Shown here: piece by piece, positions 1-64,000 of the stretch
How the letters are laid out: each line of letters begins with the position of its first letter
Numbering within the stretch: position 1 is the stretch's first letter
Assembly: GCA_031763025.1 (NCBI GenBank)
Contig: JASSKH010000006.1
Span: 1,771,048 to 1,835,047 of the forward strand
Origin: Macrocystis pyrifera
Lineage: Eukaryota > Sar > Phaeophyceae > Laminariales > Laminariaceae
Reading direction: 5' to 3'
Length of the DNA: 64,000 bases
Made by a program: the position numbers and the translations under genes
The notes under the pieces: model-generated
Told to the model about the DNA's origin: nothing
Databases searched by the model: none
What the model saw: only the letters and a program-made list of their open reading frames with translations

Positions 1-79
1 ACCGCCTTCTAGTGCGCCGGCACAGCGGTGTTGGAACATACAGAGTATACTGAGTAGAAACTGCGTGGCCTGTCGGGGT

Positions 80-2110
80 TGACCAACCGAGGGGTCAGCC
101 AGATTAGCTTGAGAGGAGTGGAGAACGGGGTGTATTTTCTGGCGGTGAGTTGGGTGGCGGATTTGATCCGCCTCTCTCGCGTCATTTGGCTTTTGATTAC
201 ACTGCTGTACCATCGTTTTAATGAGCTGAAACCAAGCGAGAGGCGCTCGGTATTGCATCAGCTAGTAGTTGGTTTCTTGTCTGCCTTCGTGTCGGCTCAA
301 CCGCAGTACTTTGCCCTAAGAGGGTTGAATACTAAAAGCACGGTGCTTGTCGCTAGGGGGGTTTAGCCGTGAAAGTGTGCACTTGCATGCACAGGCGTGG
401 AACTTCCTATGGATGGCTCCCAAGAGCAAGAGTGATAAGAGTCTATGTACCTCGCCGAGGCAAGCGTGGAACGCTGTCCCTACGTGGTATGGCCCAAAAT
501 TGACGGGAGCCAAATCCGACCTCCCTCGACGCCTTAATAGTTTGAAAGTAGCGCCAGGGAGTAATCCGCTCGACGAGATGGGTGGAATAGAAGATCCGGC
601 CGCGGAGATGCATACAGCAAGACCTCTCACTGGACGACCACAAGCTTTTCACAATGTTCATTGACGCTCGGCCTGCCGATTACGAGGTGGAGGCACGAAT
701 CCTGGAATCTCGTGACAGCATCGACCGCGATGATATCATCTACGCTGTTCGAGAACGGCATCACTGACTGCCTGGAAACAAGAAGATGGGGTCCAACGCT
801 TGGCCACGCACGCCATCCTATATACGTCGGCGGTGGTGGCGGTGGGTGTGGTCGCGGGAAAGGTGGAGACAGTGGCAGAAAAAACGGCGAACGTCGGGAA
901 AGCATAGACGAGGCTGTAGGGACACCAACGAGGGCAGTGGTGCCTCGGCCCCGGCTGCGAGTGACAATGGCAGCAGCGCCAAAGCCACCACAGAAATGTG
1001 GGCAATTTAATGGGTGTGGCAATATACCCCATTGGAGGAGAGACTCCACGGCCAATATATGAAGTCAATGCTAATCAGGCTCCACTCTGCCGATGCCTGT
1101 GTCACGTCCACGGAATATTGATACAGTTGATGCAACGGACGGGGGCACACCGATGATGTCTGCCACTCATCTACAGAAGAAGCAGATATGGTGGTGGCGA
1201 GCGATGTTGAGGTATTGGACGCCCACGAAGAAGAAGGTACGGTCCAGGATTCAGATTGTTTCGCCGAAGAGGCAGGCGAGTGCAGTGATGTTTGAGGGGG
1301 AGGCAAGTCGGCTTAGCAGGTAGGAAACAAGGCCTGAGTATGCGATTGTGGTGGAGTTACTCACATGACGCGCTCAGCACACTGCAAGCTCAATTATCGA
1401 GCATGCAACCTTAAACTGCGAATTGCTGATGGATCCACTCGATCGATCGAAGGTAACGGTGACATAGGTCCGGAAACGGTCTCGTGCAAGGGCTGATAAC
1501 GAATGTTGCGCACGTGCCTGATCTCCGCTACCACTTATTTTCGCTGCCCACTCTCGTCAAAACGGTCACACTTTCGAAGGGTGCCCCACCGGGGTTGTTT
1601 TCAGCCTTACGTCAGAGCGTTCGATCTTGAATCAGTTAAGTGGGACCCTCTACAGCTTTTACGGCTACCGGGTCGACCGAAGTAGCAAGGAGAAGCTTGT
1701 GCAGCACTCGTCCCGGTGCAACTGCCGAGCAAGTCTGCGATTAACGTCAACAACTCCCATTGCGTTGTTGTGCACTCCGACGACGTCGTACTCGGCGAGA
1801 CCGCGAAACAGCAAGAAAAATAGTCCTCGAAGGAGAGCAGCTGGAGTGCAGGGGATACTTCATAGCGATGGATCGTCGAACGAGCATTAAGCAATCCACG
1901 CACACACGAGCAGATAAGACGCTCGGGAGGATAGTTGAGGATTTGTGTGGACCTAAGACGGTAGAGTCGCTTGAGAGAAAACGGTATACTCTCATCAGGC
2001 GCGACGGTGTTTCGCGGTATACGTGGGTATACTTTCATGCTCCACAAGAGCAGTACCTGGCGGATTCTCGTGCAGAAAGTGTTTCGTCTAAGGTAGTAAT
2101 CGGCTGATCT
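80..2110 (+). mobile_element. Ty1/copia retrotransposon fossil, broken
   Basis: This is a decayed 5' part of a Ty1/copia-type LTR retrotransposon on the plus strand. Read directly, it shows in order a gag-like stretch near 640-760, zinc-knuckle-like remnants near 990-1175, a GAG-pre-integrase-like stretch near 1500-1600 with the HVPDLRYHLFSL pattern, and the start of an integrase core near 1925-2030 with DLCGP and SRYTWVYF. The order gag, knuckle, pre-integrase, integrase is that of copia elements. The coding region carries several breaks and stops inside the integrase; reverse transcriptase and RNase H are not seen, and no LTR pair was found. It is an old, dead copy lying in the intron downstream of the last visible exon of the DUF726 gene. 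The left edge is approximate. Confidence 0.8.
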
Positions 2111-2310
2111 GAGGGGGGTCGTGAACTCCGCGGGCGGAATACGCGTTTTACGCTAGAGGTAGCACATTTCCGCTAAAATGTGTTCTGAATGACGGGGCTC
2201 CTTTTTAGCCCAGAATCGTCGGAATGCCAATCTTGTTTCGAAAAATGACTTTTTCATACTTGGGTATGAGATTATTCGTCTGGATGCAATACTGGTTTTG
2301 TGGGAGACAT

Positions 2311-2410
2311 NNNNNNNNNNNNNNNNNNNNNNNNNNNNNNNNNNNNNNNNNNNNNNNNNNNNNNNNNNNNNNNNNNNNNNNNNNNNNNNNNNNNNNNNNN
2401 NNNNNNNNNN
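2311..2410. other. assembly gap (100 N)
   Basis: Exactly 100 N, the usual placeholder for a gap of unknown length. Any exon or element end lying here is lost. Confidence 0.99.
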
Positions 2411-2420
2411 AACCCCGTCT

Positions 2421-2485
2421 GACCCAGGCGATTCCATAGGCACTGAAGCGGGCAACCGGCACTGCTCGTCCGGCACTATGAGAGC
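2421..2485. mobile_element. fragment of family D (GGTCCCTC-type element)
   Basis: Short stretch with GGCACTG, CAACCGGCACT and CCGGCACTATGAGAG words that match the right half of the family D elements at 4491, 20700 and 38056. It abuts the N gap, so the left half may be in the gap. Confidence 0.5.
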
Positions 2486-2677
2486 GACCACTTCTGTACC
2501 ATCAACGAAAATGTTAAAACCAACGCAAAAGAAGACACAGAGGCCACTCCATCCCGATTTAAAAGGACAGGTTGTAGATTAACAATTCCTCCGAACGGTA
2601 CGATTTTTTTGACAGAGCGGCGCGACAACACCAGCACAAGTACCAGCTCTACTCTGGGCGTGAACAGAAGGACCGCA

Positions 2678-2789
2678 TATTACGGGGGGGGCATAGTAAA
2701 CAGGACCTGCGGCATACAAAAAAACGTATACATTTCCCTATTTTTACTAACAAAATTTGGTCCTATTTACTATGGTCCCCCGTAAATAG
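2678..2789. mobile_element. MITE family A, copy 1
   Basis: About 110 bp with terminal inverted repeats of the type TATTACGGGGGNCCATAGTA, an AT-rich centre (ACCTATTTTTACTAACAA-like) and GGTCC near each end. Seven copies lie in the window (2678, 9771, 21336, 27837, 47530, 50615, 50808), in both orientations. It has no coding capacity. TA next to the ends suggests a TA target, as used by Tc1/mariner-like transposases, but this is not proven. Confidence 0.85.
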
Positions 2790-3074
2790 TATCAACATTC
2801 ATGTCTAAATGGCCCTTACATTGTGGCGCAGGAGGTAATACCTCATGCACCGGGAGCGACACCAGCAAAACAAAGCACCCACACCCCACCGCTAAACGGC
2901 GAACACCCGCACCAACTTTCGCAACAGCAAGTTCCACGTCAAATTAAAACACCCGAAAACCGAGAGCAACAGAGACCTCCGTCCCGCCCTAACAGCAGCA
3001 CATCGCGACCATGTACAATACCCACGCACCACACCACGCAAACCAAGCCACACCAGACACATACACCATCCGAG

Positions 3075-3290
3075 CGGCTAGAGGACAGAGCAGGGGGGAG
3101 GGGGAAGAGAGGGTGTACTCATGCCATGCATGACCGTAGTCGTATGGCCATAGACCCTCATCCCTACAATGCCGGGACGGAGCACGCCGGGTTCTCAACG
3201 ACCAGGCAGACACTGCTTGCATCAAGCGCGAAACGAAACGTGAGGTGTTGGACGAGTCGCATGAACGGTGAACCGCATCCTACTATTTAA
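3075..3290 (+). repeat. dispersed repeat I, copy 1
   Basis: The stretch around CATGACCGTAGTCGTATGGC, then GGACGGAGCACGCCGGGTT and the AGGCAGACA..CAAGCGCGAAACG words, recurs inverted at 49020-49240. The family is unrecognised and has no convincing ORF. Confidence 0.7.
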
Positions 3291-3327
3291 AAAGAACCGC
3301 CTGTGAGGTGGACTTGCACATATATGC

Positions 3328-3351
3328 GGGGGGGGGGGGGGGGGGGGGGGG
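3328..3351 (+). repeat. poly-G tract (24 G)
   Basis: Uninterrupted G run on the plus strand. Similar runs: 3518-3537, 4060-4086 (one C inside), 15913-15946, 21009-21040, 31929-31944 and 56005-56034. Confidence 0.97.
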
Positions 3352-3465
3352 AAGAGCACTCGACACTTCCCCCTGTCCTTCAATTTAACTCCCCTTCAAC
3401 CATGCAAGGAAAACGGCGAAAAATCGCGCGCTGTGCTCGGGGCAATCAACACATAACTAGCTTCC

Positions 3466-3733
3466 TCCAAAATGCCGCATATCGCATCAAGCTTTAGACA
3501 GCCTGGACGGGGCGCCCGGGGGGGGGGGGGGGGGGGGCGTGGCGCCATGTTAGACGAAGCACGAGGTATTGTTCTGATGCAATACTGCTTCCGCCAAACA
3601 GTACCTCCTCCTCCTCAGAACGTGGTACCAATCGCGGCCCGCCGGCGCGCGCCCAGGATGCCAGAATCTCGATGCGACGTGAGACATAATGAAAGAATCA
3701 GATCCGTTGCCGATTGCGCCAAGGGTGTACGTG
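3466..3733. repeat. direct duplication, unit 1 (GC-rich block)
   Basis: About 270 bp repeated in the same orientation at 4008-4282, 542 bp away. Both start with CTTC.TCCAAAA.TGCCGC, then have a poly-G tract, GACGAAGCACGAGGTA, CGGCGCGCGCCCAGG.TGCC and GAATCTCGATG. Similarity is high outside the G tract. No gene is recognised in either copy. Confidence 0.85.
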
Positions 3734-4007
3734 TACCACTGCGTGTATTGCTGAGCGTTTACTTACTCTTACGGTTTTCCATTCCGGGTAAAAGCCTCGA
3801 CTACAGCGGTACGTGCTCGGTTGAAAAAAAATTATGTATATACTAGTAAAAGTCCGATCACACACCAATTTGATCGTTCATATAAAATGTGGGGGTATTG
3901 GGACGTTTTTGCGGCTGAATTGCAAAGTCCTCTTTATTATTTTACGATGAGACGGTAAAACACCTCACGAAAGACGCCGTTCAACTCTCGGCGAAGTCGG
4001 CACCGAA

Positions 4008-4282
4008 CTTGCTTCGTCCAAAAATGCCGCGGCTTTCTGCCAGCCTCGACAAGGCACCCGGGGGGGGCGGGGGGGGGGGGGGGGGGTGCCACATTATAGA
4101 CGAAGCACGAGGTACTGCATCGCGCGACATTTTTTTGGCGCCATGCAGTACCTCTTGTTGCTCCGGACGCGGCGCCAATCGCGCGCCCCCGGCGCGCGCC
4201 CAGGCTGCCAGAATCTCGATGAGAGATGCGACATCTTGGTCGAAGCGGGTCCGGTGCCGACTGCGGCCAAGAGTACACAAAA
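4008..4282. repeat. direct duplication, unit 2 (GC-rich block)
   Basis: Second copy of the block at 3466-3733. The spacer between the copies (3734-4007) is AT-richer and shows no gene. Confidence 0.85.
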
Positions 4283-4490
4283 TCTGGTCGTGTACAGCAG
4301 ATAAAAAAAAATCTGATCGTGTACATGTTTTTTTTTTTTTTTTTTTGTAAGGGGGTACAGCACAGGAACATTTGGCGGCATTTACAAAAAAAAGTCCCTG
4401 GGCATTGACGAACACACACACCCGAAGGAGACTCAGCACGGACACTCGGTGTGCTGGATGCCTTCGTTGGTTGGCATGACGCAAATACAG

Positions 4491-4740
4491 CAGTGGTCTC
4501 TCTCTCTCTACAGTGCAGGCATTGGGCGATGATGCAAAATACTGCTGTAGTGGTCTGGCCCCTCTATAGTGCCTTGTTGCCCGCTTGTAGTGTCAGTGGA
4601 ATCTCCTGGCACCGATGGGACTCACCAGCGTCGTACGCAGTGCGCGGAGCAAACAGTGCCGGTTGCCGCAATAATAGTGCCGGTGTAGCTGGCCGGCGCA
4701 TATTATACAGCCGATATATAGAGAGGGACCGGCACTACTG
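4491..4740. mobile_element. family D non-autonomous TIR element
   Basis: Starts CAGTGGTCTCTC and ends in a GAGAGGGACC block. The family (7281, 20700, 38056, 51750, 58082) has termini like CAGTGGTCCCTCTATAGTGC and internal GTGCCGGTTGCC words. The length of 130-250 bp and absence of an ORF mark it as a MITE. A CAGTGG start is seen in some hAT elements, but no 8-bp target duplication was identified. Confidence 0.75.
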
Positions 4741-5078
4741 CAACCGCTCAGCTGGGAATGCTAACGGTACAGGGAGAAGACCAACGGTACAGTGCGAATA
4801 CTAACGGCATAACGAGAAGACGAATAGCATGGTGCGAACGCTGACGGGACGAGCGGAGCCACCAGAGCCAACGGCGGACCCAGGAATCATGCACCAGGCA
4901 CCCCCGTATTTCTACGCACCGCATTTGGCTCTCGATACCATGTTTCCCCCGGTAAGATACTGTAGCGTAAACATCGACGGATTGTTGCCAACACTGCACC
5001 AGCGGGAGAGCGCGGAAGACAGCACACATGTCGTAAAATGTCATACCGTGGGCAAAATACCCGTCCATGAGAGCTCAC

Positions 5079-5172
5079 CAGGCCCGATGCCGCCTCAAGA
5101 AGAGCCAGCGGAAGCGCCGCCGCAGCCACCACCGGGGCGAGGGCCGACCGCTTCAAGGCCTCGTTCACAGCC
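5079..5172 (-). CDS. DUF726/TMCO4-like exon 10
   Basis: This exon encodes 31 codons starting AVNEALKRSALAP and continuing VVAAAALPLALLEAASGL. That is the hydrophobic Ala/Leu segment which in DUF726 proteins follows the WES motif and precedes the conserved 'IDNPW' and GxSxG region. The acceptor is CTCGCTCAG|G at 5173 and the donor CTG|GTGAGC after 5079. The first G completes the AG left by exon 9, giving an Arg codon, so the phases fit. It ends in phase 0, and no following exon could be found down to position 1. Its acceptor and first codons are copied repeatedly in the array immediately upstream (5173-6085). The family assignment rests on position after VWES and on composition. Confidence 0.8.
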
Positions 5173-6085
5173 CTGAGCGAGGTAAGCGAGGTGTACACGG
5201 CAACAAGCACCGAAACGATACATGAGAGAGTGAGGGGGGGAGGGGTTCCATTTTTTTTTGTGTCCTTGACAACCCTGAGCGAGGGAGTACACGGCACAGT
5301 AGGGCCACACACAACTTAAGAGTACCAAGATGGTATGTAAACAGAAGAGAGCGAGGTGGGGCGGGGGAGGGGAGTTGCACTGCCTGCGCGGCGTGCTTCG
5401 AGGCCTCGTTTACAGCCCTGAGCGGGGTACAACGCGGCGTAGGGGAACACACACGGCAGCGAGCGCCGGGAGATGGTAAACAGGAAGGAAGCGAACGGAC
5501 GGAGGGGGGCGGGAAAATCCGTTGTTTGCACCGCGTGCATCAATTCATGGTTTCGTTTACAGTTTACAGCCCTCAGCGAGAGGGGAAGGGAAGCGGGCGG
5601 GGAGTTCCGTTGTTAGCACGGCGTGCATTACTTCAAGGCTTCGTTTACAGCCCTGAGCGAGGTCAAACACGGTACAGGGGAACACAGCACAGAAACAAGC
5701 GTCTAGAGGGTGTGTAGAGGGTGTATACATAGAAAAAACAGGGGAGTAGACACCCAGTGCTTGCAAGGCCTGCTTCGATTCAACACTTCACATACAGCCC
5801 TGAGCGGGGTGAAACACGGTGCAGGGCTACCTAGAGCAACACGCGCCGAAGCGATGCATACACAATTGGGGGGGTGGGGGGGGGGGGTTCCTCTGCTGCG
5901 ATGGGTTTCAGGGCTTCGTTAACAGCCCTGAGCTCGAAAAAAACACGGTACAGCAGGGGCACACAAAGCTCCAGGAAGATGTGCAGAGAGTGAGGGGGGG
6001 GTGGGGGAGGGGAGTTCAATTGCTCGCACGGCGTGCTGCAGGGTCTCGCTAACAGCCCTGAATACGGAAAGCACCGTGCACGGGG
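5150..6085 (-). repeat. tandem array of exon-10 acceptor plus exon start, about eight units
   Basis: The plus-strand core GCTTCGTTTACAGCCCTGAG recurs near 5157 (the genuine exon 10 start), 5262, 5400, 5549, 5635, 5780, 5909 and 6040, spaced about 85-150 bp. Read on the gene strand, most units carry a CTCAG|GGCTGT acceptor followed by codons for AVNEA, the first residues of exon 10. Between cores lie G-rich stretches (C-rich on the gene strand) and ACACGG/GGGGAACACA words. The array fills most of the 3' side of intron 9. It looks like a minisatellite grown out of a 3' splice site. Confidence 0.85.
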
Positions 6086-6236
6086 CGCACACCGCAACAA
6101 ATATTGAGAGGATAAAACAGATAGCAAGCAGTAATCGTACACATAAAACCAGCAGATATTATATATATATATATATATGACGGGTATCAGTTTTTACAAA
6201 AAGTATGCATCTTTTTCTCTTGTCTCGTAGTCTGTG

Positions 6237-6412
6237 AACCGTACAACTAAAAACACACAACAACAACAACAACAACACCACCACCACCACCAACCCCGCC
6301 AGCACCAACACCAACATCACCACCAGCATCACCAGCACCAACACCATCACCACCAGCATCACCAGCAACAGCACGAACTACTTCTATTGGCGACACCGAA
6401 CAACAAAGCGTC
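6237..6412 (+). repeat. CAA/CAC/CAG simple-sequence tract
   Basis: Cryptically simple run of CAA, CAC, CAG and CAT triplets. The reading QQQQHHHHH is open on the plus strand only because the triplets contain no stop, so it is not called a gene. Confidence 0.9.
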
Positions 6413-6715
6413 TCTCTAAATAGACTGGATCATCACATCACCACAGCATCAGTGCCCTCTCACCACTGCACAACATATCACACGGTCTATCAACACAACC
6501 ATTACCTGGTACTATATTACTGCATTTCCTCACCCGACAACATGTTGCCAATAGCATGAGCTTCAACGTCCACCACTCATGAACATTCCCCACGAAAAAA
6601 AAAAAACACCACGCTGGGCGTCAATATAAGGACCGTTGGGTCTTCAAATTTACGCATAAATGGTCCTTATATTACCGCGCAGAGAAATTTATTCATTCAT
6701 TTTTTCTGCTCTTGC

Positions 6716-6850
6716 CTTCTGGAAGCGGATTTCCACGCCAGGTTTCGCATCGCAGCGTACAGCTCCGCCAAGGGCCCGCTCTCCCACACCAAACACGTGC
6801 TCCTCGCCCCCGCTGACGAAATCCCTCCACCACGCGTGCGACGGCAACGC
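6716..6850 (-). CDS. DUF726/TMCO4-like exon 9, with a frame change
   Basis: The first part reads ALPSHAWWRDFVSGGEEHV and the second LVWESGPLAELYAAM then RNLAWKSASR. It matches the family stretch '..W..L...ERYTLQWESKNLIAL', the strand and helix after the first hydrolase strand. The acceptor is TTTTGAGCAG|GCG at 6851. The donor is CAGAAG|GCAAGA, a GC-type donor (6715-6714). The two readings are in different frames: GTGTTTGGTG around 6790 holds one base more than a continuous frame needs. Discounting it, the exon is 134 nt and ends in phase 2, which fits exon 10. This is either a real one-base insertion (pseudogene) or a sequencing error. A 59-codon ORF that ignores the frame change (6868-6689) is a by-product. 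Confidence 0.8.
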
Positions 6851-6879
6851 CTGCTCAAAAGGTTTCATACAGCGCGCGG

Positions 6880-7160
6880 CAGATCATCGACCCCCACCTT
6901 AACGATCTAGATCTCTCAGGGAAGACGTATTCCTCATCTGCGTGATCTATACTCGTAGCTCATGTCACCGGGTGGCACCGTGAAATACGCCGTGCCTATC
7001 GTAATAGCACTTGTTTTCCTGGGTTGGATCTGTACAACACAGATCCTGCACTAAACTGGATATGTACTACACAGATCCTGCACCATTAACATCTCCCAAT
7101 GGGAGGTTAGGATCTAGATGATCTACATGATCTACATCGTGACCTGTCCGACGCATGGAA
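6880..7160. repeat. family G (GATC-rich dispersed repeat)
   Basis: Dense in GATCTACATGATCTACA-type words, with ACACAGATCCTGCA twice and an end resembling GACCTGTCCGACGCATGG. Related copies are at 8056, 14500, 48575, 50075 and 50935. The copies share an end like GATCTGTCCGACGC and a middle CTGCTGTAGATCATGC. It has no coding capacity. It begins about 30 bp from the acceptor of exon 9. Confidence 0.7.
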
Positions 7161-7280
7161 CAGCTGACAGTTGAGTTGGCTCACGTATCAATAGCTTGCC
7201 CCCCACAACCATAATAGCTACCACCGTCAACCCCACCAGGGCATGCCTTGCGCACGGCCCTACCAAGTCGGACATACATA

Positions 7281-7662
7281 CAGTAGTGGTCCCTCCCTAG
7301 TCCCGGTTTGAGTAGTGCTGGTTGCCCCGCTATTTTTTACATGTTTTCATTATTACTTTTTTCTTCTTCTTTTCCATTTATTTTTTTCCGCCGTTTTTCT
7401 CTCTCTCCCTCTCTCTCTCTCTCCTTCTGTAGTCGTGATTCAGACTCGGGGACACAAAGCAGGCACGTGTCCCCCCTCCGCTCCCCACCACGGCACATGC
7501 CTGTTACTTGTATCGTGAGAAGGGTACACATAGCGCCTGTGGGATCGCTTGACACAGCAAGTGGGATCCACCAGTGTGGTATTGCGAGTAGATGCCGGTT
7601 GCCCTCAATAGCGCTGGTATCGTCGGCTTGCGCATACCGGCACTGGAGAGGGACCACTACCG
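7281..7662. mobile_element. family D element, interrupted
   Basis: Starts CAGTAGTGGTCCCTCC and ends GGAGAGGGACCACTAC. About 200 bp of foreign sequence splits it near 7335-7545, including a SINE-II-like piece (about 7430-7510: GTCGTGATTCAGACTCGGGG, then a CCCCTCCGCTCCCCACCAC-like part). Confidence 0.7.
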
Positions 7663-7738
7663 TGACCATGAATACTGCCCTAGAAGGCAACACATCCCCT
7701 GGAACGGATTTCAGAGCCGTTTTATTTCCAAAAACAAC

Positions 7739-7913
<175 letters not shown>

Positions 7914-8055
7914 AGCCACCACGAAAACGGTGGCTTTGGGAAAATCTCGAAAGCAACTTCTCACAACTCGGAGATATCACGATCTATCTAGATATCTATC
8001 TATCTATCTATCTACCGTAGATCAGTTGGCTCATTTTCCCCGGCTGCCGTTGTGA

Positions 8056-8275
8056 ATGGGTGTGTACAGGATCTGCATAATACAGATCCCGCCCGGAAAA
8101 TATGTGCTACAGCAGTAGATCATGCAGACTATGCGGGTCCCATCCGGCGACGTGAGCTACTACCGTATACCAGGTACCATCCAAGGTCGGGAATAGATGG
8201 CCTATCTGCCTTGAAAGGTCTAGATCATGATCTACAGACGATCTGTCCTACTGCAGGCGTGCAACTTCCCATTGA
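8056..8275. repeat. family G copy
   Basis: GTGTGTACAGGATCTGCATA, TACAGCAGTAGATCATGCAG, TCTAGATCATGATCTACAGA and the end GATCTGTCCTACTGCAG. It aligns along its length with 50281-50480. Confidence 0.75.
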
Positions 8276-8369
8276 CCCTTTTACAACTGCAGTCCTGTTT
8301 TGGGGGCAAAATGCTTGAAGTTTGAGCGGTTTGTCCCCAAAACGGGACTGTGCAGTTCTAAAAGGGTTA
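8275..8369. mobile_element. family B hairpin element
   Basis: About 95-bp near-palindrome. The left arm is CCCTTTT..ACTGCAGTCC.GTTTTGGGG and the right arm CCCCAAAACGGGACTG.CAG..CTAAAAGGG, around a short AT-rich loop. At least thirteen copies are in the window (8275, 11322, 11592, 12319, 12419, 31999, 32513, 38895, 40051, 41598, 42462, 48474, 50726). It is a non-coding foldback MITE. Confidence 0.85.
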
Positions 8370-8576
8370 GACGCATCGTTCTGCGTTTGCACTCTCCCCG
8401 GTGTCGGTAGTAAAATGTGTCGGTAGTAAAATCAGCAAAATACAAAATTCGTTCGAGGGAGTGTGTTATCTTGTCACTTGTCGCCCGTGTGGTACGGCGG
8501 TGCGTGGCCCTTTGGTACGACCCTGTTCCAGTACCCCTCTTTCTCAGCCCTGCTGACTACTGCTGTGCGAGTGTGC

Positions 8577-8885
8577 GTGTTCTTCACACTCAACATAGAC
8601 GCGTTTTTCCTACCCGTCGACATCCGGCACAACTATCAACAGTGTCCGACCCGATTCTTCAATCCTGGAGAGATACGAGCCCTGTGGTCACAAAACTACG
8701 ACAGAGATACTATTAATTCATTAATACCATGGTACTGCTGTGCATTGTTACTGACTGTAGGCAGTAGTGTGTGTGTGTTCTTCAAATTGAATCGTTCTTT
8801 CTACCCGTCGAGATCCAGCACAACCAGTGTCCGTGCCGATTCTTCAACCCTAGATACAAGTTCTGTGGCCACGAAACTACCGCGA
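8577..8885 (+). mobile_element. family C foldback repeat, two partial copies
   Basis: Two runs (8577-8715 and 8766-8885) of the family C half-unit: TTCTTCACA..AACCGTTCTTTCTACCCGTCGACATCC, AGCACAACCAGTGTCCGTGC, CGATTCTTCAATCCT and TGTGGTCACAAAACTACG. There is no ORF of interest. Confidence 0.8.
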
Positions 8886-9284
8886 GGGAGCTCGTGCCGC
8901 TCCGCCTCTATCCCCTGCTCATGCTGCTGCTGCTTGCTTGGTGCTGTGTGCGGCGGTGTGAGAGCTTGCGTGCGAGAGTACGTCTGTGTGCAATAAACGA
9001 CCAGGGTATAATAGCGCTAGCACCAGACGCACCCGCCGCAGAGCCGCCACTTCAGGCCACCCGCTTGGCGAGCTTGTGCGAGCCTCTGTTACTGCTGAGC
9101 TATTATAGTGTGTGTGGCTGTGTGCTCGTTCGCTGGGCGCTGTGCGCTCTAAGTTGTGATTTTCAAATAATTGTGCGGGTTTCCACTGTAAAATACGTGC
9201 CTTTTTTTCCTGGCAGGTTCTGAAACCTCGCCTGCGCAGGCAGATTTACGGCGGGTGCGCCACATCAGAGAGACTACGTTGCCA

Positions 9285-9770
9285 CGTATGCAGTAAGCAC
9301 AACTGCTGTGGACAATGCAATGCCATGGCATCACACTGGATACGACAGGGACGACATACACATTCTGTGAAATAGAGAAACCGAAGAAACCAAAGAAAAA
9401 AACAAGGACAAAGACAAATCGAAAGAGAGAGAGAGAGAAAAAAAAAACGCAGAGTAGACAATGCAATGTGTGTGTGTGTTCTTCACATTAATAAACCGTC
9501 CTTTCTACCTGTCGACATCCAGCATTACCAGTGTCCGTGCCGACTCTTCAATCCTAGAAGAGATACGAGTTCTGTGGTCACAAAGCTGCGCCACAGCAGA
9601 GGCACCGCATTGTTATGCAGTGAGTATATAGGGTAGACAACGCAATGCCATCCTCCTACTGGATACGACAGACACGACATGCACACTCTAAAAAAGAGAG
9701 CTAACAGAAGAAAAGTAACGAACAAACAACAGAGAAACAAATCGAATGAGAGTATTCGACGAATTATTGC
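9285..9770 (+). mobile_element. family C foldback repeat, tail piece plus full half-unit
   Basis: 9285-9375 is the tail (GACAATGCAATGCCATG, then GGATACGACAGG.ACGACA). 9455-9700 is a full half-unit from GTGTGTGTTCTTCACATTAA to CACACTCTAAAAAAGAGAG. The family A copy at 9771 lies directly beyond. Confidence 0.8.
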
Positions 9771-9880
9771 TATTACGGGGGTCCATAGTTAATAGGACCT
9801 ATGGTATACATAAAAAACTATATATTTACCTATTTTTACTAACAATATTTAGTCATGTTAACTATGGACCCCCGCAATAG
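9771..9880. mobile_element. MITE family A, copy 2
   Basis: TATTACGGGGGTCCATAGTT at the left and AACTATGGACCCCCGCAATA at the right, nearly perfect inverted ends around an AT-rich core. Confidence 0.9.
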
Positions 9881-10179
9881 TTTTTTCATCTTGAATGAAT
9901 AACGCCCTGCACACTGTCAGATGGCACATAATAAAAAAAAAAAAATCGAATGAGAAAAAAAAGAAAGGAAAAATGTCGTGGAATCATCGTGTATTTGGAT
10001 ACGACAGGCACGACACACACATTACATATGGAAAAGTTGGGTGGAAGTACGAGATAGAATTCGCATATATATGTGACCCTTTGATACGACCCCGTTCAAG
10101 TATCCTGAACAAAAATCCGATGAAGTTCCCCATGACCCGAAAGTGTCAATCCCAGCCGGCAATCTTACCGCATACAATG

Positions 10180-10365
10180 GGATACCCATTTCAAGATCAT
10201 CCCGTAGCCCAAAAAACGGTGGTCTCATATATTTTACCAGTATCTTTACTATTAATATTAATATTATCGATACTGAAAAAATGATCCCGTTACGCTGGTT
10301 CCAGGTGCCAGTAGTTTTCTTCCTTGTGTGACAAGCCGATTTACCTGAGATCTCATCTGACAATT
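10180..10365. mobile_element. family J TIR element
   Basis: ACCCATTTCAAGATCATCCC, GCCCAAAAAACGGTGGTCTC and GACAAGCCGATTTACC. It is the reverse of the element at 20040-20222; a third copy is at 51375-51512. It is non-coding. Confidence 0.7.
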
Positions 10366-10466
10366 ATTACATGTCACGGGACAGCTTTGGCGAACCTTAA
10401 TTGCGCGCCGCGCATATTAAACCCTACTCTGCCAGGCTCCGGAAACTGGAGCCAACTTCTATGAGA

Positions 10467-11090
10467 ATCCTCGGGAGACATCGATCGACAAAACCAACGA
10501 CTCCGTCATGAAACCTGAACGGAACGTACTGGGTAGGGTCTCCGACCCACACTACGTAGTGTCGCAGTGCTCACACCTCCTTTCGTGATACCAGGTATGT
10601 GACGTGGACCAGCCAGGCGTCTGATAAAAACACATTTCTGGCGCTGGTCTGTCTGCGATGGCAAGAAATGGACCATTCCTCAGGTTGGACATCGATCGAC
10701 AAACCCAACGACTGCCTCACAAACTCCGAACGAAGCGCGCCGGTTAGGCTCCGACCCACGCGAGGTGTCACAGCAGTAGTGCCCACTCCTCGGTCGGTGA
10801 CATGTGGCGTGGGTGGGCCAGGCGTCAATAAAAAACACATTTGGCACCTGGTGTGCAGAAAACAGACGACAAAAATTATCTATCCCTCTCCGTGGGCACA
10901 ACATGGGAACTTTTTGAATGTTTGGACGAAGAGCGTAGGACGACTAGGCCATCCTCTCGCCCCCTAGACCAGGGATTCCAATGATGCTTTCGAGGACATC
11001 ATGTACACTCACTGGCCTTGCCCGGCACGAAGCGCGTTGACCGTGGGTTGATTAAATGTCGAGATCGAAGGTCAATCGTCGCGTGACTGC
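10467..11090 (+). repeat. dispersed repeat H with internal direct duplication
   Basis: The block ACATCGATCGACAAAACCAACGACT..CTCCGACCCAC..CCAGGCGTC..AAAACACATTT occurs twice in tandem (about 10475-10635 and 10690-10855), followed by a single tail through TCTCGCCCCCTAGACCA to GTCGAGATCGAAGGTCAATC. The same order without the duplication is at 25195-25595. The family is unrecognised; it could be a solo terminal repeat, but no defined ends were seen. Confidence 0.75.
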
Positions 11091-11321
11091 GGGTGTGCGA
11101 GCTGCGAGCTGTGTCTGTTTACTTCTTGTTCGTGTGCAGCGTGATTTCGCGTTTCGCGTTAATACAGCGATTGGATGGGTACATAGCTGGGGTAGCTCGC
11201 GTTAATACAGCGGTATGATTGGTAGATAGCCAGCGCCAACCCCCCTCGACACTTGAGACTTGCCGTCAAATCTCTACCAAGGCCTTATAGACCGGATGGT
11301 CTTAAAATCGGCATGGCCTTG

Positions 11322-11416
11322 ACCCTTTCGGAATTCCGGTCCCGTCTGGGGGACAAACGACTCAAAACTTCCAAGTGGCTTGTCCCCAACACGGGATTGC
11401 AGTCCTAAAGGTGTTA
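11322..11416. mobile_element. family B hairpin element
   Basis: GACCCTTTCGGAATTCCGGT..CCCGTCTGGGGGACAAACGAC and GTGGCTTGTCCCCAACACGG..CAGTCCTAAAGG arms. Confidence 0.8.
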
Positions 11417-11591
11417 AACCACTGCTGTACCTGTGCTGTACATCACCATCGTACGCTATATAATCCACACACAAACATTCAGTCCATAGTCTGCTGCTGC
11501 TGTATGATGCGTGCAACGACGCAAACGGGCAGCATTTTTTCGCTGCAAAAAACAGAAGAGAAAAGAAAATATTTTGACTGAGGGACCCCTC

Positions 11592-11692
11592 AACCCTTTC
11601 AGAACTTACAACCCCGTTTAGGGGGGCAAAACTACTTAGGAGTTTTGAGTGGTTTGAGCCGAAAACGGGGCTCTGCAGCCCTAAAAAGGGTT
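11592..11692. mobile_element. family B hairpin element
   Basis: AACCCTTTCAGAACTTACAA and GGGGCTCTGCAGCCCTAAAA arms, with the usual GGCAAAACTACTT centre. Confidence 0.8.
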
Positions 11693-12318
11693 GTGACCCC
11701 CGATAGAACTGCACTCTCGTTGTGTCGACATTCGGGGGGGGGGGGGAGATTACCTGGAGTTAAGAGTTAGGTACACGTTTAGATGCAGTGCGATACTATT
11801 GGTAGAAGGGTTCATTCACCCTTCTATGACACCACTGCTTTTGGTCTCGCTTGTGTTGTTGTGTTCTCGTACCGGGTACGCTGGCATTTCACTTGCTTGA
11901 CACTTGAATTTGCGATTCTTTTTATTTTTGTTTTCGGTCCAGCTCTGTCTCACGGTCTGTGACCACGGAATCAGTATCTCTACGGGATAAGGAATCAGGA
12001 CGGACACTGGGTGTATTGATGAAGCTGGTTAGAAAGGACGATTCAATGTGCAGACCAACAACAACAACAACAACAACAACTGTACACAAACCTAAAGATG
12101 ACTCTATTAGTCCCAAGTGTCTTGTCCCGACAACGCAACTGCAGTCCTCAAGGCCCGAAGGGGTTAATAATGAACGAAAAATCGTACACCCAGTTTCTGC
12201 CGGCAACATTTTTTTTGTTTGTTTGTTTGGTTTCACGAAAAAAACCGTGGTGTGTGCCTGCAAGCCACCGCCGTGCCGTGGGGTTGTAGCTCGGGTTGTA
12301 GTTGCAGGCATCTGCTTG

Positions 12319-12523
12319 AAACCCTCTAAGAACTGCAGTCCATTTTTTGGGAGCAAACAACCCAAATCGTTACCAAGTTCGCCTTTAAAACGAGACTGCG
12401 GGGTACTAAAAGGGTTTACCCCTCTACTAGACCCGCAGTTCCGTTGCGGGGGCAAAGCGCTTAGAATTGCAGCCGGATTTAGGTTTCTGGACAAAACAGC
12501 AATGCCGTACTAAAGGGGCTAAA
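12319..12523. mobile_element. family B elements, two head-to-tail copies
   Basis: First copy 12319-12418 (AACCCTCTAAGAACTGCAGT to ACTAAAAGGGTTTA). A weaker copy follows at 12419-12523 (CCCCTCTACTAGACCCGCAG to GTACTAAAGGGGC). The family E element follows at once. Confidence 0.7.
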
Positions 12524-13018
12524 AGACCAACTATTATGGGAAATTATTTCTGAGCTCTCAGAACTGGGTTTTTTAGGCCGAATATACGCGTTTTACTCGG
12601 CGAGAAAGCCAAAAAACACCGATAGACTCCTCAAAATGCTCCCCGTAGTTTTTTGCGAGCTCTCAGGAACAAGTTTCCGTTTCTCCAGAGTCCTATTTTA
12701 AATTTTGGAGCAGCCAATCGCTTTTCTCTGGAGGGTCAGAAATAAGGCTGTTGGTCAGAACTGGGGCCAGAAATAGTGGATCTTCGAGGATTTTTGATGA
12801 AAAATGACGATGTCCTCAGAACTGGAAATATGGACGAACAGTCCTTCTACGACTCTGGAGAAACGGAAAAGTGCTCGCGAAAGCTCTCGGAAAACTAAGG
12901 GGAGCATCCTGACGAGTGTACCGGTGTTTTTGACAGTCCCGTCGAGTAAATCGCCGGTTTTCGGCAAAAAAAGCCAGTTCTGAGACCCCTTCAAAAAAAT
13001 CCCATGATAGTTGGTCTA
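12524..13018. mobile_element. family E, 495-bp TIR/foldback element, copy 1
   Basis: Ends are AGACCAACTATTATGGGA and CCCATGATAGTTGGTCT. Inside, the halves mirror each other again (TCTCAGAACTGGGTTTTTTA against AAAAAAAGCCAGTTCTGAGA; repeated TTTCCGTTTCTCCAGAGTC). A second copy of the same length lies inverted at 45901-46394. There is no convincing ORF, so it is a non-autonomous DNA element. Confidence 0.88.
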
Positions 13019-13168
13019 AGCTTGGTTTTCGCGCCACGCAAAAAAGTTTCTCGAGCGAGAAGCTTCGGAAAAATTAAGAGCTCCCTTCAATGTTTAATCG
13101 TTTTCGTATATATAATGCCAATAATTGCCAACAAAAGTGTTCAGGATAGTCGCGTATAGCGAGCTCAC

Positions 13169-14440
13169 CTCCCAGCTGCCTTCCATCTCATCGCCTCCCC
13201 GACCCCCCCCCCCGCTCCCCCAAACCCTCCCGCCTCGGCATTTTCCGCCGCTGCAACCGCGGCTGCCGTAGCCCCCGCTGCCGTAGCCCCGCCAGCAGAA
13301 CCGCCTCCGTGCCTTCCAGTAAGGCCTACGCCACGGTGCCGGCCACTCCGACTGGAGACCCCACCCCCCTCTCCCCCGCCCTCCCTCTCTCCCATCCTGC
13401 ACATCGTCCCCGTAACCGCTGCTGCTGCTAGCGCTCCGGCTGCTGCTGCTGCTGCTGCTGCCACCGCGACTGCTGCGACTGCTGCGGCTGCTTTTGCTGC
13501 TGCTCCGACTGCTTCGTCCGCTGCTGTTGCTGCTGCTATTGCTGCAGCTGCTGTTATCGCAACGTTGCATCCTGGCGCCGAGGTCAACAAAAAGAACACA
13601 CCATAGCCGGTGCCGGAGCGGTGGACAGCAGCGGCGGCGCGATCGGATCGCTTCCCGAGCCGTTCTGCAAGTCGTTCCTCGAGCCGTTCCGCGAAACGGT
13701 GCTCGAGACGCTCCGCACACAGTTCCGTGAGCCGCTTCGCCAGCGTTCTCCACTCCCGCCGGCGCATGGGTCTGGACTTTCGCTCAGGTCGCCCCCCCCC
13801 CCGTACCGTTTCCCCTGCTCTCCATGTCCCCTCCCGCCGCCCCCCTCTGAACATCCCTCTGGTCTGTCCGTTCCTGGTCCTCTTATATTAGCTTGCCTCT
13901 TGATAGACTGCACGGGGTGGAGCGGCGGCAGGATCGGCTGCGACGGTGGCCCCGCTGGTTCATCCCGGACAGTCCCGTTGCTGACAGTTTCGTCGCTGAC
14001 AGTCCCGTCGCCGCCAGAGACGGTCACGAGAGTCTCGCGCGCGGCGGAGAACCAGCGAGACATGGCGCCGCCCACCTCAGCCCCCTTCTCCGGAATACCA
14101 ACGGCCCGCCCAAGCGCCCGATGCTGTCGTCCTCGCCCCCCCCCCTCCTCCTCCTCCTGCTTCTCCCCCTCCTCGCCCTTCCCATTCCTCTTCCTCTCCT
14201 CCTCCTCCTCCTCCTTCTGCTTCCGTCTCTGACCGTACAACCGCTGCCGCCGCTGTTTCCGCTGTCACCGCTACCGCTGCTGCCGCGCCGTCGGCACCTG
14301 TGTTCGTAGCGCAAACATGGGCTTCGCTCGTGCCTTCGCCGCAGCCACCGTCGTTGTAGGGCGAGGAGGAACAAGAGGTTGCCTCGGAGGCAACTGCGGC
14401 GGCTGCCGCGCTTGCGTAGCCGACGCCTCCCCACACGTGC
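13169..14440 (-). CDS. DUF726/TMCO4-like exon 8, long low-complexity insert
   Basis: The acceptor is TATTCCATAG|G at 14441; the G completes AG from exon 7 and the reading opens RHVWGGVGYASAAAAAV. The donor is GAG|GTGAGC after 13169, with the frame ending GGDEMEGSWE. Both ends fit the family, where this place has a short link with a PWEGL-like motif. Between them lie about 1.2 kb of Ala-, Gly-, Ser-, Glu- and Arg-rich low complexity, including an Arg/Glu stretch ERLEHRFAERLEERLAERL. The start and end frames differ; they are separated by three poly-C runs (plus strand 13203-13213, 13792-13802, 14136-14145), where length errors or slippage are likely. An unrecognised intron inside is possible. 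Open frames on the plus strand are shadows. Confidence 0.65.
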
Positions 14441-14499
14441 CTATGGAATACCGGTAGGTAAGTAGCACGGGCTGACGGTTTAGTTTCGGATCGTTCCAG

Positions 14500-14815
14500 G
14501 CGTCAGACAGAATAAGATCAGAGAGATTATTCCTACTTTCACGATCTAGCATCTTTCAAATCCTGATCTCGTGTATGATTTCATGATCTGCAGTATTGAT
14601 AGTGCATACTTCAAAACAGTCACAAATTCCTGATCTGCAAGACCTACAGCAGCAGCAGCAATGCTCCTGGGTGAAAGCCCTAAGATCTGCATGATCTACA
14701 CGTAGGACACGTTTCCTCGTTTGGATCTGCACAACACAGATCCTGAACAACACCTAAGGTTGGGATTCACAGCAGTAGGTAATCTACACGATCGTCATCT
14801 GTTCAAGGTGTGAGA
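14500..14815. repeat. family G copy
   Basis: Runs of TCATGATCTGCAGTATTGAT, GATCTGCATGATCTACACG and GGATCTGCACAACACAGATC. On the minus strand it starts within about 30 bp of the exon 7 donor, so it fills intron 7. Confidence 0.7.
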
Positions 14816-14841
14816 CGTTGCGAACAGTCTCCTCCGCTCAC

Positions 14842-14981
14842 CTCGGGTCGTGCCCCGGCTCATACCACCCAGGGATGCAGATGAATACCGGAAGGCCCGG
14901 CTCCGAGGCTCCTTCGAACATCGACTCGGGGGCGTCCAGCGGCCACTTGGAATGCAGGGGGAGGAAGTGGAACTCCTGGAC
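14842..14981 (-). CDS. DUF726/TMCO4-like exon 7
   Basis: Encodes VQEFHFLPLHSKW and, later, GLPVFICIPGWYEPGHDP. In the family the GYKM segment is followed at once by a 'xxEFxFxPL' strand and then a hydrophobic strand ending G-W, the first core strand of the hydrolase fold. The acceptor is GGGGCGCAG|GTC at 14982, in phase 0, which matches the end of exon 6. The donor is CCCGAG|GTGAGC after 14842, in phase 2. An open reading extends upstream of the acceptor (YSILNSKLVHITGA) but is not needed by the family alignment and is taken as intron. One of the strongest exons. Confidence 0.92.
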
Positions 14982-15039
14982 CTGCGCCCCGGTTATATGG
15001 ACAAGTTTCGAGTTCAAGATGGAGTACTTGGTGGTTTAT

Positions 15040-15430
15040 TGGTGCGCTATTGATGGGTTCATTGATTGTCGACGGTTTGTTGTGATCGATTGATGGCTGA
15101 TTGATGTTCGATAGTTGCTGCTTGATGGGGGGAGCACTAACCACTTGATCGATACTACCAGGTGTCGTTGAGGGTCCCTGCTGACAGGTGTACGATATGG
15201 TCAAAACTAACCCCAGCCCAAACCCCAACTACTGCTGTAGCCCCAACTCAATCAGCCATTGTAAATATAGGATTAGTCCTCTTCATCTCGTGCACAAAGC
15301 AGTGTGTCGAATACCTGCCAGGTGAAGTGGTGAGCTCTACTGGCTTCGGTGGTCGATTGATTTTCGGTAGCTCGTTGACAGTCGATTGATGGTTGTTGAG
15401 TGATGAGCGATGATTGTTTTATGTCGATTG
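15040..15430. repeat. TTGAT-rich degenerate tandem repeats
   Basis: Scattered ATTGATGG, GTCGATTGAT and TTGATGTTCGAT words in two clusters (15045-15130 and 15350-15430). It lies in intron 6. No gene is seen. Confidence 0.6.
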
Positions 15431-15664
15431 TTGACTTAGAAATACAGTAGTCAAGCATCAAGCACCTGGTATTTTTCATTCTCACCAGTGTGCCACCTCG
15501 TATTGTACGAATATCAAAGGCTGTGTATATTTTTTATCAGGTACGTAGTGTTCAGCGGGGTATGGCAAGACCGCATGACCAACAGCAGCCAAAACGACCA
15601 AAATCAACCAAAACGACAACCAAAACAACCAGAAACAACGGGCCAAAGCCCAAAACAACCATAC

Positions 15665-15887
15665 CCCCGCGGTCCTCCTCGTCATCTTGTAACCAGCGAC
15701 GCCCGCGCCCGCCGCGCCCGAAACGGCACTAAACGCGCCCACAGTCCCGGCTGTCGTCGCACTCGTCGACGCCACCGTCGCCGCCGCCGCTGCAGAAGCT
15801 GCAGCAGCCGCGGCCGAGGTAGACGTATAGCCCAACCACGCTCCCAAGGTTGGCGCGACATAGGACACAGAGTTAGCAGCTGCGTAC
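15665..15887 (-). CDS. DUF726/TMCO4-like exon 6
   Basis: Encodes 74 codons: AAANSVSYVAPTLGAWLGY, an Ala/Thr/Ser-rich stretch, then SGAAGAGVAGYKMTRR. The last motif is the family signature 'FGAAGAGLTGxKMxRR' after the second glycine-rich membrane segment. The acceptor is TTCAACCCAG|G at 15888. The single G completes GG from exon 5 to a Gly codon, so the phases match. The donor is GCGGGG|GTATGG after 15665, in phase 0. A 34-G tract (poly-C on the gene strand) lies just upstream of the acceptor in place of an ordinary polypyrimidine tract. This is the best single match to the family in the window. Confidence 0.95.
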
Positions 15888-15899
15888 CTGGGTTGAATT

Positions 15900-15912
15900 G
15901 GGGGGGGGGAAA

Positions 15913-15947
<35 letters not shown>

Positions 15948-16190
15948 GGAAGGGAGGGAGGGATCGCCATCATCGCTCGATCATCATTGTTTGACACTTG
16001 TCACCATCTGATCGTCCCCATCGTTTCAGCGGCATCACCGCTTGATCGTCATCCTTGTTCGACTCCGTCGCCATCGTTTGGCCGCCAATATTACCGCTTG
16101 ATCGTCATCCTCGTCTGATCGTCATCACCATCGCCCACCTGTCATAATCGCTTCGTCGTCCTAATCGTCCGCTTCATCGTGTCAAGGCCG
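15900..16190. repeat. poly-G tract followed by ATCGTC-type minisatellite
   Basis: G runs at 15900-15909 and 15913-15946, then CGCTTGATCGTCATC and CATCGTTTCAGCGG-type words repeated irregularly to about 16180. Confidence 0.8.
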
Positions 16191-16194
16191 ATTT

Positions 16195-16960
16195 CGCTCT
16201 TTCGGCCGTACGGTGCTAATTTCAGTTTTAGGGAGGCGGTCTTGTAGGGTGCGTCAAGACCTCTTGTGGCATTGCTACACCAGTTTTAGTGCAGGGAGGA
16301 AATATTTTCGGGCGCTTCTCGGTCTCTTTTTGGTCTTACTCATGCGAACTAGTGTAGTTTTAGTGTAGGGAGGCGGTGTTTTGGAGCGTCAGACCTTTTT
16401 TGGCCTCCCATGCTAGTTTTAGTGTAGGGAGGCGGTCTTCTTGGGCGCGTCAAGGTCTCTTTTGTCCTTGCTATACTAAGGAGGCGGTCTTTTGAAGCGC
16501 GTCAAGGTCTCTTTTGGCCTTACTACGTATACTAGTTTCAAGTGTAAGGGGGCGGTCACTTGGTGCGCGTTGAGGTCTCCTTTGATCCTACTGTACTACT
16601 GCTGTGGTTCTAGTGCAAGGAGGCGGTCTTCTTCGGCGCATCAAGGTCTCTTTGGGCCTTACTATACTAGCTTTAGTGTAAGAAGGCGTTTTTTTTTGGG
16701 GCGCGCCAAGACCTCTTTCGGCGTTACTGTACTAGTTCGAGTGTAGGGAGGCGGTCTTTAGGGCGTCAAGGCCTCCATGGGCCTTACTGTACTACTGTAG
16801 TTCTAGTGTAAGGAGGCGGTCTTTAGGGGACGTCAAGGCCTCTATTGGCCTCACTATACTAGTTTTAGTGTAGGAAGGCGGTATTTTGGGCGCGCTAAGG
16901 CCTCTGCTGGTCTTAATATACTCGTTTCAGTGCAGGGCGGCGGTCAGTCAAGGGGCCAAA
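16195..16960. repeat. tandem array of a 60-80 bp unit, about eleven units
   Basis: The unit is TAGTTTTAGTGTAGGGAGGC, GGTCTTTTGGGCGCGTCAAG, GTCTCTTTTGGCCTTACTATA, with the GGAGGCGGTCTT core near 16225, 16362, 16420, 16480, 16548, 16620, 16683, 16747, 16811, 16874 and 16935. A single related stretch is at 49790-49850 (TTTAGTGTGGGGGCGGCC). It lies in intron 5. No gene is seen. Confidence 0.88.
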
Positions 16961-16974
16961 CCGCAATCTCCAAC

Positions 16975-17070
16975 TAGTACGGGGGAACATAGCACTCATA
17001 ACCAAATTTGGTGTGTAGACATCCGGAGGTGTACGATATTTGGGTTGGTGGGTTCTGATTACTGTAAGCC
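16975..17070. mobile_element. family K short TIR element
   Basis: ACGGGGGAACATAG..CATAACCAAATTTGGTGTGTAG at one end and GGGTTCTGATTACTGTAA at the other. A related element is at 52205-52325. Confidence 0.55.
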
Positions 17071-17121
17071 CCTCGAAATACTTGTGTTTCAACATCGTTT
17101 GCGTTTTTTTTGCCCACGTAC

Positions 17122-17213
17122 CCCACCGCCGACAGAGACGCCGTCACGGACGGAGCCGCGACCCCTCCACTCAGAAACAGCAAAACGCCTCCTCCGGCCG
17201 CCGCCATTCCGAC
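17122..17213 (-). CDS. DUF726/TMCO4-like exon 5
   Basis: Encodes VGMAAAGGGVLLFLSGGV then AAPSVTASLSAV plus two bases. It aligns with the family's first glycine-rich membrane segment ('IGLAAITGGTLMAITGGLAAP' in plants), a predicted transmembrane hairpin. The acceptor has a good polypyrimidine tract, TTCTCTCTCTCCGAAG|GTC at 17214, and the donor is GTGGG|GTACGT after 17122, in phase 2. ORFs on the plus strand here are shadows. Strong match, although the exon is only 92 nt. Confidence 0.93.
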
Positions 17214-17566
17214 CTTCGGAGAGAGAGAACACGAAAGACGAACACGAACAAGCGGAAACAGAACGACGGAAAAAAAAATGAGGCAAAAAACAAGGAAACA
17301 ACAGACGCGCTGAGCGCGAGCGCACAACGAAGTGACGAAGAAAAAATACATATGTACTGCCAGTAAACGACACATTGAACAACATGGAACAGCAGTAGCA
17401 AGACAAGTCATGGAGAAGCAGACAACGTCCATTATGTGTGTAAAATAACGTAGTCCACACTATGCATAGCACGACAACCAAAACTCATCTCGACGATCTA
17501 TATACGAGTCTGCGGTCAAGAGGCATACCATGGAAACTACGGGTACAGGTATACCTGGTATATTGT

Positions 17567-17645
17567 ATGTGTATGTTCTTCACATTAAACCGTTCTTTCT
17601 ACCCGTCGACATCCAGCACAACCAGCGTCCGTGCCGATTCTGGAG
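17567..17645 (+). mobile_element. family C fragment
   Basis: GTATGTTCTTCACATTAAAC, TTTCTACCCGTCGACATCCA and ACCAGCGTCCGTGCCGATTC. Confidence 0.75.
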
Positions 17646-17899
17646 TTGACCCATTCAGAGAGTGCCAGGTATACCGTACGTATGTCGTTGTTCTTATATT
17701 AACTCATCGCCATAATACAACGCAGTCCGTGGTCGCAGGACAGGCTCCAATAAGTCTGGAGTGGAAGAACACCTCGGCAAAAAAAAACGAGCAAAGAATA
17801 ATACCCATGACAACTGAAGCACGTCTACACCTCACGACAGATACAAAAAAGTGAGGTCCGCGCACGTACGCATCAGGTACATGCGGTACGCTGTACAAG

Positions 17900-18400
17900 T
17901 CGCCACAGAAACCGAGAAGACCGCATACTACCCAAGAGAAATAGACAGGATGAAGAGAACACAAATCGACGTCGAAAAATCGAAATCGAAAAGATCAAAA
18001 ATTGAAAATTGAAAAAGGGAAGAGAGAGAGAAAAGAAGTTAAATTCAAGAAAGAAAGAAAGAAAGAAAGGAAACACACAAGAGAATGCGCAGATTTTCGC
18101 AGATTGCAGACCCGCAAGCTACGCGAGGTAGAACAGAGATAAGAACCAGAAAACAAGCATACTCACTTCGCTACTAAGAACACCAGGGAAGCGAAAAATA
18201 AACGAATCGAGAAAAAAACGAAAAGGAAGACGACGAAGCAAAGCCAAAAGAAAAAAGCAGACAGCAAAAGCAGAACCGAAAATACAGACAGAGACACAAA
18301 GAGGGGCAAACAGGAAAAAAGGAAAGAGCAAAAAAAGAAATATGTTTCCTCCCCTGAGTTCCACAGCCGTCAGATTTTGTTCGCCTCAAAACCGGTAGTT
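17900..18400. other. A-rich purine tract, no gene seen
   Basis: Plus strand is A/G-rich (GAAAGAAAGAAAGAAAG, AAAAAACGAAAAGGAAGACG). The Phe/Leu-rich ORFs on the minus strand reflect only this composition. Confidence 0.6.
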
Positions 18401-18654
18401 CGCGCGATTGAAGTATATCTCACGGAGCTCGCGAAGACGAGTTTCGACAAAAATCTTCCATCTCTCACAGCTGTCGTTTTTCTATTATAGTTTCAGAATG
18501 TTGACTACAGCAACAAGGCAACGAACCGAGCCAAAATTGCTACGCGTGTTCGTACACACGCATTCCTGCACGTATTCCAGGATAACCATACATTGTGGTA
18601 TCCCCGTGTCCAAGTTTGTATCCACTTAGCGCTTGTGTCTCTCAAGGACTTAAG

Positions 18655-18986
18655 AATCAGCACGGACACTCGTTGTGCTGGATGTGTGTGTGTTTTCTTT
18701 ACGTTCTTTCTACCCGTCGACATCCAGCACAACCAGTACCCGAGCCGATTCTTCATCCTATTACAGAGAGATACAAGTTATGTGGTCACAAAACTACGCC
18801 ACAGAGATACCACATCGTTATGCAGTTAATCAGAGTACACAAAGCAATGCCATGTCACAGGTCGTACTGGAACGACAGGCACGACTTACGCATTCTAAGA
18901 AAAAAAGAGACTAGAACTGAAGAATCAGCACGGACACTGGTGGTGCTGCGCGTGTGTTCTTCGTTCTTTCTACCCGTCGACATCGT
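18655..18986 (+). mobile_element. family C foldback repeat
   Basis: Starts with a short hairpin, AATCAGCACGGACACTCGTT against ACATCCAGCACAACCAGTAC, then runs through the full half-unit to CGACAGGCACGACTTACGC. A second partial copy begins at 18918. Confidence 0.82.
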
Positions 18987-19235
18987 ACCACAAACTGCTG
19001 CGGCTGTGTACCTGGAGGGTGCTTTGTGCTTCGATTTGCCTGTCATTTTCTCTTGGTTCCTAGTTTTACTCTGTTCATAAGTAGTGATTTTCTTCAGCTC
19101 GTTCTTTCCGAGTGTCTGTCTGCCACATCACCTGCGGGGAGGCACGACAGTTTTTCTTTTTCTTTTTCTTTTTCCTTGTCTTTGTGAAGTTGTTTTCTAC
19201 ATTTTCTTCATTTTCTTGCGTTTTCTCTTTCATAA

Positions 19236-19640
19236 AATGTGTATGTCGTGCCTATCATGTCCAGTATGATGGCATGTCATCGCATTGCCTGTTGTTACTG
19301 CATACCTGGTACGTAACAACGTAGTATCTCTGTGACGTACAGTAGTTTTGTGACAACATAACTTGTATCTCTCTAGGATTGACGAATTGGCACCGACACT
19401 GGTTGTGCTGGGTGTCGACGGGTAACGGTTTAAACGTTTAAGAACACACATCCAGCACCACCAGTACCCGTGCCGATTCTTCAATCCTATTATAGAGAAA
19501 CAGAAGTTCTGTGGTGACAACGCTACGTCACAGCTGCTGTAGCAGCAGAGATACGACATCGCTATGCAGTAAGCGGAGTAGACAATGTAATGCCATGTCA
19601 TCATACTGAATATATTATACGACAGGCACGACGCGCACAT
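19236..19640. mobile_element. family C, two halves in inverted orientation
   Basis: 19236-19450 is the half-unit on the minus strand (TGTCGTGCCTATCATGTCCA to GGTGTCGACGGGTAACGG). 19450-19640 is the half-unit on the plus strand (TCCAGCACCACCAGTACCCG to GCACGACGCGCACATTC). Together they form a roughly 400-bp imperfect palindrome. This shows the intact element was probably a foldback, with other copies being halves. Confidence 0.8.
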
Positions 19641-20039
19641 TCAAAGCACGAGAGAAAACAAAAAAGAAGAACGAATCGAAAGAGAAGACGGGAAAACAAA
19701 ACTGTAAGTATGTCGTGCTTTCCCCGCAGGAGATATGGCAGGCACTCGGAAATAACGAGCTAAAGAATCAGCACCACTACATATAAACATAGAAATAGTA
19801 AGAACCAAGGGAAATAACAGGCATAGCCGCAGCAGTTTGTGGTTTGTGGTACAAGGAGCGCAGCCAGGTTGTCGACGGGTAGAAAGAACGGTTTCATGCG
19901 AACACACACACAATTCCTACACAACCCTACAAACCCTACATGTACCCCCACACGCACTCCTACAATTGCTACCCTTCGTCCTCTACTAGCTCACATCATG
20001 TTCCTAAAACTCTGGTCGTGAATACAATACAGCAGCGGT

Positions 20040-20222
20040 GCACCCATTTCAAGACCATTCGGTTAAGCACCTTAGTAAATATGAGACCACGTGAATCGGT
20101 TTGTCACGAAAAAAAAAAGCACTTGGAACTAGTGTGGGGTCATGTTTTCAGTAGAAACAAATACAGACCATTGGAGATAAGACCACGTTTTTTGGGCTTG
20201 TCACGGGATGGTCTCAAAATTG
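20040..20222. mobile_element. family J TIR element
   Basis: CACCCATTTCAAGACCATTC at the left and GGGATGGTCTCAAAAT at the right, with GAGACCACGTGAATCGGTTT and AAGACCACGTTTTTTGGGC mirrored inside. Confidence 0.72.
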
Positions 20223-20242
20223 TTTTTTTTTTTTTTTTTTCA

Positions 20243-20558
20243 CCGTTACTTTTGCTTTCCAGCTTATAACTCGTGCCATGGTAGGAGGTTTTATCGTCAA
20301 CGATCTTCTGGACAAGCCGTGGTCACAGGTGTCGTCCCTTCTCCCGTCCGGTACATGCGTTCATTTTTTAAGGCGCATAGGGTGCAGCATTCCCCTTGCT
20401 CGTCGATTTTCATCGAAATGTTGCTAACTCACGCTCTCGCGCTTTCCGCGTATCATTTTCTATGCAAGAAAAAGTCCCTACGAGTATGCACTCGGTGAGA
20501 CTCGAACCCACGAAACTGATCTTGATAGGCACGCCTACCAAGCCGTGTCATACACCAC
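20243..20558 (-). mobile_element. SINE-I (tRNA-derived), minus copy
   Basis: On the minus strand it starts near GGCTTGGTAGGCGTGCCTAT and has GGGTTCGAGTCTCACCGAGT, a B-box-like sequence, followed by the shared body (GCATACTCGTAGGGACTTTT, GCGAGAGCGTGAGTTAG). It is one of five copies. Plus-strand T tracts at the low-coordinate end match an A-rich 3' tail. Confidence 0.85.
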
Positions 20559-20699
20559 TGTACCCGTTCACAATGTTCATGTCAGATCCCAAACGGGTAT
20601 TACAGCATATTCACAGCTAAAGCGGTACCAAAATGTTGCAGAGCACAATACTCCGAACGAAAAACAGTCGCGGTGAGTATGATCTACAGCAAATACCAA

Positions 20700-20871
20700 T
20701 AAACGGTCCCTCTTTAGTGCCGGAATATATGCGCTGTTATAGCGGCAACCAACCGGCACTAATTACTTCGCACACTATTATATCACACTGTTTTTTTTGC
20801 ATCTGTGCCAAGCGATTCCACGGGCACTATAGGGCAGCCGGCCACACCACCGGCACTATGGAGGGATTACT
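20700..20871. mobile_element. family D TIR element
   Basis: CGGTCCCTCTTTAGTGCCGG to CACCGGCACTATGGAGGGAT, with CAACCAACCGGCACTAATTA inside. Confidence 0.78.
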
Positions 20872-21007
20872 CCTCGTACAGACAAATGTCACCTCTCTCC
20901 CCTCTCTCACCTTCCAATACCTTCCGGACACCGACACCTCCTTGTTCTATTTGGCACAGAGCAACACAGCACAACACAACAACAACACGAAAGCAGGCGG
21001 TATCAAG

Positions 21008-21041
<34 letters not shown>

Positions 21042-21335
21042 GGGGGAAGTCATGACCCTGGGTAGATCATGTCAGCACGTCAGCACACTTTCAGTTATCA
21101 GGGCGGGAGGGAGAAAGACCAAGGTTCATATTCATACCTTGATAGAGATGGATGTATATTTGGTTCGATACAAAAATACACCGAAAAGAAAACTCGAAAC
21201 GAATTCGGCATTCGCCACCTCGAAACTTTCCGCTCAAAAGTGTCAGGCAAAAAAACATACGGGGACACGGCACGCGATACGATGGAGGGCAGGCAACACG
21301 CGTTCGATTCGATTCAATTCGAGATATCGAAACGC

Positions 21336-21446
21336 TATTACGGGGGTCCACAGTTAGTAGGACCTATGGTCTACACAAAAAACATAAATATTTACTTATT
21401 TTTACCAACAATATTTGGTCCTATTTACTACGGTCCCCCGTAATAG
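21336..21446. mobile_element. MITE family A, copy 3
   Basis: TATTACGGGGGTCCACAGTTAG to ACTACGGTCCCCCGTAATA around an AT-rich core. Confidence 0.9.
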
Positions 21447-21809
21447 CACCAATAGTATAATGTCAATGCTAACGTAACGCTAGCGCTACTGGCTGTCACT
21501 GCCACTGCCCTGTGTGTTCATGTGCGTATTTGAGCGTGTATTCGTGCGTGATTCGTACGTGCGTGTCGCCGCTCACATGAAACCGTAACCGTCGCACATG
21601 CTTCATCCTATTGTAGACATAACAGCTCTTTGTGATCACAGACTACTGTACACACGAGACATGAAAATTACGCATCCCATGCCAAACGTATAAGGTACGA
21701 AGCTGGTAGCCGAGAGTTTGTGGGTCATGGCTTCACCTGGTCTCCGTCCGGAATTCTGGCATCCTGATCCAAGGCCAGAGACGCCAGCTCTTGCTCCGTC
21801 ACCGCCACC

Positions 21810-22080
21810 TACCCGGACAAAACCCAGCGATAAGCCCGCGATAATCCAACCATAAGCCAGCGAAACGCCAACCATATTCCAGCGACGATCCAGCAAGAGC
21901 CAGCGATTGGCCAACCAGAACCCAGCGATAATCCAGCGAAAAAAACATCGATGAGCCATCGACAAGCCATGAATGAGCCATCGATGAACCAACGATAAGC
22001 CATCGGCAAGCCAGGTATATACGCCACCGCATCGCCAACGATAAGCCATCGGGAAGCCAGGGATAAGCCACCGAAATGGG
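21810..22080. repeat. 15-bp minisatellite, about 18 units
   Basis: Degenerate units like CCAGCGATAAGCCAT, GATAATCCAGCGAAA and CGATGAGCCATCGAC. Because the period is a multiple of three, the minus strand stays open with a repeating Gly-Leu-Ser/Trp pattern; this is treated as non-coding. Confidence 0.8.
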
Positions 22081-22393
22081 GGTGCATTAGAAACGGCAGC
22101 AAATAGCAAGGCGCCGGAAAAAAGGACATGAGAGCGAGGGAGGGGGGGGGAAAAGGGAGAGAGGGGCGGGTTCAGGCATAGAGGCCAGGGAGTGAGAGCA
22201 AGAGAGGGGGGGGGCGGGGTGGGGGAGCAAGATTGACACCCTGCACAGCCGCTGTAGTCCTGCCCGCACATGCTTGCAAAGCTAAACGAAGTCACGTGTA
22301 GAACCGACGGGAAGTAAATGGCAGTTGCCGAGACGTTGCCCAGCAGTTGCCCGAGCAAAAGCCTAGTGATTGCCCCTACGGTTCCAATTTCAC

Positions 22394-22477
22394 CACGAAC
22401 GAGGACTGGAGGAAGGCAACCTCCCTCTCCAAGGCAGCTGCAGAAGGTCGTTCAAATACTAGGCCCTTCGCGTGCTG
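22394..22477 (-). CDS. possible DUF726/TMCO4-like exon 4
   Basis: Reading HAKGLVFERPSAAALEREVA then FLQSSFV, between an acceptor-like GACGCAG|CAC at 22478 and a donor-like TTCGTG|GTGAAA after 22394. Both junctions would be phase 0, as exon 3 before it and exon 5 after it require. The family has a charged helix at this point ('..LEELEKS..'), and ALEREVA would suit it. There is no specific residue match, and a missing small exon elsewhere in intron 4 cannot be excluded. The acceptor and first codons are duplicated at about 22630. Confidence 0.4.
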
Positions 22478-22745
22478 CGTCGCACTGCTACCAACTCCCA
22501 CCTTGGAGCACCAAGGATCAGGGCACACCATGCTCGCTCCACCCTTCGGAGCACGCCCCTAGCCATATCTCCCTTTCTCGCTCCCTCCCTCCCTTCTTCC
22601 CTTTCTTCGATCACCAAGCTTTTCACGTGCTGCTTCGCACTTTTGGCAACTCCGACGGGGGAGCACGAAGAACCAGGGCACAAATGCTCGCTCCTCCCCT
22701 CCGAGCACACGTTTAGGAACGCCTTCCTCTCTTCCTTTCTCCCTC
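22478..22745. repeat. two-unit tandem duplication upstream of exon 4
   Basis: TTCGCGTGCTGCGTCGCACT..GGAGCACCAAGGATCAGGGC..CATGCTCGCTCC is repeated as TTCACGTGCTGCTTCGCACT..GGAGCACGAAGAACCAGGGC..AATGCTCGCTCC about 150 bp on. Each unit carries, on the gene strand, a GCAG|CAC acceptor followed by similar codons (AKGLVFE; VKSLVIE). Confidence 0.75.
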
Positions 22746-22956
22746 CTCCCTTCCTCACTCCCTCCTTCCCCTCCCCTCCGTTCTGCCTCCGCGTCTCCCC
22801 CTCCCCCCCGGCCTCCCTCCATCTTCCCTTACCCCCTCCTTCCTTTCTTACCCCTCCTCCCCACCCCTCCGTGCGAAGATTTTCACAAGAAACAAAAAAA
22901 AAAAACGAAAACAAAGAAGAAAAACAAACACGAAACACAAGAAAAAAAAATCCCAC

Positions 22957-24016
22957 CTGCTTCCAAGAAACCCTCCCGTCCAACAGCCTCACAGCGCGCT
23001 TCACCGCCGCCCGCGCCCGCGCGTCGTAGACCGCCCTCTCCACCTGCCGCCGCACCACAGCGCCGAACGCCTCCTCCAGCCACTCCTCTGGAAAACCCCC
23101 GACCCTGGCAGCCAGCTCCTTCACGGTCGCCTCCCTGCTCACCAGGACTACAAACTCCCCCCCTTCCCCGTCGCTCCACTCGTGCCCAAGCCGCGGGAGC
23201 CGCTGCTGCTGCTTCTGCTGCTGAGGTGGCCGTCGCCGTCCCTCACGGCTGTCCGGGGCGCTCCGCCCCGCCCTCCGGTCGCAATCTCTACCACCACCGC
23301 TGCCGCTACTGCCTGCGCTAACGCTACGGCTAACGTTAACGCTAACGCCACGGCAAAGGCTACCACTGTCGCTAGCGCGGCTAGTGTTTCCCTGGCTAGC
23401 GTAGCCACCGCTGACGCTATCTTGTCGATGACGGGCGTCAACTCCGGCAGCTCCAGCTCGCCCCTCCATCTCCCCCTGCTGTTGCTGCAATAACCGTCGC
23501 GCTTCACCGCCCCCGCTCCCGCCCGCCCCCCCTCTGCCGCCTCCGCCCCCGCCCCCGTACTGGCTACGCGCACTACCTCCACTTCTCCCAGCAGACTTTG
23601 TCGCGGCCCTACTGTCGACATCGAGGTCATCGTCGTCAAAGTAAGAGTACGCGGGTGGAGGCCGGTGGCCAACCACGGGGTCCGCTCCGGGCAGGGGATT
23701 TCCACTCGCCCCGGAAGGCGGTATCGGGGGTGGGGGGGGGGGACGGGGCCATGAAAGGTGGAGGAAACCAGATCCCCCTTCTCACGGTCTCATCATCGTC
23801 GTCATCGAAATCTTCTCCACCCTCCTCCTGCTGCTGCTGCTCCTGTTCAGCCTCAAGCCCGACCACGCTGGAGAAACTGCCCCAGGAGCTGCCCAGAACG
23901 CTCTCCTCCCCGCCGTCGCTGCTAACAGTAGTGCCCCCTTCCGTCTCCCCTAGAACCCCCTCACTACCCCCTCCGCCCCCCCCTTCCCCTTCCCCTTTGC
24001 TATCATGAGCATTGCT
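22957..24016 (-). CDS. DUF726/TMCO4-like exon 3
   Basis: The C-terminal part reads EFVVLVSREATVKELAARV, then FPEEWLEEAFGAVV, YDARARAAVKRAVRLL and DGRVSWKQ. This matches the family helix with YDAR that precedes the membrane segments. The donor is AAGCAG|GTGGGA after 22957, followed by a T-rich intron start. The N-terminal part is acidic and low-complexity (EEGGEDFDDDDDETVRRG) with poly-Gly and poly-Gln. The two parts are in different frames, separated by an 11-C run on the gene strand (23732-23742) whose length may be wrong or variable. The acceptor CCACAAG|AGC at 24017 is a guess that fits phase 0. ORFs on the plus strand are shadows. Confidence 0.8.
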
Positions 24017-24119
24017 CTTGTGGCCGCAGGCAGGGTGTGGGGACAGCGGCGATGGCGAGGCAAAAGTTACAGCCGAAAGGACAAGGTCAACAGCCTGATA
24101 GACCATGAATGACCAAAGG

Positions 24120-25190
24120 CAGGAGGAGCGCAGAGGAGGGCGGGGGGAGGGGGGGTAAGAGAGGGGGAGAGGAGTAGGGGGGGGGGGGTGTACTCACTAT
24201 CATCATGGCCGCAGGAGTAGGGGGGGGGCGGAGGTGGGGGTTCTCATTTGTCGCTTGCCCCAAGTCATTTGACCATTGACCAAGCATCCCTTCCAAGACG
24301 GGGCGAGGAGCGAGCGGGGGATAAGGGGGAGATGCGATATGGGGTCAGAGAGAGGGGGAGGAACGGGGGTGGCGGCGGAGGCGGCGGTTGGCTCCCCCGC
24401 GGACGTGAGCCTTCGCCTGGTAGTCCATCGGTTCGTGACTTTTTTTTTCTAGGTGTCAAGTGCTTTTTCTCGAGACACCCGCTAAAACGAAGAGGCAAGA
24501 CAAAAAAAGCGGCGTTTTTTTCATGGGGGTTTGAATGCACACACGTAATTGGCGTGCTGGCGGCAGAGCCCAGTAGGGAGAAAACGCGCGCACGTGACTT
24601 ACATACCGATATTTGACTACAGTAAATCCAAAGAACTGGTAAGTATTAGGTCGTGGGAGTTGGAAGACGGAAACACGGCACGCCACGGGACGGAGCCGGG
24701 CGGTCACGGGAAGCGTACAACGCGACACGTGTGGCTTGGTCGGGGTATTCCATGGGTGAAATCGCCGATCGCTGAGCCGGTGCGCATATCGGTGCGCATC
24801 GTATTTCCGGACGAGGAGACCCAAAAAAACACGAGCCCACCACCCTTCGTGGCTCTCACCACAAACTGAAAATAAACTGACCACTTTCGTCTACATACAC
24901 AATTATTGAATTTATGGGTATATACATACATACACCAAGCTTGCGAAGATGAGCGTTGAGAAAAAAAAATGATATCAGACCTATGCCAATGGAAACGCAA
25001 AGTTCCCATAAAAAAGTTTGAATTCCAATTTTACCCGTCAGAATTTTCAGGTGCAGCTTGCTATGAGCACGTTTCTTACAACGCAAAGTTCCAAACTTTT
25101 GGAAGAGCCCGAAAAAAACAATTATGGGGCCCACGTTGGCCAAGATCGGTTTCAGAAAAACTCAGGCGGATGTTTGGTTCGAAGCGGCGA
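24120..25190. other. no gene recognised
   Basis: G-rich low complexity to about 24400, then mixed sequence with short ORFs on both strands and no family resemblance. It is the downstream end of intron 2. Confidence 0.5.
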
Positions 25191-25194
25191 GATT

Positions 25195-25595
25195 CCGAGT
25201 CCTCGACAGACATCGATCGACGAAACCAACGACTGCGTCATGAATTCTGAACTGAGTGCGCTTGTTAGGGGCTCCGACCCACCCTAGGGTCACCGTGTTA
25301 ACACAATGGCCGGTGACATGCGGCCGGCGCTGGCCAGGCGTATGATATCAAAACAATTGGCCGCCGGTGTGTAAACATATGACAAAAATTCTCGATACTT
25401 CTCGAATGGCAAAAAAAAGGCTTTTCTTCAGGTTTGGGAGGATACCGTAGGACGCCGCCGGCGAGCTCTCGCCCCCTAGACCATGGATCCACCTGATATC
25501 TTCGAGGCCGTCCTCGATACTCGTTGGCCTCACCAAGCAGGTTGGCCGTGGGCTGAGTCTATGTCGAGATCGAGAATCTATCGTCGCACGAGCTG
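25195..25595 (+). repeat. dispersed repeat H, second copy
   Basis: ACATCGATCGACGAAACCAA, GGGCTCCGACCCACC, GGCCAGGCGTATGAT, TCTCGCCCCCTAGACCATGG and TATGTCGAGATCGAGAATC, in the same order as 10467-11090 but without the internal duplication. Confidence 0.78.
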
Positions 25596-26499
25596 ATTTT
25601 TATCAGCGTGTTGACAACTTGCAACGAGAAGAAACAACTTGCGCCGCCTGCAGCCGTTAGAAAAAAAAAAGAGAAAAATCAAACCTTTTCCCATATTTTT
25701 CCCCCAGCGGCGGTACGAGGACATTTTCGGCTGTTCTTTCAAAGTGATATTTTTGAAAAAAAAAAAAAATGACTTCGGGTTTTCATTGCTAGGGTATTTT
25801 AGTTCCCTTCTTACTTGCATAATCGTAGAAATAATCGTCCCGTGTGTACAACACCAGCTGTACATGGTGGCAGACTTGCGCTGCATACTGCGGCATACAG
25901 CAGCTACAGGAGATTCGAAACACAAACATCCACACCCTCACACCCACCCACACACCACACAAGAGTACAAGGGCTGTTGAGTTGGCTGACCTGTGAGTCA
26001 CCGACGAAATATTTACCTGGCTAGGCCGCTACTTGGAGCGGTGCCAAGTATCCGACAATTCAGGTTTCTTAGAGAGAATGTTTAGGTTTTACAATATTTT
26101 TTGTAAGAGCCCATCTTAACAGGGAACGCTAAATTTCGTAATTTGGAAATAAAATTTCAATTCCAATGAATTTTAATTTGATTTCGAAAAAAAAAACGGG
26201 TTTTTATCCTATCGGGAAACGGCGCATTCATTGTCAAACAAAAAGGAAATCGAAACAACCTGGAATAACGCAGCGCGTCACACAACGCCCAGCCGACAAA
26301 CAGCGACGAGCGTGGACGAGAGCGAAGGTTTGCGTTGTCGCGTGCGCGGCGCCGCCAGCATTTTTTTTCCTTTTTGGTGGCGCAGGATAGGAAGCTATCA
26401 CTCTCAGGGTGTCTTGGGTGGGCGGAGGGAGCCCTCAAGAGCCACGTGCGGAACAGCAACGGTGGTGCAGCTATCGAGGTCTCGAGCGTATCCTCTGTT

Positions 26500-26725
26500 T
26501 TTTTGCTCGTTTGCTCGGTTTTCGTGATGGTTGGCCGATCGAGCAGGCCGAAAAAATTGGGCTTGCCGCCGCCATGATTTCCTTTGAGGCGCCACCGCCG
26601 GGGCACGATGTGATATGGTCTGTGGCCGTGGGCGCGGCTATTGCTCCGGTCGCCAGTCGTTGAGATTCGCGTGTTATCGCCTCGACGGTGGTCAACGAAG
26701 CGGCCAAGAATCACCCCAGACTTTA
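26500..26725 (+). pseudogene. decayed coding-like segment, family unknown
   Basis: One frame reads WPIEQAEKIGLAAAMISFEA, PPPGHDVIWSVAVGAAIAPV, then a stop, then DSRVIASTVVNEAAKNHP. The composition and codon pattern look protein-coding on both sides of the stop. The reverse strand is also open (78 codons), so the strand is uncertain. No family was recognised. Confidence 0.35.
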
Positions 26726-27224
26726 CCGGGGGTGTTGACCCACCATGAACATCCTACATCAAAGCTGATCAACTCCCAAATTCGAAATTGAAATTAGAAA
26801 AATCACTCGAAAAAAGTCCCGAAAGACTTTTCACTCAAAATTATTTTTTCTAATTTGCCCCTTCGAATCCTGCCGGGTCGTTCACTCTCCGGCCAATCAG
26901 ATGCAAATTAAATTAGAAAAAAAAAAATCGAACCAAATTGAAAGGACCAAAAGTCCTCGATAAGATGGGCCGTAAGAAGGCTTGTTTACGTTTCTACCGT
27001 ATTTTTTTCAACTATATTTTTTGTACGTGGGCTTTGTTTCTTTCATCACACTTTTTTTGCCTCTGGCGGCGCGTTGAGAAGCATCCTCCGGCGAGCCCTC
27101 CGGGCGCGCCTCTCGCGGGGCCCCCTCGGTCGGGGGTGGGGGGTTTTCAAGCTCGCTACCCAACTAATTAGTACCAGGTACCAATAGCCGTCAACGATAA
27201 GTTCAGCCAACTCAGAGAGCCCTG

Positions 27225-27440
27225 CGATTTTCATGCTTCTTATTCTTCTCATATATCATCTTCACCCTTGTTTTCTCTTTTCCTCCTACTGCCGTACAGT
27301 AGTCGTAACTCAGGTCCGGGGTCACACAGCAGGCGTTTCTCTCCCCTCTCCACTCCCCAGTACAGTTCGTGCCTTCTTTTCTATCGCCATCAGACTTCAG
27401 CCATTTCTCCCCTCGTCGACTCGCGTCGAATTGCGCCAAA
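27225..27440 (-). mobile_element. SINE-II piece (tRNA-derived family 2)
   Basis: CCCCTCTCCACTCCCCAGTAC..GTTCGTGCCTT..CTCGTCGACTCGCGTCG matches part of 48080-48460 in the same order. The tRNA-like head is not preserved. Confidence 0.6.
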
Positions 27441-27836
27441 CGCACACCAACAATGGACACAACCTGCCTCCTTTTTCTTCACGATACCGTATCGTATGTA
27501 CCAGGTATGAAAGTATCACAAGTGCTTGAAAAGTATCGGAAGTACTTGAAAGCCGATTTTTCAAAGTATCATATCAAAGCAAGTCTAAAATATCAATACT
27601 AAGTGAGTAAGGCAGAGACACGAAAAACACGAATCAATTCACGTTGCCGGGCCGGGGGCAGGCGGAGGCGGTAAGTCTCGAGAAAACAAATAAACGCGGG
27701 AAAAAAACGATACAACAAAAAAACGGTTACATGCATACATCAATGAAACTACTGCTGTCAACAACAGGTACACTCCTGAAACGAAGTGTAACTGAACAAA
27801 TAAAACAACAGATCTACAATCGTACGAACCTATTAC

Positions 27837-27946
27837 TATTACGGGGGGCCATAGTAAATAGGACCAAATATTGTTAGTAAAATTATGGAAATATGTGTGT
27901 GTTTGTGTGCACCGTAGGTCCTGTTAACTATGGTCCTCCGTAATAG
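27837..27946. mobile_element. MITE family A, copy 4
   Basis: TATTACGGGGGGCCATAGTA to AACTATGGTCCTCCGTAATA, reversed relative to copy 2. Confidence 0.9.
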
Positions 27947-28029
27947 TCTAAAACCGAAGAAAACACGAAACAAAAACAAAACAAGCTAAACCATTGCTGT
28001 GCACAAGTACAAGACCATCCCCCTTATCT

Positions 28030-28315
28030 CCAGGGCTCTTTACGGTGCGGTTTTTCCTATCGGTGCGGTTCGGTGCGGTTCGGTTAACCGCACCGCACCG
28101 CACCGTAGGTTTTACGAAATAGGAAAACCGCACCGAACCGCACCGTAGGATATATCACAGCACCCAACCGCGCCGTAGGATTCACAATATCCTGTATCTG
28201 AAAACCACACCGAACCGCACCGTAAGTTACCTGATTTCTTAAAACTGCACCGAACCGCGCCGTAGGAATGCCATCGAAACCGCACCGCACCGTGTGCGTC
28301 AAGATACGGCACCAA
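28030..28315. repeat. ACCGCACCG tandem array, cluster 1, with hairpin head
   Basis: Units of 45-60 bp built on AAACCGCACCGAACCGCACCGTAGG. The cluster opens with an inverted pair, CGGTGCGGTTCGGTGCGGTT against AACCGCACCGCACCGCACCG. Isolated CGGTTT/ACGGTTTC words continue to about 28460. Confidence 0.88.
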
Positions 28316-28479
28316 AAACCGTTAGATCGGTTATTTAAAGATGCGGTTAACTTGAAACCGTAAAAAAAAACCGCCGTCCCATCGGCCGCGGAATGGTGCA
28401 ATAGCGTCACGGTTTCGCACGGCTCATGACTCATGACGGTTTCTGCACGGTTTCGTGTCAAAAGTGTCCCCGCTGGCTT

Positions 28480-28950
28480 GATTGATCTTATGGTATTAAA
28501 TATGTCGAATATTTTTGTGGTTGAAAACAAAAAAGGTTCAAATGTTTACATTTATATATTTCTGATATATCATATACTCCGAGTCTCCGGAAGTACACCT
28601 GCCGGAAAATATGGAAACAGGAAAAATGAAAAGATCAGAAAAAAACAGGATATTTGTACAGACTGAAATATACAAAAATAGCAGTAAATTGTATATTATG
28701 CCGGCACGCATCGTGCAATTTACCAATTTATGCTTTTATGTTATTTACTTCATGTTTTTTTTATTTTATTTAATGTTTATTTAATCTTTTCTTCACGTAC
28801 GTTGCTCTCTTGACTTTGCGCATAAAGTAGAAAGTAAACAAGATGTACCTGGCACGCAAACCGTACAAACCCGAGGGCCTGTATGGTTTATGTAGACGCT
28901 GCCAGTAGCGGTTTTGTTAGTGCGTTGGTGCCCCGCGAAAAAGCCTGAGA
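28480..28950. other. AT-rich spacer between the two ACCGCACCG clusters
   Basis: Strongly AT-rich against its surroundings, with the hairpin AGTAAATTGTATATTAT..GCCGGCACGCATCGTGC and TTTATTTAATGTTTATTTAA. No gene is seen. Confidence 0.7.
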
Positions 28951-28954
28951 ACCG

Positions 28955-29175
28955 TACGAAACCGCGGTTTTGTACGGTTCACACCGCACCGTAAGATTTC
29001 CGATTTCTTAAAACCGCACCGAACCGCACCGTAGGATATATCACAAAACCGAACCGCACCGTAGGGTTACAATACCTGAAAACCGCACCGAACCGCACCG
29101 TAAGATCTCTGATTTTCTATAACCGCACCGAACCGGACCATAGGATTTTCGATTAAATAAAACCGCACCGTGCAC
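28955..29175. repeat. ACCGCACCG tandem array, cluster 2
   Basis: Same unit as cluster 1 (ACCGCACCGAACCGCACCGT) four to five times, preceded by the hairpin GAACCGTACGAAACCGCGGT/TTTGTACGGTTC. Confidence 0.88.
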
Positions 29176-29389
29176 GGACGGATAACCGTAAAGATCCCTG
29201 CGTATTTCCTCCCTCCTTTTGCGTGTCCATTTCGGCTCGTGCTCGGATTTTATATTTTTTTCCTCCGACGTTTGCATCCTTTCGTCTTACGGTTTCATTT
29301 TTCTTGTTTGGTTTTCTATTTTCATCTTTTTTTCGGTTTCGTTTCATTTTCTCTCTCGTCTCTCAATTCTCAATATTCAGGATGCCGGC

Positions 29390-29775
29390 GTATGTGTGCG
29401 TTCATATTAAATATTAAACCGTTCTTTCTGCACGTCGACATCCAGCACACTATCAATAGCAGTGTCCGTGCCGATTCTCCAATCCTAGAGAGGTGCAAGC
29501 TCTCTGGTGACAAAAGTACGCCACAGGGGCACTATTAGTAAAGGTGCGTTGAGTTCGTGCCCGAGACGATCGCATGGCATTGTGTTGTCTAAACGGCTTT
29601 GCTAATACGTGCTGCATTGCGATCTACCATCTCTGCGCCGCGGTTTTTTTTCCACAAGGTTTGTATCTCCCTCGGATGCAGAATCCAAACGTACACTGGG
29701 TGTGCCAAACGTACACTGGGTGTGCTGGATGTCGACCAGTAGAGGAACGGTTCAACGTAAAGAATACACACATGT
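29390..29775. mobile_element. family C, plus half and minus half flanking a 120-bp spacer
   Basis: 29390-29530 runs forward (AACCGTTCTTTCTGCACGTC to GCAAGCTCTCTGGTGACA). 29655-29775 runs in reverse (TTGTATCTCCCTCGGATGCA to GAACGGTTCAACGTAAAG) and has a 20-bp internal duplication of CCAAACGTACACTGGGTGTG. Confidence 0.78.
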
Positions 29776-30254
29776 ATCTCAACGAAACAATGAATTGCTA
29801 ACACGAGTACAACAGCAGCAGTACGAACTCGTAGTTTTTTTGGGGGGGACGAAATAATGAAATAATGGAACTAAGGCCAACTCTTATTTATGGGAGCCGA
29901 AACCGAAAAACAAAACAGGGTTTGTAGAGAGATCCAGGACGAATTTCGTGCCAGATCTGACTTCTCGAATCTTATCGGCGGCCGAAAAGCAGAAATTTCT
30001 AAAATATTTTCTGTATTTCGATCGGAAACGGCCTGGCCAGATGAAACCAGACACTAGTTCTGTACGGTCCCAGAGCTGGCCGAAACTGGTTTTGAACCCC
30101 ACACAGGAGGCATAACGTGGCGGGCCTCATACTTGTACATATCATCGCTACTACTGCTGTTGTACTCTCTCGGTATCTCTGACACTGTATCCCGGCATAT
30201 AGCGGTAGCTAGAGACTCCAAGCTCCTGTGACGGCGGGCAAACGACTACACCGC

Positions 30255-30647
30255 ATGCTCTTGGCGGTTGTCGTTGTGTTCTTGTTTAGCAATGTCAACG
30301 CACTGCTCCTTGATGCTGCAGGAGACAGGCTGCCAAGCTTGGGGACCCTTCGTCGAAGGAAACCAACCCAGTCCAGGAAGCTCGAGTCTGCGGCAGCAAG
30401 CCCCATGTTACCCGGCGGGTACCAAATAGGATGCGTGCGTGCCGTGTACTGCTGTGTGTCCGCCGAATTCAAATACAATTGCGGTAACTACTCCCTCGAA
30501 CATCCTGCCAACTCAAACGAAACCCCGACATGCTTACACGAAAAACACCACGAGACCAAAGTCGATAAAGGAGTCTGGGCCACACGAAAAACAAAAGTGC
30601 ATGCCAATTCTGTTTTCCGGTTTCGGTTCCCAAAAGATTCAGCCTAA
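30255..30647 (+). CDS. possible secreted protein ORF or first exon
   Basis: From ATG at 30255 the ORF runs 130 codons. It opens MLLAVVVVFLFSNVNA, a convincing signal peptide with a likely cut after VNA, followed by LLLDAAGDRLPSLGTLRRRK. Four cysteines are in GCVRAVYCCVSAEFKYNCG, and two N-glycosylation sequons (NYS, NET) follow. A donor-like TGCG|GTAACT at about 30482 means the second half may be intron. The frame stays open upstream of the ATG. It lies inside the 26-kb intron 2 of the minus-strand gene, on the opposite strand. No family was recognised, and the N-terminus could be chance in a short ORF. Confidence 0.4.
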   Translation: MLLAVVVVFLFSNVNALLLDAAGDRLPSLGTLRRRKPTQSRKLESAAASPMLPGGYQIGCVRAVYCCVSAEFKYNCGNYSLEHPANSNETPTCLHEKHHETKVDKGVWATRKTKVHANSVFRFRFPKDSA

Positions 30648-30772
30648 ACCATTGGATATTGATGGAAAACGGAAATAGCCGGGGGGGTGGGGGACACCCT
30701 TTTGGGACGAAGAGATGGAGACCAAACAAATATCCCTGGTATTACAGCAGTAGTAAATACTGCTGTAGAGTG

Positions 30773-31020
30773 TGTGCGTTCTTCACGTCAAACCGTTCTT
30801 TCTACCCGTAGACATCCAGCACAACCAGTGTCCGTGCCGATTCTTTAATCCTGTAGAGAAATCAAAATTTTGTGGTGACAAAAACTACTCCCCAAAGGCC
30901 TTACAGCAGTGTCACGGATGCAGTAAGCACTAAGCACAGCACAGCAGCAGTAGACAATGCAATGCCATGCCATCATATTGGATACGACAGGCACGATATA
31001 CATATTGTATGAAAGAGAGA
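30773..31020 (+). mobile_element. family C half-unit
   Basis: CGTTCTTTCTACCCGTAGAC, CAGTGTCCGTGCCGATTCTT, GACAATGCAATGCCATGCCA and GGATACGACAGGCACGATAT, ending in GAAAGAGAGAAAACG. Confidence 0.82.
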
Positions 31021-31028
31021 AAACGAAC

Positions 31029-31029
31029 G

Positions 31030-31100
<71 letters not shown>

Positions 31101-31112
31101 AAAAAAACAGTA
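31029..31112 (+). repeat. interrupted poly-A tract
   Basis: About 80 bp of almost pure A directly after the family C unit. It may be a retroposition tail or simple expansion of the unit's A-rich end. Confidence 0.9.
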
Positions 31113-31998
31113 AAAAAAATGCTCAGGGTACGAAAAGTTTGGTCTTATCACCGTCAACGTCACAACAAGTACCAGTAATTCAGCATACCCCTAGGATTAT
31201 GCCGTCCGCGTCGTTCGGGCATGCACTAAGCACAAAATGTAGCAAGCTACAACAGCCGATGCTGTAATCGTCATTTTTGGTCGTCACTTATGAAACAAAA
31301 AAAAACAGCCATTAGTATCAAGTACTAATACCAGGTACCTGGTACAACAGCACAACAGAATATCGTGCCACGGTCGACACCTGTGACCTGTGTGACCTGT
31401 GATCACAGAAGCAGGTAATTTGACGAGCGTATAAATCTCGTGCGAGTTTACCTGCTGAAAAATGTGAGCCGAGAAGCCCGTTTCGGTGTATAAATCGAAA
31501 AATAACAATATCGTGCGACTTCAACTCGGAAGTACAGGTGGCGACATGAATACAGCAGCACCAGTAGATAGATGAATATTATCCACGCTCGTGTACAGAC
31601 GAGGAGACGAGAGGCAGCAAAGTAACCGAACGCTCGACAGCAGGTGCTGTCAGTCATCAGCGACGCGCGCCACATCTCTCTGTCGGAAGGGGGGAAGGAA
31701 AAGGACGAGGCTTCTCAATTCCCACGTTCCCCGGATGGTCCGGCAAGTCAGTACCGGCTCGCACAAACGAACCCTTGCGTTACTGCTAATCTATACCACG
31801 TACTGCTCTGTGTATGTATCACCACATCATCACCAGCATTAGAGCTATTAATACGACCGCAATAAGAACGATTCGTACATGATTGGTATTTCATCACAAT
31901 CATCATCGATCATGATCTGACGCAGGGCGGGGGGGGGGGGGGGGTGAACGAAAATAGAGAAAACGAAAAAAAAACGCTTAATCCCTGGTATACGATTA

Positions 31999-32074
31999 AC
32001 CCTCCTAGAACCGACCCACTCAAATTAAAAGTAGCTTGTCCCCGAAACGGAACTGCAGCCCTGAAAGGGCTGAT
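31999..32074. mobile_element. family B element, left arm shortened
   Basis: TTAACCCTCCTAGAACC then directly CACTCAAATTAAAAGTAGCT and the right arm GTCCCCGAAACGGAACTGCA. Confidence 0.7.
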
Positions 32075-32512
32075 AATCTACAGCAGTAGCTATAGAGCGG
32101 GAAAATGCTTGCCGTGGTAATTAGTCGAGGGCTGATGCTGTTGTGAATACTATTTAATACCACTGGCTGTAGCTTTCAGGTACAGACAATATATGTAAGG
32201 TAATAGGTATCACGTATCATGGGTGTGTTTGTTCAAGGTGTTTTATTTGATAGTGTTGTTTGTTGCGATACCTGTTACCTGGTATTGCAGTGTGCTTTAT
32301 TGTATACCAGGTATATTGGTTTGTTAGTAAAACACAACAAAAATAAAAAATGATAAAAGTTCACTTGCGCTTGAAAGTATCCTCAGCCAAGTTTCCTCTG
32401 TTGGTACAAAGAATTTGCGATGCACATTATATTTTTTCCGAGTTTTCTTTCTTCGCAGTTTTTTTTTTTTTCTAGCGGAGGTTGTAGCTCTTGGTGTGCT
32501 CCTCGCATTTAA

Positions 32513-32598
32513 CCTTTCCAAGACTGCAGTCCACTTTTGGGGACAAAACCACTCATTCTGAGTCGTTTGTCCACGGGACTGCAGTCCTAAAGGCCGTT
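32513..32598. mobile_element. family B element
   Basis: CCTTTCCAAGACTGCAGTCC to ACGGGACTGCAGTCCTAAAG. A 30-bp family C piece (CGTTCTTTCTACCAGTCGAC) is joined at 32596. Confidence 0.8.
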
Positions 32599-33169
32599 CT
32601 TTCTACCAGTCGACATCCACATATCTAGCGGTAGACTACACTCATGATATACCAGGTATATACGAGGGTATGAACATACATGTGTGGTCGGAAACTCTAA
32701 TTGGTATTATACCGGCGCTGCTGTGCTGTGGTGCTGGATGTCGTTGAGCAGAGATGAAGGCGTCTAATGTGAACGTCAGCACACCACCACCAACAACAGC
32801 AACTATTAATACGTAGTGCTACTATTATACTATCCTACACAACTACTGCTTGTGGTATATTCATTTCATGGTGATGTTTTAGTACAGCAGTACTATTAAT
32901 AATACCGGTATCAAACAACTGCTGCTGCTGCTGCCACTACATGTGGTCCAACCGCCATAGGCCGAGAGACATGAAGCCCGCTCGTCGCTGCCTACGCACT
33001 GGTATTGAGCGAACGATGCGCAACAGCTATCAATCTGAGAGCGCCCGAACAACCCATACGAGAGCGAGGTGTTTTCGGAGGCGCGGCGCGGCGAGCGAGA
33101 AGCAGTGAAAGTATAGCCACCAGGTACCTTGTATAAAGATGATGATGTCTTCGCATTACTAGAAATAAT

Positions 33170-33830
33170 ATGAATAGTTATACCCTGAAATCTAGCTCGT
33201 GGTATCATACCAAAACTTCACCACCAGCATCCGTACTGCTGTATGTTCGACCTGTACCGCTTCGGTCCGCATGCAGTACAAGCACGCGCGGCAGCGGTAG
33301 CGGCCACCAGCTGGCAAGCAGGAGCAGCAGCAGCCGCAGCAGCAACAACAAACGGGGACCACCACACACACCTATTTACGTAAGCAACGGGGGCAAAAAG
33401 AGCAAATAACCAGCCGAATTGTGACGGCATCTACTATTCATATAATAGCTTCCGAGCACGAAACGAACGCGCACGATTTGGTTGCACCTTGCATCTCACC
33501 TCGAAAGGTCGCGAGGGCTAAACTTGTCACCGAGGACGCGCATACCACCCGGGCCCGGCTACAACCGATCAACGCCGCCACCGGCACGCAACCAGGACAG
33601 CCAGCCACCAGTAGTCTCCAGGCTAGCTGGATGCCCCACGCCGCACGGAATCAGAAAAGACAGAGCTGGATCTCCGCTCGCGCGCCCCACCCAAACGTCC
33701 CGCACGCCCCACCCAAACGTCCCGCCCATCCGAAGCCTTTCGTCTGCTGGCCGCTGAGCAGGCACACACAACACCCCGGTAGGTATCTACTTAAAGGGCA
33801 GAGTACACAGCAGTAGAGAAGGCATGGCAG
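33170..33830. other. GC-rich stretch with overlapping ORFs, unassigned
   Basis: Includes a 131-codon plus-strand ORF (33421-33816) and a minus-strand Ala-rich reading (VVAAAAAAAPACQLVAATAA near 33300-33400). Neither resembles a known family and both strands are open. It may hold an exon of either strand; the evidence is not enough to call one. Confidence 0.25.
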
Positions 33831-34464
33831 TCCAGGGCACCAATGCTTGGGTACTGAAGACAGCGGTGCACCAGAGACTCGGACGTGATCACGCCAGCCC
33901 CTTACGTCCCCCCGCTCCCCTCGCGAGCAAAAAGATTCGTAAGATCGTGGGTCGGGCCCCGGATCTCGGATCTATAGTCTAGGGCGCGCCGTGATTGGTT
34001 GGGTCAACCATGGTTCTTGAGTTGAAGTCGGGCTGGATGTTGTGTTGCGTGTCGCTGGCTGTTATTCGGTCTGGAAATACAGGTATTTCATGACACACAC
34101 ACTTCACATTTCCCCTTGCGCGTAACCATCAATATATCACTATTAAATAATGAAACTATTAATAGAAAAATAGAACAACGCGAGAACAGCCAATACCTAA
34201 TGAAAGACTGCAGGTTTTTTAGGACTGAAATCCGGTCGTGGGGAGCTAGCTGTAGTTCAGATTTAGGTTTCTGGGCCGTGCAGTCCTGCTGTTGAACAAT
34301 AAAAGAGTTCAATCAACAAGCTTTAATTAAATCTATTGGTCATGATGCAAGAGCCTTTTTTCGGAGGGTCATACCGTACAGCCCATAATAGGTATGAAGC
34401 GTCCACGTACAGCAGTAATAGATACCAGGGTATCAGGTTCGATTAACATGGCGGATTGGTACTA

Positions 34465-34750
34465 ATAGGTGGTTCGCGTGCCTATCAAGATCAATTTCGT
34501 GGGTTCGAGTCTCACCGAGTGCATGCTCGTAGGGACTTTTTCTTGCATAAAAAATTATTAGCGGAAAGCGCGAGAGCGTGAGTTAGCTACACTCGGTGAA
34601 AATCGACGAGCAGTGGGAATGCTAAACCTTATGCGCGACAAAAAAGAAAGGCACGTACCGGGGGGGAGAAGGGACGACACCTGTATCCACGGCTTGGTCG
34701 AGAAGATCGCTGGGGGTAAAAGTAATCACATGAAAAAAAAAGTGGCACTA
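34465..34750 (+). mobile_element. SINE-I (tRNA-derived)
   Basis: AGGTGGTTCGCGTGCCTATC, GTGGGTTCGAGTCTCACCGA (B-box), then the body GCATGCTCGTAGGGACTTTT, GCGCGAGAGCGTGAGTTAGC and GGAGAAGGGACGACACCTGT. Confidence 0.88.
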
Positions 34751-35617
34751 AAAATGTCTCGCCCTCACGTCCCCATGGCATAGCTCCATTACAAATAATA
34801 GTATCGCGATGCCACAGAGAGCTGGTTATACCGAACGATATCCTGATGTGCACTCAGCAGTATCAAGCGGGGAGCTATGACAGCGCTATAACCACAGCAC
34901 CTGAGCAGCCGCACCCGCAGAAACGCCATGCTACCACGCAGCTCAGCTCAAAGCTGCACCGCCTGCCCATTCGATCCCAGCACAGACCTGTACGTCTGAC
35001 CCTTGGCCTGAGGCCTACAACACAGGACACTTACGTACCCATAAATCTATACCTGTACCTGTTCTGTACGAATATTATAAACAATGAGAAGCAGGAAACA
35101 TGATCCAGGCGGGATTTCTTACTTTAAGAATGGGTGCGTTCGACACTAACTTCAGTATAGTGACTACTGGTACCGAAATTGTTATTTTCCTACAAGTCTC
35201 AGCCTGCCTGTCTTCTTGCTCGTTTTCTTGATAGGTGTCCTGTACTATTAATACTGCTGTAGGCATGTGACCCTTGGTCTGGCCAGGCCAGTGGTCTATG
35301 GCCTGTGTGGCCCGCTGGGGTCTGTGGCGCGATCTCGTTACATGTCGAGTCATAATAGACCTACTTCCCTCCTGCTCCTCTTATCGATGCGATTGATTAT
35401 ACTCGTAGTCAACGCGACATGCGATCAACTCCAGCCCGTAAGACTCCAAGAAATGGAACAAATGCATCCACGCAAGCCCACCCACTCGCTACACCACGCA
35501 AGCCCACCCACTCACTACACTACAGGACATGAAAACTACTGCTATTATAATAGCTACCGACGCTGCTCTGCATCCAGTCGCTGCCACGTGTCACCATCGC
35601 TATTGATCGTTAAATAA

Positions 35618-36180
35618 GTGTGTGTTTTTCTTCACTTTAAAAACCGTTCGTTCTACCCGTCGACACCCAGCACAACCAGTGTCCGTGCCGATTCTTCAAC
35701 CTCAAAAGAGATACCAGGTACAATTTTTTTTTTTTTCCATCGTACCAGGTATTAATAGGAGGTTTCTCCATCAGCGATCTTCTGGCAAAGCCTTGGGTCA
35801 CAGGTGTCATCCCTTTCCCCCCCGGGTACGACGTGCCTTCATTTTTATCGCGCCTTCCCACTGCTCATCGATTCGCATCGTAACTCACGCCCTCGCGCTT
35901 TCCGCTAATCAATTTTCAAGTAACAAAAACTCCTCACGAGTATGCACTTTGTGAGACTCGAACCCACGGAATTGATCTTACAGTAGTGGGCACGCGGACC
36001 ACCTACCAAGCCACCGGAGACGCGGGTTCTGTGGTCACAAAATTACGCCACAGTTAGTAGTGGAGATACCGCACATTGTTATAGAGTAAAAAAAGCACAA
36101 AGTAGACATACATAGTTCAATGCGATGTCATCATACTGGACGACAGGCACGACACACAACATTTTATGAAAGAGAGAAAA
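35618..36180 (+). mobile_element. family C half-unit split by a SINE-I
   Basis: Left part 35618-35714 (AACCGTTCGTTCTACCCGTC to AAAGAGATAC). Right part 36017-36180 (GGTTCTGTGGTCACAAAATT to ATGAAAGAGAGAAAACC). Joined, they follow the family C order, so the SINE arrived later. Confidence 0.88.
35715..36016 (-). mobile_element. SINE-I inserted in family C
   Basis: Minus-strand copy with head GGTGGCTTGGTAGGTGGTCC, B-box GTGGGTTCGAGTCTCAC (slightly decayed) and a T run at the low-coordinate end matching an A tail. Flanks are GAGATAC (35708-35714) and GAGACGC (36017-36023), which fit a short, slightly diverged target duplication of the family C word GAGATAC. Confidence 0.85.
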
Positions 36181-36335
36181 CCAGAGGAACAAGAGAAGAA
36201 GAAAAAAAAAAATGTTGCGAGAGGTCGCTCGGTTGCGGCTAGTTGTTCCGGGACCTACTGGCGACCCCGGGACGCCGGCGACCGGAGACAGCAGATCGTG
36301 GCTGGTAGGGGTGCTCGGGATGCGCGCGAGCGTGG

Positions 36336-36673
36336 GTTAGTCCCCGGTGGCTTGGTAGGTGGTCCGCGAGCCTATCAAGATCAATTTCGTGAGTTCGAGT
36401 CTCACCGAGTGCATGCTCGTAGGGACTTTTTCTTGCATAAAATTGATTAGCGAAAAGCGCGAGAGCGTGAGTTAGCTGTACACTCGACGAAAATCGACGA
36501 GCAGTGGGAATGCTGAACCCTATGCGCGATAAAAACTAAAGGCACGTACCGGGGGGAAGAAGGGACGACACCTGTGACCACGGCTTGTCCAGAAGATCGT
36601 CGAGGGTAAAACCTCCTACGAGTGGGCTGGAAAGTAAAAGCGATAAAAAATAAACAAATAAATAAATAAAAAT
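36336..36673 (+). mobile_element. SINE-I (tRNA-derived), near full length
   Basis: TCCCCGGTGGCTTGGTAGGT head, GTGAGTTCGAGTCTCACCGA B-box, full body and the tail AATAAACAAATAAATAAATA. A GC-rich 100-bp stretch with no match lies directly upstream. Confidence 0.88.
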
Positions 36674-36675
36674 AT

Positions 36676-36916
36676 CTAGTGTTGGGTATCGATATCGCAT
36701 ATCGACATCGGAATCGATTCCGATACGATCAACTCTCACAGACAAAAAAAACTCATGGATACGACTTCGACATTTGATACATCGAAGCGTTCGTTTAGTA
36801 TCCGCATGAAAAACACGGAGATGGCAGGAGATGGAGAGTAAAACACGTTCGATACGATACATCGCAAAATCCGATATTTCGATTTATCGAACTTTCGATA
36901 CGATATCCAACGCTAG
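36676..36916. mobile_element. short TIR element with GTTGGGTATCGATA ends
   Basis: Left end CTAGTGTTGGGTATCGATAT, right end CGATACGATATCCAACGCTAG, with internal mirrored ATCGAT/CGATA words. About 240 bp, single copy here. AGTGTTGGG starts occur in hAT-like elements, but no 8-bp target duplication is visible. It abuts the tail of the preceding SINE. Confidence 0.75.
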
Positions 36917-37630
36917 TGGGTTCGGCGCAGACGTCGACCCCTCCTAACCCGGGTGGCAACAGAAGCAAGACTAGGTCGTAGCATCCAGGCTGCCAGCCGC
37001 CAAGTATTCCTTCCATTCTCCCTTCCATCATATACGAGGTATCGGCTAAACCCAGGCCCCCGAGATGAGAAAAAATGCAACTCTGTTTGAACCTAAATGG
37101 GCTGCCAATGACTGTTAAAACTTCATAGAAAAAACAAGTCATTCATTTTAATACCAGATGTTTTTTAAGGTCGTACGAAGTATGGCCCAATACAAGTTTG
37201 AATTTCTAGATTTCCAACCCCGATTCCGATTTTCAACAGTCCCGCGGCTCATGCCTCAAGACTCCTCCTCAAGACACACAACCACAGGTGACGTGCAAGT
37301 ACGCCAGGAGACCAGTATTTTCGGGTGCGGCAAGGCCCCTTTTTTGGACGCGAGATACGAGGGAATGCGAGCTCTAATTTTGACTTCGCCAAAAAAACAA
37401 AATGCGGACCCCCTTTGAAGTTGCCTGAAGCGTCGGCCGTCCGCCGCCACCGTCCCAAAACGAGAAGAACGAAAAGAGAGGGCCCGCGATTTTTTGTTCG
37501 ACCACCAACGCACACAACTTGACGAAGACATACACGCATGTACACCTTCTTAGCGACAGCTTACCCACCTTATCCTAGTTTCGAGGTGCAGGCATGGGCC
37601 CACCAGCAAGAAACAACATAATATGAGCAA
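36917..37630. other. no gene recognised
   Basis: Unique-looking sequence with short ORFs on both strands. Confidence 0.4.
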
Positions 37631-37634
37631 AAGC

Positions 37635-37800
37635 ACCTTACAGTCAGCGACGTGACACCCTCCTCTTAACAACCTTGAGGATAGGCGAATAGATAGGATT
37701 TAGTGAAGCACTCACGGCTGAGCACGATTTATCAATCTGATGGCCTTACAGTCAGTAGCGTAGTGCCCCCCAAATAAATGGGCCTTATGTTCTTATTGTT
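37635..37800. repeat. dispersed repeat L, copy 1
   Basis: ACAACCTTGAGGATAGG, TAGGATTTAGTGAAGC, GCTGAGCACGATTTAT and GGGCCTTATGTTCTTATTG recur in the same order at 52345-52475; a piece is also at 41765-41815. Confidence 0.65.
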
Positions 37801-38055
37801 CGTAGGTTGTTTTTTGTTTCGTGGAACTACAGCAGTACCGTGCCCTATAATCAAGATAACACACCCTGTGGGACGAATTTCAGACCCGGTTTCTTCCGAA
37901 ACATGGGACACACACACCGAAAATGGCGGCTCTGGAAAAAAATCGTCGAGAAGGCTGCAAAGACACATCGCTCGGCGTATACGCCCTCTTTGTCGAGAAA
38001 CCCAGCTTTGGATATCGTCCAAGGGGGTGGGTGTGTTAGATTGCGTGTTCTACGG

Positions 38056-38246
38056 CGGTAGTGGGCCCTCAGTGGGCCCTCCATAGTGCCGGTATGCCGC
38101 CAGCCAACAATATCAGCACTCTAGCGGCAGCCGGCAATACCCGCATACTGCCACACTGCCTAATTCCATATGCGCCAAGCGGTTTGACAGGCACTGCTGT
38201 AGCGGGCAGCCGACACTACTCAACCGGCACTAAAGAGGGACCACTG
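38056..38246. mobile_element. family D TIR element
   Basis: CGGTAGTGGGCCCTCAG..CATAGTGCCGGTATGCCGCC to CAACCGGCACTAAAGAGGGA. Confidence 0.78.
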
Positions 38247-38484
38247 CTGCTGTCTACTGCCGTCTGGGGGCGGTCAGTCAGTCAAGTTGCGGTCTCCTAT
38301 TAATAGCATATTTGGTGGGTGATGGGTGGCGGTGGCGTGCGGCGTGGACCACCCCTGGGCACCTTTGACCGCCGCAGCTCTAGTGGGCAAAGCCCGGCGC
38401 GATGTGCTCGAGAGTGGCTACGCGCAGCCGTACAGGCGTACAGATAGACTGGTTTGCTGGCGTGTGCATGCTGTGTATATCGCA

Positions 38485-38760
38485 TCCAGTGTGTGTGTTC
38501 TTCCCAACAAGCCGTTCTCTCAACACACTCTGTTGTACTGGTCGACATCCAGCACACCCACCCAGTACGTGGGCATGGCGTTGCATTTCCAAATTTCCTT
38601 GCTGCCTGTACGATGTATTATTTATCTCGTTTTGTGACCGCAGAGCTTGTATCTCTTTGGGATGAAAGCATCAGCACAGATATTTGGGTGTGCTGGATAT
38701 CGACGGGGTAGAAATAACGGCATAATACTACGTGTATTGTGAAGAACACGCGCATCGTCT
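38485..38760. mobile_element. family C, plus half then minus half (decayed)
   Basis: GTGTGTGTTCTTCCCAACAA..GTCGACATCCAGCACACCCA forward, then GCTTGTATCTCTTTGGGATG..GTGTGCTGGATATCGACGGG in reverse. Confidence 0.7.
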
Positions 38761-38894
38761 TCGCGACTACACACTGCAAAAATATTTGTGGAAGCCGTGT
38801 TAACAGTAGGGGATACACTCTGTACCTGGTACTATTTGGGGACAAATTACTTGCAACTAATGTAGAATAGTTTTTGCAGCAGTAGAAGGGCTAT

Positions 38895-38993
38895 AACCCT
38901 TTTAGAAATGCACAAATAGTCCCGTTTTGGGGACGAGCCACTCAAATTCTAAAGCAGTTTGTCCCTGAAACGGGACTGCAGTCCGAAAGGGGG
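38895..38993. mobile_element. family B element
   Basis: AACCCTTTTAGAAATGCACA to ACGGGACTGCAGTCCGAAAG. Confidence 0.82.
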
Positions 38994-38999
38994 CAAAAC

Positions 39000-40045
39000 A
39001 TTCAAGAGATCCGTTGACGACAAGACCTGTCAGGGGTAAATCACTTGAATTTAGTTTGATCGTTTTCGCACGTATATACAAATACCAGGAAAAGAAAAAG
39101 AGGTGTAACCGAGGCCGGGAGCAGCGGGGGCGAATCATTTTCCTGTACTACTCTTGTGTAATACCAGTATACAGGGAGTGAGGGCAGGGGGCACAGGCAG
39201 GGGCAGGGGGCAAAAGGGTACTCCACCGCCGTGGACAAAAGTCACCGAGGTTTCACCCGCGTGAGTGGGTTGTGATAACTCAGAATTTGGAACAGAAGAA
39301 AAGCAAAAGGGGGAAGGGGCAAAAAAAATCTGAAACCTTGCACCTGATTGGTAGATACATGGAACGTCGCCGTTCACAAGCAGTAGCAGCAGTAGCAAGG
39401 TAGCCGCAGATTTATGATGGGAGATGGAAGTACTCTCTCAACATGCCCTCCCTCCCGACAAGCCAGCAGCTGGAGGGGCCTCTCGCACCCATTCAGAGCT
39501 TTCTTGTCATAACGATCGCCTTCACGAATCGGACGAAGCTTCATCGCCGAAAAAAAAGCTGCTTGCCACTTCTGAGCTCCATCCCCTTCTTGGGAGCTAA
39601 GAGCGACCCGCCTACGGGTGTGCCTGTTCGTCTCGGAGTCACGCCCCTCCCTGCGTCCTCTCCCGCATAGTAATCGAGCCATTTGTCTTTCGCTTGCTAC
39701 CGTTAATATCAAAAGACATGATGCACAACTACTGCTGTATTGAAGGACACGTGACGCTTTCAACCTATGACGACCTGTCGATAGATTCGAGATTCGAGAT
39801 TCGGATGTCTTGGTTCTTGTCTTGGTGGGGCGGGGCTTCAGTGGTTGTGGCCAATCAAAAACGATTCCGGTTTCGGAACGTGGACGGTTGTTTGGTCTTA
39901 AACAAGGGGGGTTCTACAACTTGGTCTTATTTACAGCGTACCTAACTCTACAACTCTGCGAGTAGACTCGTATTGAGCAAGTCTCAAGTTTCAAGTACGT
40001 AATAATTGCTGCATTCTTGGAACCACTGCAACTAAAACTACTGCT
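39000..40045. other. no gene recognised
   Basis: Contains short open frames on both strands (for example 39443-39670 plus and 39374-39763 minus) without resemblance to known proteins. Confidence 0.4.
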
Positions 40046-40050
40046 GTGCT

Positions 40051-40139
40051 CTTTTAAAACCGCAGTACCAACCCCTCAAATTTTAACTACAGAGTAGTGT
40101 ACCTTGTCCCCAAAACGGATCTGCGGTTCTAAAAGGGTT
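40051..40139. mobile_element. family B element
   Basis: CTTTTAAAACCGCAGTACCA to AACGGATCTGCGGTTCTAAA. Confidence 0.75.
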
Positions 40140-40862
40140 CAAGTTTCTATATATACGCTTGGCTTAGTTGTGCACGGAATGGGGGGGTTCGTGTTCTTTC
40201 CTTCAATTTCTTGTGCGCTGTGCCATGTATACTTTTTGTCGGTCGCCTGCAACTGCAGAACTTTTGCACATCTTAAATCATACCCGGTACCTGGGACCTG
40301 GCACATATGTCGTCTCCTTCGGATGAAGAATCAGTCCACACGTGATGGATGTTCATTGGGTAGAAAATTGGGTCACACGTGGAGATGACAAACACGCACA
40401 CAACCAGACGCACACACCACATCCTGCTTTTACAAGGACACTGCTGCGGTTGATATATAGTATCAGGTATACACTCGCATACCGGTATGTACCAAGTACA
40501 TCATACGAAGCACATACGAGTAACTCTGGCAACACTTACGTATGTATGCCTTTTCTTCTCCTCGTGGTATTTTGCACCTTCGAAATGCGAATTCGGTTTC
40601 CGATGACAAACCTGGTAACAGGCGTGCAACCGACTGGACTCGTCTTCAAATTTCGCAAAAAACTTCAACCCCCCCCCCCAAAAAAAAAAAAAAGACAACA
40701 AGTGCGTACCGTATACGAACATCACCCATACGGAGCAAAACCCGAAAACATACAAACGGGGCCAATGGATAAAGGGTACGTCACAAAAACGACATCCTTC
40801 CTGCAACTTGTGCGCGCTCGTGCGCGCAAAAATGATTGCTGACTGCCGTTTCTTTTTTCAAC

Positions 40863-41150
40863 AGTTGTTGTGCGTGCAGCTGCAACAGCAGCAGTACTGG
40901 GAAAGACACGCATTGCGTCTACATTGCGTTGGCGAGCCCCAGCGAACCCCAAGGAACAGAAGCGACACGAGTCAGCTACGGGTGGCATCATTGTGGTGAC
41001 GTCGCTTCGGAAAAATCATTCTGGCAAGGGCAAACAGCTATCCACGCAAGACACGAGGAACCATGCAGCCGAGCACGCAAAGACGATCACAAAGGGTTGG
41101 GGCATTGAAGCAACTAGAGGGTGCGAGACGGTGCGAGACGGGGGGAGTAA
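40863..41150 (+). CDS. possible internal exon, unassigned
   Basis: A good acceptor (CCGTTTCTTTTTTCAACAG) precedes an open frame reading VVVRAAATAAVLGKTRIAST, ATGGIIVVTSLRKNHSGKGK and TITKGWGIEATRGCETV, ending near a donor-like GGGA|GTAAGG at about 41147. A second frame is also open over most of the stretch. It lies inside intron 2 of the minus-strand gene. No family was recognised. Confidence 0.3.
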
Positions 41151-41597
41151 GGTACACAAAAACATACATCCCGGAGGTCGAGCATCGGAATTCGCACGTG
41201 TTGACGCCCGTAGCTGAGGCGACAAGGTGTTCTTCCCTAGATTAAGTTGACTTGCACGCGAGAACTGCTGTGAGTGGGAGCAGTGGACGAAGCTCCGGCT
41301 AGGAACGGGGCTTGGTCAACGGGGCGCCTGCTCTCACGAGCAGAAAACACGGGGTGGGGCGACGCTGCCGCCTCTGGTACGTGGCGAATCGCTTAGCCCT
41401 TGGTTTCAAGCCGCCATTTCCTAGCTTCGCTTGACTCGGCTTCGTCAGCCAGAAAGTCACCGGGTCTGTGGGCAATGACGGCGGTACGTATGAAAGGTGA
41501 TATTCGTAGCCGATAGAAGTTGGCAAACAGCCAGCACGGTGCGCAAAGAACAGCACGCAGAACGCACGATACAGCAGTGGTATCAATAAGCATCCAG

Positions 41598-41690
41598 CCC
41601 CTCTAGACCTGCAGTTCAGTTCTGGGGACAAACCACTCAAATTCCAAGTGATTTTTCCCAAAAACGAGACTGCAGTCCTAAAAGGATTTA
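41598..41690. mobile_element. family B element
   Basis: CCCCTCTAGACCTGCAGTTC to ACGAGACTGCAGTCCTAAAA. Confidence 0.82.
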
Positions 41691-42029
41691 GAATCTCTTA
41701 CACCCGGTACATCTTGGCTGGCGGCTTAAAGTGAACCTAACGTTGAGCATCTAGGCTAAATACCTGGTAGGATTTAGAGAGCGTTCCTCGCCGAGCACAA
41801 ATGCTTATTGATGGCTGGATATTCGTTCAAAACACCCACCCACCGTTCGTGGGGTTTCAGGGACAGCGCGACAGCAGCAGCAGCGGCGTCAACGGGGCTG
41901 ACGATGAGATTTATGGTTGATGATTTCAACATCTCAACAGCCCATGCTTTCGTTTCCGTTCGTGCTTTCTTCATTTTTCCTCTCTAGTTTTTGTTTTGCT
42001 CGTCACCTCTTTCTCTTTTTCTTGTGCAT

Positions 42030-42425
42030 TATTTTTAGGTTCGCTGTCATGTCTTATGTACGTTGTGCTTTGCGCATCCAGTACAATGGCATGGCATCGC
42101 ACGGTCAAGTATCCTTACGTGTCATATTTACTTGTCATGTACTACTGTACGAGTATGAAGAAATAAAAACAGAAAAAAAGAAGCTGCGAGATCGGAAAAA
42201 ATTACGTTCAATTCGTATTTGGACGCGTGGTGTTGATAATTCGATCGCGCGTTCTGCGGGATGTGTAGGTTTTCGCGTATTATCTCTGTCCTGTGTCTCG
42301 AAGTTTGCGATCAAAACTTGTACACACCCGTTCTGTTGTATCTCACTAGGACTAATAATACGAATCAGCACGAATACTGGATGTGCTGGATAATCCTGGA
42401 GTGTGTGTGTTCTCCACATGGCATG
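42030..42425 (-). mobile_element. family C pieces
   Basis: 42035-42100 (TGTCATGTCTTATGTACGTTG..GCATCCAGTACAATGGCATGG) and 42330-42425 (TTGTATCTCACTAGGACTAA..AATCAGCACGAATACTGGAT..GTGTGTGTGTTCTCCAC), with foreign sequence between. Confidence 0.65.
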
Positions 42426-42461
42426 GGTGTATGTTCTTCGAAGTACCGGAAATGCTACCAA

Positions 42462-42558
42462 AACCCTTTCGTCAATGGTACCGCAGTCCCGTTTGGGGAC
42501 AAACTACTTGGAATTAATGTGGATCGTCCCCAAAACGGGACCGCGGTTCTAAAAGGGT
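42462..42558. mobile_element. family B element
   Basis: AACCCTTTCGTCAATGGTAC to ACGGGACCGCGGTTCTAAAA. Confidence 0.82.
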
Positions 42559-43244
42559 CAACAGGTAGTTCCTAATTTGGCCATGGGAACCCCTTTCGAA
42601 ATTGCTTGCAAGGGTCCGTCCCGCAAGTGTGTCTGGCAGCCGGTGTGTACACGAGGGCCGGGTGTACAAAGATGTTTACCTACGCACTCGTATGACATAC
42701 TCGTACCTGGTAAAAAAACCGCATGCAGCGCGATGATAATGGAGTGTTTGCGATTTATTTATTTTTTACTTTTACTTCTCTAAAAATTCTCCCGAGGTAA
42801 ATTTTTGAGGTAAATTTCTGAAAAAAACGGCCGGAAAAGACTTCAGCGAAGTAAGGATTTCAGCGAAAGTTACGGTAACTTTTGGCTCTCTGTTTCATTG
42901 GCCTACACGCACCGAGCATTATCCCGACGCAGAACGCAACTAAAATCTCGAAGGATAAAAACACCGAGCGTCTTCCATGCCACCATGCTGCTTGCCGTAC
43001 GCATCACGACAACCGCTGGGAGCACAGAGGCTCGAGAGGTGTAGCTTGAGTATAGCGCGCACGAGCGGCGTTGGATCGTGCCAGCGGGTCGCCGCCGCTG
43101 CTACGGTACACGCTTTCGCCCGCTTGGTGACGACGTGGAGGATGCGTCGTCCCAAAAAAGGACTCGTATTCACACTCGTACTCGTACTCGTGCTCGTAGA
43201 GAGCGCGACAGCATGACAGCTCGTGTATCATTTCGATTTCACCA

Positions 43245-43357
43245 TACTACGGCTGCAGCAGCAGCAGCGGCGGCGGCAGCAGCGGCAGCGGCGGCGGCGG
43301 CGGCGGCGGCGGCGGAGGAGCGGAGCGCGCCGGCGCTGTGGCGTGCGTAGGCCGAGC

Positions 43358-43390
<33 letters not shown>

Positions 43391-43465
43391 GCAGCAACAA
43401 CAATCCAAAAATGGAAGCTGGTTGGTGCTGGTGCTTGCTGGTGCTGGTGCTGGTGCTGACGCTGT
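43245..43465 (+). repeat. CAG/CGG/CTG triplet tract with inverted halves
   Basis: GCAGCAGCAGCAGCGGCGGC and (CGG)n, then CAGCACCAGCAGCACCAGCA, then after an 18-bp unique stretch GGTGCTGGTGCTTGCTGGTG. The CAGCAC and GTGCTG runs can pair as a hairpin. Confidence 0.85.
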
Positions 43466-43469
43466 TTAT

Positions 43470-45895
43470 TTTTGTTGCTCACGCTGCCCCTAGCTGCGTC
43501 TAGCGCCAGCTAGCTGCTATTGCTGCTTGTAGTCGTGGGATGGCTGTGGTGGCTATGCGGTCAACTGTGCCGCCGAAACGTTGCTGGGCTGCCGTCGCTA
43601 CTCGCACGCTGTTTTTTTTTTTTTTCCGTTCACAGCATTCGTTATTTTTTTGTTTGTCGCGTTGCCTCACCTCCCCACTTCCCTTCTTATTTTCGGAGGC
43701 GTCGCCTGCAGGATTTGATTTACCTCACTCGCAAACACACCGAAATCAGGAAGGGAAGGAAATTCACTTTTTTTAGCGGAAGTAAAGTTTTTTTTTTTTT
43801 TTTACCTCTATCGCAAACACTCTAATGGTCGGCTTTTTCGTGCGAAACGGATTTCTGGCAGCTCTGGCCGAGCAAGAGCGAGGAGTGAAGAAAGAGGGCA
43901 AGAGCGGCGCTCAAAGAAACTCCGTCAACCGGAAGAAGTGCTTTTTTCCCGCACCACAAGATCGTGTGTTCGTACATACAACATGAGCAATCTGTATGTA
44001 CAACGGCGAGGGCTCGCGTTTCAGTTCTACAGGTAGGTATCGTTCCTCGCTCACGCATGCAATCGCACGCCTTACCTTGGCTGGGCTCTTTGGAGCGAGT
44101 CATTGCCATACGAGTTATCCGAGAGGTGTCTTGAGAAAAAGCAGATACATATATAGACTATACTCGTATCATAGGTACGATGAACTCAGGATATTCGCGA
44201 GACGGCTGCTTACTCATACGAATACTACTATATACCAGTGATGACAATATTATAGACGCCTCGTTTCCTGAGGTGTTATGGAAACAGTAAAGGGGACAAC
44301 GGCGGCTATGGGCTATGATCCTCCAAAAAAAGAGTCATAGCAGGTATGTACTGCTGTAGGTCATATAGCCCGTACGAGGACCGCGGTATTTTTTGTGTTC
44401 GTTTTGAAACAAACGCTTTTATAAATAAAAAGATAAGAATACCGCTCGAAAAGTCGGAAAGTCGAACGAAAGGAAAACGAATAATGCTACTCGAAAGTTT
44501 TGACCTTCGAACCGATTACAAGGAGGTCGTTTCACCAGGTGTTGACTGATGAACGGTGCCAACTACCTGACCTGATTGTTCTCGAGTCGTCTGATACTGA
44601 GACTATCATACCATCCCATGAACCAACTCAATAAACATATCATACCGGTACCTACTTCGTATTAATACGAACTGCTGCCGTACAGCAGCAGTACCCGAGG
44701 GCCACCGACGACAGAAGTTAGCGGTCATCATAACCTACTTGCCGTGGCGCACACACGGGGCATTCGCAGGGCATGACGGCTGCGCGTTGCCCCTTTCCTG
44801 CTTTCCTGGTGCGCTCGTATTGTTGTGGATTATGCGTTCTTTCCCTCGAACGGACCACGCTGTGTTTCTACAACAGACAGCTTCGAAACAAGTATTCCGA
44901 AACAAATTGGGACCTCCTCGCTTCTCGCTCTCCTCCTTCCTTCTCCTTCTTTCCCCTCTTCCTCCTTCCTCTCCATTCTTCTACTCCCCTCTTTCGGCCG
45001 TTTCAAAATGGGTTCGTTGTTCTTCCTCATTCGTCGGGGGGAGTGAACGAGTTAACGAGCGACCTGAGATTTCATATCGTCGATGAGTATAGTTGAAGAA
45101 CGGTGTGTGAAGAACACACAAACATGGTATTAATATTAAGGGTTTTTGCCAAAATCAGGTATACCTGGCCACTTTTGTGCCAAAAAAAGTTATATACTGA
45201 AATGAAGTACAAAACACACACCAGGAGCCCTGCTGTTGGCTAAGCTGACATTGTAACTGATTTTGGCACGAAAAGGCGCCAAAGTACACCTGATTTTTTC
45301 TACTCTGTCTAGCTTTCAACTGATTTTGGCCAACTTTGAACCAATCAAAGAGGCCATACGTACACTGCTGTGTTTTCTCTCCGTATGCGTCTGCCCTCCC
45401 TCGGTTGAAATTCTTCTGTATTGACGTATAACCTCTGCACTCGTACGTCGTACGTAAAAGTACGTATATACATGCATACATGTACGTATGCGTACGCTGG
45501 TTTCACTTTTTCTCCTTTGGGGTGTGCGATGTGCTTCAGTTAGTTCTTGTGTGTACTCTGTTGTTTTCTATGTTAACGGCTAGTCTTTATATTTATATAG
45601 CACCATGGACACTCGGCGTTTCGTCTGCACCACCCCGCGTCGAGGTAGTCTCAGGTTTGGTACGGCAAGATAATTTCGTGCCGAGCAGGCGGTTCCGCGA
45701 GGATGGTCTGGAAGCTTCAAAGCTGTCAACAGGGGGGGGTGGGCGCCAGAGTAAATACTCTTGGCGCTCCCGCCGTGGCGAAACAAACGAAGCATGTTAA
45801 TAGTGACTCTCTGCAGGTCCAAGTGGAGCCCGCGATACCTACACCCTGAAGGAAACAAAACAATTCAGATTTTGGAGGCCATGTGGCACGCTTAA
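43470..45895. other. no gene recognised
   Basis: Mixed sequence with a CT-rich part at 44920-45010 and a TACCTGATTTTGGC-type repeat (45160-45330; again 46440-46520). Short ORFs only. Confidence 0.4.
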
Positions 45896-45900
45896 TGCTT

Positions 45901-46394
45901 TAGACCGACTACTATGGAAAATTTTCGGAGGGGTCTCCGAACTGGCTTTTTTTGCCGAAAACCCGCGTTTTACTCAACAGGACTGTCAAAAACACCGGTA
46001 GACTCCCCAGGATGCTCCCCTTAGTTTTCCGAGAGCTTTCTCGAGCACTTTTCCGTTTCTCCAGAGTCGTCGTAGGACTGTTCGTTCATATTTCCAGTTC
46101 TGAGGACATCGTGATTTTTCATCAAAGATCCTCGAAGATCCACTATTTCTGGCCCCAGTTCTGACCAACAGCCTTAATTCTGACCCTCCAGAGAAAAGTG
46201 ATTGGCAGCTCCAAAAATTAAATTAGGACTCTGGAGAAACAGGAAATTGTTCCTGAAAGCTCGCAAAAAACTACGGGGAGCATTTTGAGGAGTCTATCGG
46301 TGTTTCTGGCTTTCCCGCCGGGTGAAACGCGTATATTCGGCCTAAAACCCCAGTTCTGAGAGCTCAGAATATAATTTCCCATAATAGTTGGTCT
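45901..46394. mobile_element. family E, 495-bp TIR/foldback element, copy 2
   Basis: Inverted copy of 12524-13018: TAGACCGACTACTATGG to CCATAATAGTTGGTCT. By eye most positions agree, with the same internal mirrored blocks. Confidence 0.88.
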
Positions 46395-46984
46395 TAGGCG
46401 CATTTTTTTTTTTCGGGTTGTGATGGACATCACACCGCTCGTGGCGCGCGTTTTTTACTTGGTTTTAGTATGTACCTGATTTTGGCTCAAACGGATCAGG
46501 TATACCTGATTTTGGCATTTGCCCTAATATTAATAGTAGGTACATACGTATTTATAAGATATAACACGCATATCCCACCATGTGATATAATACCATAGCA
46601 GGTACCTACAACAGTACGTACTACTTTTCTTTGCTACTCGTACCGCCAACTGTTGCGGCCGTTCGGTACATGGCTTGGTGCTTTGATTTTTTTCCATGAC
46701 TTGACTTTTTCCTATCTTTTCCCCTTCTTATCTTTATGAAAGAAGTACTACATAGTGGGTGGGTGACGAGCGTTTCTCTTTTTACTTAGTTAAGTGTTCC
46801 CCGGGATGCATATTTCCCTTCTTCCTTCCCGTTTCTTCCCCCTTGCACGTCCATTTTGGCTCATGCTCGGGGTATGTGTCTGAGCTTTGACTTCCCATTT
46901 TATTTATATATTTTAGGATTCTTCTCCCTTTCTTTTTCGGTTTGGTTTCTTCGTCTTGGTTTCTTCGTTGCTTCTCTGTCTTCA

Positions 46985-47210
46985 TGGCGTATTTTGGTTG
47001 CTGGCGTATGTATGTATGCTGTGTCGGCCGCACCTAGTGCGAAGGCATGGTATTGCGTAGGCTATTAATGCATTACGGTGTGTTATCTCTGTGTCGTAGT
47101 CTGTGACCACAGAGCTCGTATATTTCTAGGGTGAAGAATCAGCACGGACACTGGGCTTGCTGGATGTCGACGAGTAGAAGAACGGTTCAATGTGAAAAAC
47201 ACACGCAGCA
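46985..47210 (-). mobile_element. family C half-unit, minus
   Basis: TTATCTCTGTGTCGTAGTCT, GTGACCACAGAGCTCGTATA, GAAGAATCAGCACGGACACT and GCTGGATGTCGACGAGTAGA. Confidence 0.8.
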
Positions 47211-47529
47211 CCAGTAGGTACTGCTGTAGTATGATACCAGGTAACCTAATATCATACATACCAGGTATATCATACCAGGTAGTTTGTATAGTCCATTCCA
47301 CCGACAAAAAAAAAGAAACGAAAACAAAGAGAAAAGTACTATTTACTCGTAGCAGGTACTAATTTTAATATGTATGGAAAAAAGTAGATGAGCAACGGAA
47401 GATGGTTTCATGAGATGAGGAAAAGTACAGAGGAATCACAAGCTGAAACAAAAACAAAAACGGGCCACGGCCCTTTTCCACTTATTTTACCACAACCACC
47501 AACCTTTCGGCTCCATCATAAAGTACTCT

Positions 47530-47642
47530 TATTACGGGGGGCCATAGTAAATACCAGTAGGACCTACGGTAGACACAAAAACCTATATATTTCGCGTTTG
47601 TATTAACAACATTTGGTCCTATTTACCATGCTCCCCCGTAAC
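47530..47642. mobile_element. MITE family A, copy 5
   Basis: TATTACGGGGGGCCATAGTA to ACCATGCTCCCCCGTAACA. CCAGTA is inserted after AGTAAATA relative to the other copies. Confidence 0.88.
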
Positions 47643-47682
47643 ATTAATACAGTACAGCAATACTTGTTGTCATAGCCCATAA

Positions 47683-48021
47683 GCCGGCGTCCCCGGTGGC
47701 TTGGTAGGTGGTCCGCGTGCCTATCAAGATCAATTTCGTTTGTTCAAATCTCACCGAGTGCATGCTCGTAGGGACTTTTTCTCGCATCAAAAATTGATAA
47801 GCGGAAAGCGCGAGAGCGTGAGTTATAGCTGTACATTCGATGAAAATCGACGAGCAGTGGGAATGCTGAATCCTATGCGCGACATAAAAAAAAAAGGCAA
47901 GTACCGGGGGGGAGAAGGGACGACACCCGTGACCACGGCTTGTCCAGAAGATCGTCGAGGGTAAAACCTCCTACGAGTGGGCTGGAAAGTAAAAGTGATG
48001 ATGAAAAAATAAATAAAAAAA
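47683..48021 (+). mobile_element. SINE-I, full length with perfect target duplication
   Basis: Flanked by ATAGCCCATAA on both sides (47672-47682 and 48022-48032). It begins GCCGGCGTCCCCGGTGGCTT, has the A-box region TGGCTTGGTAGGTGG and a B-box form of TTGTTCAAATCTCACC, then a roughly 230-bp body, and ends in an A-rich AAAAAATAAATAAAAAA tail. The perfect 11-bp duplication and tail show LINE-type retroposition and a fairly recent insertion, although this copy's B-box is mutated. Confidence 0.95.
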
Positions 48022-48079
48022 ATAGCCCATAAACCACCACAACAGTTAACGGTCAGCCGTATCAACTTTCACAAGTACG

Positions 48080-48460
48080 TAAATACGGGAGGCGTTCCAT
48101 CTATAATCAATTTCACTTTTTTATCGTGTTTGCCATTTTCCATCCCATCCATTTCATTAGACACCAGTATCTCGCCCTGCTCCTCCAGCTCCCCTCCCTT
48201 CCGTAACTCGGATCCTGTGTAGCTCCCTCCCTTCCGTAACTCAGATCTTGTGTAAAAATAGGAGGCACTTCTCCCCTCCCCTTCTACTACGGTGCGCGCC
48301 TTGATCCTCCATTCTTGTCGCGAGGACAGTTCAGCACTGCATTCCCTCGTCGACTCGCGTCGACTCGCGCACACACGCTCCTACGCGCAATCTGCTACTC
48401 ATTCGTTGCATAGTAACAACTATCTTGGGCGGGATTCCAACTCACGCAACCGACCCTACT
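48080..48460 (-). mobile_element. SINE-II (tRNA-derived family 2)
   Basis: On the minus strand it has GAGTTGGAATCCCGCCCAAG (B-box-like), GCGAGTCGACGCGAGTCGAC, GTAGTAGAAGGGGAGGGGAG and then a tandem pair of GTTACGGAAGGGAGGGAGCT-type units. It aligns with 53425-53720 and partly with 27225-27440. Confidence 0.65.
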
Positions 48461-48473
48461 TACAGTAGCAGTC

Positions 48474-48565
48474 ACCCTTTCAGCACCGCAGGCCCGTTTT
48501 GCGTTTCGGGGAAGAATTTACGTAGAACTCGACTAGACTGTCCCCAAAACGGGGCTGCAGCCTCC
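48474..48565. mobile_element. family B element
   Basis: ACCCTTTCAGCACCGCAGGC to TCCCCAAAACGGGGCTGCAG. Confidence 0.78.
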
Positions 48566-48574
48566 GGCAGCATG

Positions 48575-48670
48575 AGCTAGACCATACAGATCATACAGAT
48601 CAGAAAAACTATCTGCCTTGAAAGATCTGTATCATGAAGTGGGCATAGCTGATCTGCCCGAGATGTGCGC
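48575..48670. repeat. family G fragment
   Basis: CATACAGATCAGAAAAACTATC, TTGAAAGATCTGTATCATGA and GCTGATCTGCCCGAGATGTG, aligning with 50425-50485 and 51140-51215. Confidence 0.65.
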
Positions 48671-49019
48671 AATACATACGTCTATGGACCAATAAGACCG
48701 CACTTCCCACTGGACTTTTTTGCAACAACCTGGGTCCCAAGCAAAGATGCAAGGAGACCACTATGTTCTGGGTCCGAGAAGATGCAAGGAGGCCCCCTCT
48801 CAGTTTTTAGGGCTGGGCGCTGGCAGCCTCAATCAGTGTACATATTTCACTGACTTGGTCAGCAATCAGTGCGAGTACTGGATTGCGGAGGGCCGAGCGG
48901 AGTGAGTAACACCGAGCGTAGCTCGGGCAATCGCACCCCGCCCCGCTCCCCCCCCCCCCCCCCATCTGGCCAACCCATTCGATCATCAATATGCAAGGAA
49001 GTCCGCCTCACAAGCAGTT

Positions 49020-49240
49020 CTCCGTAGGATGCAGCCCACCCTTCATGCGACTCGCCCAACACCTCATGGCGCTTCGCGCTTGGCTCAACCAATGTCTGCC
49101 TGGTCCGTGAAAACCCGACGTGCTCCGTCCGGGCATGGTAGGGCCGCGAGGGTCTATCGACTACGGCCATACACGACATAAGTATACCCCCCGTCTAGGG
49201 ATGCGAGGGTCTATGGTATGGTCATACGACTACGGCCATG
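49020..49240 (-). repeat. dispersed repeat I, copy 2
   Basis: Inverted relative to 3075-3290. Shared words include GGACGGAGCACGTCGGGTTT and AGGCAGACATTGGTTGAGCC on the minus strand. Confidence 0.7.
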
Positions 49241-49938
49241 CATGAGATCGAGTACATCTCTCCTATCGAGTACCCCCCCCCCGTCTGGTGAGGGGGGGGC
49301 GCTGGAGGCACAGCCGGAGGCCAAAAATAAAATACACATTTTCGCCTCATTTCCCATCACAATCGGGGCTCAGTACTATACTTGTACCGATGGTGGTCGC
49401 GGGCATCTACACAAAAGAGAGCGTGCAAAAAAAAAACAAGACAACCAAGCATAGAACGTGTGGCGATGATGTGACGATTTTCTTCACAAAGAAATTCGCG
49501 CAGGCGTCCGTGAAACATTATGATATTAAACAGTTACGCCATCGCACCTGCCCTTGGTGCTGAGGTGACTTCATCGGTCGTGGTCGCAGACTCCCCTCCT
49601 CTGCCTCTCTTCCCCCCTCTTTCCTCCCGGAACGACATTTTCATGGGTTTTCAGAATGATATATGGCGTGCTTCTTGGATGTACGTACTATCAAATCTGC
49701 TGATGTGAGCATCGACTGGCAGGCTCAGTCAGTAGATAGCTACTGCTAGTAAACACCTTGCCGGTGCTCAGCCCTACTCTTTTAGCCTTATTATACCAGA
49801 TTTAGTGTGGGGGCGGCCAGCCAATGCGCCAAACCGCGTTCTCCTTCGCAGCATCCTTGGTCTCAAAATGTCATTTCCTGCGTAAATAACGTATTGCTGT
49901 GTATACAAGTGTCAGGTTATGATGCCCCACGCGCTCAC

Positions 49939-50065
49939 CTCCCGCCGAACCGCTTCCGGGCACTCGAATATCTCGCACAGGTCAAGCGCAAACGCTTTCG
50001 CCCACTCCGAGCCCCCTCCCGCCCCTCCGCAATGCTTGCACGCCGCCGCTCCAGCCTTGGCAACC
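49939..50065 (-). CDS. DUF726/TMCO4-like exon 2 (probable)
   Basis: Encodes VAKAGAAACKHCGGAGGGSE and WAKAFALDLCEIFECPEAVR then RE, 42 codons plus one leading base. The acceptor is CGCTTGTGCAG|G at 50066 and the donor GGGAG|GTGAGC after 49939, the same donor type as exons 7, 8 and 10. The leading G completes CA from exon 1 to Gln, and the end is phase 0. Coding character is clear. DUF726 N-termini commonly have a Cys-containing helical region before the YDAR helix, and position and strand fit, but no residue-level family match is claimed. It could belong to another minus-strand gene. Confidence 0.6.
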
Positions 50066-50074
50066 CTGCACAAG

Positions 50075-50512
50075 CGTCGGACAGATCAGATAGATCGGAT
50101 AGGTCAGATAGATCCTCACCTGCCGTCATGACTTGCTGCGCAAGACCTGTACACATCATGATCTGCAGTAGATGATCTAGGCCATCTAGATCCTTACCTG
50201 CCGTGAGGAAAGGCACACATCCCGCTCAGAAAAACATGTGATAGATCATGCTGACTTCATGGCCCCGACCCGGTAGTTATGAGATGCTGTGCAACATCTG
50301 TACACATACTACACATGCAACCCAGGAGAACCTGTACTACCGCTGTAGATCGTGCAGACTATACAGTTCCCACCCGGCAACCTGAGCAGCTACTACGTCG
50401 GGCATACCAGGTGCGTATAGATCAGGAATCTATCTTCCCTGAGGATCTAGATCATGAAGTGGGCATCGACGAGTCTCTCCGGCATGTGCAACCCTGCCAG
50501 CGTCGTCCAGCA
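50075..50512. repeat. family G copies, two in a row
   Basis: 50075-50275 and 50281-50512. Both contain CTGTACACAT.AT and GTAGATC.TG words; the second aligns with 8056-8275. The first lies within about 10 bp of the exon 2 acceptor. Confidence 0.72.
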
Positions 50513-50614
50513 TCGGGAGGTAGGTTCAGTACTTTTGCACCCATCAGGGTTTGGGTAGTGTACATCAAAACCAGGCTCGGTTTATTTTCTGAGAAGGGAA
50601 GCGTTGGCACTTTC

Positions 50615-50724
50615 ATTACGGGGGTCCACATAGTAAATAGGACCAAATATTGTTGGTAAAAACAGGTAAATATATAGGTTTTTATGTATACCATAGGTAC
50701 TATTAACTACGGCCCCCCGTAACA
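50615..50724. mobile_element. MITE family A, copy 6
   Basis: ATTACGGGGGTCCACATAGT to AACTACGGCCCCCCGTAACA. Confidence 0.9.
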
Positions 50725-50725
50725 G

Positions 50726-50806
50726 TAACTGCAGTTCTGCAGTCCCGTTTAGGGAACGAACTACTTAGAATTAGAGTGGACTGTCCCCAAAACGGGACTG
50801 CAGTTA
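50726..50806. mobile_element. family B element between two family A copies
   Basis: TAACTGCAGTTCTGCAGTCC to AACGGGACTGCAGTTA. It fills the space between family A copies 6 and 7 almost exactly. Confidence 0.85.
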
Positions 50807-50807
50807 C

Positions 50808-50917
50808 TATTACGGGGGGCCATAGTAAACAGGACCAAATATTGTTAGTAAAAATATGTAAATATATGGGTGTTTGTGTGCACCGTAGGTCCTGTTAACT
50901 ATGGTCCCCCGCAATAA
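50808..50917. mobile_element. MITE family A, copy 7
   Basis: TATTACGGGGGGCCATAGTA to AACTATGGTCCCCCGCAATA, in the same orientation as copy 6. Confidence 0.9.
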
Positions 50918-50934
50918 AAGTGTTACTCATAGCA

Positions 50935-51225
50935 CGTCGGACAGATCACGACCTATTAATAGCGCAGATATTCTGCAGCAAAATCCTGACCTGCTGTTGC
51001 CACATGTTGTGCAGGATCCGTAAAGCGGCAAGGACAGACCCAACCAAGGGAAACGTGTCCTACTGCTGTAGATCATGCCGTTTCAGTTTTGTCACCATGC
51101 AGCTCCGACCCTGCAACACGAGCTATAGATCCTACGGATCAGAAATCTAGGTGCCACGGAAGATCTAGGCCATGAGTTGGGAATGATCTGCAGATGATCC
51201 GGCCGAGATGTCGAGTGCTCCGGTT
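50935..51225. repeat. family G copy
   Basis: GTCGGACAGATCACGACC, TTGTGCAGGATCCGTAAAGC, CTGCTGTAGATCATGCCG, GAAGATCTAGGCCATGAGTT and GATCTGCAGATGATCCGGCC. Confidence 0.7.
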
Positions 51226-51374
51226 CAAAACCGCTCCCGAACTTCTCGCTTCCCCTCGGAAATCTCAGGCTGGACTTCTCGTGAGGTTCTAGATTTCTGT
51301 ACGTGCTGCAGTGGCGCACCCACTACTACTCTTGGTAAGGCCCTCCGGACTTTCGAGTGGAGAATATCAGGTAC

Positions 51375-51512
51375 ACCAGCTTTGTCGCGAGAAAAAACAC
51401 TTGGAATTAATATGGGATCATTTTTTCAATAGTAAAAGAGAAAACCAAAACGGGGATCACACCACCTATAAGTTGCACGTCACGAGGTGGTCTCAAAGTG
51501 GGTATACCACTG
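51375..51512. mobile_element. family J element, partial
   Basis: GAGAAAAAACACTTGGAATTA, ATATGGGATCATTTTTTCAA and CACGAGGTGGTCTCAAAGTG follow the order of 20100-20222. Confidence 0.62.
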
Positions 51513-51749
51513 TATTTGAGAAAGGGGGTGTTCCAGAACAGCCGCTCCAAAATTGCTTACCTGGTACGTCCGTATTTTCACCGGGAAATTTACTGGAAGT
51601 TTCTCAGGGTGGATCCTTGTGGGGTTCTATTTTCTAGGTTGTGATGGGGTCGGCAGTGTACCACCGGAGCGGTGGAGGGGAAAAGGGGAAGCGAGATGCA
51701 TGAGGGTCGTACGGACCTTGACCTAAGTTTTGACAAAACGGTTGAAATA

Positions 51750-51909
51750 CAGTAGGGAGTCCCTCTACAACGTCGGCTTAATAATGCCGGTGCCCGATTT
51801 AATGCCTGAAATCGCTTGGCGAAGATGGAAATAAGCAGTGTGGCAGTGTGCGGAACAATGCCGGTGTATTGGCCTCGCACGTACCAGCATTATAGAGGGA
51901 CCACTACCC
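51750..51909. mobile_element. family D TIR element
   Basis: CAGTAGGGAGTCCCTCTACA to TTATAGAGGGACCACTACCC. Confidence 0.78.
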
Positions 51910-52204
51910 TGTAGCAAAGATGTCAGGGGACAGCATTTTCACCGTTTGATCGGCAGCAACTTTGCCTTGACATGCCTTGACTGGCACCAAACTTACTAGG
52001 TTTTATTGTGGAACACTCGGCCCTACACCCTTGACAGCGTATGTTTTGTCTTGGTTGACATGTCTCCTGGCATATTTACCCTGGAGTGTACTTGACGCCA
52101 AAAACCTCAACCCTGATCCCAAACCCAACCCCGACCGACAGGGAAAATTCTCGGAATGAAGGTGTAATGAGGCGTTACTGTGAACTAGCAACTAATGCTT
52201 AACT

Positions 52205-52325
52205 GTATTAAGGGGGGATACAGAAATCAGAACCAAATATGGCGTGTAAAACTACATAGAGGGACACACGGTTTTGGGGTCCCTCGTGGGTTCTGATTCT
52301 TACTACATATGCCCACCCGTAATGA
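52205..52325. mobile_element. family K short TIR element
   Basis: GGGGGGATACAGAAATCAGA..ACCAAATATGGCGTGTA and GGGTTCTGATTCTTACTACA; the ends ATCAGAACC/GGTTCTGAT are inverted. Confidence 0.6.
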
Positions 52326-52344
52326 GCAAAACTGAGAACCATAT

Positions 52345-52475
52345 TATGACACCATCCTTGAACAACCTTGAACACAGGCTGTAGGGTTTAGTGTAGCGCG
52401 CGCCGCTGAGCACGAGTTTTTAGACCAATTTTCTGAGCGTCCTCCATAAAAGTGAGCCTCATGTACTCATTAGGT
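52345..52475. repeat. dispersed repeat L, copy 2
   Basis: ACAACCTTGAACACAGG, TAGGGTTTAGTGTAGC, GCTGAGCACGAGTTTTTAG and GAGCCTCATGTACTCATT, in the order of 37635-37800. Confidence 0.65.
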
Positions 52476-52708
52476 TATGTCTCACATTATTCGTGGGGCT
52501 ATACTGTAGAGGACTGAGGTGCATCGCGGGAGATGCGTCGCGGGAGGACAGGCACAGACCAATAGGGCCGGTCCTGCCATCAAAGCGTAACGCGTGCAGG
52601 GCGCGCCTCGCAGCTTGACACGCGGCTGTCTGCTAAGCTCGCTGAACCACCTTCGCTTGCTTCCCGACACTCCGACCAATGTTTTAGTGGGGGTTTTTTT
52701 TTTTCCCC

Positions 52709-53110
52709 GTGTCAAGGAGCATCGATTGCACCCAGTGCGGGAAAACCTTGGCTGGAACCGCGTTTGCAAACTACTGTACGCGACGAAGGACTCACGATGT
52801 CACGATGCCCGCGTTCGATAGGGTCATGGACGGTCCTCAGCGAAGAAACAGCACCGCAAGGAGCACTATCGTCGCACCACCATCACAATCACCACCACCA
52901 CCACCACCACACCACCATCACCACCATCACATATCATCACCACCACCACCACCAACATCACCGTCACCACCACCGCGACTACCGCCACCACCGCCCACCA
53001 ACATCAACGACGCCAATATTAACACACCAATCCCACCACCAACACCACCAACACCACCAACACCAACAGCGGAGACTAACTTGGATTCGCAACGCAAGAA
53101 AGCAAAATTA
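52709..53110 (+). CDS. possible exon with zinc-finger-like start and Pro/His-rich tract
   Basis: After GGGTTTTTTTTTTTCCCC..CAAG, an acceptor-like context, the frame reads SIDCTQCGKTLAGTAFANYC then TRRRTHDVTMP. It resembles a C2H2 finger (C-x2-C, GKxL, RRTHD), but a Cys stands where the first His is usual. A Pro/His tract of CAC/CAT/CCA triplets follows, then a basic SQRKKAKL. A donor-like ATTAG|GTAGTG at about 53111 would end it; without it the ORF runs to 53323. It lies on the opposite strand inside intron 1. The triplet tract inflates the ORF, so support is weak. Confidence 0.3.
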
Positions 53111-53424
53111 GGTAGTGCCGTTCGAATCAAAATCTTTCTTCGAATAGTGGTTCAACCTACGCTTAAAACCGTCCGCCATGCCTTTCAAACAACGAAAAAT
53201 TGCCAATCAAAGTATCTGTCAATCTGTCGTTTGAACTGCCCTTCAGTTTTCTTGAATCGTTTGAACCGTCTGGGACGTATGCCCATGGGACACGACAACC
53301 CAACACTTTTGTCGGAGCAATGACCGTATTGCTGCTGGTGTTGGTGCTGGCGCAACAATTGTATTGTTGGAGGGAGAGTAGGAGAACCCCATCATACTGC
53401 CCAACTACTGGAGTTGCGCCGTAG

Positions 53425-53720
53425 TCGGCATCCCCGGGGGTCCCGTGGTGAACCTCGTAACTACCAAGGTCGATTTCGCGGAGTTCGAGCCCGCCCGAGG
53501 GAAACTTTCTCGTGCAAAACTTTACACAGATCGCCCCTGGCGGTGATTACGCACATAAATTCGACGCGAGTCGACAAGGGAAAATAAAAGGTTGTGAACA
53601 ATTTTCTCATTCGAAAACGAAGGCATGCATGCATCGTGGTGGGGGAGGGGAGGAGGAGTACCTGCTATATATGTGACCATGCGAAGGGATCTGTGTTACG
53701 AAAGGCGGAAGCTGAAAAAA
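53425..53720 (+). mobile_element. SINE-II, plus copy with tRNA-like head
   Basis: Head CCCCGGGGGTCCCGTGGTGA..AGTTCGAGCCCGCCCGAGGG (B-box GTTCGAGCC), then CGACGCGAGTCGACAAGGGA, GGTGGGGGAGGGGAGGAGGA and GTTACGAAAGGCGGAAGCTG. It aligns with the reverse of 48080-48460. Confidence 0.7.
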
Positions 53721-53724
53721 GCAG

Positions 53725-55570
53725 CGCAAAAGTTAGGGCTGTGAGTTGGCCGACTATAAGTCGCCGACTATTAACAGTTATTATTCGGGTAGGTAGGTTC
53801 CATGACTAGTGTACACACCTGGTGGGGCTGTGGGTTGGACGACGACAAGTCGCCGACAAGCTATTCGTTGGCCACTAACACCCGTGTTGCATCGCCCACA
53901 AAAAAAAAAAACTGCCTTTGGCCAATTCTACAATCAACTAAATGCCTGGAAGCACCTGTATTTCCGTTTTTTTTTCCTACCAATGTTTCGTAATTCTGCT
54001 TTAGCTCAAAACTTTCCCATTGATCCAATAATTGGCAAGGCGGACATGGGCTCCATGGAGCACTCCCGTGACGGTGGCAAAGCAGCGGCAGTTTCCGTGC
54101 CCTGTTTCCAGTCGGACCTCGTCGCTGAAGTCTGAAAATGGGTAAAAAATATGGTTCCAGGCGTTTGAATTTGATTTTCTTGTACTGGAGCCAAGCGTAT
54201 TTTTGGCTGCTGTAGAAACGTATGCTCGTATCATACTCGTACCAGTTTCCTTAAGGTTTCCTTGGTATTAATACTTTTAGTAACTGTTTTTAATGATATT
54301 TTGGTAGGTCTTAGCCCGGCAGCAGAAGCGTAGGACATGCTCCGTCGCTCTGCCGCTGCTCTTCCCAAGAATACAGTAGCTGCTGTATTAGCAAGGCCAG
54401 CAAGTAACACGTGTCTGCGTATGCGTCGGGACAAAAAACGGAGTTTTTTTCGCGTGTTTCGACTGTCGGCACAAGCAAGAGCAGGATAGCCGTTTTGTGC
54501 ATGTTTTCGTGATTTTTCAGGCACCATTCTCAGGTCGACCGTGGCAGCTGGAGGTTCGATCCCTAGTTTCGCAAGGCGGAAATGACATGGCTGGCTGTGT
54601 GCGAGCACACAGACGGAAATCTGGTCAATTTCGTCAATCGAGTCGGAATTCGGCCGTGAAAATGGCCTAGTCGGGCGGCGCAATTGCCTCGACCGAAGCT
54701 GCCGTTTGCTTGAAGCTGCGGTGCACCGAATTTATCCAACCCTAGGACGGCCAAGCGCCAACCAGCCACAGAACATACTCTATCATGACTTGATTGAGTT
54801 CCTCTGATCGTCGTGTGTCATCTGGGGGTTTCAGTGGGTAGCACGGTGACCGTGAAGAGTGCCTCAAAAGGCCCTGTGTGGGGCTGATCTCTGCCAAACC
54901 CAGGTTTCAATAATATTCGCGTTTTATTAGTGCTCCTGAAAAAAAGTTTGTAGGCAATGCAACACAGGTGTTGACTCCTTTTGAGACCCCCCGACAACGA
55001 CCAACACAATGGCTTGTACCTTTGGTGCTACCAGCCATTTAAGCGTGAGCGCCCAGCAGCAAGGGTAGGGTCACCTTGCGCCCATGCCGTGCGTGCGACC
55101 CCTTGCATTGCAACTGACACCAACCATTGTATCATCCCCCAAATCCCGCATTGGCCGTCGCAGTATTCGTCACTTTATATCTCCAAGTTTTTCCCTCTGG
55201 AATAAATCCCAAGAGGATTAAAAGGTAATACAGACAGCTACGTGCGGTAAATGAGGGAGCTACTGCGCCTTTGTAAGCTCGACGGGGGTGTACCTTTAAC
55301 GAAAACACTTCGTACTGTAAGTCAATTAGGTTGTTGGCTTGATTTTACTTGATTTTACCATCCAATAAATAACTACGAGCAGCCGTGAAGCCCACCCAGC
55401 TCAGTCCTAAAAAAGTACGGTAGATAGGACAGAGACAAAAAAAAAGAAAAAAAAGTATCCACACACAGGCGACAAATCAGAGAAATAACACTGGAACACA
55501 CTCGTAAGAGTGCAGTCGTCCTGATTCCTGACTCCGTTCGACTCGCACCTTCTCGAGCAAATGTGTGTTT
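53725..55570. other. no gene recognised
   Basis: Part of intron 1. Short ORFs on both strands (longest 150 codons, 54231-54683 minus) show no family resemblance. AGTTGGACGACGACAAGTCGCC and a similar AGTTGGCCGACTATAAGTCGCC form a small direct repeat at 53745 and 53830. Confidence 0.4.
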
Positions 55571-55578
55571 CGGCGCAC

Positions 55579-55670
55579 TGGGAAGCCGCGCAACACGACA
55601 GGTACTTCGCCAGCTGGTGCCCCCTCTCCATCGCCGCCCCGGTACCGTCCGTCGCTGCGTGTTCCCGCAT
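55579..55670 (-). CDS. DUF726/TMCO4-like exon 1 (tentative, start codon)
   Basis: ATG at 55670 opens MREHAATDGTGAAMERGHQL then AKYLSCCAAS plus CA. An in-frame TAG lies six bases upstream, which supports this start. The donor would be TTCCCA|GTGCGC, a weak site, but its phase fits exon 2 (CA + G gives Gln) and the join KYLSCCAASQVAKAGAAACK reads smoothly. A CAG acceptor sits 14 bases upstream of the ATG, so the 5' UTR may itself be spliced. The ORF continues past the proposed donor, so a separate short gene is possible. Confidence 0.42.
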
Positions 55671-56004
55671 TCTACGCTACTCCTGCTGGAATAGGACGAG
55701 GCACGGCAGGGAGGGGTCAACGCGGCGAGACTTGGTAAGGGGGGAGGGGGGTCCCGACTATAACACTACTCCTGCTGGAATAAGACGAGACATGATAGGG
55801 TGGGGTACATGGCGGGCGGGCGGGGGGTGAGGGGGGGTCCCGAATAGAAAGCTACTCCTACTGGAATAGGACGAGACGTGACAAGGGGGTGGGGGGGCGT
55901 GCGAGACATTGGGAGGGGGGGACATGCTCCAAATACAAAGCTGCTCTTGTTGGATTAGCACGAGGCATGGCAGGGGGGGGGGGTCAACGGGCGAGACATG
56001 GCAA

Positions 56005-56037
<33 letters not shown>

Positions 56038-56270
56038 TGAATAGGAAGCTACTTCTGCTGGAATAGGACGAGACATGATAGGGGGGGGGGTCAACGGGTG
56101 AGACATGGCGCGGGGTAGGAGGGGTCCCGAGTAGAAAGCTCTTCTTGCTGGAGTAGGACGAGATATGACAGGAGGGGGGGGGTACGGGCGAGACATGGGG
56201 GGGTGTCCCCAATATAAGCATACTCGTGCTGCTGGAAAAGGACGAGGCACAGCAGGGGGGGGGGGGGAGG
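55671..56270. repeat. minisatellite of about 85-105 bp, seven units, upstream of exon 1
   Basis: GCTACTCCTGCTGGAATAGG, GACGAGACATG, then a G-rich stretch with TCAACGGGCGAGACATGG and GGGTCCCGAATAGAAA. Unit starts are near 55677, 55767, 55852, 55939, 56048, 56138 and 56220. On the gene strand each unit carries a TATTCCAGCAG|GAGTAG-type sequence, the same that lies just before exon 1. Confidence 0.9.
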
Positions 56271-58075
56271 TCGGGTGGCGCTCGGGCGAGCCGGAGTTTC
56301 GCGGGGCACCCTCAAACAGCATTAGCATGCACAGAGCCAAACAGGCGTCGTCACCATCACTAGATACGGTGGCGTGATCTACCTGGTATGTAGTACCCAA
56401 GTATTCATGTACCACTCTGGACGGAAATATAAGGATCATTTCAACATAAATACGAATAGCAAACGTGCCTTAACTTTCCGCCCAGATCGTATACCAGGTA
56501 AATAAATAACCAGGCACGCGGGCAAGGCAAGGCAGCTTCGGAACTCGGAACACACGAGCAGCGTCTGGGCTACACGCCCCGGATGACGGCAGGGCGAGAC
56601 GGGTGGAGGCGGGGGCTGCGATGCACCCCACGGCTCGCGGTTAAGCTCAACAGTGATGAATACAGATAGATTGATTACTGGGTAGAGCTGTGAGCAGACA
56701 CGACTTGCTGTAAGTCACCAACTAGTAATGAGTCGGACTGAAAGGTAGCCGCTTCCCGGAGGTGTCCACTGCCCACTATCCGACTTATAGGGTTTCCCTA
56801 CTGGAAGGAAGGATTAGTGAACGCGCCACACATATTTTCGTTTTTGGCCGGGAGGCGGCTCCGCTCGCCGGGGAGGGCTGATTTGTCCCGCTTCGCTTTC
56901 CTGGCTTAGGTCGCTAAGTCGGTTGGTCATCAGCTGGCTTCGTCAGTCCACTTGCCGGCTGGCTCGGTTAGTTGGCTAACGGCACCTACCGATGCGTTAT
57001 TAGTCGTGAAGTCCTGCCGATCCGCAGCTCTACTTTTGGGGGCTCCAGGGCATGTCCAAACATGATCGAAAATCGAAATCGAAAATCGAACTGAAAAAAA
57101 CAGGGCGGTGATTGGTCCTTGGCACGAGCATGCCTCCTTGGTTTTTTAGGTTCCGTGAGAATTAACGAGTTCCAATCTGATGCCAAAATCAATGTGTTGG
57201 CGGCAGAAATCGAAAAGCAAATAAAAAACACACAAAAACAAGAACAGCAACAATTCAGCGCGTCCTGCTGGTCAGCGCAGCCACGTCGAGATATCTAATA
57301 AGGACCGCCGTACACAGCACGCAACCCAGAGCCAGCACGGCAACACAGCCGCACAGACCTCCCGTATGTAGCCAGCAGGCGAACCACAAAATATCAGACG
57401 TTATCGGGCCTTTGTTTCCGGGCATTCGAGCGAAAGCGAAGATAGTTTGAGGACAATTCAGGATAATGCTCTCGAGAACGAGATTGGAAGCACGTTCTCA
57501 CTATAATGTGAAAATTGATCCCGGGGCGTCAATGTTGGGCTCGCCACCACCTCCATGGGAGGCCCAAGGACCTCCCGGGGTCGAATTGTCGCTTCTGCCA
57601 GTTTCTCTGGTGGGTCTGTGTTGCCGAGCGCTAGAATGTCGGCATGTGTACGTAATTATGAACGGCCCGCAGGTTGTGCTATCCGTTGAGTTCGGGTGGA
57701 ATCATACTCTCAGTTATCGATTCTGTTTGGACAAACCTTGTCTAAAATACTCTCGAAAATGAATTCACGATTACGAATCTGTTTTGACACATGCCCTCGG
57801 AGGGGAGAAGTGACAACACGAAGTGACGGTTATAGCCCGGCGGTTCCCGTAGAGGGGAGGGGCGGTCTCAGGGTCCAATCGCATAGAATACCAGGTACCC
57901 GACGACTACTTTGTTGTTATATACGGCAACAACGAGAGGGAAAAGGTGACGATAAAAAGTGACGACTACAGCATCGGCCACCGCTCAGTTGGGGGGTGAT
58001 GACATTTGACATCCATACTATTAATACGACAAAAACAATGAAAGGACTTGTACGACAAGGGTGAAGCATGATAGA
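56271..58075. other. no gene recognised
   Basis: Includes a 99-codon plus-strand ORF (57466-57762) with a KIDPGASMLGSPPPPW stretch; family not recognised. Confidence 0.35.
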
Positions 58076-58081
58076 GTACAG

Positions 58082-58216
58082 CAGTGGTCCCTCTACAGTG
58101 CCGGGTCAGTAGTGCCGGCTGCTCGCTACGGTGCCGGTGATTCCGCTCGGCACTTGGCACAGAGTATTGTTGTTGGCTGGAGCATACATGCCGGCACTAA
58201 GAGGGACCACCACTCT
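58082..58216. mobile_element. family D TIR element, compact
   Basis: CAGTGGTCCCTCTACAGTGC to GCCGGCACTAAGAGGGACCACC. The cleanest family D copy. Confidence 0.85.
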
Positions 58217-59769
58217 GGTAGTGATTCTCGCTCACGCTAGAAAAACGTGCGAGATAGTTTGTGTTGTTTCGGTCGCCACCTCTGGGCCCCAGTACTCGCA
58301 AGCGAAATCAAGCACGAACCGGACATGACAGCAGCAGTACCCGACTGCTTGATTTCTGTGAGCAGGGTGTGCATACCGCCGCACGTCGTGAGTCTCAAGC
58401 GCTGCCGTGTCCAGTCTCCCAAGTTAGTACGATGCAAAAAACTATACCAGGAGTAACAGCATACCCATACCCCTCGGTAAATCACACCAGCAGGTCAGGT
58501 TGGGTTATAGGTCTAGACTACAGCTACGAGTAAAATACCTACCAGGTACATGGTAGGTAAGAAATGGTGGCAGCCTCGCCGCCGGCCAGGGCAGATGGGG
58601 TGTTGCCGGTATCGCTGCGTAAAGCAGTCTGGTCCTCGGCAGAATAAACCTTCCGATCGTCGCTAGACGGGACGGCTGTAGCGGGCGGAATTTACGTTAC
58701 AGCTAGAAACTGGCATACAATATCATGCTCTCCGAACTCTCGGCACTTTCGTCATACCAGGTATACGAGAGGAGAGGTGGCGGCCACACAGCTGAGCAGG
58801 GTACAAGTCGTAGCAGCCACGTTTACCAGTTACGCATTCATATCATATCATATCCATGCGCCCAAGGATTACTAATTGCTGCCACCCTGCGTACCTGGTA
58901 CGTGCATTGGGCAGTACTATTTACGAAGCTCTAGCCCTCTCGGTTCTCAGGTCCTCAGTCCCTTGTGCATACGATAGTGACACGAAGAACCAGCCAGGCA
59001 CTTGGCAACGCCTCTGCTTTCTGCCGCTCTGCCTCTCGCTCTGCTCTCGCACTGCTCTCAAGTGCCCAAGGAAAAAGCAAAGTGCGGAAAGAAAGAAATA
59101 CACAACAAGCCAACGCCCGTATCATACGTATACCTGGTATACAGCAGTAACGACGTAACGACTCCTCGAATGCCTCCGGATGATGTGATATCTATCGCAC
59201 TCGAGCCGCCAGCGGCTTATCTCCAAGAACACTCAGGGGTGGTGCTGGCGGACCCATTGTGAGCTCAGGGGGTTCGGCAGCTACTCGTGACTCTGTGGAC
59301 TCTACGTACAGCTGAGCGAGGCTCGCTGTTCTAGACGATGCAGACGACCGCCTGACCGTGTGCGAGTCACCGGAACATGCGGTACGAATAAAAACTCAGA
59401 AACAACCAAAGATAACGCGGAAAAGATTAAAACTGCTGCTGCCGTGCTGCTGTCTGTGCCTGTCCAACACGACGCGGTCCATGCCTCCCCATGGTGGCAG
59501 AGCGGCGCAAGGAGGGTGTCCTCGGTAGAGGGGGCTCAGAGTAACGATTAGGCCGCCGGGTGACGTAACTAGCACCAGGCCAGGCTGGCGACACTTGGGG
59601 TACGGCTGATGGAGTGGGAGATCGGGTCGCTCGGAAAAGTGATACCCTGAATATGGCCATGTCCGTAAATATAAGAAACTTTTCATCTCATATAAAATAT
59701 AAAACGATTCTTAATTTATCGGACAGATTGGCATCAAACTCTCGAACTCGTAAATCCTGAAAGGTATTT

Positions 59770-60185
59770 TTCGTGCGGCAGCGTTATCTCCGCTGCAATC
59801 AGAGGCGGCACGCAAGAGGAAGGTGCGGTTTTCAAGATGACCTCCTCACGTTGTCAAGGAACGAGGGGCCACAGGGTCTCCCAGGTGCTGATGCGGATGC
59901 ACTCGGCCCTGGTTACAGGCGCCGAGACACTCGCCGAGACTCACAAGAAATTCAGCGGCGTTGTTGTCGTGCTCGGGGCAGACGTTGACCCAGAAAAATG
60001 AAGTTGCCGTAGCGTTGAAGTCCGGCCCCAAGTTCGCCCAAAGCCCGTCTCGACCACCTCAAGGAAGTAAACGAAGCTCGTCGCGACCCCAGCTACGAGT
60101 TTTTGTTTGGGTTCACTATATCTGACACGGCGCACGGGAGCGCTGCAGCTGCCAGGTGGAAGGCTAGCTGCTGCTTGAACTGATT
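59770..60185 (+). pseudogene. coding-like segment in shifting frames, family unknown
   Basis: After an acceptor-like TTCGTGCGGCAG, one frame reads VLMRMHSALVTGAETLAETH and KKFSGVVVVLGADVDPEK then a stop. A second continues NEVAVALKSGPKFAQ, and a third ARLDHLKEVNEARRDPSYEF then LFGFTISDTAHGSAAAARW. The frame changes fall at short A runs (near 59996 and 60038), each one base longer than a continuous frame would need. Either the gene is decayed or the base calls have small insertions. Codon character is good in all three pieces. The function is not recognised. Confidence 0.5.
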
Positions 60186-60404
60186 TTGCTGGGTGTGGCC
60201 CACGAAATTCAACAAAACTTACAAACTACCCGTCCCTACAAGGTAAGGCACATGATACTGTTGGAACTCCGTGCTCGTGGTAAATGCCACCGCAATGGGA
60301 ATGACTCGAGGTGCCACCGCTACCCAAGACACGCCGCACTCTTGTCTCTGCCTTTCTGTGCGGTGTGCGTGGAGCTTGGACACATTTAGTGGCAACGGTC
60401 AATC

Positions 60405-60507
60405 ATGGACACTGCGGCTGCTGGAATCCGAGATGCAATCGACGGTGCAACAGCAGCGGAGCTCCGGGGCTTGCTGGTGGCGCTTGAAGGTCGCGTGGTT
60501 GATGTTG
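60405..60507 (+). CDS. possible first exon, family unknown
   Basis: ATG at 60405 reads MDTAAAGIRDAIDGATAAEL, RGLLVALEGRVVDV and then a strong donor, GATGTTG|GTAAGCAG. It has a helical, Ala-rich composition. It lies 220 bp after the coding-like segment at 59770-60185 on the same strand and may belong with it. The ORF without splicing ends at 60611. Confidence 0.42.
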
Positions 60508-61362
60508 GTAAGCAGTTTCTATTCTGTACTGCAAGAAACAACTGTGAGACTCGAGTGCATGGTGCACAGACAGCAGAGGATCCCTATGATAACGCTACGA
60601 TAGGTTGCTGAACAGCTGCTTGGCGTTATGTTTCCTCTTGCCATCGTGCCTACAAGTGCCACATGCTGACGCGGGCTCTGCGTACCGCTGAGGTTGCTTC
60701 CATGATGTTGTTAGCTCTACTACGATGATGCCCAACACGAGCACCAACTACCATACTCACTGCAAAAAAGCTCCCACTAGAGCCTGGTATCAGTATAGCG
60801 CTACCCTATATATACCCCCTATACGATATGATATTTCCATAGTACTTAGTCATGTTTTTTTTTTCGCCGGAACGTGCGGTATATAGAACTACTTATAGAT
60901 ATCTCAACCTCTGAGCGTGCTCGGTTGGTACATCCCTGGCCTCTCAGAGCTCCCACTTGGGAATCGCCTCCGTTAATTACTTGCCGGACCGTTCCAGCGA
61001 GTCTTTGTTTTCTCCATTTCTCGTCGTACTTTCAGTTCTTCTTTCCTTTTTTCTTCTTTCGTTTCGTGTGCGTGCGTGTACTCGAGCACGGTTGCTCGGG
61101 CGAACCCGGCACCGTCGCGGGTGTCAGCGGATGCTGGCGAGTAGAGGGGGAGTTGCAAGGAGCGCGGTCGCCGCTTTCGTGCCTAGGGGTCGCGTGTGCC
61201 TCGAGACATGAGGGATGCATCAATAGGCTCTGTCTGGCCTCCATTTGTGATTTTGGATAGAGTACGTACGAGTGTTTAAGGTTCGTTTGGGATTGTAAGA
61301 TAATATTCAAGCGGTGCTTATTTTTGCGACCGGGCTGGAAGTCACAGACGGAGGTACCCCGA

Positions 61363-61533
61363 ATGAGCACCAACATTGTCGAGCTTGCGTCGAGGTCCAC
61401 GGTGAGCACCGGGCTTCACGCGAGGCGGGCGACGGGGCTCACTGTGGAAGAGAGGGAGGGAAGCTTTACCCGGACTGAATCGGTGGCGAGATGGTCGCGA
61501 GAGGGGCGGGCGGCGTACGAGGCTGAGAGATAA
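61363..61533 (+). CDS. conserved ORF in the left palindrome arm, unassigned
   Basis: Reads MSTNIVELASRSTVSTGLHA, RRATGLTVEEREGSFTRTES and VARWSREGRAAYEAER. The right arm holds the same reading (62843-62661, minus) with only two or three residue changes and a slightly longer end (EDLL). A donor-like TGCTGTAAGATTTTTTT follows the right-arm copy. The family is unknown. Near identity may reflect only the young age of the duplication. Confidence 0.4.
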   Translation: MSTNIVELASRSTVSTGLHARRATGLTVEEREGSFTRTESVARWSREGRAAYEAER

Positions 61534-62660
61534 GCTCTGCTGTAAGATTTTTTTTTTTTTCATTTTTTTCATTTTTTGACTGGTGTAAGGTGTTCCACTC
61601 AAGTAGTAAATTATTACACGAAAGGGGACGGGGATTTTATTTCTTTTAGAAATTTTCGGTTTCATTTTCATTGTGTTTGCTGTGTTGCTGTGCCGTTCTG
61701 TGCTTTATCTTTCGTACATACGACGAGTATATACACAGACACGGAGCATATCGAAAGAAGAAATAGGTACCCTACCTGGGGTATGTACGTATGTATGTAC
61801 GACGTGTGAGCGAGCGTAGCGGAAAACCGCCCGCGACGCGAAGCATATGTGGCGTCCGAGCTGTTTTCTCCTGAAGAAGCATGGCGGCGGGACTCTTGGC
61901 ATTATCAAGTCGCCAGTTTGCCTGTTGCAGCTAACTACAGGGGCCATAAAAAGAACAATATTCAATCATGGACCTCTGTCCGCTTCGCATATAATTTGAT
62001 GTTTCCTTCCTGAGCGAGCGTAGCGGGCGGCGTAGGCCGCCCGCGGAGCGAAGCGCCTTATATATCATATCGTATTACATCGCTATATACAGTATAGGGG
62101 CTTTCAGCACGATATGACTAAAAGGTGATATGATATTTGGTATATGATACAAGGCGCTTCGCTCCGCGGGCGGCCTACGCCGCCCGCTACGCTCGCTCAG
62201 GAAGGAAACATCAATGTATATGCGAAGCGGACAGAGGTCCATGATTGAAATGAATATTGTGTTTTTTTTGTGGCCCCTGTAGTTAGCTGCAAACTGGCGA
62301 CTTGATAATGCCAAGAGTCCCGCCGCCATGCTTCAGGAGAAAACAGCTCGGACGCCACATATGCTTTGCGTCGCGGGCGGTTTTCCGCTACGCTCGCTCA
62401 CACGTCGTACATACGTACATACCCCAGGTAAGGTACTTATTTCTTCTTTCGATATGCTCTGTGTCTGTGTATATACTCGTCGTATGTACGAAAGATAAAG
62501 CACAGAACGGCACAGCAACACAGCAAAAACAATGAAAATGAAACCGAAAATGTCTAAAAGAAATAAAATCCCCGTCCCCTTTCGTGTAATAATTTACTAC
62601 TTGAGTGGAACACCTTACGCCAGTCAAAAAAAGAAAAAAATGAAAAGAAGAAAAAAAATC

Positions 62661-62843
62661 TTACAGCAGATCTTCTCTCTCAGCCTCGTACGCCGCCCGC
62701 CCCTCTCGCGACCATCTCGCCACCGATTCAGTCCGGGTAAAGCTTCCCTCCCTCTCTTCCACAGTGAGCCCCGTCGCCCGCCTCGCGTGAAGCCCGGTGC
62801 ACACCGTGGACCTCGACTCAAGCTCGACAATGTTGGTGCTCAT
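62661..62843 (-). CDS. conserved ORF in the right palindrome arm, unassigned
   Basis: Mirror copy of 61363-61533. ATG at 62843, reading MSTNIVELESRSTVCTGLHA and onward to AAYEAEREDLL. See the left-arm entry. Confidence 0.4.
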   Translation of the reverse strand: MSTNIVELESRSTVCTGLHARRATGLTVEEREGSFTRTESVARWSREGRAAYEAEREDLL

Positions 62844-63335
62844 TCGGGGTACCTCCCTCTTGTGACTCTCAGCCCGGTCGCAAAAATAAGCACCGCTTGA
62901 ATATTATCTTACAATCCCGAACGAACCTTAAATACTCGTACGCACTCTATCCAAAATCACAAATGGAGGCCAGACAGAGCCTATTGATGCATCCCTCGTG
63001 TCTCGAGGCACACGCGCCGCTTAGGCGCGAAAGCGGCGACCGCGCTCCTTGCAACTCCCCCTCTACTCGCCAGCATCCGCTGACACCCGCGACGGTGCCG
63101 GGTTCGCCCGCGCAACCGTGCTCGGAGTACACGCACGCACACGAAACGAAAGAAGAAAAAAGGAAAGAGGGACTGAAAGTACGACGAGAAATGGAGAAAA
63201 CAAAGACTCGCTGGAACGGTCCGGCAAGTAATTAACGGAGGCGATTCCCAAGTGGGAGCTCTGAGAGGCCAGGGATGTACCAACCGAGCACGTTCAGAGG
63301 TTGAGATATCTATAAGTAGTTCTATATACGTCCGC

Positions 63336-64000
63336 TATGAAGGGATATATCGGCCTATGTAAGGTGGTATAAGATGATATATCGGCCTATATGAGGTGAA
63401 ATACGTGATATAGCTATCCGATATGTGGCATAATATGACGATTTGCTGTCTTGACGATATTTCTTGCATCTTTCGGGCGTAGTTTTTGGGCGGAATATAG
63501 GTGCAGTATATACCTGGTACGTATGTACGAGTAAGAGGACGAAGCGTGACGCACACACAAGGGGACGTACCAGGGGTCTGTGCCCGCTACTGTGTTCCTG
63601 TCGTGCGGGTTTAATCCGCGATGAGCGAGTCGAACGCGCCATCGCCTGCGGCCACAAGCGAGCCGCACAGCTACAGCAGTCGCCTTCGACATCATCAAGC
63701 GCCGCCACACATCTACATGCAATATATCCTCGCGGAGAAGGGGTTGCTGTATAATCATTCATGCATTTATTTGGTGTACCGGGTAGTACGTAACGGGCAC
63801 AGATCGCCAAGTACCGATCCAGTGCTTTACCATCACAGTGTGGCGCAGGCCCCAACCACGAAGAAGTACCGATGTGACACGGCGGTGATGTACATATATA
63901 GATAGATACCCGGTAGGTGATAATAACGCACGAAAGCTCGATATATAGGGCAGATATGAAGTGACATATCACAATACACAAGGTACATGATATATAACAT
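63336..64000. other. no gene recognised; ATATCGGCC repeats
   Basis: GATATATCGGCCTATGTAAG and GATATATCGGCCTATATGAG form a short direct repeat at 63343-63400. Overlapping ORFs to the end are open on both strands and cannot be assigned. Confidence 0.4.

Follow-up and report, generated by a model that had tools for sequence, protein, structure and literature searches.

The probable 5′ half of a second, diverged DUF726 gene in the kelp Macrocystis pyrifera

The 64,000-nt stretch of Macrocystis pyrifera DNA analysed here (the window; contig JASSKH010000006.1) probably carries, on its minus strand, the 5′ half of a kelp DUF726 gene (TMCO4/Mil1-like), the second in this genome and a diverged one. The gene would read leftward, its eight or more exons covering about 18 kb, and its 3′ half would be lost at the contig end. 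The joined translation of its splice-consistent exons belongs to PF05277 (DUF726) up to profile position 187. Judged from sequence, the gene looks like an ordinary member of a widespread family that is incomplete in the assembly. A literature search for DUF726 in brown algae found nothing.

Exon chain and PF05277 scores

The chain comprises the following exons, numbered as in the original prediction:

22957..23157, minus strand: exon 3, conserved end (EFVVLV...VYDARARAAVKRAVRLLDGRVSWKQ); donor CAG/gtggga; candidate 5′ boundary
21737..21808, minus strand: exon 4 (VAVTEQELASLALDQDARIPDGDQ); AG acceptor, GT donor; in-frame link between exons 3 and 5
17122..17213, minus strand: exon 5 (VGMAAAGGGVLLFLSGGVAAPSVTASLSAVG); splice sites; tblastn match to C189 peptide; PF05277 below cut-off alone
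15665..15887, minus strand: exon 6 (YAAANSV...GAAGAGVAGYKMTRRTAG); splice sites; tblastn match to C189 peptide
14842..14981, minus strand: exon 7 (VQEFHFLPLHSKWPLDAPESMFEGASEPGLPVFICIPGWYEPGHDP); splice sites; within joined PF05277 match; C189 alignment
14269..14440, minus strand: exon 8 (RHVWGGVGYASAAAA...); acceptor CATAG/GCACGTG; start supported, end tentative
6737..6850, minus strand: exon 9 ((ALPSHAWWRDFVSGGEEHVF) VWESGPLAELYAAMRNLA); gain in joined PF05277 score; C189 alignment; acceptor tentative
5079..5172, minus strand: exon 10 (AVNEALKRSALAPVVAAAALPLALLEAASGL); splice sites; best candidate against the C189 Ala/Leu exon

GT and AG dinucleotides are present at all 14 exon boundaries read, and exons 3–8, spliced at the proposed junctions, translate without a stop. 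In particular, the junctions 17122/15887, 15665/14981, and 14842/14440, which the original prediction had put forward, have GT donors and AG acceptors, and the exon 8 acceptor completes the codon left over from exon 7. Several phase-0 donors are available at the end of exon 8, and exons 8 and 9 are separated by about 7.4 kb (boundaries tentative). None of the eight exons overlaps any detected repeat; of the 18,122 bases of 5079–23200, 5,029 recur elsewhere in the 324 kb compared. The exons scored show a positive codon preference, which is weak support, since windows outside known exons reach similar scores. A search of the window for Rfam families and tRNAs returned no family at the gathering threshold and no tRNA.

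The joined peptide exceeds the gathering cut-off of PF05277 (22.6 bits; profile length 343 positions). Specifically, exons 5–7 joined to the start of exon 8 score 37.9 bits (E = 1.3e-9), while exons 3–10, joined in a peptide that omits most of exon 8, score 56.1–57.2 bits (E = 4e-15 to 1.8e-15), with the best stretch at profile positions 26–187. Exons 9 and 10 together contribute 19–20 of these bits: exons 3–8 without them score 37.0 bits, attachment of exon 10 by itself gives 37.5 bits, and decoy pairs in their place (four scored of nine generated) give 36.9–37.5 bits, a shift of at most 0.5. The N-terminal landmarks of the family (GG.AAP, GYKM, ICxPG, WES, and the Ala/Leu helix) occur in order in the profile and C189 alignments.

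Taken singly, exon 5 falls below the cut-off (19.2 bits, E = 0.16, profile positions 8–45), exons 6, 7, 9, and 10 do not rise above it, and exon 3 has no DUF726 match. Neither exons 9 and 10 joined together alone nor exons 7 and 8 alone, including the long Ala-rich part, match PF05277 at E ≤ 1, and ten chosen minus-strand frames match no Pfam family at cut-off. The DUF726/TMCO4 assignment of the original prediction is borne out, as is its chain of exons 3–10. The prediction had staked itself on DUF726 matches in exons 5–7 and 9–10, and it survives, the latter two being matchless alone and raising the score when joined.

Comparison with a complete gene in the same genome

The assembly (537 Mb, 223 contigs) contains a complete DUF726 gene, here called C189 after its contig:

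G000:C189:6757200-6766235, plus strand: complete DUF726 gene, matching the PF05277 profile to positions 307–313

The window exons are collinear with the C189 peptide (BLASTP, 35% identity over 165 aa, E = 3e-17), and the two genes share the profile and the order of landmarks. The landmark pairs (C189/window) are YDARTR/YDARAR and GGGTLLAVTGGLAAP/GGGVLLFLSGGVAAP, and both copies have GYKM.RRT, EF.F, ICxPG, WES, and the Ala/Leu helix; in C189, GYDARTR lies in the open frame preceding the VTFRRV...VPWHPR exon. Exon 4 occupies, by eye, the place of C189 VSEVESTLARKV; when the whole genome was searched with the window peptide, nothing else clearly matched this exon. Exon 5 (tblastn 4e-6, 50% identity) and exon 6 (4e-9, 45% identity, 65 columns) match the C189 peptide directly, although exon 6 is Ala-rich and another Ala-rich frame reaches 6e-5. 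Exon 7 aligns to C189 EFEFES...VSICVPG, RHVWGGV of exon 8 is similar by eye to C189 QRGWGVEP, and exon 9 aligns to C189 QYILRWESDWLVTL, while being absent among the best listed candidates against its C189 counterpart exon alone. Compared with the Ala/Leu exon of C189, exon 10 (E = 0.003 by tblastn with the C189 query) scores 54 and ranks first of the candidate exons, 4,905 on the minus strand and 5,105 on the plus strand (next, 36). Like the window copy, C189 has an Ala/Ser-rich open stretch, possibly exonic, between its VPG and WES exons.

The two copies differ in organisation. At the places of introns 3/4, 4/5, 5/6, and 7/8 of the window copy, the C189 open frame appears, by eye, to be continuous, and C189 has a catalytic half (GTSLGA), whereas none was found for the window copy. 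Searched against PDB sequences, the C189 peptide gave four weak matches (E 0.12–0.88).

Exon 9, exon 10, and the missing 3′ half

Six acceptors, whose first bases are 6853, 6850, 6824, 6812, 6802, and 6799, leave the VWES frame of exon 9 open. The family-like reading, EEHVF followed by VWES, is one base out of frame, and the best-fitting reading requires one base fewer. An obligatory frameshift is nonetheless weakened, since joined exons 3–10 score 56.1 bits when exon 9 is read straight in the VWES frame, against 57.2 bits when it is read across a one-base excess before VWES. Exon 9 may bear one extra base, and an open reading exists without removing any. A one-base assembly error is plausible here, since the assembly section of PMC10498591 names no polisher other than Racon.

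The acceptor region of exon 10 is multiplied in the preceding intron:

5110..6061, minus strand: diverged direct repeats with the exon-10 acceptor and first codons

Repeat family D1 has five copies including the reference, to which the others are 61–79% identical (spacing 245/235/275/130), and families D2–D3 contribute further partial copies.

Beyond exon 10, the sequence is interrupted 2.7 kb further on:

2311..2410, unstranded: exactly 100 consecutive N, interpreted as a scaffold join; 3′ half not found beyond

Hi-C scaffolding was used for the kelp assembly (PMC10498591). The original prediction placed a GxSxG exon left of position 1. We did not find it within 130 kb, across the scaffold gap: tblastn on both strands, queried with exons of C189 and two probes resembling the consensus, gave no profile 188–343 or GxSxG exon among the best 6–14 matches per query (best E for catalytic-half queries, 0.21), and a motif scan of the minus strand of the nearest 30 kb found no exon. 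The reach of this tblastn search is limited, since it recovered exon 10 and missed exon 7.

Genome-wide, PF05277 at E ≤ 10 (seven candidates scored) revealed no second catalytic half outside C189, and exon 5 was the sole one of the seven matches lying elsewhere. The C189 peptide (seven candidates scored, six matches) likewise revealed none; no match fell in the window, although the query covers exons 7, 9, and 10. This absence is weak evidence, since the searches also missed several window exons (6, 7, 9, and 10 with the profile). The window peptide gave 17 matches from 27 candidates scored: four own exons (4–7), one in C189 (E = 0.11), and 12 weak matches (best 0.04). The best of the 12, on C212, the only one inspected, was rejected as Ala/Gly low complexity.

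Alternative readings and meaning

A pseudogene or truncated DUF726 copy, in which deletion of the catalytic half and a frame-breaking base in exon 9 would leave no working enzyme, is unlikely. The out-of-frame EEHVF and VWES speak for it, as does, weakly, the failure of searches that miss diverged exons to find a second catalytic half. Against it, the copies are only 35% identical, yet joined exons 3–8 are open and 14 boundaries keep GT/AG; the absent half coincides with the contig end; exon 9 has an unchanged open reading and, given the polishing named in PMC10498591, a plausible one-base error; and codon preference is positive, if weakly telling. Quite improbable, too, is a second kelp DUF726 protein that has truly lost its serine-hydrolase half and serves as a non-catalytic partner or regulator, the multiplied exon-10 acceptors being decoys that may modulate splicing.

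The original prediction had comprised ten minus-strand exons; exons 3–10 stand, with their landmarks, whereas exons 1 and 2 are unsupported. The gene it described, at least 50 kb long, with exons 1–2 as far out as 55.7 kb and an intron of 26 kb, is very improbable; support extends over about 18 kb. Part of the gene probably does contain long introns, as between exons 8 and 9, but the best 40 similarities between window 22957–64000 (minus strand) and the 42 kb that precede the C189 gene resemble dispersed repeats, position 55670 falls inside a repeat (55663–56267), and an open stretch of 275 codons immediately precedes the exon 3 end, where codon preference also favours a second open frame. For the minus-strand frame 55376–55765, Pfam returned nothing at E ≤ 0.1. 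An upstream exon without similarity to C189 may exist. At about 23.5–23.26 kb, another frame encodes a 64-aa hydrophobic stretch with a positive codon score and no Pfam match. The probability that a motif-hunting reader assembled unrelated open frames by chance is negligible: Ala/Gly-rich exons are prone to weak matches, as the inspected low-complexity match illustrates, and single exons fail the Pfam cut-off, but the joined E-values, the collinear exons, the flat decoys, the rank of exon 10 among about 10,000 candidates, and the match to the independent C189 gene contradict it.

If the window holds the 5′ half of a diverged DUF726 gene, the remainder would be present in the organism, beyond the contig end, and the product would, by analogy with C189, be a predicted alpha/beta-hydrolase-fold protein with a GxSxG serine. 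A putative peripheral lipase-like role in vesicle or ER trafficking would follow the proposals for TMCO4 and Mil1. TMCO4 is described in PMC10641524 as a proposed protein of this kind, its substrates being called unknown there, and its alpha/beta-hydrolase fold is described in PMC11878206; yeast Mil1/Yfl034w is its orthologue (PMC10641524) and, as a title in the reference list of PMC10641524 has it, an Apm2/AP-1 interactor. The window copy shares PF05277 with human TMCO4 (PMC10641524, PMC11878206), a likeness at family level, and differs in that its catalytic half is not seen; it shares the family with Mil1 according to PMC10641524, and function is not certainly transferable.

The consequence beyond annotation is small. 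The gap at 2311–2410 is flagged as one that may hide the catalytic half. A diverged, intron-rich DUF726 copy is easily missed, because its single exons lie below profile cut-offs, and the present copy points to a duplication of DUF726 in a brown alga.

Exon chain and family membership

The re-read of the strand places eight exons of a DUF726 (TMCO4/Mil1 family) gene as follows:

Exon 3: 3′ end at 22957, minus strand
Exon 4: 21808–21737, minus strand
Exon 5: 17213–17122, minus strand
Exon 6: 15887–15665, minus strand
Exon 7: 14981–14842, minus strand
Exon 8: start at 14440, minus strand; donor tentative, with several phase-0 sites listed
Exon 9: 3′ end at 6737, minus strand; several possible acceptors
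Exon 10: 5172–5079, minus strand

GT/AG dinucleotides are present at all 14 exon boundaries read (seven donors and seven acceptors, one being one of several exon 9 candidates), and joined exons 3–8 give a stop-free translation at the splice sites read. Exon 9, in its VWES frame, ends two bases into a codon whose third base is the first of exon 10, as counted from the coordinates. On the tentative boundaries, the intron between exons 8 and 9 would span ~7.4 kb. Detected repeats make up 27.8% of 5079–23200 and 20.2% of 23200–55670, and overlap none of the eight exons.

The predicted membership of exons 5–7 in DUF726 is confirmed: their peptide, with the start of exon 8, matches the Pfam profile PF05277 at E=1.3e-9 (37.9 bits; gathering cut-off, 22.6 bits). 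Taken singly, exon 6 fails (E=3.5) and exons 7, 9, and 10 give no match. Exons 3–8, with exon 8 cut after RHVWGG, score 37.0 bits, and addition of exons 9 and 10 raises the score to 57.2 bits (exon 9 read across a one-base excess) or 56.1 bits (exon 9 kept in the VWES frame throughout). When four of nine generated decoy pairs are added instead, the scores are 36.9, 37.5, 37.2, and 37.0 bits, and exon 10 added without exon 9 yields 37.5 bits. At E≤1, neither exons 9 and 10 joined by themselves nor exons 7 and 8 with the long Ala-rich stretch of the latter match PF05277.

The genome searched comprises 537,376,219 bases in 223 contigs, with the window at C220:1771048–1835047; the published Macrocystis pyrifera assembly is described as 537 Mb in 223 contigs, the largest 26 Mb, with a GC content of 50.37% (PMC10498591), and the mean GC of the window is ~50%. 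PF05277 has seven genome-wide matches at E≤10: six in the 26.5-Mb contig C189, and exon 5 in the window (E=0.16, below the cut-off). C189 carries a complete DUF726 gene at C189:6757200–6766235, including RPVTLVGTSLGAR, whose exons, joined with the low-complexity sequence between them omitted, reach 290.2 bits across profile positions 2–307. The window and C189 peptides share 35% identity over 165 columns (BLASTP, E=3e-17). GYDARTR lies just ahead of the C189 exon that matches window exons 4–6, which supports window exon 3. Exon 10 ranks first against the C189 Ala/Leu exon (score 54; next, 36) among 4,905 candidate exons on the minus strand and 5,105 on the plus strand. Exon 9 is not among the best candidates listed against the short C189 WES exon, and its support therefore comes from the rise in profile score and from the BLASTP match to the C189 peptide. 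In an alignment by eye, the C189 open frame continues across the sites of window introns 3/4, 4/5, 5/6, and 7/8, indicating that the copies diverged long ago or that introns turned over.

Extent of the gene and other features of the window

The supported span is ~18 kb; the length of at least 50 kb in the original prediction is unsupported, and position 55670, the upstream limit of that prediction, falls within a repeat. When window 22957–64000 (minus strand) is compared with the 42 kb ahead of the C189 gene, the best 40 similarities resemble dispersed repeats, several frames matching the same places. The exon 3 frame is open for 275 codons upstream of the exon 3 donor. At 23260–23510 (minus strand), an alternative frame encodes LPELTPVIDKIASAVATLARETLAALATVVAFAVALALTLAVALAQ..., with a codon preference of +8.9 bits versus −14.5 bits for the exon 3 frame and with no Pfam match. 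This preference suggests that another exon boundary could be near 23.5–23.26 kb, and the alternative frame might be an N-terminal exon of this gene. There may be an additional upstream exon without similarity to C189.

Within the 324 kb compared, short elements of ~120–150 bases (2670–2795, 9765–9882, 21331–21476, and 27830–27952, with a longer interval at 50608–50927) reach 31–32 overlapping matches; the ones inspected by eye have inverted ends (TTACGGGGGACC...) and resemble a MITE family. Five diverged direct repeats at 5110–6061 (minus strand; 67-nt register, spacing 130–275, plus partial copies) copy the exon 10 splice acceptor and first codons within the intron ahead of exon 10, and could act as decoy acceptors. 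The window also contains 152 consecutive G at 7760–7911 (poly-C on the minus strand) and shorter runs of 30–34 G at 15913, 21009, and 56005.

The missing catalytic half and the status of the copy

The catalytic 3′ half (profile 188–343) includes the GxSxG serine exon (GTSLGA in C189), predicted to lie to the left. Among the best matches within 130 kb left of a run of exactly 100 N at 2311–2410, we found no DUF726 exon on either strand. The run is probably a scaffold join, and window 1–2310 may be part of another contig, placed by Hi-C only. Within this segment, 1610–2152 (minus strand) has a sub-threshold match to PF18804, the KDZ transposase-associated cysteine cluster (E=0.032; 14.5 bits against a cut-off of 26.6). 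The assembly is reported to derive from PacBio reads with Canu, Racon polishing, and Hi-C scaffolding (PMC10498591). Genome-wide searches with PF05277 and the C189 peptide revealed no second catalytic half, within a limited reach: window exons 6, 7, 9, and 10 were missing from the matches of the former, and the latter recovered no window exon. The half may be absent from the organism, absent from the assembly, or merely overlooked; loss from the assembly is favoured, because the missing half coincides with a contig end.

The window copy is probably a gene rather than a pseudogene; the unfound catalytic half counts against a gene. The better-fitting exon 9 reading (SHAWWRDFVSGGEEHVF plus VWES) is, moreover, one base out of frame, but acceptors at 6853–6799 permit an unbroken reading, and the excess base is a possible polishing error. 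Open frames and splice dinucleotides that persist despite 35% identity to the C189 copy argue for a gene, as does codon preference, which is positive in exons 3–7 together and in exons 3, 4, 7, 10, and both parts of exon 9. This preference is weak evidence, because values of +9.9 and +13.4 occur in 120-base stretches away from known exons, the second of these perhaps itself coding.

Proposed function

The family fold is described as an alpha/beta-hydrolase (PMC11878206). Human TMCO4, described as an orthologue of yeast Mil1, is termed an orphan lipase and is recruited to the ER by RAB18 (PMC10641524). Because the serine exon was not found, we make no claim of catalysis for the window copy. By family membership, the window copy would encode an alpha/beta-hydrolase-fold protein, which might have a TMCO4-like role.
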